A stretch of DNA of 64,000 nt. Origin: Nereocystis luetkeana (lineage: Eukaryota; Sar; Phaeophyceae; Laminariales; Laminariaceae). Position 1 is the stretch's first letter, and the number at the start of each line of letters is the position of its first letter. Below, piece after piece: positions 1 through 64,000 of this stretch. Location: NCBI GenBank assembly GCA_031213475.1, contig JARUPZ010000018.1, forward strand, positions 1,922,001 to 1,986,000. Direction: 5' to 3'. A program made the position numbers and the translations under genes. The notes under the pieces are model-generated. The model searched no databases and was not told the DNA's origin. It worked only from the letters and a program-made list of their open reading frames with translations.

Positions 1-93
1 ACTAGGTCGACAGCGAAGGTGTTTCCCACTGAGCCATGTATGGGGGTAAAATATCGATCAATTACCCAGCCCGGGGTAGTCATTATACCAGGT
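1..93 (-). mobile_element. tRNA-derived SINE (family SINE-B), head fragment at window edge
   Basis: Read on the minus strand, this matches the 5' head of the SINE copies at 1412 and 7591: a short leader, then a pol III A-box-like stretch around positions 25-40. The left end runs off the window. It carries an extra CCAGGTA at 88-94 that the copies near 7670 and 7945 lack (see the TACCWGGTA finding). The family assignment rests on sequence match within the window. Confidence 0.55.
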
Positions 94-144
94 AACAACT
101 ACTGCAGCGAAATTTTACATTTTGTAAATATACAGAGTAAACGT

Positions 145-780
145 AGTGAGCGCCCAACTATTGTTGGAGGTTTGTCTGTTGGGAGTAGGAACGGTGCTTC
201 GTCTCGAAAGGGATGCGTGGTCGATGTTCAAGTTAAAAAGGCAAGCAACAGATGAGTACACCCCCCCGCGCGCCCCGGAGAACCGTTACTCCGCACAAGG
301 GGACTGATCGTATCACGTACCAGGTAGAGTTTGTGGCAAGGCACCCACGAGTACCCCCAGCTAGACAATCAGGGTGCTGTTTCGTTTTTTGTGGCGGTCG
401 GCCACAGCTGGCGATCACGAGCTACGGCAGTAAATCATTTGTGCGGGGTGGAAAAACTTTACTCCGCACAAGGGGAATGATCGTATCACGAAGTGTGCCT
501 ATGGTAAGGCACCCACGGGGCAGTTACATAGCACACTCCATTGCTGCCTCTAGAAGTGGCCACACCGGAAATTAAATCAACTTATGGGCGCTGTGATCCA
601 TATGAAAGCCCGTCTCACAAGCGGTTCTCAGTAGGATGCAGCTCACCCTTCATGCGACTCGCCGGACACCTCACGGCGATGCACGCTTGGTGCAAGCAAT
701 ACCTGCCTGGTTGCTCCGTCTCGGTATTGTAGGGATGCGAGGGTCTATGGTCATACGGGCTACGGCCACGCATTATATCG
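145..780 (+). repeat. Dispersed repeat family F, copy 1
   Basis: The same block recurs at 23462-24115 and, partly inverted, at 60165-61030. Shared landmarks are a 'GGAACGGTGC..CGTCTCGA' segment, a C-rich tract, a 'TTGATCGTATCACG'-like segment and a block ending near 'GGTCATACG..TACGGCCA'. Copy 1 holds an internal duplication: the 'CTCCGCACAAGGG' segment occurs near 291 and again near 461. No reading frame is shared between copies. Its transposon class is unknown. A TACCAGGTA scar sits at 318-326 where the other copies have a single TA. Confidence 0.5.
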
Positions 781-954
781 AGAACACCCCCTCCCCGGAG
801 AGCCGGAGAGTTGTCACCCAGGAAGGTTTGCTGGCGAGAGGGGGAGGGAGAAAAAACAATTTTTTGCTACGAATTCATTTGGACAAGGCGTCGCGATTGG
901 AGCGGGCGCTCGAAGTCTGGTCTGGTTCCGATTTCCACGGAACGTCTGGGCAAC

Positions 955-956
<2 letters not shown>

Positions 957-1006
<50 letters not shown>
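957..1006 (+). repeat. (CAG)n microsatellite
   Basis: About 17 CAG triplets in a row. The surrounding open frames translate it as poly-Gln, poly-Ser or (minus strand) poly-Leu/Cys. None of these frames shows conserved sequence outside the tract, so I do not call a gene. Confidence 0.9.
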
Positions 1007-1008
<2 letters not shown>

Positions 1009-1411
1009 CCGCTTCTCTCAAATATCTCGCAGAAGCAGCCGCGACAAGCACCGCCGGCGAGCAGCGCTCCGCTTCTCTCAAGTCTCTCGTAGCAAGCAAC
1101 ACGCCACGTGTTTATCCTCGGGGCCAAATGTCGCACCAATGCTACTCCAACCATCGCATCTTTAGCAGACTACGGCCTGTACACAGAAGTGTACCTCAGG
1201 GGTGTCATTTTTCGAGCAACGGGTGGGAAAATTGGGCGCCGTAAACCCTCGAGAACTCGTGACGTGGGCGTGAAAACTAATTATCCGTACTCGTACGTAC
1301 GCACTTGGGCAACTTTTTCGGGTCCGTCTCCTTTCAGTAAATACCTGGTACCAGGTACCAGTATGCCGTGAGTAGGAGACCGTGTGGTTTGACCCCCTTT
1401 GACTGACTGTT

Positions 1412-1780
1412 GTAAGGATTACCTCGGACTGAGCAATAGATCGATATTTTACCCTCATAGCTCAGTAGGCATCGCCTTCACAAATTTTGGCGTCATAGGC
1501 AGGACAAGGGTTGGAATCTCACTTCGAACGCTTCTTGTATTAAAAACGCTTGTCGTTGTGCGTGCGTGCGTCCCCAAAACATATCTCCCCCGGTTCCCCA
1601 GATATTGAAACGAAGCGGGTACATAGGCCATCGTACGGCCGTGTACGGTACCGTACCGAACGCCCCATAGATCCCGCCGCTCAGAGGGAGTGGAGGAGTG
1701 TTACTAGGAGATTATCCCGGACTGGGTAATCGATCGATCATTTACCCCAATAGCTCAGCGGGTATTAATAGCACCGTCAC
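1412..1780 (+). mobile_element. tRNA-derived SINE (SINE-B) with a repeated head
   Basis: The head contains an A box 'TAGCTCAGTAGG' near 1458 and a weak B box 'GGGTTGGAATC' near 1510, the two internal promoter elements of pol III tRNA-type genes. A ~170-bp body follows, ending 'GGAGGAGTG', and then the head begins again at about 1700 and stops at 1779. The same head-body-head order is seen at 7591-7945. The element sits inside a unit of the tandem array, flanked by TGAC on both sides, a likely target-site duplication. The second head carries TATTAATA where the other copies have TA. Confidence 0.7.
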
Positions 1781-2463
1781 ATGACCGCCCTCTAGGCCAT
1801 AGTAGTTAGTGTAAGGAGGCCAACCGAGACCTGACCCTGAAGGGCCCCAAAAATACCTGTCTCCGGGCGTTTTGGCCTTCAACCGAGTATGTGGCTTTAT
1901 TTTTACCAATCAGTCGGAGGATAAAAAAAAAAAAAAAAAAAACGAGTATGCCTTTTAGTTCGTAGGAAACCGCGGTTTGACCACTCGACTGACCTCCCCC
2001 TGTACTAAAACCAGTATAATAAGGCCAAACGAGAGCTTGACCGGCCCAAAAAGACTGGTCTCCTAATTAATGTGTTTGCCTTCAACTCAATCAAGATGTT
2101 TTTACAGTAGTAGTAGTAGGAGACCGCGCTTTGACCCTCGACCGACCGCCCCCTGTGCTAAAACCAGTAGGAGTATAACAATACCAATCGAGATCTTGAC
2201 GGGCCCCAAAATGTCGGCCTCGTAACATTTCTTTTGCCTTCCACTCAAGATTCTATTTTGGGAGACCGCGGTTTTTTTACCCCTTGACTGACCGGGCCCG
2301 AACCTAAAACCAGTACGAGAACGCCGAACGAGATCTTGATGAGCCCCAAAAAGATCGGTCTCCTACTACGTAGTATTTGTTGCCTTCGACTGAAGATTCT
2401 ATTGTAGGAGACCGAGGTTTGACCCCTTAACTGACCGCCTCTTCCACTACAACCAGCATAATA

Positions 2464-2695
2464 AGGTTCATTCTTATCGGAGAGCGTTTTTTCCATTTCC
2501 AAAGTTTGAAAATAATTGGAGGTATGTATCGATATACGGAGGCGTTCTGTCACTATTCGTGAAATTCTCCAGAACCAAAAATATCGTTAACATTCCAATA
2601 TTTGGAAAAAAAACAGGAAAATATGTAAGATTAAAAAATTGCACGAAAAAAATGTCGAAAATTTGGACAAAAAGCTCTCCGATAAGAATGACCCT
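2464..2695 (+). mobile_element. MITE family E, ~232 bp with terminal inverted repeats
   Basis: Begins AGGTTCATTCTTATCGGAGA and ends in its inverse, with flanking AATA repeated on both sides. It interrupts one unit of the ~150-bp tandem array. Similar copies lie near 43471-43707 and 47296-47533. The interior is AT-rich and holds no transposase, so it is non-autonomous. The superfamily is not identified. Confidence 0.75.
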
Positions 2696-2830
2696 AATAA
2701 CGCCAAAAGAGACGGCGTTGATGAGCCCCAGAAGACCGGGCTCCTATTCGACACAATAACATGTGTGCCGTCAAGCAAGGATGCTATAAGCAATACGAGA
2801 CCGCGGTTTCACCGCTCGAAAGGTGTGTCA

Positions 2831-3967
2831 TGAGTCGGAATCTCGCTTTGTCCTCATGTTTGTTACGTTCGAGCGTGCGCTCCGGAAGCATTACGAATGG
2901 TTGGGATAGTGTGCTCCTGGGTACAGCACTAGCGATAGTACGTGGCGAGGGGAGAATACCCCGGGGGAGGTCGCTGTTACGTAGTCGTCGAGAGTCAACG
3001 AATCTCGAAAACATATGGTCCGTGCAGAACAATTTGCCCAATCTGTTTTCGGCTAATAATACCGTTTCGAATACGTTCGACGAGTTGAAAGACACGACGA
3101 CCACAACAAACAGCAGTCGCGATCACCAGAGGGGCTGAGAAAAAAACAAGTACCTGGTAATGTTTAGGAACTTTTTTTTTGTTTCCGATACACTCTAAAA
3201 ATATCAAGCGAGCAAGTCGCAGCTCATCAGCAAGTACTTGCCAAAATCAGCTGCTACTATTTATTCCAAAACCTTGAATATCTCGCGAACTGCTGGCTGT
3301 CTTGAAATAAAAATAAACCTTGAGCGTCGGGGGGGGTGTTGTCGGCTGCTCTCATCATGAAAGAAGCCGATTTCCATGACGCCTTATTTGATCTGTTTTT
3401 GTGCCTCTTTCTCTTGTCATTTTTTTCCTTTTTTTACCGAGAGATTCGCAAGAAGAGCGATCCACGTGGTGGAGGACGATACCTTCTGAATAACGTCCTT
3501 CTGAGAAATAAATGCACCCTCCAGAACAAACCAACACACGAAGGTTTTCGTGATTTTTTCCAAGATGAAGAGGCGAAGAACATATTTTTTTCTTCTTATT
3601 TTCGAGGAGAATATCTCCCTGAATATAGTATAAAAATAGCGCTATTATATATTACGCTGTTTAGACAATAATACCTTGGTATATCAGAAGAAGAGCATTA
3701 ACATTCCCCACGCCGGGAAATACGTACTCTTCTTGGTGGGGAAATATTTGGACTAATAAATCGCCATGCACGGACTAAATAGTTGTTGGTTGCATGGCAT
3801 TACTCGAAGACATGTTGTTGGTTGGTTGTGTATATATATAGCAACTAGCCTGCTACTAATAAGTCGCGTGACTTACCGGTTGAGCACGCAGGCTATATAG
3901 CGGGTAGCAATCCTAAGTGCCATCTTTAAAGGTAGGGCAGCATGGACCTAGGGACCGACTGCTGCTA
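2831..3967. other. No gene seen
   Basis: Mixed-composition DNA with several short open frames (up to 125 codons), none with recognisable domain, splice context or repeat copies in the window. One TACCTGGTA scar is at 3151-3159. From 3330 to 3720 it is AT-rich; 3770-3960 holds short runs such as TATATATA. Confidence 0.5.
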
Positions 3968-4075
3968 TTACGGAGGGCCATAGTTAATAGGACCTATGGT
4001 ATACATGAACACCTATATATTTAACCATTTTTACTATCATCAATGTTTGGTCCTATTAACTATGGTCCCCCGCAA
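3968..4075 (+). mobile_element. MITE family A, copy 1 (TA target)
   Basis: About 108 bp with ~25-bp terminal inverted repeats close to TTACGGGGGACCATAGTTAA. This is one of eleven copies in the window. The interior motif 'AAAACCTATATAT' is shared by all. There is no coding capacity. TA flanks both ends, as for Tc1/mariner-derived (Stowaway-like) MITEs. Confidence 0.85.
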
Positions 4076-4158
4076 TAGCAGGTGTGCCTTTGGCTCTGCT
4101 CCGGTCACGCACACAAGGTGCTTGGGCGATGTTAGAAGTGCAGGCTCTTGCAATAGTA

Positions 4159-4276
4159 TTACGGGGGACCACATTAAACAGGACCTATCAGCTAATAAAC
4201 ACAAAAACCTATATATTTTGCTATTTTTATTAACAATATTTGGTCCTATTTACTATTAATATATGGTCCCCCGTAA
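4159..4276 (+). mobile_element. MITE family A, copy 2
   Basis: Same terminal repeats as copy 1. Near its right end, 'TTTACTATGG' of the other copies reads TTTAC-TATTAATA-TATGG. That is a TATTAATA scar placed at a TA inside the element. Confidence 0.85.
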
Positions 4277-4799
4277 TAGTTAGTTGTGCTGATTGCCTCG
4301 CCAGATGATGTCTTCTGAACAAAGGGGGGCGAGGCATTCACCGGTAGGGCACAGGCGATAACGCCTGCAAGGTATATGATGAGAGGACGCTTGCTACAAA
4401 TCATAAAATGCCGTATAACGCCTGCCAGGTATGACGAAGGAACGCTTATTGCTACAAACAATACTGCCGCTAAAGGGGAGAGAGGGGATACCATAGCGCT
4501 ATACCGTACCAGGTATGAGATAAAGAGCCATCGCCTTGATCCCTACATTAACACTAGAAAACAGTGCATGTTATATAACCCTTTTAAGACGCGCCCTCCC
4601 TGCAGCAGCACAGTAGATATCATGGCGACCGGAAAAAAAAATCCGATAACCTTGTTTGGTGTTACCCAATTATCAACCGTCTACGAGCGCGTGAGGGCCC
4701 AGAGGTAGGGTCAGGATCACGTCTCGCGCCCGTGCCGCACGACTCCATGCACCGCTGTCGTAACTCGGACATCGACTCGGTTATTATACTCGGTTAATA
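4277..4799. other. No gene seen
   Basis: Contains a short internal duplication: 'ATAACGCCTGCAAGGTATGA' near 4358 recurs slightly changed near 4415. One TACCAGGTA scar is at 4507-4515. Open frames here lack coding features. Confidence 0.4.
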
Positions 4800-4910
4800 T
4801 TACGGGGCACCCTAGTACACAGGACCGAATATTGTTAGTAACAATAATAATAGGTGAATATGTTGGTTTTTGTGTTTACCGTAGGTCCTATTTACTATGG
4901 TCCCCCGTAA
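4800..4910 (-). mobile_element. MITE family A, copy 3 (inverted, diverged)
   Basis: The inner order is reversed relative to copy 1 ('GACCGAATATTGTTAGTA' lies at the left). The right terminal repeat is intact; the left is diverged. TA-flanked. Confidence 0.8.
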
Positions 4911-5023
4911 ATAGTGTCATCCACCAACCACGAATCACGCAGTGTGTCCGTTCGTTGCTGTATTCTACACTTTTTTTCGTCATCCCCCCCCCCCCCTCTG
5001 AGGTCCCCAATAATAGGATAAAA

Positions 5024-5110
5024 ACCCTTTTAGGGCTGCAGTGGGGACAAACCCCTCAAATTCCAAGTAGTTTGTACCCTAACATGGGACTGCGGTCTTG
5101 AAGAGGGTCT
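5024..5110 (+). mobile_element. MITE family C fragment (piggyBac-like)
   Basis: Shares 'ACCCTTTTAG', 'GGGGACAAAC', 'CAAGTAGTTTGT' and 'GGACTGCGGT' with the complete copy at 20659. Both ends are degraded. Confidence 0.55.
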
Positions 5111-5287
5111 GAGGCACGTGCCACGGACGGCAGGGATACTGCGGGAGCACCTTCTTCTTCTGAGGCCCCTCGCTTGAGGAATTACACAGCTCTGAGCGTA
5201 CGTATGAGGACCGTTTCAGACATTATACCTTGGTATGCGAAGACCAAGCGGTCCTTATACGTACCCCCGGAGTGTTTCATCGTGCAC

Positions 5288-5513
5288 ACCACAGAACTTG
5301 TATCTCTTCTAGGATTGAAGAATCGGCACGGACACTGGTTGTGCTGGATGTCGACGGGTAGAAAGAACGGTTTAATGTGAAGAGCACACACACATACCCG
5401 TGTGTGTGTGTGTGTGTTCTTCACATTAAACCGTTCTTTCTACCCGTCGACATCCAGCACAACCAGTGTCCGTGCCGATTCTTCCATCCTAGAAGAGATA
5501 CAAGTTCTGTGGT
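5288..5513. repeat. Near-perfect 226-bp inverted repeat (family D foldback)
   Basis: The two arms (about 5288-5400 and 5403-5513) are reverse complements with only a mismatch or two. The centre is a short CA/TG run. A diverged single arm lies near 49496-49550 and a weaker one near 36346, so it is a repeat family and not a one-off. No open frame spans it except as an artefact of the palindrome. Confidence 0.85.
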
Positions 5514-5649
5514 CACAAAGCTACGCCACAGAGATACTACGTTGCCACGTGTGCAGTGTGAACTGCAGTGGGCAATGCAAAGCCATGTCATCATACTAGA
5601 TACGACAGGCACGACATACGCAATCTATGAAATAGTGAAACGAAAAGAA

Positions 5650-6180
5650 ACAATCAAAGAGAAAACAAAACAAGGTAGACAAGTCGAAAAAGAAAAAGAA
5701 GAAAAATGAAAGCAAAATCTAAGAGAAACAATCTGTCGTGCCCCCCCCCCCGCAGGCGAGGTGGCCTACACTTGAAAAAGAACGAGCTGGAAAAAAGAAG
5801 AAATAACAAAAGACACCACTGCTTGTGAACAGAGTAAGACAAAGAACCAAGGAGAAAGTAACAAGGAAAAATAACAAAGGGGAAATAACAGGCAGACCAA
5901 AGCCCAAAGCACCTTCTAGGTGGCGGCAGCAGCTTGTGGTACGAGTAGTATAGCCAGGTTCTCCCTGCTAATCCGCCTGGTACCTTGCTACCCAGACTGC
6001 CGTCTCCGCCCTGCGTTCGTCAACTATGCCCAGCCCCTTGGCGTCAGACAATACGAGCCGAGCAGAGCAGGTTCGTCTTCCAACCACGCCACACGGCTCC
6101 TTGAGTACGGCTTATCAATCAGAAAAGGAAGAGGAAGAGAAAAAATGAAATGAAAATCACGGAGAGTCAGCGCAAGAGAG

Positions 6181-6217
<37 letters not shown>

Positions 6218-6610
6218 AAAAGAGAAGACAAGGGAAGACCACGTTCGAGCCAGCTGCACCAGTTGGTAGCACTAGTAGTATGGTCATATTCTACTTCCTA
6301 GTCGACTTGGTGCCTTGCTACCCTGTCTGCCATCTCCTTCCTACTTTCGTCTACCGCCGTTTCCCTTCTACCCCTCCTGTTCCCCCCCCTCTCCGCATTC
6401 ACTCGGTCGGGCTTTATGCCACTTCTCCTGTTGCCCCCTCCCCCCCCGTTCCTTTGGGCACCATCCACGGCGGATGCGCGGCGCTGTCTACTCATCTCAG
6501 CCTCAGCCTCGTGCCACCTCACCATGAACCGTTCGGCTGCTTCAAGGATCCCCCGGTACCACTTCCCCGCCTTTTTGGCTGCTGTGGACCACAACGCGGT
6601 CTCAACTCCA
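5650..6610. repeat. Purine-rich region, imperfect duplication and A~35 tract
   Basis: 5640-5910 is strongly A/G-rich on the plus strand. The block 5920-6030 ('TGGTACCTTGCTACCC..CTGCCGTCTCC') recurs diverged at 6245-6345. An unbroken run of about 35 A at 6181-6215 could be the tail of a retroposed sequence, but no source is visible. Apparent open frames in 6280-6880 run into the microsatellite and are not coding. Confidence 0.5.
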
Positions 6611-6617
6611 AACACCA

Positions 6618-6786
6618 AGTACATACATACGTACGAACGTACATACATAAATACATACCTGGTACATACATACATACATACATACATACATACATACATA
6701 CATACATACATACATACATACATACATACATACATACATACATACATACATGCATGCATACATATATACATACATACATACATACA

Positions 6787-6820
<34 letters not shown>

Positions 6821-6850
6821 CATACATACATACATACATACATACATACT
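6618..6850 (+). repeat. (TACA)n microsatellite
   Basis: More than 40 tetranucleotide units with few interruptions, immediately 5' of repeat R copy 1. One TACCTGGTA scar (6656-6664) breaks the register by exactly 7 bases; removing CCTGGTA restores the repeat. Confidence 0.95.
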
Positions 6851-8395
6851 TACGTTTATCCTTTTCCTAAAATTACTTGATTATAAGGATCTGCCTCACG
6901 CTCAGCGAGTCTCCAACGATTTTTTGTCGCTTCTACGATCTTTGCTTTCTTCGCGTTCTTTGCTTTCTTTGCGTGCTTGCTTCTGGTGCCACCCTTTTTT
7001 TCCCGGAACAATAGAGAAAATATCTCAGAAAAAGAAGAAAGTTGATTTTGTTTTGTCAGCGGTTTGGGAGGCTCTCTTTCGCTTTCTTACACCGGCTGGT
7101 TGAAATTTCTTTTGCGCTTTCAGTTATTTTTTCCTTTTTTCTTCTTCCGTTTCGTGCGCGTGTGTGTAGTCGGAGCACGCGGCGGGCGAGCCCGGCGCCG
7201 TCGCGGGTGTCGGCGGATGCTGGCGGGTAGAGCGGGGGTTGCAAGGAGCGCGGTCGCGGTATTCGTGGCTAGGCGTCGTGTGTGCCTCGAGACACAAGGG
7301 AAGCATGAATGGGCTCTGTTTGGCCTCCATCTGAAAATTTAGACTGAGTATGTACGAGTCCTTAAGGGTCGTTCGGGATTGCAAGCTAGCATTCAAGCGG
7401 TGCTTATTTTGGCGACCACGCTGAACTATACACAGAGACGTACGCCGTCTGACCATCGACATCGTCGCTGGCGAACGAGGGTCACGATGAGCACCGGGCT
7501 TCACGCGGGGCGGACGACGGGGATCACTGTGACAGAAAGGGGGGAAATCTTTACCCGGACCGAATCGGTGGCGAGGTGGTCGCGAGAGGGGCGGGCTGTG
7601 AAGGTGTTACCTACTGAGCTATAGGGGTAAAAGATCGATCGATTACCCAGCCCAAGGTAATCCTTATAACACTCTCCCCCCCTCTGAACGGCGGGATCTT
7701 TGGTGTGTCGGAACCGTATACATGCGTCCGTACGCTGGCCTACCCGCTTCGTTTCATTACCTGGGGAACCAGGGAGATGTGTGTTTTAGGTGTGCACGCG
7801 CAAGCGTTTCTGTAAAAGAAACATCCGATGTGGGGTTCGAACCCGCGACCTGGACGACGTCAAATCAATGTGAAGGTGTTACCTACTGAGCTATAGGGGT
7901 GAAAGACCGATCGATTACCCAGCCCAAGGTAATCCTTATAACACGGGCGGCGTACGAGGCTGAGAGAGAAGCTCTGCTGTTCATTTTTTTTCTTCTTTGA
8001 CTGGTGCAAGTTGTTCCAGGGGCAGACAATTAATACATGAGAGGGGACGGGGATTTTTTTCTCTTTCCGAATTTTTCGGTTTCATTTCCTTTGTTTTTGC
8101 GGTGCTGCTGCTGTGCCATGCTATGCTTTCTCGTTCGTACATACCAGATACATACAACATATCAAAATAAGAAAATCAGTACGTACCCTACCTGGGGTAT
8201 GTACGTACGTACGTAGGGCATGTGACTCTTGGCATTATCAAGTCGCCAATTTGCGTCTACAACAATAATCATAAAAATAATATTCTACCATCGATCTTCA
8301 GTTCGCTTCGCGCAATTCGATGTACTTTTCCTTCCTGAGCGAGCGTAGCGGGCGGCGTAGGCCGCCCGCGGAGCGAGGCGCCTTGTACATACATA
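6851..8395 (+). repeat. Repeat family R, copy 1 (interrupted by a SINE)
   Basis: Matches copy 4 (10926-12140) along its length and copies 2, 3, 5 and 6 over most of it. It ends in the family's GC hairpin 'GCGGGCGGCGTAGGCCGCCC', then 'GCGCCTTGTACATACATA'. A SINE-B occupies 7591-7945. Open frames differ between copies and are frame-shifted by indels, so R looks non-coding. The element class is unknown. Confidence 0.8.
7591..7945 (-). mobile_element. SINE-B (head-body-head) nested in repeat R
   Basis: On the minus strand the head has a textbook A box 'TAGCTCAGTAGG' and B box 'GGTTCGAACCCC'. A body of ~160 bp follows, and then a second head truncated at the same point as in the 1412 copy. The flanking R sequence resumes exactly: 'GAGGGGCGGGC' on the left and 'GGGCGGCGTACGAGG' on the right, with GGGCGG repeated as the likely target duplication. 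The tRNA-like part lacks a pairing acceptor stem, so it is not a tRNA gene. Confidence 0.8.
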
Positions 8396-9530
8396 GAACT
8401 ACATACTTAGATCACAACCCCTGAGCGTGCTCGGTTGGTGCATCCCTGTCCTCTCAGAGCTCCCACTTCCAAACCGCCTCCTTTCATTACTTGCCGGACC
8501 TTTCCAGCAGTTCTTTGTTTTCTCGGTCATTTCTTCCTTCATTCTTCTTTCGTTTCGTGTGCGTGCGTGTTCTCCGAGCACGGCATCGCGGGAGGACCCG
8601 GCACCGTCGCGGGTGCCAGCGGGTGCTGGCGGGTAGAGGGGGGGTTGCGAGGAGCGCGGTCGCCGCTTTCGTGCCTAGGCGTCGCGTGTGCCTCGAGACA
8701 CGAGGGATGCATGAACGGGCTTTGTCTGGCTTCCATTTATGATTGTTGATAGAGTATGTGCGAGTTTATAAAGGTCGTTTGGGAGGGCAAGATACTATTC
8801 AAGCGGTGCTTATTTTTGCGACCACGCTGAATTTGAAAGGGGGAGGTGTGCAGTTTGAACACCGACGTTATCGAGCTGGCGAACGAAGGCCACGGTGAGC
8901 ACCGGGCTTCACGCGGGGCGGGCGACGGGGCTGATTGTGGCAGAGAGGGATAAAAGCTTTACCCGGACCGAATCGGTAGCGAGGTGGTCGCGAGAGGGGC
9001 GAGCGGTGTACGAGGCTGAGAGAGAAGCTCTTCTGTGCGATTTGTTTCTTTTCTTCTTTTCGACCGGGTGTAAGGTGTTCCAATCAGGCAGAAAAATATT
9101 ACACGAGAGGGGATGGGGATTCTTTTTCCTTTCCGAGTTTTCGGTTTCATTTTCATTGTTTTTGCTGCTGTGCCGTGCTGTGCTTTCGCTTTCTTCGTAC
9201 ATACAGTACAGACATAGAGCATATCGAAAGAAGAAAATAAGTACAGACAGTAGGACCCTACCTGGGGTGTATGTACGTACGTACGACATCCGCCACGCGA
9301 AGCGCATATGTGGCATCCAAGCTGACGTCGGAGCTGTTTGTTCCTGAAGCATGGCGGCGGGACGCTTGGCATTATCAAGTCGCCGGTTTGCAGTTAAGAT
9401 CCTTGAAAACACCAAACTCAATCGTGGACCTCTGTTCGCTTCGCATAATTTGATGTACTGTTTTCCTTCCTGAGCGAGCGTAGCGGGCGGCGTAGGCCGC
9501 CCGCGGAGCGAGGCGCCTTGTACATACATA
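8396..9530 (+). repeat. Repeat family R, copy 2
   Basis: Starts 'GAACTACATACTTAGATCAC' and ends with the GC hairpin and 'CCTTGTACATACATA'. It is directly followed by copy 3 in the same orientation and is very similar to copies 3 and 6. Confidence 0.85.
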
Positions 9531-10680
9531 GAACTACATACTTAGATCACAACCCCTGAGCGTGCTCGGTTGGTGCATCCCTGGCCTCTCAGAGCTCCCA
9601 CTTCCAAACCGCCTCCTTTCATTACTTGCCGGACCTTTCCAGCAGTTCTTTGTTTTCTCGGTCATTTCTTCCTTTTTTCTTCTTTCGTTTCGTGTGCGTG
9701 TTCTCCGAGCACGGCATCGCGTGTTCTCCGAGCACGGCATCGCGGGAGGACCCGGCACCGTCGCGAGTGCCAGCGGGTGCTGGCGGGTAGAGGGGGGGTT
9801 GCGAGGAGCGCGGTCGCCGCTTTCGTGCCTAGTCGTCGCGTGTGCCTCGAGACACGAGGGATGCATGAACGGGCTTTGTCTGGCTTCCATTTATGATTGT
9901 TGATAGAGTATGTACGAGTTTATAAAGGTCGTTCGGGAGGGCAAGATAATATTCAAGCGGTGCTTATTTTTGCGGCCACGCTGAAGTTGAAAGAGGGAGG
10001 TGTGCAGTTTGAACACCAACGTTATCGAGCTGGCGAACGACGGCCACGGTGAGCACCGGGCTTCACGCGGGGTGGGCGACGGGGCTGATTGTGGCAGAGA
10101 GGGATAAAAGCTTTACCCGGACCGAATCGGTAGCGAGGTGGTCGCGAGAGGGGCGAGCGGCGTACGGCGGCGTACGAGGCTGAGAGAGAATGCGATTTGT
10201 TTCTTTTCTTCTTTTCGACCGGGTGTAAGGTGTTCCAATCTGGCAGAAAAATATTACACGAGAGGGGACGGGGATTTTTTTCCCTTTCCGAGTTTTCGGT
10301 TTCATTTTCATTGTTTTTGCTGCTGTGCCGTGCTGTGCTTTCGCTTTCTTCGTACATACAGTACAGACATAGAGCATATCGAGAGAAGAAAATAAGTACA
10401 GACTGTAGTACCCTACCTGGGGTGTATGTACGTACGTTCGACATCCGCGACGCGAAGCGTATATATATGTGGCATCCAAGCTGACGTCGGAGCTGTTTTT
10501 TCCTGAAGCATGGCGGCGGGACGCTTGGCATTATCAAGTCGCCGGTTTGGAATTACGATCCTTGAAAAAAACTAAATTCAATCGTGGACATCTGTTCGCT
10601 TCGCATAATTTGATGTACTTTTTTCCTTCCTGAGCGAGCGTAGCGGGCGGCGTAGGCCGCCCGCGGAGCGAAGCGCCTTG
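9531..10680 (+). repeat. Repeat family R, copy 3
   Basis: Tandem with copy 2. It carries a private small duplication ('GTTCTCCGAGCACGGCATCG' twice near 9699 and 9723). It ends with the GC hairpin at about 10646-10667 and passes straight into a (TACA)n tract. Confidence 0.85.
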
Positions 10681-10925
10681 TACATACATACATACATACA
10701 TACATACCAGGTACATACATACATACATACATACATACATACATACATACATACATACATACATACATACATACATACATACATACATACATACATACAT
10801 ACATACATACATACATACATACATACATACATACATACATACATACATACATACATACATACATACATACATACATACATACATACATACATACATACAT
10901 ACATACATACATACGTACATACATA
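10681..10925 (+). repeat. (TACA)n microsatellite
   Basis: About 60 tetranucleotide units joining R copy 3 to R copy 4. It probably grew from the TACATACATA that ends every R copy. A single TACCAGGTA scar (10705-10713) interrupts it; removing CCAGGTA restores perfect register. Confidence 0.95.
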
Positions 10926-12140
10926 AACATTATTACGTTTATCCTTTTCCTAAAATTACTTGATTATAAGGACCTGCCTCACGCTCAGCGAGTCTCCCAC
11001 GATTTTTTGTCGTTTCTACGATATTTGCTTTCTTCGCGTTCTTTGCTTTCTTTGCGTGCTTGCTTCTGGTGCCACCCTTTTTTTCCCGGAACAATAGAAA
11101 AAAAAATCTCGGAAAAAGAAAAAGTCGATTTTGTTTTGTCAGCGGTTTAGGAGGCTCTCTTTCGCTTTACACCGGCTGGTTGAAATTTCTTTTGCACTTT
11201 CAGTTATTTTTTCCTTTTTTCTTCTTCCGTTTCGTGCGCGTGTGTGTAGTCGGAGCACGGTGACGCGGGCGAGCCCGTCGCGGGTGTCGGTGGATGCTGG
11301 CGGGTAGAGGGGGGGTTGCAAGGAGCGCGGTCGCGGTTTTTGTGGCTAGGCGTCGTGTGTGCCTCGAGACACAAGGGAAGCATGAATGGGCTCTGTTTTG
11401 CATCCATCTGAAAATTCAGACTGAGCATGTTCGAGTCCATAAGGGACGTTCGAGATTGCAAGCTAGCATTCAAGCGGTGCTTATTTTGGCGACCACTCTG
11501 AACTATACAAAGAGACGAACGCCCGTCTGACCATCGACATCGTTGGGCTGGCGAACGAGGGTCGCGGTGAGCACCGGGCTTCACGCGGGGCGGGCAACGG
11601 GGATAACTGTGACAGAGAGGGAGGAAAGCTTTACACGAACCGAATCGGTGGCGAGGTGGTCGAGAGAGGGGCGGGCGGCGTACGAGGCTGAGAGAGAAGC
11701 TCTGCTGTTCATTTATTTTATTTTATTTATTCTTTGACTAGTGCAAGCTGTTCCAGGGGCAGTCAATTATTACATGAGAGGGGACGGGGATTTTTTCCTC
11801 TTCCCGAATTTTTCGGTTTCGTTTTCATAGTTTCAGCAGTGCTGCTGTGCTGTGCCGCTGTGCCATGCTGTGCTTTCTCGTGCGTACATACCAGGTACAT
11901 ATCATACAGCATATCGAAAGAAGAAAGCCAGTGCCCTACGTGAGGTATGTGCGTACCAGTACGTACGGCATGTGACTCTTGGCATTATCAAGTCGCCAAT
12001 TTGCAACTATACAACAATCATAAAAATATATGTTCAATCATCGACGTTCTGTCCGCTTCGCGTAATTCGACATGTACTTTTTTTTCCAGAGCGAGCGTAG
12101 CGGACGGCGTAGGCCGCCCGCGGAGCGAAGCGCCTTGTAC
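10926..12140 (+). repeat. Repeat family R, copy 4
   Basis: Same subfamily as copy 1, with a different 5' part from copies 2, 3, 5 and 6. It shows R sequence uninterrupted at the point where copy 1 holds the SINE, so it serves as the empty site. A TACCAGGTA scar is at 11889-11897. Confidence 0.85.
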
Positions 12141-12278
12141 ATACATACAGACATACCCCAAACAAAAACAACCGACTCTTTGTGGGGATGAAAAATTGTA
12201 AGCTAACTCCGACACGCAAAACAAATCACACGAGGCACCTGCCACTCTTGTCTCGAAATACAGGTACCATTTCTATTT

Positions 12279-12383
12279 TTACGGGGGACCATAGTTAATG
12301 GGACCTATGGTATTAATAAAAACCTATATATTTATCCATGTTTACTAACAATAGTTGGTCCTATTAACTATTGTCCCCCGTAA
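12279..12383 (+). mobile_element. MITE family A, copy 4
   Basis: Terminal repeats as in the other copies and the same interior, about 105 bp. Confidence 0.85.
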
Positions 12384-13288
12384 TATATAGTTTTTTCAAC
12401 CGAAAATGTCGGACAAAGGGGTAGTACATAAAAGGTACCGTGAAAAAAGCGTTGAGTGCGCTCGCAAACAGATGGGGGTGCGATCGTTAAGCAGCGCTCG
12501 TTTTTTCTCTCACACAACGGTAAAAAAAAGGATGTTGCCTGACTGAAGCCGAACATTATATACCAGGTATATATATTATGGAGAAAAGGGCTCTCTCGAT
12601 ATGATATCTCCGACATTTCCTGAAAAAAAACACACACACACGTTGATGTTTGTTCGGTGTTGGTAACCTTTCCCGTTCTGGCGAACAAAAAAAAAACAGG
12701 AACGCTCTTTTTTTGCGGTAGGTACCTTAACGGATACGATATTATGGCGGGGCGGGGGGGGGGGGGGGGGACCTAAAAATTCGCATGTCCGTTCAAAACA
12801 AATCGGGTATATATCGAGGTTCTCGGATTGCTATGGTTGAGGGGGGCGCCCTCAGTTAGAGACCCTTGCGCTCCAAAGTGTACTGATCCGCTGGGCGGAA
12901 ATGTAGAGGACCGCAAAGACGTCAGCATGGAGACCGATCAGCCACTATGTTTAGCGCCCAGAACCCCTACCTGTACCACTTCGTAGATGTAACGACGGGT
13001 GGAGATGTAAATACGGAGACAAAATGGTCCACATACCATTCCGTCCAGCTTGGTACTGTGAAGACTCTGGACGGAAATGTAAGAACCGCTTCGTCTTCAT
13101 ATTAATGTATCAATGCTTCTTATATATACTCCGAAGTGTGTATATATCGATATCGCGGCCGCCCAACTGTACGAGCACGACATTTCCATGAGGAACTTCT
13201 GCCTTTCCCCCCCCGTACCGAACCCTCCTCTAATCAGCAAAAATCCCCATGCCACTATTGAATACTCAACCCTTGCCCCGCTCTAAAA
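12384..13288. other. No gene seen; minor repeats
   Basis: Holds a TACCAGGTA scar (12561-12569), a G run of ~16 near 12753-12770, and two copies of a 'GGACGGAAATGTAAGAACCG'-like segment (near 12895 and 13070) that recurs near 24357 and 25312. No open frame with coding character. Confidence 0.4.
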
Positions 13289-13297
13289 TACCTGGTA

Positions 13298-13402
13298 TTA
13301 CGGGGGACCATAGTTAATAGGACCAAATATTGTTACTAAAAATGGTTAAATATATAGGTTTTTATGTACACCATAGGTCCTGTTAACTATGGTCCCCCGT
13401 AA
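13298..13402 (-). mobile_element. MITE family A, copy 5
   Basis: Full-length, inverted relative to copy 1. Its left flanking TA is also the last TA of a TACCTGGTA scar at 13289-13297. This copy serves as the unoccupied reference for the scar inside copy 6. Confidence 0.88.
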
Positions 13403-13488
13403 TAGTGCCCTGTTTTTTTGTTCGCCGCGTTGAAACGTTACTCTTACGTTGTCCGCTCATCGGTCACATTGTTGGAGCTGCCAAGATA

Positions 13489-13600
13489 TTACGGGGGACC
13501 ATATTTAACAGGACCAAATATTGTTAGTAAAAATGGTTAAGTATATACCTGGTAGGTTTTTATGTATACCGTAGGTCCTATGAACTCTGGTCCCCCGTAA
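13489..13600 (-). mobile_element. MITE family A, copy 6, with an internal TACCTGGTA scar
   Basis: Near-identical to copy 5 but 7 bases longer. Copy 5 reads TATATA-GGTTTTT; copy 6 reads TATATA-CCTGGTA-GGTTTTT (13546-13554). Confidence 0.9.
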
Positions 13601-13604
13601 TAGT

Positions 13605-15240
13605 ATTTCCGTTTCTTCCACAAATTCAGCTTCGTTTGGTTGGCTTTCTAGAGCCCCCGATTGCGGCATGTAACTGCAACAGTTGGCGGATTGCTAGCCC
13701 GTAGCCAACCGAACGAAGTCGTACCGAAGTATTGGTACAATAAACGGCTCCATCTTACTGCCACTCTGGAGGGAAAGCCTTGCATAAAATCATTGATACT
13801 GGTGGCACGGCTCGTCAGAAGGGCCATAAAAGAGAGACTCTTGACGCGCTCCAAAAAGACCGGTAAAAAAAAAACAAACATCGGTCCCGTTTCATGTTTG
13901 CCCCCCTTGTACACCCGTTTTGCCTCTGCCCCGACGCTCACCGTGCCCGCCCCCCCCCCCCCCCCCCCCCGCCGCCCCCGCCCCCCGCCGCCCACCTCCC
14001 GCGTTCCTGAACGAATGCGCGTGCGGTATACACCAGGGACGGCTATTCTTGACGTGCTGATCCCCCCGTACGACGAGAGCTCCGGCCGCGACTGCACCTA
14101 CTACAGCTCCGGGGAACGGGCGGGGGCGGGAGTAAACCTGGTACCGTTCTCTCCCGGAGGCAACTTCAGGGTCGTGAGGGGATACTTTGTCCCGCCTTTT
14201 CTGGCCTGAGAGAGAAAGAGAGAGAGAGCTATCGACGGAGGGGAGAGGTGCGATCGGTGGTGGCGGGTGGCGGCGGCGGAGGCGGCGGTGGTGGTGGTGG
14301 TGGTGGTGGTGGTGGTAGTGGTGGTGGTGGTGGTGGTGGTGGTGGTGGTGGTGGTGGTGGTGGTGATGGTGGTGGTGGTGGGAGCGCCGGACGTTAAAAA
14401 TAAGGGCAGAGGCGGTGATGCATGCGTGCCCTTCGGGATGGCGTTGGGGAGTAACGTTGCCTGAGGGCTGCCTCACACGAAGCATGCAGGGGAAAACGTT
14501 TTTTTTTTTTTTTCGTTTTGTATTGAGCGTTTTTTGTTGCCCTTTTTTGTTGCCCCCTTTCGTGGCGGCGGCCAGCGAGCACGTGATTCACGAGCCGAGC
14601 TGGGGCCCGGGGTGGAGACCCACAGCCAATATTTCGAGAGCACGCTTAACCGTCTTCGGCTTGCTGTCTGTCGCTCGTATGCCTCCACAGGAAGCGCACA
14701 GTAGCCGGGCAGAGTCTCGGGGGGTGGGAAGGAGGGTTGGCGGTGGGGCAGAGTGGGAGGGGGGGGGGGGTGGGGGGGGGAGAAGGAGAGGGGGGGGGGG
14801 GGGGGTCGTCTGTCGAGTATGTGTGGGAAATATGAAACGATGGCGGAATCCTGTGCCTCGCGCGCCCTTACAATTTTTTCCTCGCGTATTTAACCGTCAA
14901 GGCTGCGAACGATGTTTCGATGACAGGGTGTCCGTGGATTTTATTTAATATACAAACGATGAAACACTGAAGCAAGTAAAACATTGAAGCAAGTGAAACT
15001 TTGCGGCTTCGTGCTTTGAGGCGCGGCGTCTGCCCTTGCTGTTCCTGGCGGCGAGGATGGGAGTTTAGCCTGCCTTGGGCTACCCCGTTGAAGCTTGGTT
15101 GGAGGTACCGGATGCGCTGCGGCGCTTTTGCGATTGGTACGTGGTGCGTTGTCCGACCACTTTCTTTTTTTTTCTGCAGGGACGCTGGGGCTTCTCTTAG
15201 GCTGTGAGGGGCCCCGTCTTCCGTGACGAGGGTGCTTTTT
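13605..15240. other. Simple-repeat-rich stretch, no supported gene
   Basis: Contains C runs near 13950, a (GGT)n tract at 14285-14385 and several G runs at 14759-14805. The plus frame 13661-14209 (182 codons) looks partly protein-like after the C run, but it has no recognisable domain and I leave it uncalled. No dispersed-family copies were recognised. Confidence 0.4.
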
Positions 15241-15249
15241 TGCGCGCAG

Positions 15250-15489
15250 GTTGGGCATCCATGGCCGACTTGCTCGCTGTATACAAATGGGGCGTGGAGG
15301 CGCAGGGAGATTATTCGAGAGCAGAAAATGAGACGGCACTTAGAAGGGTCTACGAGTCTCTGGTAGGTATTATCTTTTCCTCGATAACGGCGGGGCTGTG
15401 CTCTTGATGTAGTCGACACATCTGGTCACCAAAGTCTATGGATGGATGGATGGATGGATGGATGGATGGATGGATGGATGGATGGATGG

Positions 15490-15524
<35 letters not shown>

Positions 15525-15725
15525 AATGGGTTTTAAGATTGTCGGCGGTAAACTGCGTACTTGCAGAACGTAAGAAGTGAAGACGAAGCAAGACAAAGAA
15601 CGAAAACCAAAACACGTTTCGTCACGTGGATAGATTGTTCTTGCGCTCGACGCAGGAGGTACTGCTGCTTGCTGCTGTTCTACGAACGGTGGGCCATGTT
15701 TGATTGGCCTATCTGTGTACGAACG
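15250..15725 (+). CDS. Candidate two-exon start of an unknown gene
   Basis: The first exon follows a pyrimidine-rich acceptor ending GCGCGCAG at 15249 and opens with an ATG at 15261 in good context (ATCCATGG). It encodes 34 residues ([20 protein letters not shown] at its start) and stops at a GTAGGT donor after 15362. A second segment, 15567-15725, follows an acceptor TACTTGCAG. It keeps the same phase (0) and ends at a GTGAGC donor, adding 53 Arg/Lys-rich residues. The ~200-bp gap between them is a (GGAT)n tract. I recognise no family and found no further exons. The second segment is partly a local duplication (15725-15900), which weakens it. Confidence 0.3.
15435..15530 (+). repeat. (GGAT)n microsatellite
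   Basis: About 23 GGAT units, nearly perfect, lying in the possible intron between the two candidate exons. Confidence 0.9.
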
Positions 15726-16745
15726 GTGAGCGTTGTGATTGGGCAGCGTTTCAGCAGCGGCTCTTTCAGTTTCGGTTCCCTCGGCGGTCGGTGGTGGGCA
15801 TTTCTGATTGGGCGGTGTACGAACGGTGTGATCGTTTTGATCGGCCGGTGTTTTTGTAGCGGTACTTTCCGTTTCATTTTCCTCAGCGTGTCGTCCGGTT
15901 TTTTGTGCACAACTCGGGGATAAGCCCGACCGGCGAGGGACGGCGGGCGTTGGTAGCTAGTCGTGTGGGCTTCAGAGCACGCGCGCTCGCGGACGTACGG
16001 CCGGGCCCCACTTGATGCTCCATGTTTTGGAGGTACACACCGTAGCCGCCGGCGGAGTCGTTCCGTAAGATTCACTGACCGGATGCCTGCGCGATTTGAG
16101 AGAAAGCTGTGAATGGAGGCAGGTGTGTCACCCATGATCCATTTGTCGGCGAAATATGCGTTTTTTTTGTTGGATTGATGGGCGGGAAGAGGAAGCTTAT
16201 GGGGGGGGTGGGGGGGTGGGTACTCATGCCATGCATGGCGGTAGTCGCATGGCTTGGGGGGGGTAAGGGCAGGAAGGATAGAAGGTAGACTGTGGAGGAT
16301 GTTGGTGATGACGGAGTGGTTGGTGGGATGGTTGATGGAGTGGCTTGTGAAGAAAAACATTTTTAACCACGGGAGACAAACTGAGTTGTCGAATGAGTAG
16401 GAAAAGCTGCCACTCTGGATGGTAATTGTAGTCCCCGTTGTGTGGTGTCAGGTTTTTTGGAGTCCAAGCGGGTACTATAACTTACGACCAGGTTGATAAG
16501 AGGCCTTGGTGCGATCCCGCTCGACTGGTTGACGCAGTCTTTTGCCGAGATACTTACTAGGTATATGATAGCAGTTTTAGAGGAAACATCCTTCAAGCCC
16601 CCGGAGGGAGCAAGCGCGGGTGGAGGTTGCTGTAAACCACACAACAGCGACGAGCCACGGTAACAACAATGCGTAACCGAGTTTTGGTGCGGACGCAGAA
16701 CACGTGTCACGCTTGGACGCCCACCCCCACCCTCCCCCCCCCCCC

Positions 16746-16788
<43 letters not shown>

Positions 16789-17249
16789 CGTTTTTTACGT
16801 TTTTTACGTTTTTACATTTATTTTTTTCTGTACATGTTTTCATACGTTTTGTTTTTGTGGTAGGACGCATCACGTTTATTTTCGGCCCGAGGAGGGTGAC
16901 GGACGGCAGCGCCATCTTCTTCCTTGCGTAGAACGAGAGATATTTTGGCGCGTGATACGTGTGCCAGGGTACGCGCGGTAATGATAATATTGGAGTTCGG
17001 CGGGCAGTCTGCAAAGGGAAGAAGCCCTCGGGGGTTGGGGGGCGATGCGGCAGGATCAGGGAAGGCCCAGCGCAGTGGTGGCTGGGTTCTCGCCTCGCTT
17101 CTCTCGGGCAGCGGTATATAGCTCGTTGTTGTTGTGTTTGTTGTGTTTGTTGTGGTTGTTGTCAACGTCGTTGTTGTAGAAGTATGGGAAGGCGCGCTAT
17201 ATACCGAGGTGCCGCGGAGCAACGGACGCCACGAGGTCACGTTTTTTTT
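15726..17249. other. No gene seen; local duplications and a (CCG)n tract
   Basis: A ~90-bp segment containing 'GTGTACGAACGGTG' is repeated in tandem between 15710 and 15900. A fragment of family F ('ATGCATGGCGGTAGTCG') lies near 16230 beside G runs. A C run and (CCG)~16 occur at 16733-16790. Arg- or Ala-rich open frames here are artefacts of that tract. Confidence 0.45.
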
Positions 17250-17453
17250 CAGGGTCCTTCACGGATCACGACCCGGCCCGCGGGTCGGGTTCAGGAGGTC
17301 TTAGAAATCTCACGGATCTGGTTGGGTCGGGTCGGGTCGGGTCGGGTCGGGTCGGACCAGGAGATTTTAAAAACGGATTTGACCAGGCCACCCTAACCTG
17401 ACCCGACCCCCGACCCGATGCACGAGGTTCGACCCGACCCGTGAGCAGCCCTG
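17250..17453 (+). mobile_element. hAT-like MITE, ~204 bp
   Basis: Begins CAGGGTCCTTCACGG and ends in CCGTGAGCAGCCCTG, an inverted match of the CAGGG type typical of hAT elements. The interior is a (GGGTC)6 run and its inverse. T-rich sequence flanks both ends, so the 8-bp duplication expected of hAT cannot be read unambiguously. No transposase. Confidence 0.6.
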
Positions 17454-18837
17454 TTTTCGTTTTTGTTTCAAGTAACTGTATTCTGTATATTTTCCGTGTT
17501 GTGAATGCACGACGTCACGCCAGCTGTTGTTCACAAGGATTTTGGAGGGCACCCGTTGAAATGCTGTGCTTTTGGGTTTGTGTCGACTCGGGTGCTCTCA
17601 AGAGCTTCAGGGACTTCTGGAGAGCCGGAGGGATCGTGAGTCCCACCCCTCACCTCCCGAGTCCGAAGCGTATGTCTCAGCTATGCCTAGTGTGTTTGAT
17701 TTAGTCTTGAAGGTCGACGCCTACAGTAGTCGGATGATGTGACAGGTGCAACGTTGCCAACGTGTTGCGCATTGTGATCGCTGTAATTTCTGGTTCGGGC
17801 GTGTACTCGGCTTGATTAAACGTTGTCCTTGTGCGGTGTTGTTTTGCGACTCATTTTTTTGTATTCAATTTTCCAAACGCGTTCATGTGTGTAGTAAACG
17901 TGGGGGGCCTTCCCCCGTCCATACCAAGTATATGATATATGCGACCGTTTTGTTGTTTCGGCCATTATATTCAGCACTTTTTTCCCCAACGATTTTTTTA
18001 AAAATTAATTTTGTATTTTGTATTTTTTGCATGTTTCTGCTTTGTTCCGCCCCTCTTTCGCTTGGTCATTTATACCTACTGTATTGTCGGGGTTTTTTTA
18101 CAAATTCGGCGTCGCCTGGACAGAGGTTAACCACGATTAATCTCGACGGTATCCTCTGCCCTCTTTAGTTGGTGAAATTTGAAGCCTCCGCTGTCCAACG
18201 GGCTGACTTGAAACCCCCCCGGCATAGATGTGTGCATGACGCCGTAGGACAGACAGGTTCTTCTTCTGGCGTGGCGCGTACTTGAGGTGTGGCCCACCAA
18301 CTATTAATAGTACTAACTTGTCGATGTCAATGCATGGGTGAGGTTCTGCTCTTCACGATTCGCGCTCTTCAATAGCAAATACTACCTATAGCGTACGGCC
18401 CTCTGTGAAAGCTAACCCAGGTGCACGAAGTATTTATTTGTACCTGGTATACGGGTACCTTTCTTCTCTTGCTCTCCATTTACCCTCACAACATACTCTA
18501 CTTGTTGCGTGATAAAAAGGAAGGCACGCACAAAACGTCGGGACGGGAAAGTGTGGCCGAAACGGGAACGGGACAGGGACGGGGACGGGGGGAACCGTGT
18601 GTGATATTTCGTTCCCGACCGTGATTTCCCGACCCGTACGAATACCGTCGTCAGTGTCTATTCCCGACCTCTACCATCCCACTGCATGGTGTCCGTCTTT
18701 CCCATTCCCGACTACCATTCCCGTTGGAACCGGAAGGGGAGAGAGGCGAAGGCACCTGTGTGGCCGCACAGCTTGTTGTCCGGAAGGCGGTTGAGGGTAG
18801 AACGTTAAGATCAAGGTCGGGACACTTTGTGTCGCTG
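17454..18837. other. No supported gene
   Basis: One possible exon (about 17534-17636, followed by a GTGAGT donor) is discussed under rejected items. 17790-18110 is T-rich and gives spurious hydrophobic frames. 18538-18735 holds an imperfect inverted arrangement of 'CGGGAACGGGA' and 'TTCCCGACC' runs, perhaps a decayed MITE. A TACCTGGTA scar is at 18441-18449. Confidence 0.35.
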
Positions 18838-19200
18838 GACAGGTTTGCCTGTTCAGTCGGTACTCGTTGGTACTCACCTGCGTTGTTATTACGGGGGACC
18901 ATAGTTAATAGGACCTATGGTATACATAAAAACCTATATATTTACCCATTTTTACCAACAATATTTGGTCCTATTAACTATGGACCCCCGTAATAGCTTA
19001 GATGTAGAAGAAGAGCAGCTTTACTTCTTTCGTGCACGCGGAGACTGAGAGCCAAGCTCGTGCCTCGCTGGGAACCCCCCCATGGGTTTCCACCTAAGAC
19101 ACGTCTCCCAAATACTACAAATATGATCCCAATACCTGACCCCAGGTAATTACCGGGCTTTCAGACTCATTCAAAAAGCAGTACCATACCGAAAACCTCA
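18838..19200 (+). repeat. Repeat family G, copy 1 (holds MITE A copy 7)
   Basis: Matches, in inverse, 22960-23280. Shared segments include 'GTACTCGTTGGTACTCAC', 'TTTCGTGCACG.GGAGACTGAG' and 'CCAGGTAATTACCGGG'. No frame is conserved. Confidence 0.6.
18889..18993 (+). mobile_element. MITE family A, copy 7, with readable empty site
   Basis: Inserted in repeat G. The unoccupied G copy near 23210 reads (inverted) GTTGTT-TGCTTAG where this one reads GTTGT-TA-MITE-TA-GCTTAG. This is direct support for a TA target duplication. Confidence 0.9.
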
Positions 19201-20658
19201 CACAAAACACGAGATTACTTCGTTGATTTGATCAAGAATTGAAAAGTACCAGGTAAAAGTCAGGTGGCTAAAACATCACTATTGCAAAAAAACAGCACGT
19301 GCGTACCAGGTTAGTGTCCCGCTCGCCATTCTGACGATGATGTGGAGCGCTTTTTCCAATCGTACCATTCACACGTAAAAGGGTAACTACAAAACAGTAG
19401 AATCCCATGACATTGAAACATGGATGGTGCCAGGTTCGTATTTTGTGTTCTCCCTCACTTTACTCCGTATAATACGATTCTGAGTACGTGCGTATACAGT
19501 AGTATTGGCCCGCCAATAAAAAAGTGCCCAACAAGAACATAATTGGTCACTCTCTTGTCCTACCTAAGAAAATTGGGTCAAGAAGAACGGCTAAGTGAAC
19601 TCTGCACTAAATCCTATGCTTCGAAGAATAACAGCCTATATGTTCAAGGTTGTTTGAAGATGCCGCCGCAGAAAGGATATCAGGCTTGCCCAGAAGACGA
19701 GGTGTTTCTTGTGGGCGGGCCCATGCTGCATGCAATCAGAAGTTGTAGACCACTCTAAAACCGACATACCCCGCAGCACGCTATGGTGTCACAATTAATA
19801 GTCGTATAGATCGCTGATTTCAATAGCGCCACACCAAGCTCGCGAAAATAAGTTCCGGGGAATAGTTTCGATCTCCTCTGCTTCGGTTAACTTTTAAATT
19901 AAAACTCAATTTTTCAAGTGTCAATATTGTGCGTGTGTGTATGCATAATACATACTATTATTATGTTTATTATGCTCGCCTTCCGACAATATAGCGTACA
20001 TGCCATTCCAATATAATCCGAATGTCCTTCCGTAAATCAGCATTGTTCCTCATACTACGCTTCTCTGCCAGAAGAGCCGTTTTCCTGTTTCCATTCCCCA
20101 CATTATTTCATCTTAGCTATATATATATATATATCCCTATTCCTCCATATTCATGTATCTATGTGTGCGTTTTTTGTTTCGTTTCCCGCCCCTTCTTTTC
20201 GATTCGAAAAGCTCCCTGTTCCGCCTCCCTAAGGTGTAATTTCCTCCCTAAGGGCGACGCAGTTTCACCTCCCCACCTTCCTCTCGCGCCTCATACCTGC
20301 TTGTGTTATACGTACTCATAAATACTTCGTATACACGAAGTACATACATACATACTCTGGCCAGAAATAAATAATCCCCGTTTGGTGCCCACATCAGGGT
20401 CGAAGCGGTGTTTTGTGTATTCCTGGTCGTTGCACATACCACGCGACGGCCCATGGTACCACGCGATGGCCCATGGGAAACTGCTCCCCGTGTAATACGC
20501 TAGCGATAACCCACCCCCTCGGGGGGCGATTTTCAAAGCTGGGTTTCTCAACAACGGAGAGGGCGTACTGAATACGCCCAGCGATGATGCGCCAACATGC
20601 AACCTTCTCGACGAAATATTTCCAAAGCCACCGTTTTCGTTTTGTGCGTGTCCCTCCC
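19201..20658. other. No gene seen
   Basis: Low-complexity AT-rich and pyrimidine-rich DNA with one TACCAGGTA scar (19247-19255) and a short TA run near 20119. Frame 19543-19758 (71 codons) has no recognised domain. 'ACGCGATGGCCCATGG' is duplicated near 20450 and 20463. Confidence 0.45.
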
Positions 20659-20755
20659 TTAACCCTTTTAGAACCGCAGTCCCGTTCTGGGGACAAACCG
20701 GTCAAATTTCAAGTAGTTCTGTCCCCAAACAGGACTGCGGTTCTAAAGGGGTTAA
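20659..20755 (+). mobile_element. MITE family C, full copy (piggyBac-like, TTAA target)
   Basis: A ~90-bp element with inverted termini CCCTTTTAGAACCGCAGTCC, flanked on both sides by TTAA. A TTAA target and CCC termini are the piggyBac signature. Diverged copies lie near 5024, 39310, 51825 and 61700. No coding capacity. Confidence 0.75.
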
Positions 20756-21039
20756 GGCATGTTTTGGAGGGAAACAGGGTTTTCCCAGTTCGAACGCTTC
20801 ATGTATCTGGTGTATGTCGGATCAACGCGTTTTTTTGTTTTTGTTTATTGTCCCCAGACGATTGCCGACGTAAGCACGTACTCGTACCTCGTGCTTTTGA
20901 GCTGTTCTTTGTTTTCTTCTTGCCTGATGTTTCTCCTGCTTTTTGGATAAAAAACATTTCTCCACTTTATTTCCCACGCGCCAGTGTTGTGATACCACCT
21001 TTGAATAAGGCTTCGAAAAACTGCCACCAGCTCCTGGCG

Positions 21040-22375
21040 CCCAAGCGGCAACGGTGGAGTGAAACGTGTAAACCACGCGATGGCCCAGATGCTAGCAATG
21101 GTCGTCAACGAGCTCCAAAACAACTGAAATGAACAGCTGCCTCACGTTGAATTTTGCGGTCAGTGCCGCCACGGGTCTGGCTCCCAACGAGGTCCTTATA
21201 GGTCGACTGCCACGCCTCCCTCTCACGATTTTCGAGCGTGCTGGAGTCGCCGGGCACCAGAGCTTGGCCCGCGACCACCTCGCCTACTGCGACTTGGCGA
21301 CGGACCGCCAGCAGCGCGCGTACGAAATCGTTCGCGAACACCACGCCCCCACTGTTGCTCGCGTGAACCGCCGCAACTTCGTCCTCGCCGACGCTCTGCG
21401 TCCAGTCCCCGAATTTGACGTTGGCAGCAGGGCGTGGGTTTACAATACGGCGGCCACCATTCGCCAGGGCGCGAAGCCCGACACGTCCGCCAAGGTCCTC
21501 TAGGCCAAGCTCCCCCTCAATTGGACGGGCCCCTACAAAGTGCTCGCAGTTGGCCCCTGCTCCTCAGCGGACACCCCGGACGGATCTCCTCTCGGAGCTA
21601 AGCTCCAGTATTTGGATCTTCCTTCCGATATGCCCGGCGCTGGTGCTCGCCGGCATATGCCGGTTCAACGCTGCAAGCCCCGTGCCAACCCCCACGACCG
21701 TGGCGACATGCCGAAGTATTTGCCGGCGGGGTTGACGCAATACGTGCGCAACAACTTCTCCGAGAAATCCCCCCCGTACAACGTCACCGAGGACGACGAT
21801 TCAACCCCTCTTCAACGACTCGAAGTGGAAAAGATTACCGGTCACCAATCGGTTAGAGGTCGAGGTGGCGTCATCGCGGTGACGTACGAGACGCACTGAG
21901 GACGTCCCTCCTGGGAACGAGAGATAGACCTTCAGCTTTCTCGCCACGCAATTCTGCGCTACTGGGCCGGCACCCTGAACCAGCACCGCCAAAACCAACG
22001 GCCTGTACCGCCGGACGAAAAATCGCCGCGGCACAACGGGAGCTTTCTCGGAGTAACGGCGAGCGGTTTCTGGCACCCGGCTATGGCTACGTCTCGCACG
22101 CCGACTGACTTCGCCGATACTGCGACCCCGTGGTTCCCAACGGGGCACATGTTCGGTACAAAGGCGACGACGGTCTGTGGTGGCTCGGGAAGATCAGCGC
22201 GACTACGCCAACGGATATCAGTATATTTGGTTCGAATTTTGGACTACCCGGGACCGATCAAGCTTCCTCTTTCTCCGGCGCGCTACACGACTTCAATGAG
22301 AGCTGTACGAGGTTCTTGGTGTCTGCAAATTCACTTGACCGGCGCGTTTTCACGGGGGGGTCCAGCGTGACGTAG
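21040..22375 (+). mobile_element. Ty3/Gypsy LTR retrotransposon fossil (3' part of pol)
   Basis: Translated pieces match the end of a Ty3/Gypsy integrase: the distal core (a 'TGLAPNEVLIG' segment is typical), the C-terminal region with an 'NWTGPYKVL' segment, and a chromodomain-like tail around 21800-21930. The copy is a fragment: gag, protease, reverse transcriptase and both LTRs are not seen. It is broken in several places and long inactive. Its GC-rich composition contrasts with the flanks. I judge it old but still readable. Confidence 0.7.
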
Positions 22376-22959
22376 AAGAATCTCGAGGCGCCGCCGTGGA
22401 TAGCTGACTTCTGCTTCTCGGCTGCACTCGATGTTTTGCTTCTCGACGTTTTTCCTTGACTTTGGGGGGTGGTTTTCCTACTACTTGACGTTTTCCGAGT
22501 TTTCGAGTCGGAGGAGGTTTCTGCTATTAATAGGTGTGTGTCTGGTTTGTTTGTTTTTTCTTGGGCATGATTGGGGATGGTTTTTGCGTATTTTGTCCTG
22601 CCTACCCTCCCCGCTCAGTGGCTGGTATGGGTAATCGGGCCACTCATTTGTGGCACAGGACGCATTTCCAGAGTTGTGGTCTGGGTTTAGGTTGTTTTTG
22701 ACGTCTTCCGTTATATGTTTCTTCTCGTTTTTGATATTCACTTTTCGCTTTTCCATGCATTTTCCTCGCTCCCCTCCCCCGTTGCGGGTGACATGGCGAT
22801 GGCTTTCGTTGACGATTTATTCCTGCGCCTTGAGGCCAGGTCTTCCTTTCATTTTTTTTAACGTACTTTGCCGGCTTCGTTGGCTTGCCGTTCAGAGGTG
22901 TGGGAGTGGGTTTTGAGGAGCCGCATCTTCGACAGATGTTCTAGTTCGTGGAATCGGGA
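22376..22959. other. T-rich stretch downstream of the Gypsy fossil
   Basis: No gene. It could include decayed terminal sequence of the retrotransposon, but no second copy exists in the window to define an LTR. Confidence 0.3.
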
Positions 22960-23280
22960 TTTCCATGAATTTCCCATAATTTTGCATATATATGCGGCTC
23001 ATCAGAGTGGGCTAGTGTTACGATACTGCCTTGAATGAGGTTAAAAACCCGGTAATTACCTGGGTTCAGGCACTGGGATCGTACTTGTAGTACTTGGAAG
23101 GCGCATCCTAGGTGGAAAACCAGGGGTTTTCCAGAGACACACGAGCTTGGTCTCAGTCTCCTCGTGCACGAAAGGAATAAAGTGGCTCTTCTTCTATCTC
23201 TAAGCAAACAACACCCGTGAGCACCAACGAGTACCGACATAATAGGCAAACCTGTCCAGGGATACAAAGTGTCCCGCCTG
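22960..23280 (-). repeat. Repeat family G, copy 2 (empty of the MITE)
   Basis: Inverse match to 18838-19200. It provides the unoccupied site for MITE A copy 7. The adjoining 23290-23420 shares short segments with SINE-A tails ('GGTTACAGGTGTCGTGC'). Confidence 0.6.
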
Positions 23281-23461
23281 CGGGTCTCAACACCGGCCCA
23301 ACTCGTCGGCGGTTTCAGTTCTTACCATACTGCTCTCAACGAACGGCCTTCAGGACACAAGCCGCGGTTACAGGTGTCGTGCTCCCTTCAAAAGTTCACC
23401 CCCTCCCCGTAACATATGGAAACAATACGTAGCGATCGCCCGAATGCTATGGGTATTTATT

Positions 23462-24115
23462 TCTGTTAGAGGTAGGAACGGTGCTCCGTCTCGAAGCGAG
23501 TGCGTGGTCAATGGTCAAATTACCAAGGCAAGCAGCAAACGAGTACCCCCCCCCCCCCCCCCTATTTATACCAGGTATAGGTTGGGTTGGCGTCGGTTGG
23601 CAACGACACTGTGAAACGTGCCGCTCACTGCGTGAGCTAAACAACCAGGGTGCCATTTTTTGTTTTTGTTTCTTTTTTTGGCGGTCGCCCACAGCTGGTT
23701 GTCGAGTTAAATTATTTGTGCGAGGTAAATAACCTTTTCTCCGCACAAGGGAATTGATCGTATCACGTAGTGATCAAGGTGAGACACCCAAGAGGCAGCT
23801 ACATAGTACTCCCATGGCTGTCTCTGGAAGTTGCTACACCGGAAAATAAATTAACTCATTGAAGTTGTCATCCATATATATGCAAGTCCGCCTTACAAGC
23901 GGTTCTTAGCAGGATGCAGCTCACCCTTTATGCGACTCGCCGGACACCTCACGGCGCTTCGCGCTTGGTGCAAGCAATGTCTGCCTGATCGGTGAAAACC
24001 CGACATGCTTCGTCCCGGCATTGTGGGTTGCGAGGGTCTATGGTCATACGACTACGGCCATGCATGAGATCGAGTACATCTCTTCTATCGAGTACACCCC
24101 CCCCCTCTCCCCCGC
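23462..24115 (+). repeat. Repeat family F, copy 2
   Basis: Same order of landmarks as copy 1, without copy 1's internal duplication. A C run of ~18 is at 23547-23562 and a TACCAGGTA scar at 23569-23577. The scar site is also occupied in copy 3, there as TACCTGGTA when read in the same orientation. Confidence 0.6.
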
Positions 24116-24232
24116 CGATGCTTGCCTTCATTTTTATTGCGCTTTGATGCTTTATATAAGTACTAGCGGTGCGGTCACGGCTCCACCCGTGGCGCTAGCC
24201 CTGCGTTACCCCTATTACTTGTAGTATTCGTA

Positions 24233-24336
24233 TCACGGGGGTTCATAGTAAATAGGACCTACGGTACACACAAAACATACATGTTTCCATATTTTTACTA
24301 ACAATATTTGGTCCTATTTACTATGGTCCCCCGAAA
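24233..24336 (+). mobile_element. MITE family A, copy 8
   Basis: Same length and interior as the other copies. The terminal repeats are diverged (TCACGGGGG...CCCCCGAAA). Confidence 0.8.
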
Positions 24337-24356
24337 TAGTGTGCTGTGACCCTTCT

Positions 24357-24860
24357 GAATGGAAATGTAAGGATCATCGTGCGGGGCTGTATCAACCTGA
24401 GGGGCTTCCGTTTTTGTCCCCGGATTGTGGGAGTTGTACATGTATGAAATTATTGATGATCCGGAGATGGAGTCGTGCTATCCCTGGGTGCGGCGGGGCA
24501 TCGGCCATGAACTTCAGTCGAACCTGAAATCAGCTATTATTGGTGGGATTGGAGTTTCAACACCTTGGAGGACAATATCGACCCGGGGGATGTCCGTTTT
24601 CGTCCCCGGGTTATTGGAGTTGTAGATGAACGGGAGGATTTCTGATCGGGGGGTGGCACCTTATCGTTTCCGGATGCCGCTGACGCCATGAGCCTCAGCC
24701 AATCAGTGATCAGCCGAAGGGGGTAGAGTTTCCACTCCGTGCGGGGCGGTGTCGACCCGGAGAGTCGACGTTTTTGGTCCCCGGTTGGTCGGAGTTGTAG
24801 ATGTAAGGAGGGATTTCCAACCCGGGGATGGGAACCTATCCCCCCCGGGTGTGGTGGAAC
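24357..24860 (+). repeat. Degenerate tandem repeat, ~175-190 bp unit, three copies
   Basis: 'TTTTTGTCCCCGG..GGGAGTTGTAGATG' recurs near 24410, 24595 and 24770 with related sequence between. No conserved frame. Confidence 0.55.
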
Positions 24861-27080
24861 CTCGATGGCTCCATTCAGCACCAATCTTCTAGAATGTATG
24901 CAAAAGAGGGCGTTTGGATATGGTGCGGACTTTAGTGCTGCTCCCCACTGTCAGTATCAACTGGGACCCTCTAAAAGCGAAAGTTTTTTTTTTTAATTTT
25001 GCCTGATGATAGCAAACTCTTTTTCGAAAGGGACGTCCCGACCCCGGGATATTGATACCGGCCCCGCACCAGGGAATTCCCACCAATACCAATGATGCGT
25101 AAAAAAAACTGACCAAGAGGAAAATTGCGGGCACAATATAAACGTATTTCCCTCGAAAAAAATAAGGTGTCACCAGGACCTGTAGGTATGATTGAAAAAA
25201 TAAGTGATTGCAGTGACGAGTGAGCTGACAGTGAAGGTAATAAAGCCTGTCATCATCTTCGAACTCCGCCTGAGCTTGCATTTCTCGTGTTTTTCTACAT
25301 ACCAACCACTCTGGACGCAAATATAAGGATAACTTCGTTTTGAGAATACCGTCTAAACGTTTCCTATATTTCCGCCCATATTTGTATCTACAACTTTAGA
25401 AGCCCCCCCCCCCCGGAGGCCTTCGGACGTGGTGCGACGCGAGGAAAATTCCGATGTCGTTTTGGTGCAGCCGATAAAAACGAAAGACCCATCAGGGGGT
25501 TTTAGTTTTTTCACGTCTTTACAGCCCCAAAATGGGAAGCACACGTGGCGACCAGTGAAAGGAAATCGGTATACACGTGTATAGTTCGAAACATACCTGT
25601 TACTGTTACTAGGCTCCCTTGCTCGTTGCGCCTTTTCGTAAGCACGGGGGGGAACGTGGCAATGAGCTATCGCGAGGGCGACAAGAAAGAGCGACAACAG
25701 TCAACACTGTGCTATCACGCGGTGTGTCATTTGGCAAGAGGAGAGCCAAACAAGATACCTGGTATGTGAGAGGTTTGATGCGATACATGCCGTCGGCTTT
25801 TCGAAGGTGCGTGAAAGCCTATACTGCTGTTAACACCGCTGATGTTCCCAGACAACACATGACTACTTACTGTATGTAGTATTAATTGCTGATCACTGAA
25901 GATTTATGGCCAATATCAGACCAAGGGGGGCTGATTGCCTATTTCAGACAGTAGAGCGGGTATGTACGCAGGAAAAAATTTCGCTGGGCGAATCGAAAAT
26001 CGGCTCCTGTCCGGGCAAATCGGGCAACAATGGAGGGGGGGGAGAGGGGGGGGGTACTCATGATCATGCATGGCCGTAGTTGTCCGACCATTGACCCCCG
26101 CATCCCTACAGTGCCGGGACGGAGTACGTCAGGTTTTCACCGGCCAGGCAGACATTTGCTTGCACCAAGCGTAACAATGGAGGGGGGGGGTGCACTCAGT
26201 ATCATGCATGGCCGTAGTCGTATGAGGGGGGGGGGGGGGGGGGGGCATGCGAGAGCGCCGACGAACGAATACGACACGAGGGTTACTATACATTTCGCAG
26301 GAGGAGCACGTACTGCTGCTGTAGGTACGTGCAACGGTGGGGTTCGCATCACGCTACCAGAGGCTCGGCCATGGCGTGTACCAGGTACTGTCTTTGTTTG
26401 TTGCGACAAACCGCCTTTTCATTCGCACATGTTAACACGATAGCCTGTGTCATAAGAACAACGGACAGGGTGGAAACGACGCTGTTGATGATGGGGGGGC
26501 GGGGGGCGGGGGCGTGCTCATTTTTTCTTGCATCAGTCATTTGACCATTGACCACTCATCCCATTCGAAACGGAGCTGGTCGTGGGGGGGGGGAGGGGGG
26601 AGCGGCCCCTCATTTGTTTTTTTTTCGTGTTTATTGCTATATGCGTACTCGCACAACTTCCCTGACGATCCGTAACCAGTAACCGGTACACACCAGGTAA
26701 ATTTGGTGAACCGACAACGCGCGAGAAAAGCGCTCTCGCTCGAAGGACATGAAAGAGAACAAGAGAAAGGGAGGCAACAGAAAAAAAGAAGCCCGGAAAA
26801 ACCACGACACACAGGTTTTTCGATTTTTTCGGTGGAACACCACTTCAAGCGAACGCGACTACCGAAAGGCAGAAACTGAAGGGAAAAAAGTTTACATCTG
26901 TGAGAGACCCCGCATCGTCCCTCTCCGACCGCCGTACAAAACACGTTTCTAAAAAAGAGCGGGTGCACTTGAAAAAAAAACGCTATGGCCGAGGCAACCG
27001 GACCAAAATCGATTTGGCTCGCACACTCCCGCTGCCCCTCACAAAAACCACAGCAACAAAGCATCAGTGACACTGTCACC
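24861..27080. other. No gene seen; F fragments and G/C runs
   Basis: Family F fragments lie near 26035-26160 and 26180-26225, each beside long G runs (about 20 G at 26227-26245). Scars are at 25756-25764 and 26379-26387. The G runs create false frames. The last ~120 bases lie just beyond the likely 3' end of the minus-strand gene. Confidence 0.45.
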
Positions 27081-27436
27081 AATTCTACTGCCCCCCTCGC
27101 TCGCTGCTCGACCAGCTCGTCTCGCCCTGGGAGTAATATCTCTCCCTCGCACTGAGCTCCGGAGACGGCGCGGGCTGCTTTTCCCCGTCCTGCCCCGGCT
27201 GCTGCAGGTGAACGTGCACGTTCCCGTAGATGTTAATCGGCGCCTGGCTCCCCTGGAAAAGGCGAGGCGTCGCCCAGCTGTTCCTAGCGATGCCATCGGC
27301 CGCTCCGGGCAGCGGTTCCTGAACCATCGCAGTCCCCTTTCCCACCCAGTCGCCCGGGCCGTACGTGGGCTGGAGATGCCCTCCGTAGGTCGAGAGCTTC
27401 CGCACTTCCGACGATGTTGTCGGCAGTCCGTGCCCC

Positions 27437-29973
27437 TCACCCGCGAGACCCCCCTCCCCCCCCCCCCCTTCGGCTTTGCTCCCAGTACGCGTCCAGCTGG
27501 TCCTGCAGGTGCTGGTCGTTCCAGATCTCGTCGGTGGCCGCGGACGGTGGCAGTTCAATCGGGTCAAGCGGCACGCCAAAGTCCGGTGCTTCCTCCTCGG
27601 AACCTCCCCCCCCGAAACCCTCCTCCCCCTCGCCCCGCCCCTCCTCCTCCTCCTCCTCCTCCCCCGCCTCCCCGCCCCCACCCCCCGACTCACAGACAAC
27701 AGCAGCGTGGGTCGGTAGCGATGCCCAGCGCCCGGTCTTGCCCCACATAGACCCAGCGGTTTCCACTTCAGCACCGCTCGTCCCAGTTGATTCTGTCCAC
27801 GCCACAGCTCCTCTCTCCTTAAAGTCCACAGCACCCCCAACCCACGGCGAAGCGGCACCACCCTCGTACTGCAGGCCCCCTTCCTCCGCCCGCGCGCGAG
27901 GTTCGCCTGCCCTCGGAGAGTCGCCGGCGTCTTCATTTGTGTCGCCCGCAGCTTGCACGCCCCAGGGCCCTGGGTGCTCCTCCGCCTGGCCCGGTTCGCC
28001 CCCCTCGACACTCCAGCCTTCCCGTGGCGGCATGCGGTCGGCGTCCCCCGACCCCGTGTCCTTCGCCACCTCCGGGTGAGCGCTCAGCGCCGCGGTTGCG
28101 GGGGGTGCAGACCGCGGCGGGGAGGAGTCTTCCGGTGCTACGGCGATACTCTCAGAGCCGCCAGCAACGACATCGAGGTCATCGTCGATGATGCTGTCGA
28201 ACAGATCGTTGAGCCGGTGCTCCACCGCTTCGTCCAGAAGCGCTTCGTCCTCGAACTCACACGGCGGCGACGACGGCGGCGCCAGCGGAATCGGCTGCGG
28301 CGTCGGCGAGCTACTGCTTCGCATCTCACACCCGTCTAGCAGCTCCCCACCGTTCATGCCGTCCATGCGCTCCAGCTCGCGTATCAGAGCCTCCTCCTCG
28401 CGCTTTTGCTCAAGACTCTCTTCTCCACCGGCGATAATCACCGTCTCTCCCGACTCCTCCTCCTGCCGCCGCCGGTCCTGCTCCTCCTCCTCTGCCCCCT
28501 CCCCCCAGTCTACCTTTTCCATCCCGTGATCAGCCGAGCTTGGCATCGTGTCCAGCGGCCCACACCCCTCGCTCGGGCGGTACGAACCATTGCTATTACT
28601 GTTCCCACCCGAAACCACGGGTCGCACCGCGCGATTTTCGCCAGAAACGCTCGGCTTCGGTTCCGCGTGAATTTCCGGCGTTGCCGTGTGCTGCCCAGAG
28701 GCCGCGCCGACATGACCTGGTGGATGATCTAACGCCGCCGCCCCGCCCAGCCCGCTGTCCTCCCGGCTTTGCTCAGCAGGCGGCATCCACGCCGGCGGGT
28801 CCCACGGAGCGCCCGCCGCTGGCAGCTGCTCCCCATTCTGCCCCTGGGCCACCGCCACCGCGTCTTGCTGGCCCGGCGAAGCGGCCGACATCGCCGCTGG
28901 CACTTCGACCACCCCGCTGCCATCCTGCGTACTCTCTGCTCTTGGCGGCTGCGAGAAGGCTTCGGAGTCGGGAGGTGGTTGCAACGGCGATTTGCCGGGA
29001 GCGCTTCCCCCAAACCCCGAATCCCCGGGGTGCGCGTCCGACGCTGCCCAACCCTGCCCCACCGCTGATGGGGATGGCTCGTACGGCGGCTCTCGCTGTG
29101 GCTCCCGCGGAGGTGCAGCTTCCCCCCCCCCCGGCGGCGACAGCAAGTCGCTCTCCATCGTTTCACGTCCGTGGTCGGACATCGCGGCGCCGGCCATGCC
29201 TGGGTTCCCGCCACCACCGCCGCCGTACGAGTCCGGAGTCTGTTGGACGTCCGCCGCCACGTGCTGGGGCGACGGCCAAGCACCCTTCGGGGCCGAACTC
29301 CGCGGATCAAGGAACACCGGAGGAGGAGAGGCAGCGGCGTGGTATTCCCTATAACGACTGTCGTGACTCGAGGCAGCGCGGTCCTCCTGAGAGGAGTACC
29401 CGCCCTGATGCGCCCCGTGAGGGTCGTAGCCTGCTGATTGAGGAGAAGGCCCCTGTTGCTCGCTCACGGGGTCGTACGCCGCCGCCACCGGAGGGGGCTC
29501 CTGCTGGTGCTGTTCGTGGCCATAGCCAGTGTATGCATCCGGCTGCGCCTGTCCGTATGCATTTTCGGGGGGCGCGACCTCGGCGTTTTGGGTCGTCGCC
29601 CCCCCTACCCATGTTGGACCGGGTGGGGGGAGGTACCCGCTTCCATCGCCTCCGCCATTGCCCCAGCCACCTTGGTTTCCCTGATAGCTCCCAGGCTGCC
29701 CGTAGTCCATCGGCTGTCCCGGCCGCACAGCGTCCTTCACGCGCGAGACGATGCTCTTCCACTTGGGTCCGAGACGCAGGGCGTCGCCCCCGTCAATCGG
29801 AGGAGGGGGGCCGTTGTTTCGAGGGGGGAACCGATCATGATCGTACAAGGGCTGAGTATATTCTTGCTGCCGCTGCTGGTGGAGAGGAGGGTTGTACTGC
29901 TGCTGCCCGGCCCAGTGCGACCGCTGTGGGTCGTACTGAGGCTCGTAGGTTTGCTCCTGATGCGGTTGCTGCG

Positions 29974-30027
<54 letters not shown>

Positions 30028-30388
30028 AAAAGCTAGGAGGCTCGTGAAAGCGGTCAATGTCGCTGGCAACGGCAGATCCTGGTTGAAGGCCAGCCGTGTT
30101 ATCCTGTCCCGTTCCTGCTCCTCCCCCTCCAATTTCCTTGTAGTAGTTGCCGTTAGCATCGGGAGAGCTGCCTCTGCCGCCAGGATCGCCGGGATGGAAA
30201 TTTCGGTCCTGCTCCTGGTCAGGCACGCTCGGTGGTTTGGTCGGCGGGACGCTTGGCCATGTCCCGCCTGCTCCGCCGGCAGTCGAGCCTGCTGCTCCCC
30301 ATCCGGAGGAAGAGGCGTGGGAGGGTGCTACAAGGCAACCACCGCACGCAACCACAGCGAGCACCCTCTTCATGTTCCCGTGGACCAC
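27437..30388 (-). CDS. Secreted low-complexity Gln/Pro/Gly-rich protein, function unknown
   Basis: An uninterrupted 983-codon frame. Two near ATGs (residues 1 and 6); the second begins MKRVLAVVACGG, a typical signal peptide ending near Ala-25, so the product should enter the secretory pathway. No known domain. A Gln tract starts at about residue 122, followed by Gln/Pro/Tyr-rich and Pro/Gly-rich stretches and an acidic C-terminal third with a poly-Glu run. One short ordered-looking segment is 'GPKWKSIVSRVKDAVRPG'. Long exon, high GC, no scars or MITEs inside, and the long open frame despite repeats argue that it is real. After a C13 tract at 27456-27468 (G13 on the coding strand) the frame stops at 27437. 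The next frame continues to 27085 with ~115 sensible residues (e.g. 'YGPGDWVGKGTAMVQEPL'), so the true C-terminus may lie at 27085. Divergent from the tomosyn-like gene; the two starts are ~810 bp apart. Confidence 0.7.
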
Positions 30389-31198
30389 GAGTCTATGGAC
30401 TCGTGGTACGATCCTCTCACCCCTCCGTCCACGTGTTCTCCACCGCTCACCCCGTCGGGCGCGTACTTCTAGCCTCCAAGCTCCAAGACAACGGGAATGT
30501 CATTCCCATTGCCTCGTTCATTTTATTTGTCCAAGGGTTTCGTATTGATATGCAAAGCCTGCCAAAAGGGGAGTGGGGCAATATTGTATGTCCGAGCAAC
30601 GTCGCTTTTGTCGTCCATCGTTGACATATCACGACTGGGGCGTCGTCTGAGATCGCTACTATGCGGAGCCTTTTCAACCAGGTGTGGCTTGCGAGGCATT
30701 CGATATCCTGCTGCCGTCTGTGCTATGCATGTGCCTTTCTGAATTCCAAAGGTAATAGATTCCATCGTCGTGAGGTCTTCCATCTAACGAGTCTACTGCT
30801 GTAGTGTAGGTGTTCGTACGATACATACCTGTACGATATGTTGGCTGGTTACAGCAAAAGCTCGAACACGACTGCAGGTAGACCTGGGTACACGGGTAGT
30901 AGTGCTTTCTGTCGATGAGGTCGCACGCTCAAGTTAAGTGCGACCAGCATGGCGTCCACCTGTGCCCTCCTCTCGCCCCGGGTACAGAGGGTACCGCCAA
31001 TCGAAATTGAAGAAGAACAATCCATCAATGTTCCGAGTCGCATCAGAAGTACATACCTGGTACGAAAATTATGCACCTCCACCAGCCGAACTTCTGCTCG
31101 TAAAGCGACTGGGTTCTTCCAAGTGCATGACCATCTGACCTCAACCAACAACCCGGACTTCTCCGCTTGAATAGGTGGGTATTACCCGAGAGGAAGCC
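30389..31198. promoter_or_regulatory. Shared upstream region of two divergent genes
   Basis: Lies between the start codons of the minus-strand secreted protein and the plus-strand tomosyn-like gene, so both promoters and 5' UTRs should be here. I see no clear TATA box or initiator. One TACCTGGTA scar at 31054-31062 and TACTGCTGTA at 30794-30803. Inferred from gene layout only. Confidence 0.4.
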
Positions 31199-34100
31199 AT
31201 GCTGCCGCCCCGCGAAGAGGACTTGCCGTTGCCGCGCACGGACCCAGATGTCTCGGAAGTGATGGGATGCTTCGCCAGCCCCAAGCGGTTTGGCCACCAT
31301 GGGCCTATCAGCGACGTATCCGCCATCTCATACGAATCGGCAAATGTGAGAGTTGAGAGTGTTGCACCTGGCAACGTTGACAGCACGCGCGGTAGACATT
31401 TTAGTCTGGGAGAAGGCAAGCAACACTCCTGTTGTACATCTCCCGATGTTTTCCTCATATTGTATATTAGGTACCAGCGTCGATTGGCCACACCAAGCAT
31501 GATTAGGAAAGTTTATTATTATTGTTCTCGTACGAGTTTGTACCAGATACCAGTACGTATTTGCCCGTGAGTAAATTAATCATCCTACAGGTACCGGGGT
31601 AGGATACCCCCGGTAGGTACTACTGCTGTACCAGTACGCATGCTCGTATATAGCTAAAAGTAACGTCTGGTGTGCGCACGCGCCCACTATATTACCGGTA
31701 TACCTGGTATTGTTGTTACGGCTACTTGTTGATACCAGTTACCAGGTATGTAGCAGCTACATACGTATAAATATACATGTACGAGTACCGCAGTAGCTGT
31801 TGACAAAACGTAACCACATGTCGTGTTGTCGGCATGGGCGGACCTGTTGCCCACAGAAACCACACATCACTTGTAGGCACGCGCCGCCGTATGTACAATG
31901 AGACAGAAGGTGACCGCTCGTACGTATCAAGACTAAGTATGGAGCCTCATTTTTTTCTTTTCGCTCTTGTCCGCCTTGTGCGATGCGCCCCCACGCGCAG
32001 GGTCTCGTGGCCGTCGTTTCTCGCGGAGGTATGATCAAGGTCTCGGGTGCGCCAGGCGTGGAGCTGGTTCTGGAAGATGAGGGTTCCTTCGCTATCGAGG
32101 ACCCACCCGCCCACTTGCTCTTCCCGACGCCACGCCTCCTCGTGGGGGTAACGGCAACCGGCGCGGTGCTCGCCTGGGACCTCGTCGAAGGCCGCCGGTG
32201 TGGCCACCTCTCCTCGCTGCTAGATTCGGCCAGGTTTAGCGACAGCGTCACGTGCGTGCATTCTCCCGACCGCTCGCCAGGTGGCGGCGCCTCGGAAGCT
32301 CCCGCAGGCGTGGGAGCCGTCTCCGACGCCGGAGAAGAGCGTTACATTTATATCGGCCTCGAGAGTGGCCGCGTTCGTGTCGTGCAGGTATTGCCGGTGT
32401 TGCGAGAGTCTGGCTACGTCGTGGAGCCTCGCAACATGAGCTCTGGGGTGCCGGAGGAGCTACTCGGGTCTAACGGCTCCGGAGGCGTTCTAGGGGCGGT
32501 AACATCTATTGCGTCCTTGAGGGATAGGGACGGCGGCGGTCTCGCTCTTTTCGGATTTCGATACGGCGGAATCGTGCTGTGGGATTGGGTCCGCCGGAAA
32601 CGGCTCGCCATTCGCGGGTTGACGCAAGGCGGCGGCGAACGAAGAGAGGGCGAGCGGGGGGGCGAAGAAGGTGGGGACGGAAGCGGCGAGGTGACCAGCC
32701 TAGCGTTTCACCCGTCAGGGGAAGTTTTCGCGGCCGGGTTCTCCTCGGGCTGCTACGCGTTATTCCCGGCCTCGTCTTCCAACGATTTGGGGCCGCCGCG
32801 GTGGGTGAGCGAGGTCGGGGACGATGGCTTGTGCCCGCGCGAGGGACCGACCATCGTGCGGACCGCTGTGTCCCTGGTGCGCTGGGTGAGCGTGAGGGGA
32901 GGCGCCGCCAGGGTCTGGGGTTTGCTTGTGGCAGGCGGTGTTGAAATCGACGAGGGCGAGGAGCCAGACGGCGTAAGCCTTCTCGTTCCGCCGTGTGCTC
33001 CCGAGGGTGGCGCCGCCCTGACGCCCTCAGGAAGCGGGAGGGCCAAGAAGAAGGAGTTGGTTGCAGCGGCCTTGGCCCCGCTCGAGACGGCGGTGTTCGT
33101 GCCCTTCGCCATCGGACAGGAAAGACTGAGCAGCGTTCACTGCGCGAGCTCGGGCGCAGATGGAGGCTTTGAAGGGTTTCGAAGCAGCAGCCCAGAGAAG
33201 GGTTCGGCAGCTGACAAGCCCTCTTCAGCCTGGTTCCAAAATGTGCCGGAAGGGGGCGAGGGGGCCAGCGGTGAAAGGGGTGAAACGGCCGAGGAGGGCG
33301 CCGACGCGTCCGAGGAGTTGGTCGTTTTTGGGCTGGTGACGTGGAACGAGGAGGTTCGAGGAGACGACGGGCGCCTGCAGTTTCGGCGGGCTTCGTCCAT
33401 CCAGGCGTGCCCCATCCAAACGAGTCCATACGTGGCGTTGTTGCAGCTGGCGCCTGAAAAGATGGGCCCCCACCTCTCGGGATTCGCGCCGGCAACTGCG
33501 GTGGCCTCCACGCCGCTTTTGTCCTCCGCCACCATCCTTGACTTCATGATATGCGTCGCCGGAAGGGGCGGGGCTAGCTCGTCGTCGTCGTCGGTGTCGC
33601 TGTTCCGAGGAGGTGGCCTTGAGTGGCCCGACAGCGTTGCTGGCCATACGCGAGATGAGGCCCTGTGTACCAGTGAGATGCTTGTGGTGGGTCACTCGAA
33701 TGGGCTTCTGAGCTTTTGGGAGTGCTGCGGGCCGGCTTCGCGGCAGAGCGGCGTCTCAATATCCGAGGGACGGGTATCCATGCGGGAGGTTCCTTCCGGG
33801 GCTTCACTCCTGGGGTCCCTGCCGGCCGCTGAGCTGGCGGGAGCAGAGGGAGAAGGCGCTGTCGTGACGGCGTTAGACGTGTGGATCGAGCGCGACCACG
33901 TGGCAGCGGCAGAGCATAACGCGTGCTGGATTGCGGTAGGCTTCGGCAACGGGAATGTCATAGTGCTCGTTCTGTCCAGCAGGATGGAGGTGGATGTTAG
34001 CACGGATATCAGTGGCGCGGAGGTCGGCCGGGGAGGAGGCACACCGCTGGCGAAGAAACCTGTGACAGTTTCGAACGTGCTGCTGGGCGACGCCACGGCC

Positions 34101-37100
34101 GAAGATGATTCGGCCGACGGCGGCGGCGGCGGCGGGTGGAAACGGTTGATCGGGCGGAGTGGTTGCCGAGCGTCGTCTGCGGACAAGGATGAAGACGATG
34201 ACGACGAGATCAGCGCGGCTATTGCCGCGGCACAAACAGAAGCGCGAAGAATTGAGGCCCTCGAGGACTCCGGAGACGCTCGTGAGAACGATACTGCGAT
34301 TGCATCTCCACGAATATCGGATGACGGAATAACGCAGGCGCCTGCTAGGGAGGGTGAGGGTATTGAGGAAGGGGGCCAAGGAACCAGGAATCAAGAAACC
34401 GAAGATCTCCGGCGAAAGCTGTCGGAAGCCATGGCCGAGGAAGACACCTGGGGAGATTCTTCCGTGCCGCCCGTAGCTTCGAAACCGTCCACCGACTCCC
34501 CAATGGCGAACAGGGGAAAACAACAGCGCCAGCAAGGTTCTGCCCGAAAAGCGTCGCTAGTGCAGCTCGCTCTGCACCTGCACGGCCATCCAGTTCGGTG
34601 CGTCACCTTGTCCTACGATGCGCCCGCTTCATCGCTGGCTCTCGTTGTCGCAGATGCCGAAGGTGTCGTTTCCGTGACGGACGTCTCCACCGGCTCCGCC
34701 TCGCTCCTCCCGATACGCGTACCTCAGAGCAGGCCTTGTTTCCCGACTCTCGCCATCGGACCTCTGCCGAGCGCGCTGTGCAAACCTCAGGGGAAGCAGG
34801 AGCAAGAGTACGGAGCGGCGGGGGCGCTGTTCGTGTTTATGGAGGGGTGGCTCAATGTTTTCGACCTCGCGTCGAGGGACCCCATAGACGTGGTTGACGT
34901 ACCGGGCCTCACACCCGACGGTGGAGGTGGCGGTGGCGACGATGGACACTCAAGAGCTTCTTCGCGAGGCGGAGGCAGAGTGCAGGTCGAGGAGAGCGCG
35001 GAAGCGTGGTTGATGTGCATAGACGAATGCGGCGTACCGCTCACCCCGTACGCTTCGGAACCCCTCAGCTCGTTCAGCCCCTTGGACGTAGCTGCTCGGC
35101 AAGGTAGTGAGCTCGGTGAAGGGTGTGGCGGTGGCCACCATGGCGGAGATCTTTCGCGCCCGCGAGCTGTGCGTGCTCAGACGACCTGGGTGTCGCCCTC
35201 CGCTTCGCGCACGGCCGTCGAAAGTCACCACGACCGCGAGCTCCAAATCATCAGCGGCGCTCCGCCGCCTCGACCCCTTCTGCTGGTGGTCCGCGGGGCG
35301 GTGGCCGCTGTGTTAGCGATCACGGACAAGGACCCCGCGAACAACAACCCGCTTTCGCGCCGCCGCCCAGCCTCCCCCACCGTCGCTTCTTTTAGGGGAC
35401 GGTCGGGTGCAGCGCTGGTGGTCAAATCGCGGACGACGTTGCCTCCGGCAGAAGGACACGGTCTTCCCCCGAGAGTCGATCGTGCTGGAGTCTGCATGGT
35501 GGCGGCAGGCAAGGCGACACGCCGAGGCTGCCTTATCTCCGCCGATACGTCTGGGTTCGTGACGGGGATGCTGCTTCCTTCTCTCTCGCCCGTCTTCCGT
35601 GACCGCCTCCCTGCGAACGGCAGTGGCTCTGGGCTGGGCGGCGGCGCCATTGCATTGGCGCAGAAATCGGTGTGCAACTTGGTTGGAGAACTCACGATTC
35701 AAGGAGCGGCGGGGGTGAGTGGTATTAAAATGTGGAGTTATCTTGTACCTGGTATGTTTTTACTGGAGGCTCGGCTCCTTGAGCACAGAGCGTTTTGGCT
35801 TTTTCATGGACGTCAAAATATGATCAGTGTACGAAAACGTATCCGTAGTGTGTCTCGTTTTGTATCCCTGTTCGCCTTGCGTGCGTGTGTTCTTCACGTT
35901 AATCCTTCTGATACCCAGATATAGCAACGAATTAAATAAGTTCGTATTTATATTTTTATGGGTTTCTTATTCCCGAAAAAAAAATGCTGAATGGCTGAGT
36001 TTCTAACAGGACGCTTTCGTTTTCAATTCCAGGAAAAAATGTGCCTAGGGGCGTTGCAGAGTGAACAGAGGGGGTCAGTCGTCTGTCGGACGGACAGGTT
36101 TTGAGTTTTGCTAACAGATATCCCAGATTAATCCGTGAATCAACTTTGGTGTTAATGGGCCGTCTGCGAGTAGTGTAAGCGCGCATCAGACATAGCGAGT
36201 AGGATCAGGCTGCACCCCGTGCCGCACGATACGACTCCTTGCGTTGGCTTTCGAGCACAGCGTTGATAATCCCCCAGCCAAGCAGTGACCAGCCCTGTAA
36301 TCGTCATGTCTTGTCATTTTTTCTCCCTGAAGCCCCAAAGAGGTTAAATCGTTCTTTCCCACCCGTGGACATCCAGAAACCCAGTCCTGCCCCATACCAG
36401 CTCGTCTTCAAACACCTAAACCAAAAGTATTATGGTATATGGCAGACCACTCTGTGTAGCAACAGCAAGGCTAACGCTCCTTCCTTTTCGAATCGCAGGA
36501 GCTGACCCGATGGTCGGTGCTGACAGACGAAGCTTGCGACGCGTTAATGGAGTCCAAGCCCCGGTTGGTAAAAATTTCTGCAGTGGTGAGACCGACCGCG
36601 GCGACACAGCTGCTGGCGAACAGCCAATCTTCCGTCGGTAGCAGCGGAGCGGAGGCTTACACACCGCCCAAGAGTAGGACCCCGAGAGGGATGTTGCGAA
36701 GAATTTCGCTGGGCGGATCGAAGAAGAGCCTCGCGGAAGTGTTTGCCGTCGACCCGTCACCCCAACGCGTTGCCCGGCGGCAGTCTACTGCCGTCGACCC
36801 GCCTCCCCAGGCGGTTTCCCGGCGGCAGTCTACGAGGGACAGCCTGCCCTTGGGTTCTTCGACGTCTAGCGCTTCTGGGCGCCGAGGCAGAAGCGGTGAT
36901 GGTGGGCGAGGGAATGCCCAGGGACAGCAGCACCAACGCGACGCGTTGTTCGGGGAGCGTGGGGCTGATGGCGGTGGCGGCGACGGCGCGACCGCAACGG
37001 GAAGGACTGGGGGTGGGGTGAGCGGGGCACACGCGGCCGTAAGCGAAGCGCGTGATTTGGCCATCGAGCGAGGAGAAAAACTGGAGAACATGGTAGATAA

Positions 37101-37194
37101 GTCGCGCCAGCTTGAGGACAGCGCGATGGCTTTCGGCGATATGGCCAAGGAGCTCCGGAAGCAACAAGAAAACGAGGCATGCTGCATCTCGTAA
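31199..37194 (+). CDS. Tomosyn/Lgl-family WD40 protein with C-terminal R-SNARE and CaaX-like end
   Basis: Three exons, all joined at phase 0: 31199-31345, 32001-35714 and 36499-37194, giving 1518 residues. Donors are GTGAGA and GTGAGT; acceptors are ACGCGCAG and AATCGCAG. An in-frame stop lies just upstream of the ATG. Exons 1 and 2 join as 'SAISYESAN-GLVAVVSRGG', followed by 'MIKVSGAPGVELVL', the conserved first WD40 blade of tomosyn/Lgl. Further blades such as 'YIYIGLESGRVRVVQVL' and 'EVTSLAFHPSGEVFAAGF' follow. An acidic linker with 'DEDDDDEI' lies near residue 780. Residues ~1468-1510 form an R-SNARE helix: 'IERGEKLENMVDKSRQLE' aligns with synaptobrevin, with Arg-1478 as the ionic zero-layer residue. 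The protein ends CCIS, a plausible prenylation box. Family role: soluble R-SNARE decoys that bind Q-SNAREs at the plasma membrane and restrain exocytosis. The 1.5-kb-class length is usual for the family. Both introns carry TACCWGGTA scars; the exons carry none. Confidence 0.88.
31346..32000 (+). other. Intron 1 of the tomosyn-like gene
   Basis: 655 bp, GTGAGA...CGCAG, with a pyrimidine-rich tract before the acceptor. It contains two TACCWGGTA scars (31701-31709, 31740-31748) and TACTGCTGTA (31621-31630). Confidence 0.85.
35715..36498 (+). other. Intron 2 of the tomosyn-like gene
   Basis: 784 bp, GTGAGT...CGCAG. One scar at 35746-35754. A weak match to the family D hairpin arm lies near 36346 ('TCGTTCTTTCCCACCCGTGG'). 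Confidence 0.85.
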
Positions 37195-38464
37195 CCCGGA
37201 ACGTAGCGAGAGCTTCAAGTACCCATTGCTGTAGCGTGCGTGCACCCAATTTGTGTAATACTGTATATTAGACTTTGCTGTGTTTAATTTTACGTGTTAA
37301 TATTTTTCCTCACACTTTCTCTATGTACGAAGATTGATTTTCCCTGCGCATGAATGTTGATTAGCGCCATAAATCTGTCGCCGGGGTTGTGCTCTTCGTA
37401 GCTGCTACTCGGGACACCAAATGAGATGTAGCTGGATGGGCATCGGCGTGGGGAGGCGCGACGGGGATTCCTTCCACCTGATTCGATTTTTTTTCAATCA
37501 AAAATAAAATCATGACCGAATGAATGCCTTCCACATGACTTTGCGTCAACCCCTTTTTGATTGCACCATCGTTTTCCGTGAGGAAACTACTTGGAAATAG
37601 TGTGGGATATATTTTCGCTGTAGGAGCAGGGTTACGTGTTTTTGCGCAGCTTGACGTGTGCCCAGAGCCTTCCCGTTACGTACCGACGATACCTGTCAGG
37701 ATCACTATCTTCCGTGAGAGTGTCAGGTAACTCTTTGAAATCTACCGCCGCTATCAAATGGCGAAAGTTGAAATCAAGTCATTTCAAGAAAGTTGAAATC
37801 CAGAAATATGATGAGTGCAGTTTTTGAGTGCACTTGTTTCAGTGCACCTTGGAAAGCAGGAAATTCCAGTGGTCGGGATCCCGCCGCATGTAAATTAACA
37901 AAACGTCGCTTTTGGCGCTACCCTGTTTGACCGCACCCACCCAGCTCGCACATCGTCGAACACTCGTACACCCGCACACAAGTAGTAGTTGGCGACAACA
38001 ACCCACCCAGCTCGCAGCTCGTCATACACTCGCACACGATATAGCATCGCGTCGCCTTACTCTCTCCCGCGGCATGTGACGTGAGTTCTACTACCACTAC
38101 CGACTCGTGCCGGTATCAGTCATCATGTCGCACCAACGCAACACCTCGTGTACCCACACACGATACTCGTAGAATCCACGAGAGATACCAGGTCCTCCTC
38201 CCCCTCCCTAGCCACCTATTCATGACACAGGGCAAGGCCTATCCTCCAATGCGAGAGTACATCGCGTGTCGCCCACATGTTCCACCGCAACTCTTGACTA
38301 TCCGGCGGCACGTATTTATTTGTGTTTTGCCTCCCTTTTCCTATCTCTCGTACTGGAAAGTTGTTTTTTTTCGCTTGCAAAATTCCACGGACTTCACACG
38401 ACGAGTACCTATATACCAGGTATATATTTCTTTTTTTTCTTTTTTTTTATCATCACTTCCACTT
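37195..38464. other. 3' flank of the tomosyn-like gene; no further gene
   Basis: Begins with AT-rich likely 3' UTR. No canonical AATAAA was identified near the stop. 37910-38170 repeats 'CCCACCCAGCTCGCA.CTCGTC' twice. A scar is at 38414-38422 in a TATATA context. Confidence 0.4.
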
Positions 38465-38765
38465 TCCAGTTTAACTCGTAGGAGGTTTTACCCTCGACGA
38501 CCTTCTGGACAAGCCGTGGTCACAGGTGTCTACCCTTCTCCGCCCCGGTACGTGCCTTTATTTTTTGTCGCGCATAGGGTTCAGCATTCCCACCGCTCGT
38601 CGATTTTTAATCGAATGCAGCTAACTCACGCTCTCGCGCTTTCCGCTAATCAATTTCTTTCATGCAAGAAAAAGCCCTTAGGAGCATGCACTCGGTGGGA
38701 CTTGAACCCACGAAATTGATATTGATAGGCACGCGGACCACCTACCAAGCCACCGGGGACGCATA
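38465..38765 (-). mobile_element. tRNA-derived SINE, family SINE-A
   Basis: On the minus strand: head 'GTCCCCGGTGGCTTGGTAGG' (A-box-like), then 'GTGGGTTCAAGTCCCACC' (B box), then a ~230-bp body ending in a tail shared with 54282-54640. The tRNA-like part lacks a closing acceptor stem. A further head fragment lies near 38987. Confidence 0.75.
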
Positions 38766-39423
38766 CGCACCAGTGAGTACGTGGTCGTAGAGGGCATCGA
38801 CTTTAAAAACGCAACTCTTAGGAAAAGCAGCCAGCCTCCCCCGGCCATCTACGACACGCGCTATTTCTCAACCCTGTTGCCCGTCAATCTCCAAACGTGT
38901 TGCGTATTGAAGTCGCCCCTCTTGCTATGCTTCGCGCTATCATACGTAGGTCACGTAGGTCGTAGGTCACGGTAAATCGCGCAGAGAGGCCACCGGGGAC
39001 GTGCTTCGGAAGAGCTCAAGCTCGAGGCAATCACACCCAAAAGCTGAGCAGCGGCGATGCCGTCATTCATACATGCACGTTCGCGTTTTGAAATCCTGTC
39101 CCTCGCGTCCATTCTGCCCTCTTAAACCTTGGCTCTACAATATGCGGCAGGAACTTAAGAAATACGGAGCTAAGAACAGGTGACACGACGTGAGCACGAA
39201 ACAAAAGAAAAACTGCTGAATTACACTGCAATGAGTGTAGGAAGCACCCTGACTCTTGAAATAAATTTGAGTTTTTCATCTCTTTTTACTACTGCAACAA
39301 TTATCCTGCACCAATTCCAAGTAGTTTGTCCCCAAAAACGTGGGTGCACTTCTACCAAAGGTGTCGCGTACTGCACTTCTTGCCTTTTTTTAGATGCAAC
39401 TCAGATCCGGGGTATCTAGGCAC
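38766..39423. other. No gene seen
   Basis: Short open frames only. A fragment of MITE family C ('CCAAGTAGTTTGTCCCC') is near 39318-39340. Confidence 0.4.
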
Positions 39424-39705
39424 GGCCCCTCCTCGCTACCGTACGCGCCTTTGGTGTACCGCGCGTACAGGCCAGCATTGCCTTCACTCATCGATTTACG
39501 TCGAACCACAAGCTTACAAGCTTGCTGTGCTTAAAATCAAAAGTCACATCTCAAGCATGAGTAGCGTATGCGCTTTGCGCTAGATAGTGCACCTCAGAAA
39601 TCGAACTCATCAACAGTAACACATCTGATGTGGCCTGGGATCCAACCCACGACCTATCATACCCCGCGAAAGGGCTGGACGATGACCACTCGACAAACAA
39701 CTACA
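39424..39705 (-). mobile_element. SINE-A relative, diverged
   Basis: The minus strand carries a tRNA-like head with 'GTCGAGTGGTC' and 'CGTGGGTTGGATCCCAGG', and a body sharing 'CAGCATTGCCTTCACTCATC' with SINE-A tails. The head differs from the 38465 copy, so it may be a second SINE that captured the same tail. Confidence 0.5.
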
Positions 39706-39855
39706 TGACGACTACCAGGTATACAATAGTTGACCTTACCTGAAAATGTATATCGAGACGACTGCTTTCAGAGCATGCAAATCAGTCAGTTCATCGATGG
39801 AGAGCTACACCGAACAGGGAGCCTGCTCCCACCATCATGCCCCCTATTGTACTGA

Positions 39856-40026
39856 CTACAAAATGTGGTTGTTGAGGGTGTCCATCGCAACGAGAATCGC
39901 GGCGTACGGGTACCGCGACCGCATCGCCGGGAACGGCAACATGGGCGCGAAAGATCCCGCCGACGCGATGAGGACGTTCCAGAAGTCGTCCTCTCCTCGT
40001 GCCAGCTTCGCCCCGTACTTAACCCC
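39856..40026 (-). CDS. Candidate last exon of a Tim17/B14.7-family membrane protein
   Basis: Follows an acceptor ACGTATCAG on the minus strand and encodes 56 residues to a stop. The segment 'GVKYGAKLARGEDDFWN' followed by 'VLIASAGSFAPML' fits the second-third membrane segment region of the Tim17/Tim22/Tim23 and complex I B14.7 (NDUFA11) superfamily, whose members carry a polar 'R-x-x-x-D-x-x-N' loop between helices. A possible upstream exon is at 40836-40947. The exon between them (helix 2) was not found, and phases do not join directly, so the gene model is incomplete. The opposite strand also has an open frame over 40034-40264, but a TACCTGGTA scar inside it argues against coding there. Confidence 0.4.
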   Translation of the reverse strand, partial: GVKYGAKLARGEDDFWNVLIASAGSFAPMLPFPAMRSRYPYAAILVAMDTLNNHIL

Positions 40027-40835
40027 CTGATACGTGCAAAAAAAACTGCGAAAACAACGGGAGGAGTTCGGTGCGGATGTAAAAGCCGCGGTGGCGGTGG
40101 TCCGAGACGGCGGGACAACGGAGCACGCCAAGGCGTTGCCCAAGACAATTGCCATGTTTGATACCTGGTACGCTCTAAACCTGAAAACGCAACAGGCCGA
40201 AAGACTCGCAGCTTGCAATAGCATTTCGTTTGCGCGGCTCGAGGCGACGGCTTGCACGGCGTGATAGTCTCAAGCACCGGTTTTGGATGGCCCCAAGCTG
40301 CTTTAGATAGAAGCTGTTGACGCTGCTCCTCCCAGCACCAAGGGGAGGGGACAAGGACAGGACAGGACAGCGCATAAATATGTTTTTCTCCTACACGAGT
40401 TGTTGATCTTACCGCACTTGGTGTTGGTGAGCGGGAAAACGTCTACCTGGTATACCACATTGAAGTACCTGCCTCGCCTGCTTACATTCACGTTTTGCTC
40501 TGCTGTAGCTGGGCCTTTCACGAAAAGGCGGCAGATTAAATTGTGACGTGCCGAAGCCATTTGACGTAATACCAGAAAACTCAAAAGGAGAGTTTTCCAA
40601 CGGAGTGCCAAGGTGTGTTCCAATTTCCAACTTGCAGCGCAACGGTACTACAAAACGGCACAAATTATGTTTCACAATCTGCTCCGATTTTCCCAGCACC
40701 CCTCCCATTTCTACCTTGTAACCTCTACCGCAGGTGCAGCGACGGAGCTGCAAAACGGCACAAATGATATTTCGCAATCTGCTTCGCTTTTCCAACCCCT
40801 CTGTATTTTATATTCTAAAGGGCAGCGGTCCTCAC

Positions 40836-40947
40836 CCTGTAAAAATGGTACCGGAGAGCGCTGTGAGCCTCATGAATTCCTTGGTCTTGAGAGCTGTGGT
40901 GGGAAACTTGCCTATCCCGTCGTCACGAATAACTCTGTGGCCGTCCA
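40836..40947 (-). CDS. Candidate internal exon, possibly of the same Tim17-like gene
   Basis: On the minus strand it has a strong acceptor (TTCGTTTTGCAG) and a GTGAGG donor. The frame reads 'DGHRVIRDDGIGKFPTTALK' and ends 'FMRLTALSGTIFTG', which could be the start of a first membrane helix. It is 112 nt long, so it shifts phase. The link to the 39856 exon is inference from strand and spacing. Confidence 0.3.
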
Positions 40948-42244
40948 CTGCAAAACGAATAGGTAAACAGTAATGATGCGAACACACGTATGCGTTGGCA
41001 GGAATTGGTTTCTGGTACCATGCGTCTGCGCCTGGAGCGCCGCAAGCATTCCAGTGGTGCAACATTTCGCGCGCTTTTGAGCGGCCAGTTTCGTTTTCTT
41101 CACGTCATGGTTGACATGAATGTGCAGTGCATGCATTCGCAACTGAACGTCGGATGGTAAAATGTAACATTCGTAGATCTTCGTCTTCTACTACACCGTT
41201 AAGCTGTATTTGCGCCAAACGAAGCCAGAGAGCTGCACCACAGCTTGGCGCGGCATACACACTCGTGGCTCTTCAGAGCGCCATCGTAATCACTCGGGGA
41301 ATGGTCGCTGTAGATAGAGCAACAGCAGCACTACGATGGACTGGTCCTGGAACCCTGAAACCTGGAACGCGATCTCAAGACGGCAGTCCCCGTTGTACTT
41401 GCTTGTGGATGATATCCCAATTGACCGTAACAACGGACTTGACGAAACCTACCCCCGTCCTATACGTAAAAGCATACCAGCAACGGAAAATAGAGCAGCA
41501 CCCAAATAAAAAACGAGCGTCGACTCACTTGCTCCGAACGTGATGCCTGTGACGCCCCCGACCTTTAGAGGTTATTCGCCAGTGGTGCGGCACAAGGGGG
41601 CCAACAGAGAACAGACGGGCGACTCGGGTGAGCGTGCCGTCGAGATGTCACAGCACGCGGCATAATATTTTCCAGGGAAGCAAGGGGTTCAACATACGCA
41701 GGGCATGTAACCTTTCATGCGTGTACATCCCCCCGTGTGCATGTTACACATCCGCGTGGGGTCAACTGTCAATGCTGCAATTCGCATCCATGACGGAGTG
41801 TTTCGGCCCATGAATACAGGGAGTCTATAGTACGGCGAGTTCCCACATTTACCTCCTTCAACCTTCAACTCGATTCCTGATCCCGGTTCCTACCCCTGAA
41901 CAGGTCCAGAATCGTGAAAGACTCTTCGTTAGGCTTTCTGTCGACTCTGGGTTGCAATGGATTCTGTCCGTTATGCCGGTATGACAGCAGCGAGTGTTCC
42001 CTCTGTGGCGGCGTTCTTCTGCTGGGCGAATCAAGCCCTCGAGGGCGATTGCAGCAGTATAGTAACTACTCGTATATAGGTATAAAGTTTTTATGTTTTT
42101 CAGGACCTTGCGAGGGCTCCAGCACCTTTGTGTGACCACGGACTCCTTGATTTGAGAGATAACGTTAGAACGACAAAATAACATGCTATTAATGGTGCGC
42201 GTCTCTCGCGCGCCCATACGGAATACCCTCCTATCTCCGATCAT
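40948..42244. other. No supported gene
   Basis: Unique-looking sequence with short open frames on both strands. No repeat-family copies recognised. Confidence 0.35.
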
Positions 42245-43327
42245 AGAACTACTTACAGATATCTCACTTGCTGAGTGCGCTCGGTTGGTACATCCCTTAC
42301 CTCTCAGAGCTCCCACTTGGGAATCGCCTCCTTTTATTACTTGCCGAACCTTTCCAGCGGTTCTTTGTTTTCCCCATTTGTCCTTGGGGCACTTTCAGTC
42401 CTTTTTCTCCTTTCTCCTCTTTCGTTTCGTGTGCGTGCGTGTACTCAGAGCACGGCACCGCGGGCGAGACCAGCGCCGTCGCGGGTGTCAGCGGGTGCTG
42501 GCGGGTAGAGGGGGGGTTGCAAGGAGCGCGGTCGCCGTTTTCGTGGCTAGGCGTTGCGTGTGCCTCGCGACACGAGGGAAGCATGAATGGGCTCTGTCTG
42601 GCCTCCTTTTGTGATTTTGGGTAGAGTAAGTTCGAGCTTTTAAAGGTCGTTCGGGATTGCAAGATAAGATTCAAGCGGTGCTTATTTTTGCGACCGGGCT
42701 GAAGTTCAAGGAGAGAGCTACGGTGAGCACCGGGCGTCACGCGAGGCGGGCGACGGGGCTCACTGTAACAAGAGAGTGAAGTTTTACCGGGACCGAATAG
42801 GTGGCGAGGTGGTCGCGAGAGGGCCGGGCGGCATACGAGACTGAGAGAAGCTCTGCTGTTCGATTTTCTTCTTTTTTGACCGGTTCAAGGTGTTCCAATC
42901 AGGCAGAGAATTATTACATGAGGGGACAGGGATTTTTCTTCTTTCCATTTTTTTCGGTTTCATTTTCATCGTTTTTGCGGTGCTGCTGTGCCGTGGCTTT
43001 CTGTTTCGTACTGGTACATACAGCGAGCATATCAAAAGAAGAAAAGGACTACCCTACGTTCGTGGAGTACGTACGTACGGCATGTGAGCGAGTGTAGCGG
43101 GCGAAACCGCCCGCGACGCGAAGCGTATGTGGCGTCCGAGCAGTTTTTCCCTGAAGCAAGGCGTGACTTTCGGCATTCATTATCAAGTCGCCAGTTTGCA
43201 ACTCTTTCATAAAAAAAACATATTCAATCATGGGCCTCTGTCCGCTTCGCATAATTTGATGTACTTTTCCTCCTGAACGAGCCCAGCGGGCGGCGTAGGC
43301 CGCCCGCGGAGCGAAGCGCCTTGTACC
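42245..43327 (+). repeat. Repeat family R, copy 5
   Basis: Diverged from copies 2, 3 and 6 but of the same length and order, ending in the GC hairpin and 'GCGCCTTGTACC'. It has more indels than the others, so it is probably older. Confidence 0.8.
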
Positions 43328-43470
43328 AACTTATTATGCTGCTACTGCTGTAGTTGACAGTGCCTCGACGTTATACCATACGTACCCATACTACTCTGTA
43401 CTCATGTTCTGCTGCTCGTGCTGCTGGTGCTGGTGCTGGTGTTGCTGCTATCGTCGTCGCTACTAAGGGT

Positions 43471-43707
43471 CATTCTTATCGGAGAGCTTTTTGTCCAGAT
43501 TTTCGACATTTTTTTCGCGCAATTTTTCAATCTTCCATATTTTCCTGTTTTTTTTTTCCAAATATTGGAAGTAACGAACTTGATATTTTTGGTTCTGGAG
43601 AATTTCACGAATAGTGACAGAACGCCTCCGTATATAGATACATATGTCCAACTATTTCCAAACTTTGGAAATTATGGAAAAAACGCTCTCCGAGAAGAAT
43701 GAACCTA
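43471..43707 (-). mobile_element. MITE family E, copy 2
   Basis: Begins AGGGTCATTCTTATCGGAGA and ends in its inverse. The interior matches 2464-2695 in inverted order. A TACCAGGTA scar lies just outside its right end (43710-43718). Confidence 0.75.
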
Positions 43708-44249
43708 ACTACCAGGTATGTACTCGTACTTTGTTGCTGTGTTGCTGCTGCAGTCACGACGATGTCCAACCAAACACGATGTCCAACCAAACAAACAACG
43801 CGGATGCATCAATTCGTTTGCAGGCGGAGACTGCCGCACAGCGCAGTATGGGCCCTCCAACAAGAAACACCTAATCTGGGCAAGCCTGAGATTCTTATAT
43901 ATTGGGGTGGCATCTTCAAACAACCTCGAGCATCGAGCATAGGCTATTATTGTATAGGATTTAGAGTCGTTTTGCTTGACCCAATTTTCTCACGTGTAGC
44001 GTGAGGTCTCCAAAAAGTGGACTGTGTTCTTATATTGCGCACTTTCTTACTGAAGCACGAAGCCTAGGTATGCTGCTGCTTGTAGTCCAACTTGTAGCAC
44101 AAATGAGCACGACTGGAGCAACTGCGAACCAAGTTGTATCCCCAGCTGCTGCAACGGGTTGTATCTCCAGCTGCCACAGCGAGTGGCGTAATAAAAGAGC
44201 GTGGTGCAGAAAAAGTACAGTCACAGAAGTACAGAAGTATCGTACTCAC

Positions 44250-44738
44250 AATACATCCGAAGGCCATGCGCTTGCCGAAGTCAGTCACGTCCCAATGGAT
44301 TTCCGGTTCGCCATCCTTCGTCGAGAGCTGTCCGTCTCCAACCCCATAATTCGCGTCTGCGGCAGCTCTCTCACGCTGATCTCGAGGGTTTGGTCGAAGA
44401 GTAGACCATGGAGCATTCACGGTCATTGTTTCCGGTGCACAAAACACACAATTACACAGCACAGGCGCGATGTCCACAGCAAGCGCAAGCACAGCCGAGC
44501 GAACAAACCAAACAACCAAAGTGCCAACAAAATAAAAATTACCTGGTAGGTAAATAATTAACACATTTCTATAAAGATATAGAAGGATGTGTGCTGCGGG
44601 GTTCTTTTCGATCACCTCCAACGTAGATTCCCACTCAGCTTTGTGCCGTGGACCAACTGCAAAGCTGAGAGCTTGCCGCTTAGACAACCATCGCAGAACC
44701 TTGACCCACGCCTGAGGTGCAAAGCCGTCCCCGAGCAT
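44250..44738 (-). other. Candidate minus-strand exons of unknown gene
   Basis: A frame starting at 44738 (MLGDGFAPQAWVKVLRW...) runs ~52 residues with coding-like composition. A second segment ending at a strong GTGAGT donor after 44250 reads 'GEPEIHWDVTDFGKRMAFG'. 'TDFGKRMAFGCI' could precede a first membrane helix, so these may be upstream exons of the Tim17-like gene at 40.9-39.9 kb. The intron would then be over 3 kb and hold R copy 5. Speculative. The start codon overlaps that of the plus-strand ORF at 44737. Confidence 0.25.
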
Positions 44739-45054
44739 GGGAGTTCTGGATGATTTCAGCGTGAAGCATCAGCGCCTCAAAGAGCGAATTCACAACTTCA
44801 GGTTGCCTCTTTCGAGGCGCGGCAGGATCGCTATGAACGTGGTCTATTTCGCGATACCTGTCATTGGAGGGCACTACCTTATGGAGTGGGCGCAGGGTCG
44901 AGCGCAGGTAAACCTGACAGAGGCGGGGGTGCTCCCGGAACCAGGGGAATCAAGGGGGAAGTCGAGGACGGAATTGCAAAACAAGGCGATCAAGCACCGC
45001 CTTGGCAAAATCAAGAAGGAAATCGAGGACGGAGCTGACGGAGAAGGGCGATGA
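44737..45054 (+). CDS. Small predicted single-span membrane protein, unknown
   Basis: A 105-residue frame. A basic N-terminus ('RLKERIHNFRLPLSRRGR') is followed by one hydrophobic segment ('MNVVYFAIPVIGG', then 'HYLMEWAQ') and a charged, probably helical tail ('AIKHRLGKIKKEIEDG'). Small proteins of this layout are often inner-mitochondrial or ER assembly factors, but I recognise no family. An in-frame stop at 44714 supports the chosen ATG. A GTAAAC after codon 57 could act as a donor, but the frame reads sensibly past it. Confidence 0.45.
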   Translation: MGVLDDFSVKHQRLKERIHNFRLPLSRRGRIAMNVVYFAIPVIGGHYLMEWAQGRAQVNLTEAGVLPEPGESRGKSRTELQNKAIKHRLGKIKKEIEDGADGEGR

Positions 45055-47295
45055 CGGAGGAGCGTGTTTTTTTGACGTTTTCTTCGCTCGTTGACTTCCG
45101 AGGCTGCCTACAAGACGCTCATCATGGTTAGGTGTTGGTGTGCTGTGCTTGGTATCATAACCTTCTGTGCACCTGGTATTAATAGTGTACTTTATAGCTC
45201 CAAGTTTTTGGCAATCTCCGGGCTGGTTTTCTGTTGTCGCTTGGCTTTGTCAGTTCATTTTTCACAAGGGGGGCTTTGGCCGACCGCCGCCTGGCGAACT
45301 GAGGTTTCGTTCGTCACATTCATTTGTTTTCGTGTCAGTTGAACGTTGTGTGAGCACACTTGGGCGCTGTCAAACTATCACGACGCCATTATAGCTCACG
45401 CGTTACCGAGTGAGGCTTTGTTCTTGGATTTTTTATAGTTCGAGGGACCTTGAGATATACTGGTACCTGGTACCAGATACCCTGGTATACGATTATACTG
45501 CTCTTATTGGTTGTGTTGTAACTTCGTGTCCATCTTTGGGGGCGTCTGTAGGCACCTGCCTCGTACCGGTACTCACCAGGTAGAACCTACTGCTGCTGTG
45601 AAGCAGTAGTCTACCTAAAATGTACAAAGTAGTAGGTGCCTTTCAGTTGTTCTGGCTCATGGAACGGATATGACGAAAACAGTTCGCGAAAGGGGCAGTG
45701 CGTGGGCTATAGGAGAGCCCGCGGTTTTAGGTTCGTTCGGAGCTGGAGAAAGGTTACGAGTACGGCGGAATCTGTTTATTACCTCTGTCCGACATTGGAT
45801 TCGCATCCGCATGTTACGGCTGGCATGTCCCCTTTATTCAATTTTGCCCTCTGGTGCATTGGTACATGTGGAGTTGCTAGGGCCCTTGAGATAGGTTGAT
45901 CAGCTATTAATAGCCTACCTGGTATTAAATTTGCTCGTTCAGTTTTGTTGGTCTGTTTTCGTCGTTTTCACGACTGGGATTGCGACAGGAAGTCCGTCTT
46001 CAGTAAAAACTATTTACCAGGTATATACCGGTACGAATGACATGTATGTCGAGGATACGTACGAATACTATAATTCGACCATTTTTGGGACATTCCCCGA
46101 TCTTCGAACCAAGGCATGCCGCTTTCTGACTGCTATCATGACACGCCGTGAATCGTTCGTGGCATTGTGTGAGGGTAGAGTAGCTTTGATTGTTCTTCAT
46201 CGATTTCATGCTGCCGTCCTGGCGAGTGTGGTGTGCAGTCGACACGCCTTTACCCATTCGCCAGGATCTCACTACGCCAATCCTGTTCGGAGTAGTAAAG
46301 TAAAGAGCAGAAGTATACCTGATAGTTGTACGGGATTCAGTTTCTCCGTCGGCCTTCCCGAGTTTCCGATTGCCGGGGGCTCAATCCCAGGCTCCCGCTA
46401 CCGCAAGCGATGGCTATTCTTCGCTGTCACGCATGCATGGGCACTGGAAAATTATGGGTCTTCGTCATGCGAGCATTTGTGCGTGTGTTTGCTTGTTTGC
46501 ACTGAACGACCGTTGGGGTCTTGGAGTCGAGGTGGCGCACAGGAGGAGCCAACGTGTGGACGCCGTCGATGCTTGAGCCAACTAATCGGCGAGTGAAACG
46601 ACTTTTTATGTTCACCCTCTCTAGCATCCAAGTTGCGCCCGGATAAACATGTTCTATTGACAGCAGGTTTGAGAATGTACTGCTCTCGACAAGTGAAGAT
46701 TCCGTACGCACGCACGTCTCCCCAACAGCATAATCGGCAACTACAGCGAGATTATCCGTCACAACAGGAGGAGGACGATAATGGGCAGAGGCAACGTGTC
46801 CTGTGTACAATCTGGAGAGAAACGAGATATGAACCAAACCTGCACCTACTATTCGCAACCTATGAAATATGCCCTTGTTGTCTATTAATAGGGAGAACTA
46901 TCGAAGCAGACTGTGGGCGTGCTGACTGGCGTTGGTTAGAAGGAGCGGTGAAGAGTGTGACACGAACTTACTGTTTTTTTCGTCTTGTCGATTAAAAAAC
47001 GCAGCCAAACGATCCTATGTGGCCATTTTCCGTCTCGATCTTTGTGGTCACAGAAACAACCGAAATTCAGGGCGAGCGAAAACAGTTGGCGATACGACAA
47101 AACCAACCCCGCACAGCTCCGAACGGTGCTCGGACTACAGTAGAGCGTACGGTAGTGGGTAGGGCTCATTCGTCACGCGATCGCATGCACTCACCACGTG
47201 TTTCTTCACTTCGTTGGTTAATAACGAAAAATAGTACACCAACCGGCAGTTGCAGTCGTTGGACTTTTTTGTTCAGTTCTTGACTCTATACTTGG
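45055..47295. other. Scar-rich DNA, no supported gene
   Basis: Holds several TACCWGGTA scars (45464, 45916, ~46016) and TATTAATA sites (45177, 45905, 46883), two of them chained through a shared TA at 45171-45184. Open frames, including 45931-46596 (221 codons), run across scars and show no domains. Confidence 0.4.
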
Positions 47296-47533
47296 GGTCA
47301 TTCTTATCGGAGAGTTTTTTTTCCAAAATTTCGACATTCTTTTCGAGCAATTTTTTTGTCTTCCATATTTTCCTGTTTTTTTTTCCAAATATTGGAATGT
47401 TAACGAACTTGATATTTTTGGTTCAGGAGAATTTCACGAATAGTGACACAACGCTTCCGTATATTGATACATATCTCCGATTATTTCCAAACTTTGGAAA
47501 AATTGGAAAAAACGCTCTCCGATAAGAATGAAC
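47296..47533 (-). mobile_element. MITE family E, copy 3
   Basis: Begins GGGGTCATTCTTATCGGAGA and ends in GATAAGAATGAACCT; the interior matches copy 2 closely. Confidence 0.75.
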
Positions 47534-49785
47534 CTTCACCCTTTCCTTTATTTCGTCGCAACTTAGATCCGGGGCCTCAATGCAGAGGACTCCTCTTCCC
47601 ATCTCCCCGCCGACGTACGCTACAAAGACGAACATATTTTGTTATTGCGCTGAGGTGGTAAAAACTTTCTACGCTTGCCGACTCATTGGATCGGAGTGTG
47701 TGTAAGCTCCAAGTATGTTGTTGTATGGTACCACAGGTATCATATCAGTTTTCGTTTGCATCGGGTGTGCGGTGAATACCTCCCGCGTTTCGTCCTTGAA
47801 GGTCTATGATACCATGCCTGATTAATCGCTTTCTTTGGTGACCCTTCCACCTCACGGCCGAGAAACGAACAATAATAGTCGTATAATATTTACTCTGGAA
47901 CAGTGCACCGTACCTGGTACCTTGTGACACTCCTCCAAGAAAGTCATTGCGTGCCCGCGGTTTTCCTTCTTAAAGTTCAGACTTCCTGCTTATATGGTAA
48001 AAAGTACAAGATATACTCGTAGTAAATGACGGGCGGGTGATGTCTGCTTGAAGTTCAAAGTTGCCGTGCCGGTATATAATACGTTGGTATGTCGTTGAAC
48101 GTTAACGTTTGTTTAATGTTGCACGGCGACGCGCACTCACTCATCAATCAGCTCGCCGTAACTGAGTGATGTTTTTGTGCACTACCAGGTATACGTTTGT
48201 TTCCTGTTGTTTTTGTTTCGGTTGTCATCGTTTTTGTTTTTTGCTGTTGTTGGGTTTCTGAATTTGTTGTTGTCGTTGTTCGCCCACAAGTGTGCCCATG
48301 TATTAGGTAAACATCAGAATGTCGCTACATACAGAGCAGAACGTACTTGTACAAGTATAACTTAATACCGGTATACTCATTTCCAGCCTACGAGACTCTC
48401 GGAAGCTTGTTACCAGCGGCACTCTGAACAAGCTGTCACAGGTGTCTGCGTGTCTACCTCCCCCCGCGCTTTTTGCCCTGGACTCTACATCGACGGGTAG
48501 ATGTTTTGATGAAAACTACAGAATCCGTCACTGCGAGTTCTCCCGGTCGGTCGACACGAAAGTCTGCAAGCTGCGAAATAAAATGATCGATCAATGTTTT
48601 GTTCAAACTGGTTTCGTTGTTTATCCGCGCGATAAAGAACCTCGAACAAACACAGCAGAAAATTAGGGACAAACATGTGATGAGAACGCCGCACAGAGCA
48701 AATAAATAAGTAGTGTAAGCAGGATACGTAGCGGTCGCAGAAATGCCGGCAGGAAACAGCACTTTTTCACCCCCCTGGACGGAGAGCTAATTTGCCCTAA
48801 TTTCCTAATGTATGTGCCTTTGACTGAAACCAAACTACAGCAGCAGTAAGTAGTACCACAGGTGAAGCTTTTTACGATGGAGGATCACCCTAATTTTTCT
48901 GAGGCTCCTTACTTAAGGAGCTCCATACCTCACCCGAAAAACGACTTCATAAAAAATCGAGTTGCATCCCGATGAATAATCCCATGGCGGCCCGAGTATT
49001 CAAAACCATCGTTTTTCCAAACAAGATTGGCATTCCGACGATTTGGGTTAAAAAGGAGCCCCGTCATTCTGAGACAACGTTAGCGGAAATGTGCTATTAA
49101 TACCTCTATCGTAGAACGCGAACTACTGCTGCTGTGTATACCTGGTACCAGTAGTTTTTAGTGCCTACACCATTGACGGCGCGCACGTTTTGCCTATATA
49201 GCATGACGTGTCTCCGGACATCTTCGTCCTTGCGAGCTTTTAACCTCTACTCCCCTGCTACTCGCACAGGCTCGTGATCTCCGCTCCCCTGCTACTCGCA
49301 CAATTACTCAAGCCCACCATACATGGCTCCCATGGCTCAGTGAGGAAAAACCAATATAACGCCGTTGCGCACACGATATAGAGACCTCGACAAAAAGTAT
49401 GCAGAGTACTAAAAATTACAAACGACAAGCATAACAACAGAGAAGAAAGTGGCGGGGCTGCGGAGTCGAGTAGTCGGATGTCTGTGTGTGCCGTTCTTTC
49501 TACCCGTCGACATCGATCACACTCAGTGTCCGTGGCGATTCTTCCTGCTTCATCCTACTCCTATTAAATACCAGGTAGATCTGCGAGATAAATACAAACT
49601 TTGGCAGTTGGTCGAGCCCGATGAATCGTGTCGTTTCAAATGTCGTTTCACATTCTTCTTTTTTTTTCCCCTCTCCCCTACAAATACGCCTCCGTAACTA
49701 AAGTCGCGGCGAACACCTTTTCCCTGTACAGCCTCAGTTTCGAGTTTTCGACCGCCTAAGCGGTTACATCTCGAGCACCTTCACC
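47534..49785. other. Upstream region of the karyopherin gene; repeat fragments
   Basis: A SINE-A tail fragment lies near 48385-48510. A single diverged arm of the family D hairpin lies near 49496-49550. A direct repeat 'CTCCCCTGCTACTCGCACA' occurs at ~49248 and ~49285. 'CCTATATAGC' near 49193 resembles a TATA box ~590 bp before the ATG, but the promoter is not established. Scars at 47911, 48183, 49139 and 49569. Confidence 0.4.
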
Positions 49786-49890
49786 ATGGATGCAATGCAA
49801 GTACAAGCAGCTATCTCAGCGCTATACGGCTCTGATGCCGTGGAAGCGTCCCGGGCGAACACCTTTCTCATGGAGTTCACCGAGCAACCG
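49786..49890 (+). CDS. Importin-13/transportin-3-like karyopherin, exon 1
   Basis: The ATG lies in strong context (TTCACCATGG) and opens 35 codons ending at a GTAAGC donor, phase 0. The frame begins MDAMQVQAAISALYGSDAVE, the first HEAT helix of the importin-13/transportin-3 subfamily. These beta-karyopherins carry cargo (SR splicing factors and other nuclear proteins) through the nuclear pore under RanGTP control. Exons 2-4 (51266-51430, 62111-62287, 63884-63961) continue in the same phase. Together they make the first 175 residues of a protein that is about 950 long in the family; the rest lies beyond the window. 'RLCLALAAVAV' in exon 3 resembles importin-13 slightly more than transportin-3. 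The assignment is by recognition of conserved blocks, without a database search. Confidence 0.75.
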
Positions 49891-51265
49891 GTAAGCGAAA
49901 AACGTTTTCTGACTCTATGGTGTTGATAATTTGATAATTTGTTTCCTGTACGAGTACTCGTATTTTGATAGACTCGGCCTGCTCTCGCTCGTCGGGTGCA
50001 GCTGCCCTCATGTTCTCCGGCGACCCTTCCTTGCATTGCTCTTGGAGCAACCGCGCCGTGGGTGGCCATGCCGCAGTAGGTCTTAGCCGTGCATCTCATC
50101 GCACCAGCAGTCTGTCATCTGCAGGTGGAGATAAGTGTGGTCGTCCAGTCACTCCCATGTACAAGCCTTGAGGGATGTCGAGAAAAGGGCCTTGCTGCAT
50201 TTCCGCTTCCCTGTGTGTTGCAGTCCTTTTATTTCCACTTGCCCACACAGCAGCGCAGCGCGTACGATGGTACATAGCCGGCTGTGCTGAGCATTGCTTG
50301 TAGGCCCTTCCAGAGAGTTCGTCATGTGGAGACGCATTTGTGCACTTCCTGCTTACCAGTACTAACAAAACATAATACCTCACTACCACGAGCAACATTT
50401 CGGCATCTGAATGCTTGCCGAAAACTCGATATCCGCCGATTTCGACCGAAACGAATATCTACGTATCATACAACAAATCGTACGACAAATACTCCCATCC
50501 CCGAGACGAGTTTTATCCTCAGCCACCCTCTGCTTCTCACGGGCACTGCGTGTACTACAGCAGTAACTGTTGGCGAACTCACCGCGCATGCTTATCGCGG
50601 GCGGTACGTACTGCTGCTGCGTACTGGTGCCCAGGTGACTATATCTTTCGTCTTTCTGTGTGTTTCCCTCTCGCTGAATCCTCACGCCGTTTATAAGCAG
50701 TATAGACGCGGACTACTGACTGTTGTAACAGCAGCGGTAAACTCTGCCAGGTACCTGGTACATACGAAGCTCAAAATTAGATCGATAGACACCCGAAACA
50801 GAAAAGAAAGGCCTTCTCTCGAGGTCGAAGATTGTCGAGGTTGCCGCTTCTCTGCCGGTGTGTCCTCCAGGGCATTTTACGGACGATATTTCGTTATCGG
50901 ATTCGCCGTTTTTTCTGTGTTCTGTGTTCTGTGCTACAAGCAGCTGTATTGTATTTCAGTATATAATACAGACATCTCTACCTGGTGCAGTATACTGGTG
51001 CAGTATACGGCAGCATGACATACGTGCAAGATGCCGCCGCCCCAGGACCCTGGTCACACCTCGTGCATCGAACAGCGCACGGCCTTCGATGCCTCGTCGC
51101 CCACCCCAGCTCCTCCTCCCGTGTTTTGGAACCCGCCCCGCCCGGTTACGGATCCGTGCGCAACGGCGACCGCTTCGTCCCCGCCCATCTACAATATTAT
51201 GTACCGATGAGTATAATCTAATACTGCGATTTGAATGGCCATTTGTGAACCTCTTGTTAACACAG

Positions 51266-51430
51266 GCGGCGTGGTCGATAAGCATCGAGCTCTTGTCGGC
51301 GTCGGGCGCACTGGAGTCGGCGTCTCCGTTGCATTACTTTTCGGCGAACACGATCTACACCAAGGTCCGCAAGCACTGGCACCAGCTGGAAGCGGAGCAC
51401 CGGGACCAGCTAGGAGGCGTTATCCTTCAG
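51266..51430 (+). CDS. Importin-13/transportin-3-like karyopherin, exon 2
   Basis: Acceptor TTGTTAACACAG, donor GTGCGA; 55 codons, phase 0 at both ends. It reads 'AAWSISIELLSASGALES', then 'PLHYFSANTIYTKVRKHW' and 'HRDQLGGVILQ', matching the second HEAT repeat of the family, where an 'FxAaxxLxxKIxxxW' pattern is usual. Intron 1 is 1375 bp. Confidence 0.82.
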
Positions 51431-51559
51431 GTGCGAAGCGCCTTGCGAGTGCGCGTGCGCCCCGGCAGAGGTTGCCTCCGGACCGCTTCCCGCCACAGAC
51501 GCCCATGATACGATATAAAAACAAGTAAAAAATGACGAAAGGCCTACCATGGTATAGCA

Positions 51560-51755
51560 CAATTCGATGCGAGTCGACGAGGGAAGAAAAGGCTGAAATC
51601 TTCTCGCGATAAAAATGAAGGCACGTACCGTAGCGGGAAGGGGGGAGAAGAACCTGCTATGTGACCCCGGATCTGAGTTACGAGTTGGAAGGAGAGAGAA
51701 GAAGATGGGCGAAGATAATGAATGGGATGAGAAAAAAAAAAAGAAAAAGCATAGC
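51560..51755 (+). repeat. SINE-A tail fragment, copy a
   Basis: 'GCGAGTCGACGAGGGAAGAA' through 'GAGAAGAAGATGGGCGAAGA'. Almost identical to 52591-52765 and related to the body of SINE-A at 54410-54600. No tRNA-like head. Confidence 0.6.
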
Positions 51756-51824
51756 GATATACCAAAGCAAGACGAAGCGTTTATATGGTCTCAATTACAG
51801 GAGTACCAGGTTGTTGCGGTTGTT

Positions 51825-51915
51825 CTTTCAAGACTGCAGTCCTGTTTTGGGGACAAACTACTGGAGTTCGAAGTAGTTTGTCCCCAAAACGGGACTGCAG
51901 TTCTAAACGGTTTGA
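51825..51915 (+). mobile_element. MITE family C, copy 4
   Basis: Inverted arms 'AAGACTGCAGTCCTGTTTTG' and its near-complement around a short spacer. The termini are degraded; no TTAA flank is visible. Confidence 0.6.
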
Positions 51916-52584
51916 CTCATCGCCACAAGTAATGCAGTCCGTGGTCACAGGACAGGCTTCAACAACTCGTACCAGGGTACTGGCTGTGTTCCGATATTAT
52001 GTACCTGGTATTATCCTCATGTACAAAGTTATGCTCCCGAGTTGCGTGCACTCGGTGGTGAGAATGCCAGGTTAATATCTTGATTATTGTGTACACATCT
52101 GAAAATATCGGCGTGTGTTGTGAGTGGTGGGTTGTTGGCGCACTTTATTTTCAGCGGCGGTACCCGCTCTATGTATGTATGAAATCGTATACCTGAAATA
52201 CGCGTATTTGATGTACCTGGTATGATGTTCCGGTACCTGGTGTGTATGATACGTACTGGTATGTTACACCATCAATGTTATAGGCACACGAGAGGTTTCT
52301 TGGAGGTTGGGTACGTAACAATGAGTCACTGCTGCACGAAGCAGGTACGCAGGTACACAGCCGCAGCATTGTTCTGCGCTGAATCCTGAGTATGATACGT
52401 ACGTAGATGCCGGTACTCAGTACTCGCACCTCGAATTCCACGCATTCCCTGGCATGGTTGGTATGGTGAAAAATACATCGGCACCTGGTATCATACCTGT
52501 ACACAGCGACACCAGTACAAAGCAGAACTTTATTTGCAAAAATAAAAATAAAAAGGATTCAATTGTTGAGAGCGCCTTGCAGCG

Positions 52585-52770
52585 TGGGTAGGCACAATTC
52601 GATGCGAGTCGACGAGGGAAGAAAAGGCTGAAATCTTCTCGCGATAAAAATGAAGGCACGTACCGTAGCGGGAAAGGGGGAGAAGAGCCTGCTATGTGAC
52701 CCCGGATCTGAGTTTACGAGTTTGAAGGAGAGAGAGAAGAAGATGGGCGAAGATAATAAATGGGATGAAA
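52585..52770 (+). repeat. SINE-A tail fragment, copy b
   Basis: Near-duplicate of 51560-51755, about 1 kb downstream in the same orientation. Likely a local duplication or two insertions of one subfamily. Confidence 0.6.
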
Positions 52771-53041
52771 GAAAAAAAAGAGAAAAAAGGACGGCTATGC
52801 TTGTCGGTAAATACCAAGAAGAGGTATATACCTGTTCAATTTGAGCCCAAAAAACCTGTTCAATTTGAGCCCAAAAAAATGATGCCGAAACCAAGTAGAA
52901 CACACACGCCACTTGCGGCGCTTTGTTGCTTTTTTTGCCCTGGAGGTAACACTAAACATGTTCATATTCGCACCTAAACAGCAGTAAGCGTGCGGCCTCC
53001 GAAGTCTTAACAACTGTTGTTTTTGTGGGGGTTATATCATG

Positions 53042-54280
53042 TACCTGGTACCTGGTGTTTCTTATTACCATTTTGTCGTAGCACGGATTTTTGGAGGGGG
53101 TAGGCTGTTCGCGTATGGCGTCGTTGCGCGGGCGGCTATTAATAGGAAGCGTAGTTTCCTGGCGGGATCGAGGTACGGGCGTAGTAGACCCAACTCTACC
53201 CCTGTAACCCTAAGGGCCCATCGTAGGGCCCATCTTATCGAGGACTTTTTATTTTTTCAAGTTGGTTTGATTTTTTTTTCTAATTTAATTTGCGTCTGAT
53301 TGGCCGAAGAGTGAATCACCAAGCAGGCAATCTCGAGGCATATTCAAAATTTCAATATATGTAGAAGGTCTTGTGGGCCTTTTTCGTGTGATTCTTTTAA
53401 ATGCTCATTTGGAATTTGGGAGTTGATCAACCTTGATGTAGCATGTTCATGATGGGTCAACACCTTTGGTGCTGTCTGAGGTGATTCTTGACTGTTTCGG
53501 TGGCCACGATCAAGGCGATAAAACGCGAACTTCAACGAGAGGCGACCGGAGCAATAGTTGCGCCCACGCCCACAGACCATAGCACATCGTACCCCGGTGG
53601 CGGCGCCTAAAAAACCATGGCGGCCGCAAGCCCAACTTTTCCGCCTGCTCGATCGGCTAACCATCACGAAAACCGAGCAAGCGAGCAAAAAAACAGGGGA
53701 TACACTCGAGACTTCGATAGCTGCGTTACCGTTGCTGTTCCGCACGTGGCTCTTGGCTCCCTCCGCCCGCCCAAGACACCCTGAGAGTGATAGCTTCCTA
53801 TCCTGCGCCACCAAAAATAAAAAGAGGCTGGCGGCGGCGCGCACGCGACAACGCAAACCTTCGCTCTCGTCTACGCTCGTCGTTGTTTGACGACTGGGCG
53901 TTGTGTGACGCGGTGCGTTATTCCAGGATATTCCGAATGATTTGTTGTCTGACAATTAGTACGCAGTTCCCCGACAGGACACAAACACTTTTTTTTTCGA
54001 AATCAAAATAAATTCATTGATAGTAAAAAAATTAAATCCAAATAACGAAATTCAGCGTTCCCCATTAAGATGGGCCCTACCCCCAGACCGGGCCCGAAAC
54101 GGACCAGAAACGGTCGAGACTCGAGAAACCCGGCAGCGCCGCTTGGGCATCTGGCAAGAAAATTGTGAAAACGTTCTGAACGCGGACCACGATTCCGAAG
54201 TGCGGACCCCGCGTACACAATTTTCAAGAGAAACATATTCCCCTGGAAATCCGCGCTGGCAGATTATAAGGCCTCAAGCC
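53042..54280. other. No supported gene
   Basis: Intronic. A long minus-strand frame (53344-53955, 203 codons) and a plus frame over it are both open, but neither shows a domain. The GC-rich block 53540-53890 is unexplained. Confidence 0.35.
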
Positions 54281-54281
54281 G

Positions 54282-54640
54282 GCGTCCCCGGTGGCTCGGT
54301 ATGTGGTGCCTATCTAGATCAATTTCGTGAGTTCGAGTATCTCCGAGTGCATTCTCGTGCGTAGGGACTTTTTCTTGCATAATAAAAAATGATTGCGGAA
54401 AGCGCGAGAGCACATTCGATGAGAATCGACGAGCGGTGGGAATGCTGAACCCTAGGCGTGACAAAAAAAAATAAGGCACGCACTGGGGGGGAGAAGGGAC
54501 GTCACCTGTGACCACGGCTTGCCCAGAAGACCGCTGAGGGTAAAACCTCGGACGAGTTAGGCTGGAACGTAAAATGATGATCGGAAAAAAAAAAAGACAA
54601 AAAAAATACCTAGGAGATGCCCTTATATATCTAGGCGCCA
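54282..54640 (+). mobile_element. tRNA-derived SINE, family SINE-A, plus-strand copy
   Basis: Head 'GTCCCCGGTGGCTCGG' (A-box-like) and 'GTGAGTTCGAGTATCTCC' (B-box-like), then the same body and tail as the 38465 copy in inverse. The tail holds A runs at ~54464 and ~54586. Confidence 0.72.
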
Positions 54641-54938
54641 CGGGCTCCGCTCGGACCTGCCGAGGGAGGTTCGCCAGGCTTTGTTATTTTCGCCACGGCG
54701 GGCGGCCTGAACAAAAACAAGAGTACTTCTTCTGACGCCCCCGCCCTCGTTGCCAGCTTTGAAGCCTTGGCCATCCTCGAGGAACCGCTTACTCTGCATG
54801 AAGTTTCTCTAACGTCCCAAACCTGAGCCTACCTCGACGCAGGGCGGAGCAGACAACCTTCCGTCTGTGCCCATGGTGCTGTATACGAGTGTACTTCAAC
54901 TATATAGTACCAGGTATATATTATATGTCGATGTGGCG

Positions 54939-57850
54939 GGTCGTGGGTTTAGGCCTAATCTTCTAAGACGAGCGAAGCGAGCCGTAAGTCGGACTGGGAA
55001 ATCGAGCGTAGCGAGGTATTAAGACTGCCGCAGGCCGAAAAAAAATCGACTAAGTCGCGCGAATGTCAATCGTCTTGATCCATATTTTGCGTCTTAGCGC
55101 GTCTTGGACTCGTCTTAGCTCGTCTTAGCGCGTCTTAGACTCGCCTTAGCGCGCCTTAGACACGTCTTGGCACGTCTTAGATTCGTCTTGGCACGTCTTA
55201 GGTTCGTCTAGGCACGTCTTAGGTTCGTCTACAGGCACGTCTAGGCTCTTGGCAGTACTAAAGCAAGAAATATGTCGAAAACTAACAGTTAGCTACTTCA
55301 ACGAGGCACGGGTACAGCAATATACAGCAACCACACAACAACGTAGAGCGCCAGTAAATACGGCAATACTCCAAGTATCAAGCTACCGGTACCTGATAAG
55401 TGCGATTATTACGTGTAATGATGGACGAACAGCATTATCACGTACCTGGTACTCCCACGTGGTAGTTCCTTTTGTTGGCATTTGACGTCACGCACAGCAG
55501 TACATAATTGATACCAGGTACCAGGTACCAGGTAGTAACTGGTATATTTGAGTATCTATACCAGGTATAGGCGTATTTGTTTGTACATTAATTCGTACAT
55601 ACGTGCCCATATTCGAAGTGAAAGCTCCGAAATCGCATTGCGAATAGAAGGCACCACCAGGTACCTGGTTTTATTGCGTCGTTTGTTTTCCACGAGGACG
55701 AATATCATACCGTCAGCAGCCGTGGATACCAACAAACTCAGATATAATTTTTCACGTATTAATAGTGTAAATATGAATAGTAGCATTATTAATATTAATG
55801 GCAACCCTACCAAGCCACCAACAGAAAACAGAAAGTCTTAAGAGATAACTGCAGTATTTAGTATTTGTCCTAAACGATGTCGTTCAAAGAACGACACGTT
55901 GCTACCGGTGGTAGTGATGCATCCGCGGTGTGAGCATACCAACGGATTTTGCGCAAACCACTATTAATATTATATCAATAGTAACTGCCCTGCCCGCGGA
56001 ACACAAAAAGAGTGCAGTTGTTGTCCTATCTATGTTGGGCGTCCCATATAAGGCATTATGTCGCCTATATTATTATACCGATGTACCATGGTTAAACGTA
56101 GCAATAATAATAGCAAAAAGAACGAGAAAACGAACAGCAGTATAGCCTAGTCGCCCTAAAGCATGCAACCTTTGTTTTGCAATAGAACTACATACTTAGA
56201 TCACAACCCCTGAGCGTGCTCGGTTGGTGCATCCCTGGCCTCTCAGAGCTCCCACTTCCAAACCGCCTCCTTTCATTACTTGCCGGACCTTTCCAGCAGT
56301 TCTTTGTTTTCTCGGTCATTTCTTCCTTTTTTCTTCTTTCGTTTCGTGTGCGTGCGTGTTCTCCGAGCACGGCATCGCGGGAGGACCCGGCACCGTCGCG
56401 GGTGTCAGCGGGTGCTGGCGGGTAGAGGGGAGGTTGCAAGGAGCGCGGTCGCCGCTTTCGTGCCTAGGCGTCGCGTGTGCCTCGAGACACGAGGGATGCA
56501 TGAACGGGCTTTGTCTGGCTTCGATTTATGATTGTTGATAGAGTATGTACGAGTTTATAAAGGTCGTTCGGGAGGGCAAGATAATATTCAAGCGGTGCTT
56601 ATTTTTGCGACCACGCTGAAGTTGAAAGAGGGAGGTGTGCAGTTTGAACACCAACGTTATCGAACTGGCGAACGACGGCCACGGTGAGCACCGGGCTTCA
56701 CGCGAGGCGGGCGACGGGGCTGATTGTGGCAGAGAGTGATAAAAGCTTTACCCGGACCGAATCGGTAGCGAGGTGGTCGCGAGAGGGGCAGACGGCGTAC
56801 GAGGCTGAGAGAGAAGCTCTTCTGTGCGGTTTTCTTCTTTCCTTCTTTTCGACCGGGTGCAAGGTGTTCCAATCAGGCAGAAAATTATTACACGAGAGGG
56901 GACGGGGATGTTTTTCCCTTTCCGAGTTTTCGGTTTCATTTTCATTGTTTTTGCTGCTGTGCCGTGCTGTGCTTTCGCCTTCTTCCTACATACGAGTACA
57001 GACATAAGAGTATATCGAAAGAAGAAAATAAGTACAGACAGCAGTATCCTACCTGGGGTATGTACGTACGTACGACATCCGCGACGCGAAGCGCATATGT
57101 GGCATTCGAGCTGGCGTCGGAGCTGTTTGTTCCTGAAGCATGGCGGCGGGACTCTTGGCATTATCAAGTCGCCGGTTTGTAATTACGATCCTTGAAAAAA
57201 CTAAACTCAATCGTGGACCTCTGTTCGCTTCGCATAATAATTTGATGTACTTTTTTCCTTCCTGAGCGAGCGTAGCGGGCGGCGTAGGCCGCCCGCGGAG
57301 CGAAGCGCCTTGTATATATTACGACGTTAAGAACCAACACAACTTGAAACAAAACAGAAGTAGCAGTAATCCTAAGGTAGTATGTCGAAGAAATTGGAGT
57401 GGACCTTCACCATCACACCCATCTGCCAAGTGGCGAGAGAGGATAGAGATGATGTTTTATTTTTCGTTTTTTTAAAGATAATAATGCCATCCTCGAAAAT
57501 ACGGAGAACCGGGTTCGATGTCCCCGGTGACAGGAAAAAGCGCATGGAGGCCCGAGAAAAGAAGGTTCGAAAGAAGCAAGTTGGAGTAGTCGATTCATTT
57601 GTCGTCCTCGCTTTGTTTCCACCTATTTCCACAGGTCGCTGTGGTCGTGTCGACCCCCTAAGACGCCTCGACCGGCGCCTGGTGCATTGTAAGACGAATC
57701 TAAGACGTGCTAAGACGAATCTAAACGTGCCAAGACGAATCTAAGACGTGCCAAGACGTGATATAGCGAGTAAGACGGGCCTCTCTCTGAGAAACGGATT
57801 AAGACGTATTTTAAGACACGTCATAGAAGATTGGGCCTACGTGGGTTGGT
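54939..57850. mobile_element. Mutator-like foldback element, ~2.9 kb
   Basis: Flanked by a 9-bp direct repeat GATGTGGCG (54930-54938 and 57851-57859), the target-duplication length typical of Mutator-like elements. Both ends contain 'TAGGCCTAATCTTCTAAGACG' or its inverse, followed by many 16-18-bp subrepeats of the 'CGTCTTAG.CGTCTTGG' type (54961-55240 and, inverted, 57655-57830). Long terminal repeats made of subrepeats are known in Mutator-like and foldback elements. No transposase is seen; the interior is AT-rich plus R copy 6. Confidence 0.6.
56185..57315 (+). repeat. Repeat family R, copy 6 (nested in the foldback element)
   Basis: Very close to copies 2 and 3 at 8.4-10.7 kb, from 'GAACTACATACTTAGATCAC' to the GC hairpin and 'GCGCCTTGTATATA'. 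The similarity over 46 kb of distance indicates recent movement or conversion. Confidence 0.85.
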
Positions 57851-57859
57851 GATGTGGCG

Positions 57860-58609
57860 AGGATGGGACGCGAAGGTGGTAGCGGTCGTGTAGGGGATAC
57901 GGGGTATATCATAGATTGAGCAGCAGTGTATGGCCTCTGGTTGGCTCAAAATTAGGCAAAAATAGTTGAAAGTTACGAGACAGAGTAAGTGCATATTCAA
58001 AATCCAGGCGTATCTGGCCCGTATCAAGCAAAAATCAGGCACGATGTCAGGCCGGCCAATCGTAAGGCTCCTGGCGTGTGTTTTTTACTTTGTTTTAGTG
58101 TGTACTTGTATTGGCCCATAATCCACAAGGTACACCTGCTTTTAGCTAGAAACCCCAATATAAATGACTACGTGAGCGAATTCGTTGCTGACTAAAACTG
58201 CCAGATTCTGTAGGTACATAAATCACTCTAAAGCCTGAACACCAAGCTTGCAATACGTATTATACGTATCATATGAGTTTTCAGGAAACTCCGATCTTAC
58301 AGCCTGCAGCACTGCAGCAGTGTTTTTTTTCTTTCTTTCACTCATCCATGCGTAAGGATGGTCATTTGGAAATCTGGCAGCTCGTTTTTCCTGCCCCGCC
58401 CACGTCGCCTCCGTGGCCCAAAGCTGGCCAGACCTGCTAGCTGGCTGCGTAAACTGGTGCTGCTGTTTGTGCAGAGTAGTCCCGTCCGCGTATAGCCAGT
58501 GCCGAGCTGGAGTGACCGATTCATTGGCTGGAACGTCGAGTGCGACAGACGCATGTATCTCTAAATGATCGTGGATATTTAGAGTCTACTGGCGCTCGTG
58601 GCGTTACTA
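57860..58609. other. No gene seen
   Basis: Intronic unique-looking sequence. No scars, no repeat-family copies recognised. Confidence 0.4.
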
Positions 58610-58714
58610 TTACGGGGGACCATAGTAAATAAGACCTACGGTAGACCCAAAAACCTATATATGTCCCTTTTTTTACGAACAATATTTTATCCTATTTATT
58701 ATGGTCCCCCGTAA
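58610..58714 (+). mobile_element. MITE family A, copy 9
   Basis: Typical terminal repeats and interior. Its right flanking TA is followed by TTAATA, forming a TATTAATA scar at 58715-58722. Confidence 0.85.
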
Positions 58715-58763
58715 TATTAATAGTTGCCAGCCACTACGATCCCCTTCGGCATTTCGAAGAGAA

Positions 58764-59145
58764 AAATACTGACGATTACGGCATCGGCCACACCAAGCAG
58801 CTCGGACTCCCGGGGGGAGGGGATGCATCCGAACTGCAGTGAAAGGAGCTGCGCCACCCCCGCACAGCGGGGAGCTACTCTTGTGCGAGGCACTGCTGCG
58901 AGCCCTTCGCAAGCACGTGATAGCGTCCAACATCGCAGTCGGTCGGCGCTTTTTTTATCGCTGTGCATGGGGGTTTCTACTCCTACTCACGTAAACCGTT
59001 GGAATGGGACTACTGTTTGTAAGAGGGATACTTGTCGAAAAGAAAGTGAGGATTACGTACAGCATCGGCCACACGAAGCAACGTCAGAAGGGGTATATGA
59101 TGCTGGGGGTAGGGGATGGGGGATGTGCCCGAAGCGCAACGGAAG
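58764..59145 (+). repeat. Diverged direct duplication
   Basis: 'GATTACGGCATCGGCCACAC' with ~80 following bases recurs as 'GATTACGTACAGCATCGGCC' near 59050. This gives the look of a repetitive open frame; no domain. Confidence 0.4.
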
Positions 59146-60164
59146 GTAAAAAGGTGTACGTACGCACGACACGACGAGCGCAGCCGTGATGGGCAATTGT
59201 GCGTGCTGCTGCTGCACGCTCGTTGCTATTCTAGAAATCAGCGCTTGTCGCTTTGTGTGTATATATATACACACATACATCTTGTATTTGTAGATACACC
59301 TATTCCCCTCGGGGGTGGGTTAAGGGCACGTTGTTGCCCGGTATTCGGGATGCGATGGTACGATATACCAGAGGTATATACTGCTGTACGGCTGTTCTAC
59401 GCTAACAGAGTAGACCACTGTATGTGCGAGTGTCGAGTACAGGAAGTAGTGCAGTGCCTGGCCGGTACTGGTTTAGTCAGCCCCTTGGGACCTTCGAGAC
59501 AGCGATCGAAACCCCAAAAACAGGACACTGCGGCTTTTGCCCGACAAGGCAGAAGGTTGCACACATTTGATATTGCCTGCGCCCGTGCCGTACGACTCCT
59601 TGCGTTGCTGTAGGTTAACTCGGACTCCAATACGTGCCACCTCCCCAAATCACGCCGTGGCCGTTGCCGTTGCTGCAATGAAATAATCGTCACCCCTTTT
59701 TATGGTCGTTTTTTTTTCTCCCGTCTGATTTCCTAAGAGTGTTTGTTTCGTATGAGTACGTGTATGACTATCCTTACGTACCCTTTTTGTCGAATGTCTT
59801 TTCCAGGATTCGTTAATTTTTTGTGTCCAGCCTGCGGAGAATCCGTTTGGCGGGAACCACCCGAAACAACGCACGACGAACGATGTGCCTACCTGGATTG
59901 ATATAATATACATATATACTCGTATATGTACTTGTATATATTATATACCACTCTGTCCCATAATATAAGCATCGATTTTACACTAAGTGTTCAACCCAAC
60001 GGTGACTATATTTCGGCACATAGTGGTATTGGTGTGTATATCTGGTACCTTATACGATTTACATGAATACCATAACAATGCGAGTAAATGCCTCCCCCCC
60101 CCCCTCCCCAGGGCAAAAAGTTTGTGTGTAATGCATGGAAGCAACGTGATAAGCGCCTAAATGT
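59146..60164. other. No gene seen
   Basis: Intronic. A TACTGCTGTA site at 59379-59388 and TA-rich stretches near 59265 and 59905-59950. Confidence 0.4.
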
Positions 60165-61030
60165 TGGAGTTGTGTCTACTAGAAGTAGGAATGGTGCCAC
60201 GTCTCGAGAGGGATGCGTGGTAAAATGGTCAAATGACTCAGGCAAGAAAAAAATGAGTACGCCCCGCCCCCCCGGACCGATTTTTCGAGCTTGATATCTC
60301 CAAAGCTAAAATAACGTCAGCGCCGAAAAGGGTGGCGTTGGGCGGATGTCGTCGAGGGCTGTCCGAAAAGGTGGTATTCGGTGTTGGCATCCTCTTTGTT
60401 ACGGAGTTGTCGAGTTCGAAAAGTCGATCCAGGGGGGGGGGGGGGGGGGGTTGGGGGTGGGGGTGGGGGGGGTACTCGATAGGAGAAATGTACTCGTTCT
60501 CATGCATGGCCGTAGTCGTATGACCATAGACCCTCGCATCTGTACAATGCCGGGGCGGAGCATGTCGGGTTTTCACCGACCAGGCAGACATTGCTTGCAC
60601 CAAGCGCGAAGCACCGTGAGGTGTCCGGCGAGTCGTATGAAGGGTGAGCTGCATCCTACTAAGAACCGCTTGTGAGACGGGCTTTCATATATATATATGG
60701 ATGGCAGCTTCAATGAGTTGATTTAATTTCCGGTGTAGCTACGTCCAGAGACAGTAATTGGAGTACTATGTAACTGCCTCTTGGGTGCCTTACCATGAAC
60801 ACTACGGGATACGATCATTTCCACTTGTGCAGAGTGAAGTTTTTCCCCTCGCACAAATGATCTAACTCGACGACCAGCTGTAAGCGACCGCCGAAAAAAC
60901 GAAAAATGAAGAAAAGAACGAACGTACCCTGTTTGTCTAGCTCACGTAGTGAGCGGCGTGTTTTACGGTGTCGTTGCCAACCGACGCCAACACAACCTAT
61001 ACCAGGTATGTAATATATAGGGGGGGCGGG
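60165..61030. repeat. Repeat family F, copy 3, partly inverted
   Basis: 60165-60275 matches the left part of copies 1 and 2 in plus orientation. 60475-61030 matches the right part in minus orientation. Between them is a G run of ~18 near 60432. The arrangement suggests inversion about the G/C tracts, or two insertions. Confidence 0.5.
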
Positions 61031-61699
61031 GGCGTTTACTCGCATTATTACGATAGCGCTGAGCAGTATGTTTGGTAGTGTGAATCCACTTGGTCTCTAT
61101 GCCCGGTGCTGAAATGAGAAGGTGTGTTTTTCCGTCGCATGGCAAAGTTTGTTTTTTTGCAGGTCGTATACGAGTGCGAGTAAGTTTATACGAGCATGTA
61201 CGTATTACCTGGTACCTGGCACCTGGTATATATTTGGTACGAATGCACGATGTTCTACACCTCGTTTTGAGTTGAGCAGCACCCTCGCGACGTTTTAGCC
61301 GGTGGCACCGCTTGCGCCGACGCGATGCCATGATGGCATCACCCTGACCGCCCAGCGTTGGTTGACGAATGTGTACATGTAGCAAAAACGCTTTGCACGC
61401 GTACAACTTGTACGGTCGTATTCATACTGCTGTACCTGGTATGTACGTACGCACCGCGGTTCTGCTGTTGTACCATATATAGCGCTGTTTCCAGTTGCCA
61501 GCGTGTTTGTTGGTTGTTTCTATTTTTCTTGGGCGGTGATACAGAAGGACAGATACGTCGACGCTTCAGTCAGCTTATCAATACAGAGCAGTATTGATAG
61601 TTTATTTTTATTTTTATTTCACACTTTTGGCCCACCGACGTATTGCCGGTTATTTTTCAGCATTCGTACCTGGTATACTATTAATATGATGTTAATGAA

Positions 61700-61800
61700 C
61701 CCCTTTGACGTTTAAAACTGCGGTCCCGTTTTTGGGACAAATCACTCAATTTTTAAGTAGTTTGTCCCCTAAACGGGACTGCAGTACTAAAAGGGTTCAC
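61700..61800 (+). mobile_element. MITE family C, copy 5
   Basis: 'CTGCGGTCCCGTTTTTGGGA' and its inverse around 'AAGTAGTTTGTCCCC', with ends GAACCC and GGGTTC. The TTAA flank is seen only on the left side. Confidence 0.6.
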
Positions 61801-61823
61801 TCCTACCCTGGTATTTGATACTA

Positions 61824-61943
61824 TTACAGGGGGGCGTAGTAAATAGGACCCACGGTACAGACAAAAACCTATACATTTCCCTATTTTTACCAACAGTATT
61901 TGGTAATATTGTAATACCAGGTATTTACTATGGTCCCCCGTAA
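61824..61943 (+). mobile_element. MITE family A, copy 10
   Basis: Longer than the other copies. A segment near 61905-61923 that includes TACCAGGTA replaces the usual 'TTTGGTCCTATTTAC'. Confidence 0.8.
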
Positions 61944-62110
61944 TAGTATTCATATTAGCGGAGAGGAAACAAAACGTATCGAATGCCAACGACGAAGAGG
62001 GTCTGCCATTTTTTTGTGGAATGACCACCCCCCCCCGCCCCCTCGTGTTTTTTTTTTTTGTTTGTTTGTTTTTTTTTGTGTTTTTTTTTTTTTTTTCTCC
62101 CTCTTGGCAG

Positions 62111-62287
62111 CTGTTGCGAAGAACCCCTTCGGCTTCACCGTCCCCAGGTCTTGGAACGGCGGCGCCGCAGCTGCTACCGTTTGCGCCGGTGGTGGTCAGC
62201 CGGCTGTGCCTAGCGCTTGCGGCGGTCGCTGTGCGTGCCCCGAACGGCGTTGAGGCCTACGTGCGCGAAGCGTTTGCTTTGAGCCAG
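62111..62287 (+). CDS. Importin-13/transportin-3-like karyopherin, exon 3
   Basis: Acceptor CTCTTGGCAG after a very long T/C tract; donor GTGTGT; 59 codons, phase 0. It reads 'LLPFAPVVVSRLCLALAA', then 'VAVRAPNGVEAYVREAF'. In the family this position is 'PVVTRLCLALAALA', the conserved third HEAT repeat. Confidence 0.8.
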
Positions 62288-63883
62288 GTGTGTGTGTGCG
62301 CGGTGCTACTTGTGTTGTCAAAACATTGAAAAAAAAACCCTTTGGTGAGCTTTCCTCTACCGAGTACTTCCTACAGCAGTAGGGGGGCGGGGAGGCATCG
62401 TAAACCCGAAACCACTACTGTTTGTATGGACCCGAAAAACAACATGTACGTATTGTATCCTCTATGTTGGAAACACCGCGTTTGGTTCTGATTTTCTACA
62501 GCTGTAGGTTGCCTTCCGTATATAAATATCTGGCAGTGCGATAGTGTGATATTACGCGAGACCATTGTAAATAGGACCTATGGTAGACACAAAAACCTAT
62601 ATATGTAAGCTATGTTTACTGACAATATTTGGCCCTATTTACTACGGTCTGGAAAGAGTGCAAAGGGAACAAAACGTGCCGAAATGCACAAAAAAAAAAA
62701 CGACGGCTATTTTTTGCGGTACATATCGGCCACGCGAACTATTAATACCAGTATCATTTTTTTTAGCCGCGGACTGATAGGGCAGAGAGAGGACGGGGTC
62801 AAACTCGCAATACGAGGAGCGGCACTACACGCGCACAAAAGCAGTGCCGCACACTCTTTCTTCCCTATGTAAATAGACGCCTGGTGACAACAGTCGTACG
62901 CGTCGATTTTTTGGTCGCCGTTCACGGGTCGCCCAAAGGCTTATACTGCTGTTGTGCCACCGCTCTGCCCTGCGTAGTGGGGACAGTGTTCGCAGCATAT
63001 GATAAATATTTGATCTACTATCGACGGTCCTTTTACCTTGGATCAGAGCACTCAATAGTATTATGGTGCCTTCCTTCTGCAGCATTCTGAGTGTTCTTAG
63101 CGGTAGGAGGCTGGGGCACGGGCGTGTGCCGCTTTTTGTTGCGTGATCGACGGACGACCACTTTGTTTGTGGAACCGGGAGGGGTGGGACCTGTGGCGGT
63201 AGGGTGGGGGGTCTGTAGTGGGCAGTTGTGTTTGTGTTTGTTTCGGTTCGCGTGATTCGCCGGTGAGTACGTCGCCAGCCATGCAGGTCTGCGTTTGCCG
63301 CCCAGAATCCTGGAGGGCAGTATCGATACGGCGGTGGTCACGTAAGCCGGCCAGAGCTGGATGTGCCAGCTTCCGGCGGCGTGTTTTTTTTTGTGTGTGT
63401 TATAAGCGTGGCATGATGGCATGATGTGTATTGTCTGCAACCCCGAAAAGGGAGATCAGGCGGCGGAAGTGCCGAAATTGATGCCACAGCGACAGCTGCC
63501 GAGCTGCAGTAGCTCTTGATTATTCACGCTCTGCACGTCACATAACCACGAAGCTGAAAAAAGAAGAAGCTATTATGGCTGCTGTCCTTCTCTCGGCTTC
63601 CAACCCTTCATGGCACATCCGTACAACAACAAGAGCGCACAAACGGACTGCTGTTGTCTTCTCATACTCACAGGCACCCCTTCCCCCCCCCCGCCCCCCC
63701 CCCCCCCCTCCTTTGTTTGCTGTTCGCTCGCTCGCCCTCCTCGGACATGCTCGGCTTGTTGTTTTGTGTCGGTTGCGCCGTGCGAACCCACCACCTCTTG
63801 TTATGTTTTTGGTCCCCGCCCCCCCCGAAAAAAAACGTTGGTCCCCGTGGCGGGCGGGCGCTGCTTGTTTGACGATTCAAAAG
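62288..63883 (+). other. Intron 3 of the karyopherin gene
   Basis: About 1.6 kb. It includes the diverged MITE A copy 11 (62552-62650), TACAGCAGTA (62372-62381), TACAGCTGTA (62497-62506), TATTAATA (62740-62747) and C runs near 63680-63712. The 3' boundary (AAAAG at 63883) is the weakest splice site of the gene. Confidence 0.6.
62552..62650 (+). mobile_element. MITE family A, copy 11, diverged
   Basis: Left end TTACGCGAGACCATTGTAAA and interior 'AAAACCTATATATG' are recognisable. The right terminal repeat is lost beyond 'TTTACTACGGTC'. Confidence 0.65.
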
Positions 63884-63961
63884 TCTGCCCCGGCGGTGGC
63901 GGCGGGACAGGCTGGGACGGTCGCACTTTCGCTGCAAATGATCAAGATCCTGCCGCAAGAG
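63884..63961 (+). CDS. Importin-13/transportin-3-like karyopherin, exon 4 (gene continues past window)
   Basis: 26 codons, phase 0 at both ends, donor GTGCGG. It reads 'GTVALSLQMIKILPQE', matching the family's 'LeiLtvLPEE' motif. The acceptor is poor, so the exon may start a little upstream. The remaining HEAT repeats lie off the window. Confidence 0.6.
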
Positions 63962-64000
63962 GTGCGGTACTCGTATATGCTGTAACATATTTACCGCCTT

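Follow-up and report, generated by a model that had tools for sequence, protein, structure and literature searches.

An over-represented TA-bounded 9-mer in a putative brown-algal genome, very likely left by transposon excision

Abundance and distribution of TACCWGGTA

Why does one TA-bounded word, TACCWGGTA, recur throughout the 64-kb window (the whole stretch of DNA analysed here)? The exact-word count gave 49 copies spanning positions 86 to 61923, 24 of TACCAGGTA and 25 of TACCTGGTA, precisely the numbers that a first reading of the letters (hereafter the sequence-only reading) had estimated, whereas 100 dinucleotide shuffles averaged 0.36 and never exceeded 2. In the 465-Mb genome we counted 182,395 copies against 1,744 of the reversed word. 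This 105-fold excess over the reversed word is far from chance expectation; it corresponds to one copy every 2.55 kb and, counting 7 bp per exact copy, to 0.27% of the genome. The over-representation is therefore confirmed. Within the window there was no tRNA, no Rfam family reached gathering level, and the two longest frames had no Pfam match; no published mention of the word was found in the literature, and no work on genome-wide excision scars was recognised from titles and abstract openings.

We refer to the copies as scars, in keeping with the reading that we prefer. Those without a particular context in the window lie at 3151-3159, 4507-4515, 11889-11897, 12561-12569, 18441-18449, 19247-19255, 23569-23577, 25756-25764, 26379-26387, 31054-31062, 31701-31709, 31740-31748, 38414-38422, 39713-39721, 40162-40170, 40444-40452, 43710-43718, 44540-44548, 45464-45472, 45916-45924, 46015-46023, 47911-47919, 48183-48191, 49139-49147, 49569-49577, 50752-50760, 52002-52010, 52214-52222, 54908-54916, 55443-55451, 55559-55567, 61000-61008, 61433-61441 and 61667-61675. 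As the sequence-only reading had proposed for exons, two long open frames are nearly devoid of them: the frames 27437-30499 and 31914-35740, taken as open reading frames with splice sites set aside, hold 0 of the 49 (5.3 expected, P = 0.005), the second one ending by choice just before the scar at 35746-35754. When this frame is extended stop-to-stop to 35924, that scar, close to its end and either coding or intronic, is included, giving 1 of 49 (5.4 expected, P = 0.029).

Some scars are clustered. Around 137 scars in 320 kb, scar-like neighbours (two mismatches or fewer) numbered 43 at offset 7 and 13 at offset 14, whereas every other offset from 3 to 21 had 0-4. In the window, two scars share a TA at 1342-1357 (centre T at 1342, A at 1349), the tandem sharing reported at 55512-55534 is real and involves three scars, and the scars at 53042-53050 and 61206-61214 are followed by a partial second unit and by similar partial units, respectively. 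Growth of tandem arrays with a 7-bp unit, (TACCWGG)n, would account for this spacing, but we give it almost no credence, considering that 75 of 121 copies are isolated, that slippage is unable to begin a unit at a bare TA, and that the centre base differs in 6 of the 10 exact spacing-7 neighbours (AT 4, TA 2, TT 2, AA 2). Moreover, the flanks of the isolated copies, judged by eye, are mostly unrelated, which argues against spread only within longer repeat units.

We also looked at the word itself. The centre base of the 137 scars was A in 63 and T in 74, and it was unassociated with the flanking base at 15 of 16 positions (P at least 0.09), the remaining one having P = 0.005. A palindrome found genome-wide at about 105 times the frequency of its reverse could be a site for binding, methylation or replication that selection maintains or multiplies, HIP1 of cyanobacteria being an example of such a selected, highly iterated palindrome, and in a 264-kb sample the inner motif positions had indeed fewer transitions than the outer ones. 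The sample also hinted at constraint on the centre, an idea that the genome-wide count did not bear out: forms with C or G there number 10,882, or some 4.7% of centres, against 1,899 for their reverse, which leaves the centre base free to decay. For this and two further reasons given below, we regard selection on the palindrome as highly improbable.

Repeat copies that differ by 7 bp inserted at a TA

If scars were inserted, some relatives of their flanks should retain an empty site. The 7 bp of each scar were removed, the flanks joined and relatives with a clean TA sought, with eight control deletions alongside. Of 127 sites tested, with 3 in microsatellites dropped, 29 were spanned and 15 of these had clean empty relatives, as compared with 1-4 of 18-27 spanned in each control. 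When the test was repeated on more sites, 17 of 31 were clean, three controls giving 2-5 of 22-28. Among indels between repeat copies, tabulated without bias, CCWGGTA was also the commonest 7-bp class, with 8 events (4 for the next). A scar is thus a TA into which CCWGGTA has been inserted, duplicating the TA, in individual repeat copies. This is the first of the two further points against a selected palindrome, as some members of a repeat family carry the word as an insertion.

The empty sites named by the sequence-only reading fared unequally. That at 13546-13554, the hot site of the family MITE A, here in the copy at 13487-13603, is well supported, as 29 of 43 spanning relatives are clean. 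At 318-326, a TACCAGGTA scar in what had been called repeat F, the comparison holds with the copy near 60846 (2 of 3 spanning relatives clean), while the relative at 23770 aligns on the left only. The scars in (TACA)n tracts at 6656-6664 and 10705-10713 do have empty relatives, which are weak because they are confined to microsatellites. At 86-94, a TACCAGGTA scar in the SINE-B head of that reading, homology with 7670 and 7945 stops at the scar, the left half alone aligning, so that no empty relative is demonstrated there.

MITE A, which runs from TTACGG to CCGTAA between TAs (family-reference copy TA-TTACGGGGGACC...GGTCCCCCGTAA-TA at 13296-13405), also has scars at the left edge of a copy (13289-13297) and within the copy at 61821-61945 (61915-61923). 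Genome-wide, its hot site with exact flanks was scarred in 775 cases and empty in 5,960, that is, 11.5% scarred. Among the first 100 of these 775 matches the centres were 69 T and 31 A, a ratio not expected from equal mismatch repair by itself. Part of the hot-site copies may have spread along with the MITE. These figures are what favours the view that longer repeat units spread with the word inside by chance; as an account of the scars as a whole it is most improbable, given the mostly unrelated flanks of the 75 isolated copies and the frequent absence of the insert from aligned relatives.

Variant forms, a second scar and the search for a parent element

Variants of the word were counted in 320 kb on both strands, so that palindromes count twice. 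Four forms were in excess between the TAs: CCAG (29 against 12.8 expected), CCGG (42 against 8.6), CCAGGG (10 against 0.6) and CCCGGG (10 against 0.4). The forms specific to a CCTGG overhang were near background (CCTG 12 against 9.4, CCTGGG 1 against 0.4). Genome-wide, TACCWGGGTA was found 13,000 times against 771 reversed, and the first 100 of these matches comprised 93 CCAGGG, seven of them from one 528-bp array, and 7 CCTGGG. At the MITE A hot site, CCAGGG made up 41 of 51 non-TA continuations and CCTGGG 1 of 51. Slippage in a run of G would yield A and T centres equally, unlike the 93:7 seen. That ratio is also not what selection for a palindrome predicts, the second point announced above. 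In the empty-site test, CCAG inserts had clean relatives in 5 of 8 cases (controls 0 of 8, 1 of 6 and 0 of 7) and CCGG inserts in 1 of 8 spanned; CCCGGG inserts were spanned by none, and CCAGGG inserts gave 6 of 8, an ambiguous result as the plus-one control gave 5 of 8.

These data fit a simple scheme, which we consider very likely for most copies: they would be excision scars of a cut-and-paste DNA transposon that inserts at TA, duplicating it. On excision, the transposase would cut one strand at either end 5 nt into the element and thereby leave each flank with TA plus single-stranded CCAGG. The two overhangs could pair save for the middle A:A, and repair to A or T would give CCAGG and CCTGG about equally, while one-base slips in pairing would give 4-bp and 6-bp variants. 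CCAG, CCGG, CCAGGG and CCCGGG fit such slipped pairing of 5-nt CCAGG overhangs; CTAG (12 against 10.4 expected) and CCATGG (2 against 0.9), which the slip model permits, were at background level, so a repair bias toward G:C must be added to it. The sequence-only reading had also taken the copies for excision scars, from an element with ends CCW...WGG that left two bases per side plus one resolved mismatch. Its main claim is supported, and what it had named as counter-evidence (a genome-wide count near expectation, no further empty sites, equal frequency in exons, spread only with a longer unit) is not what we found. The end structure needs revision: the preponderance of CCAGGG over CCTGGG and the enrichment of the CCAG type point to termini 5'-CCAGG...CCTGG-3', so that the parent probably starts TA-CCAGG and finishes CCTGG-TA. 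The overhang length of 5 nt and its polarity are likewise deduced from the letters of the scars.

MITE A, itself present in the genome, supplies a second type of scar. The word CTATTAATAG, whose bases TT and AA match the MITE A ends, occurs 22,282 times genome-wide against 267 reversed. Inserts of TTAA had clean empty relatives in 11 of 21 cases, against 0 of 18, 2 of 20 and 2 of 15 in controls, and in one array (L007) a single position is found in three states, empty (CTAG), occupied (L007:8397-8507) and scarred (8553, 8789, 8851). In the window, the copies at 18301-18310, 22524-22533, 45904-45913, 46882-46891 and 53136-53145 are read as MITE A scars; the single 'empty' relative of that at 22524-22533 (73% identity) is weak because it reads CTCG and not CTAG. 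Four other words were tried as scars of further families and rejected: each was enriched, with clean empties near control (TA-CGAG-TA, 77 sites, 3 of 20 spanned; TA-CAG-TA, 3 of 18; TA-CCG-TA, 2 of 44; TA-TCA-TA, 5 of 19).

The parent of TACCWGGTA was sought in several ways. The sequence-only reading had suggested a search for TA-flanked elements with matching ends and a transposase; none was found in the samples, the DDE_1 loci inspected or the hot-site loci inspected. Nothing suitable appeared in about 345 kb sampled, nor among the matches listed for large insertions between repeat copies, nor among the best-ranked matches listed for 11-mers recurring after TA at unrelated places. The TA-bounded inverted repeats listed from 264 kb included MITE A and other families and, among those starting with CC, no CCAGG element besides pairs of scars. 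Genome-wide, 67 matches to the MITE A hot site have a non-scar continuation, and no parent was seen among the 22 of these loci that were inspected; in a set of 16 such loci, the MITE A sequence returns after some bases in 13 but not in the other three (L051, L053, L057), no two of which start alike. One element, L009:5460-6447, was set aside as a parent. It landed inside a scar and looks hAT-like, judging from its inverted ends, CAGGGATGCGTATTTCC, and a duplication of 8 bp, CCTGGTAC.

As for transposases, DDE_3 had no match in the genome (30 candidates scored; control positive in 3 of 14), nor had Transposase_1 in a search whose control was positive nowhere. The pogo-type domain DDE_1 had 28 matches, none linked to TACCWGGTA scars: CCAGG ends were absent within 1.5 kb on each side of 10 of the 28 and from 9 kb around four. 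The loci of two matches (L029 and L030) have TA-CCGTAATCATGCG ends, and for a multicopy one (C2 and C809) the 800-bp flanks are identical, so that no boundary was found. Pogo being the sole TA-targeting type detected, the parent may belong to that superfamily. One could argue that most sites never held a full-size parent, a tiny unit having been inserted directly, either as a minimal element consisting of hardly more than its own ends or as filler at a broken TA; the product would look like a scar, and no parent was seen in the ~345 kb or the hot-site loci inspected. We find this improbable, if slightly less so than selection or longer-unit spread, as the variants look as if a pair of free CCAGG overhangs had been joined, sometimes in register and sometimes not, and MITE A, in the same genome, scars by ordinary excision. 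Under the excision model each jump would add one scar and no further element, so that scars could come to outnumber elements greatly if a small number of copies kept jumping over a long time, and the parent may accordingly be of low copy number.

Meaning and comparison with known systems

If the excision reading is true, this genome may hold a countable record of past jumps. Excisions are usually invisible, being precise or leaving rare scars indistinguishable from background, while the length and distinctiveness of the present scar allow each copy to be counted, so that one could measure directly, in a single genome, how fast, where and how long ago cut-and-paste elements moved. Its variants, joined in register or slipped by one base, would moreover reveal how a host joins a defined overhang and repairs its mismatches in a very large sample. 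In its boldest form, which we put forward tentatively while leaning slightly against it, a new TA-specific transposase with 5-nt CCAGG overhangs would have made about 200,000 fixed jumps in one brown-algal lineage, with elements rare, scars outnumbering them by far more than 100:1 and variants recording host annealing and mismatch repair. The results also caution that a strongly over-represented palindrome is not necessarily a binding site.

The brown-algal host is suggested by the EsV-1-7 family, for which all 150 scored candidates, of 1,710, passed the cut-off; this family is described as expanded in brown algae and patchy elsewhere and in viruses (PMC7457493). Among brown-algal DNA transposons, to which we can compare by description, Mariner-Tc1 elements of Ectocarpus are counted at 11,912 copies in 17 families, and described as mostly non-autonomous, in a paper whose main text has 0 occurrences of 'excision' and of 'footprint' (PMC12477816).

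The footprint of Sleeping Beauty can have either base in the middle. The scar studied here resembles those of Sleeping Beauty and Tc1 in its duplicated TA, its variable middle base and its presumed origin from terminal bases, and differs in having one dominant form, no DDE_3 match and no parent found. Tc1/mariner excision footprints are put at 2-4 bp (PMC7913693), and the 5 bp seen here fall outside this range, so the enzyme may be new. The pogo superfamily of the IS630-Tc1-mariner group, reported to target TA in most families and to be present in stramenopiles (PMC7386202), shares the TA target and is represented by the 28 DDE_1 matches; it differs in that no DDE_1 locus was seen with CCAGG ends and that Passer, a pogo element, is described as leaving 0-4 bp rather than 5 (PMC9976928). 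Another parallel comes from Stowaway MITEs of Triticeae, whose vacated sites are described as keeping terminal fragments flanked by TA, and for which re-insertion at a scar is also described (PMC1925063); there, the account is of five variable footprints of one intron, whereas here a single form is present in 182,395 copies.

Abundance of TACCWGGTA and its insertion at TA

We counted the exact word TACCWGGTA, read as CCWGG between two TA dinucleotides, and found 49 copies in the window against 0.36 expected. The 465-Mb genome, in which the window lies at C18:1922001-1986000, contains 182,395 copies versus 1,744 of the same word read backwards, a 105-fold excess, at a density of one copy per 2.55 kb; the strong over-representation claimed by the sequence-only reading is thus borne out. 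A 264-kb sample, the window plus twenty 10-kb samples, holds 121 copies, and with both strands taken together each centre form is observed 121 times against 2.4 expected from an order-3 Markov model. The A/T balance proposed for the centre is also present (24 A and 25 T in the window, 63 A and 74 T in 320 kb), and the centre base showed no association with the flanking bases at 15 of 16 positions (P = 0.005 at the other one). Since about 4.7% of centres have already changed to C or G (10,882 words genome-wide versus 1,899 reversed), the copies are not all recent. Among one-mismatch variants in the 264-kb sample, the three outer positions carried more transitions than the inner positions.

Repeat copies were compared pairwise without naming the motif, and the commonest 7-bp insertion class between them was CCWGGTA, with 8 events compared to 4 for the next class. 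We also deleted CCWGGTA by script from 127 copies and used each rejoined flank pair as a query against the sample, excluding 3 microsatellite sites. Results showed a clean match at 15 of the 29 spanned junctions, versus 1 to 4 clean of 18–27 spanned in eight controls in which a different length was deleted or the deletion was placed elsewhere; a larger set gave 17/31, with controls at 5/28, 2/24 and 5/22. Good examples are sites 3428 and 3469 of sampled locus L004, 7235 of L007 and 13546 of the window, while at L010:306 all five relatives are empty. The flanks of 75 isolated copies, as judged by eye, were mostly unrelated, although the TA was slightly more often preceded by A and followed by T. 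TACCWGGTA is an insertion at TA, and further empty sites with the claimed difference of TA to TA-CCWGG-TA were found outside the window. We also noticed a local array of repeats, L007:6970-9620, in which scars, inserted copies of MITE A (a family of short TA-flanked elements) and empty sites occupy matching positions. The long (TACA)n tracts at 6600-6860 and 10650-10950 of the window carry one scar each.

Scars proposed to share a TA in tandem were recovered as well: we counted 43 scar-like neighbours of a scar at an offset of 7 and 13 at an offset of 14, versus 0–4 at other offsets, as expected if a scar's TA is reused. At a hot site inside MITE A, with flank TTAAATATA-TA-GG, 775 places are scarred and 5,960 empty, so that 11.5% are scarred, whereas the scars of the sample amount to 0.8% of its TA dinucleotides. 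The first 100 of these 775 matches have 69 T and 31 A at the centre (P = 0.0002), therefore some of the hot-site scars may have spread together with MITE A.

Scar variants and the probable ends of the proposed lost element

Excision would leave both flanks ending in single-stranded CCAGG, a 5-nt overhang. Pairing of these overhangs in register, mismatched only at the middle A:A, would produce CCAGG or CCTGG, and a one-base slip would produce either 4-bp inserts (CCAG/CTGG, CCGG or CTAG) or 6-bp inserts (CCAGGG/CCCTGG, CCCGGG or CCATGG). We counted these forms between TAs in 320 kb, using both strands, which scores each palindrome twice. CCAG (29 vs 12.8 expected) and CCAGGG (10 vs 0.6) were enriched, as were the twice-counted palindromes CCGG (42 vs 8.6) and CCCGGG (10 vs 0.4). 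The A/T-rich mixed forms CTAG (12 vs 10.4) and CCATGG (2 vs 0.9), also counted twice, were at background, and the slip model therefore needs an added assumption, a repair favouring G:C. Forms expected from a CCTGG overhang were not enriched in the same 320 kb (CCTG, 12 vs 9.4; CCTGGG, 1 vs 0.4).

Genome-wide, TACCWGGGTA has 13,000 matches versus 771 reversed, and the first 100 of them have 93 A and 7 T at the centre, seven of the 93 belonging to one 528-bp array. Slippage of the G run in existing scars would yield A and T equally; the 93:7 ratio argues instead for an element with ends CCAGG...CCTGG, and the variants together point to a 5-nt overhang. At C1:1305185-1308362, TACCAGGGTA is repeated at 528-bp steps, which suggests a tandem array. 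Empty sites, which are independent of the counts, give the variant forms partial support: CCAG inserts had 5/8 clean empties versus 0/8, 1/6 and 0/7 in controls, CCAGGG inserts had 6/8 but the plus-one control also 5/8, CCGG had one of 8 spanned, and CCCGGG had no spanned sites. Of the earlier proposal of an excised element with ends CCW...WGG, the excision is supported, and the asymmetry of the variants leads us to revise the ends to CCAGG...CCTGG.

Search for the parent element and the MITE A parallel

The predicted element with CCW...WGG termini and a transposase was not found in the searches made. About 345 kb of sequence showed no element with CCAGG ends, and neither did 22 examined loci (6/51 from one hot-site set and 16/16 from another) of the 67 matches at the hot site that continue with something other than a scar. 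DDE_3 (control positive in 3 of 14 genomes) and Transposase_1 (control positive in none) had 0 matches genome-wide, in profile searches that are intron-blind and score the best candidates only, so that absence of a match is not proof of absence. DDE_1, of the pogo type, had 28 matches genome-wide, and the DDE_1 loci L029 and L030 (C34:4443781-4450013) have TA-CCGTAATCATGCG ends; a TA-CC type pogo element may thus be present in the genome, but nothing links it to the TACCWGGTA scars. The same ends are found on a 573-bp short element (L014:4426-4998), and L030 also contains long inverted repeats. The missing parent is not fatal to the excision reading, because under neutral theory scars fix at the rate of their formation and cut-and-paste movement need not increase copy number.

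MITE A has the structure TA-[TTACGGGGGACC...GGTCCCCCGTAA]-TA, frequently preceded by C and followed by G, and lies at 34 distinct places in 298 kb when copies above 80 bp are considered. Its own scar, CTATTAATAG (C-TA-TT-AA-TA-G), has 22,282 copies genome-wide versus 267 reversed. At one position of the L007 array all three states are seen, namely CTAG where the site is empty, a MITE A copy at 8397-8507, and the scar CTATTAATAG at 8553, 8789 and 8851. Overall, TATTAATA had clean empties at 11/21 spanned sites, versus 0/18, 2/20 and 2/15 in controls. This genome therefore does contain excision scars that are abundant and recognisable, and in the case of MITE A the element itself is available for comparison.

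Other features were met in the sampled loci and in the genome. A hAT-like element at L009:5460-6447, with CAGGGATGCGTATTTCC ends and an 8-bp duplication CCTGGTAC, is inserted within a TACCTGGTAC scar. TA-CGAG-TA (TACGAGTA / TACTCGTA) is enriched (69 vs 12.9 expected) and has empties at only 3/20, hence no empty-site signal. The EsV-1-7 family, expanded in brown algae and patchy elsewhere and in viruses according to PMC7457493, matched all 150 scored candidates (the best 150 of 1,710), giving at least 150 domain matches genome-wide, often clustered, as on contigs C14, C25, C26 and C1. These matches suggest a brown-algal host.

In conclusion, the over-representation of TACCWGGTA and its insertion at TA are confirmed, and the reading of the copies as transposon excision scars, with revised ends, is supported by the empties at TA, the slip-type variants and the MITE A parallel in the same genome.

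Comparison with known footprints

The exact word TACCWGGTA did not occur in any of the 5.39 million papers covered by the search, which says little as motifs may be spelled otherwise, and the main text of an Ectocarpus transposon survey (PMC12477816) contains neither "excision" nor "footprint". In the sections consulted of the respective sources, Tc1/mariner footprints are 2–4 bp (PMC7913693), that of the pogo element Passer is 0–4 bp (PMC9976928), and Stowaway footprints retain fragments of 1–4 bp (PMC1925063), whereas the TACCWGGTA insert is 5 bp. Because of this length, and as the parent was not found, we do not assign the scar to Tc1/mariner, pogo or Stowaway. In how they work, the TACCWGGTA scars resemble the footprints that Tc1/mariner and pogo elements leave.
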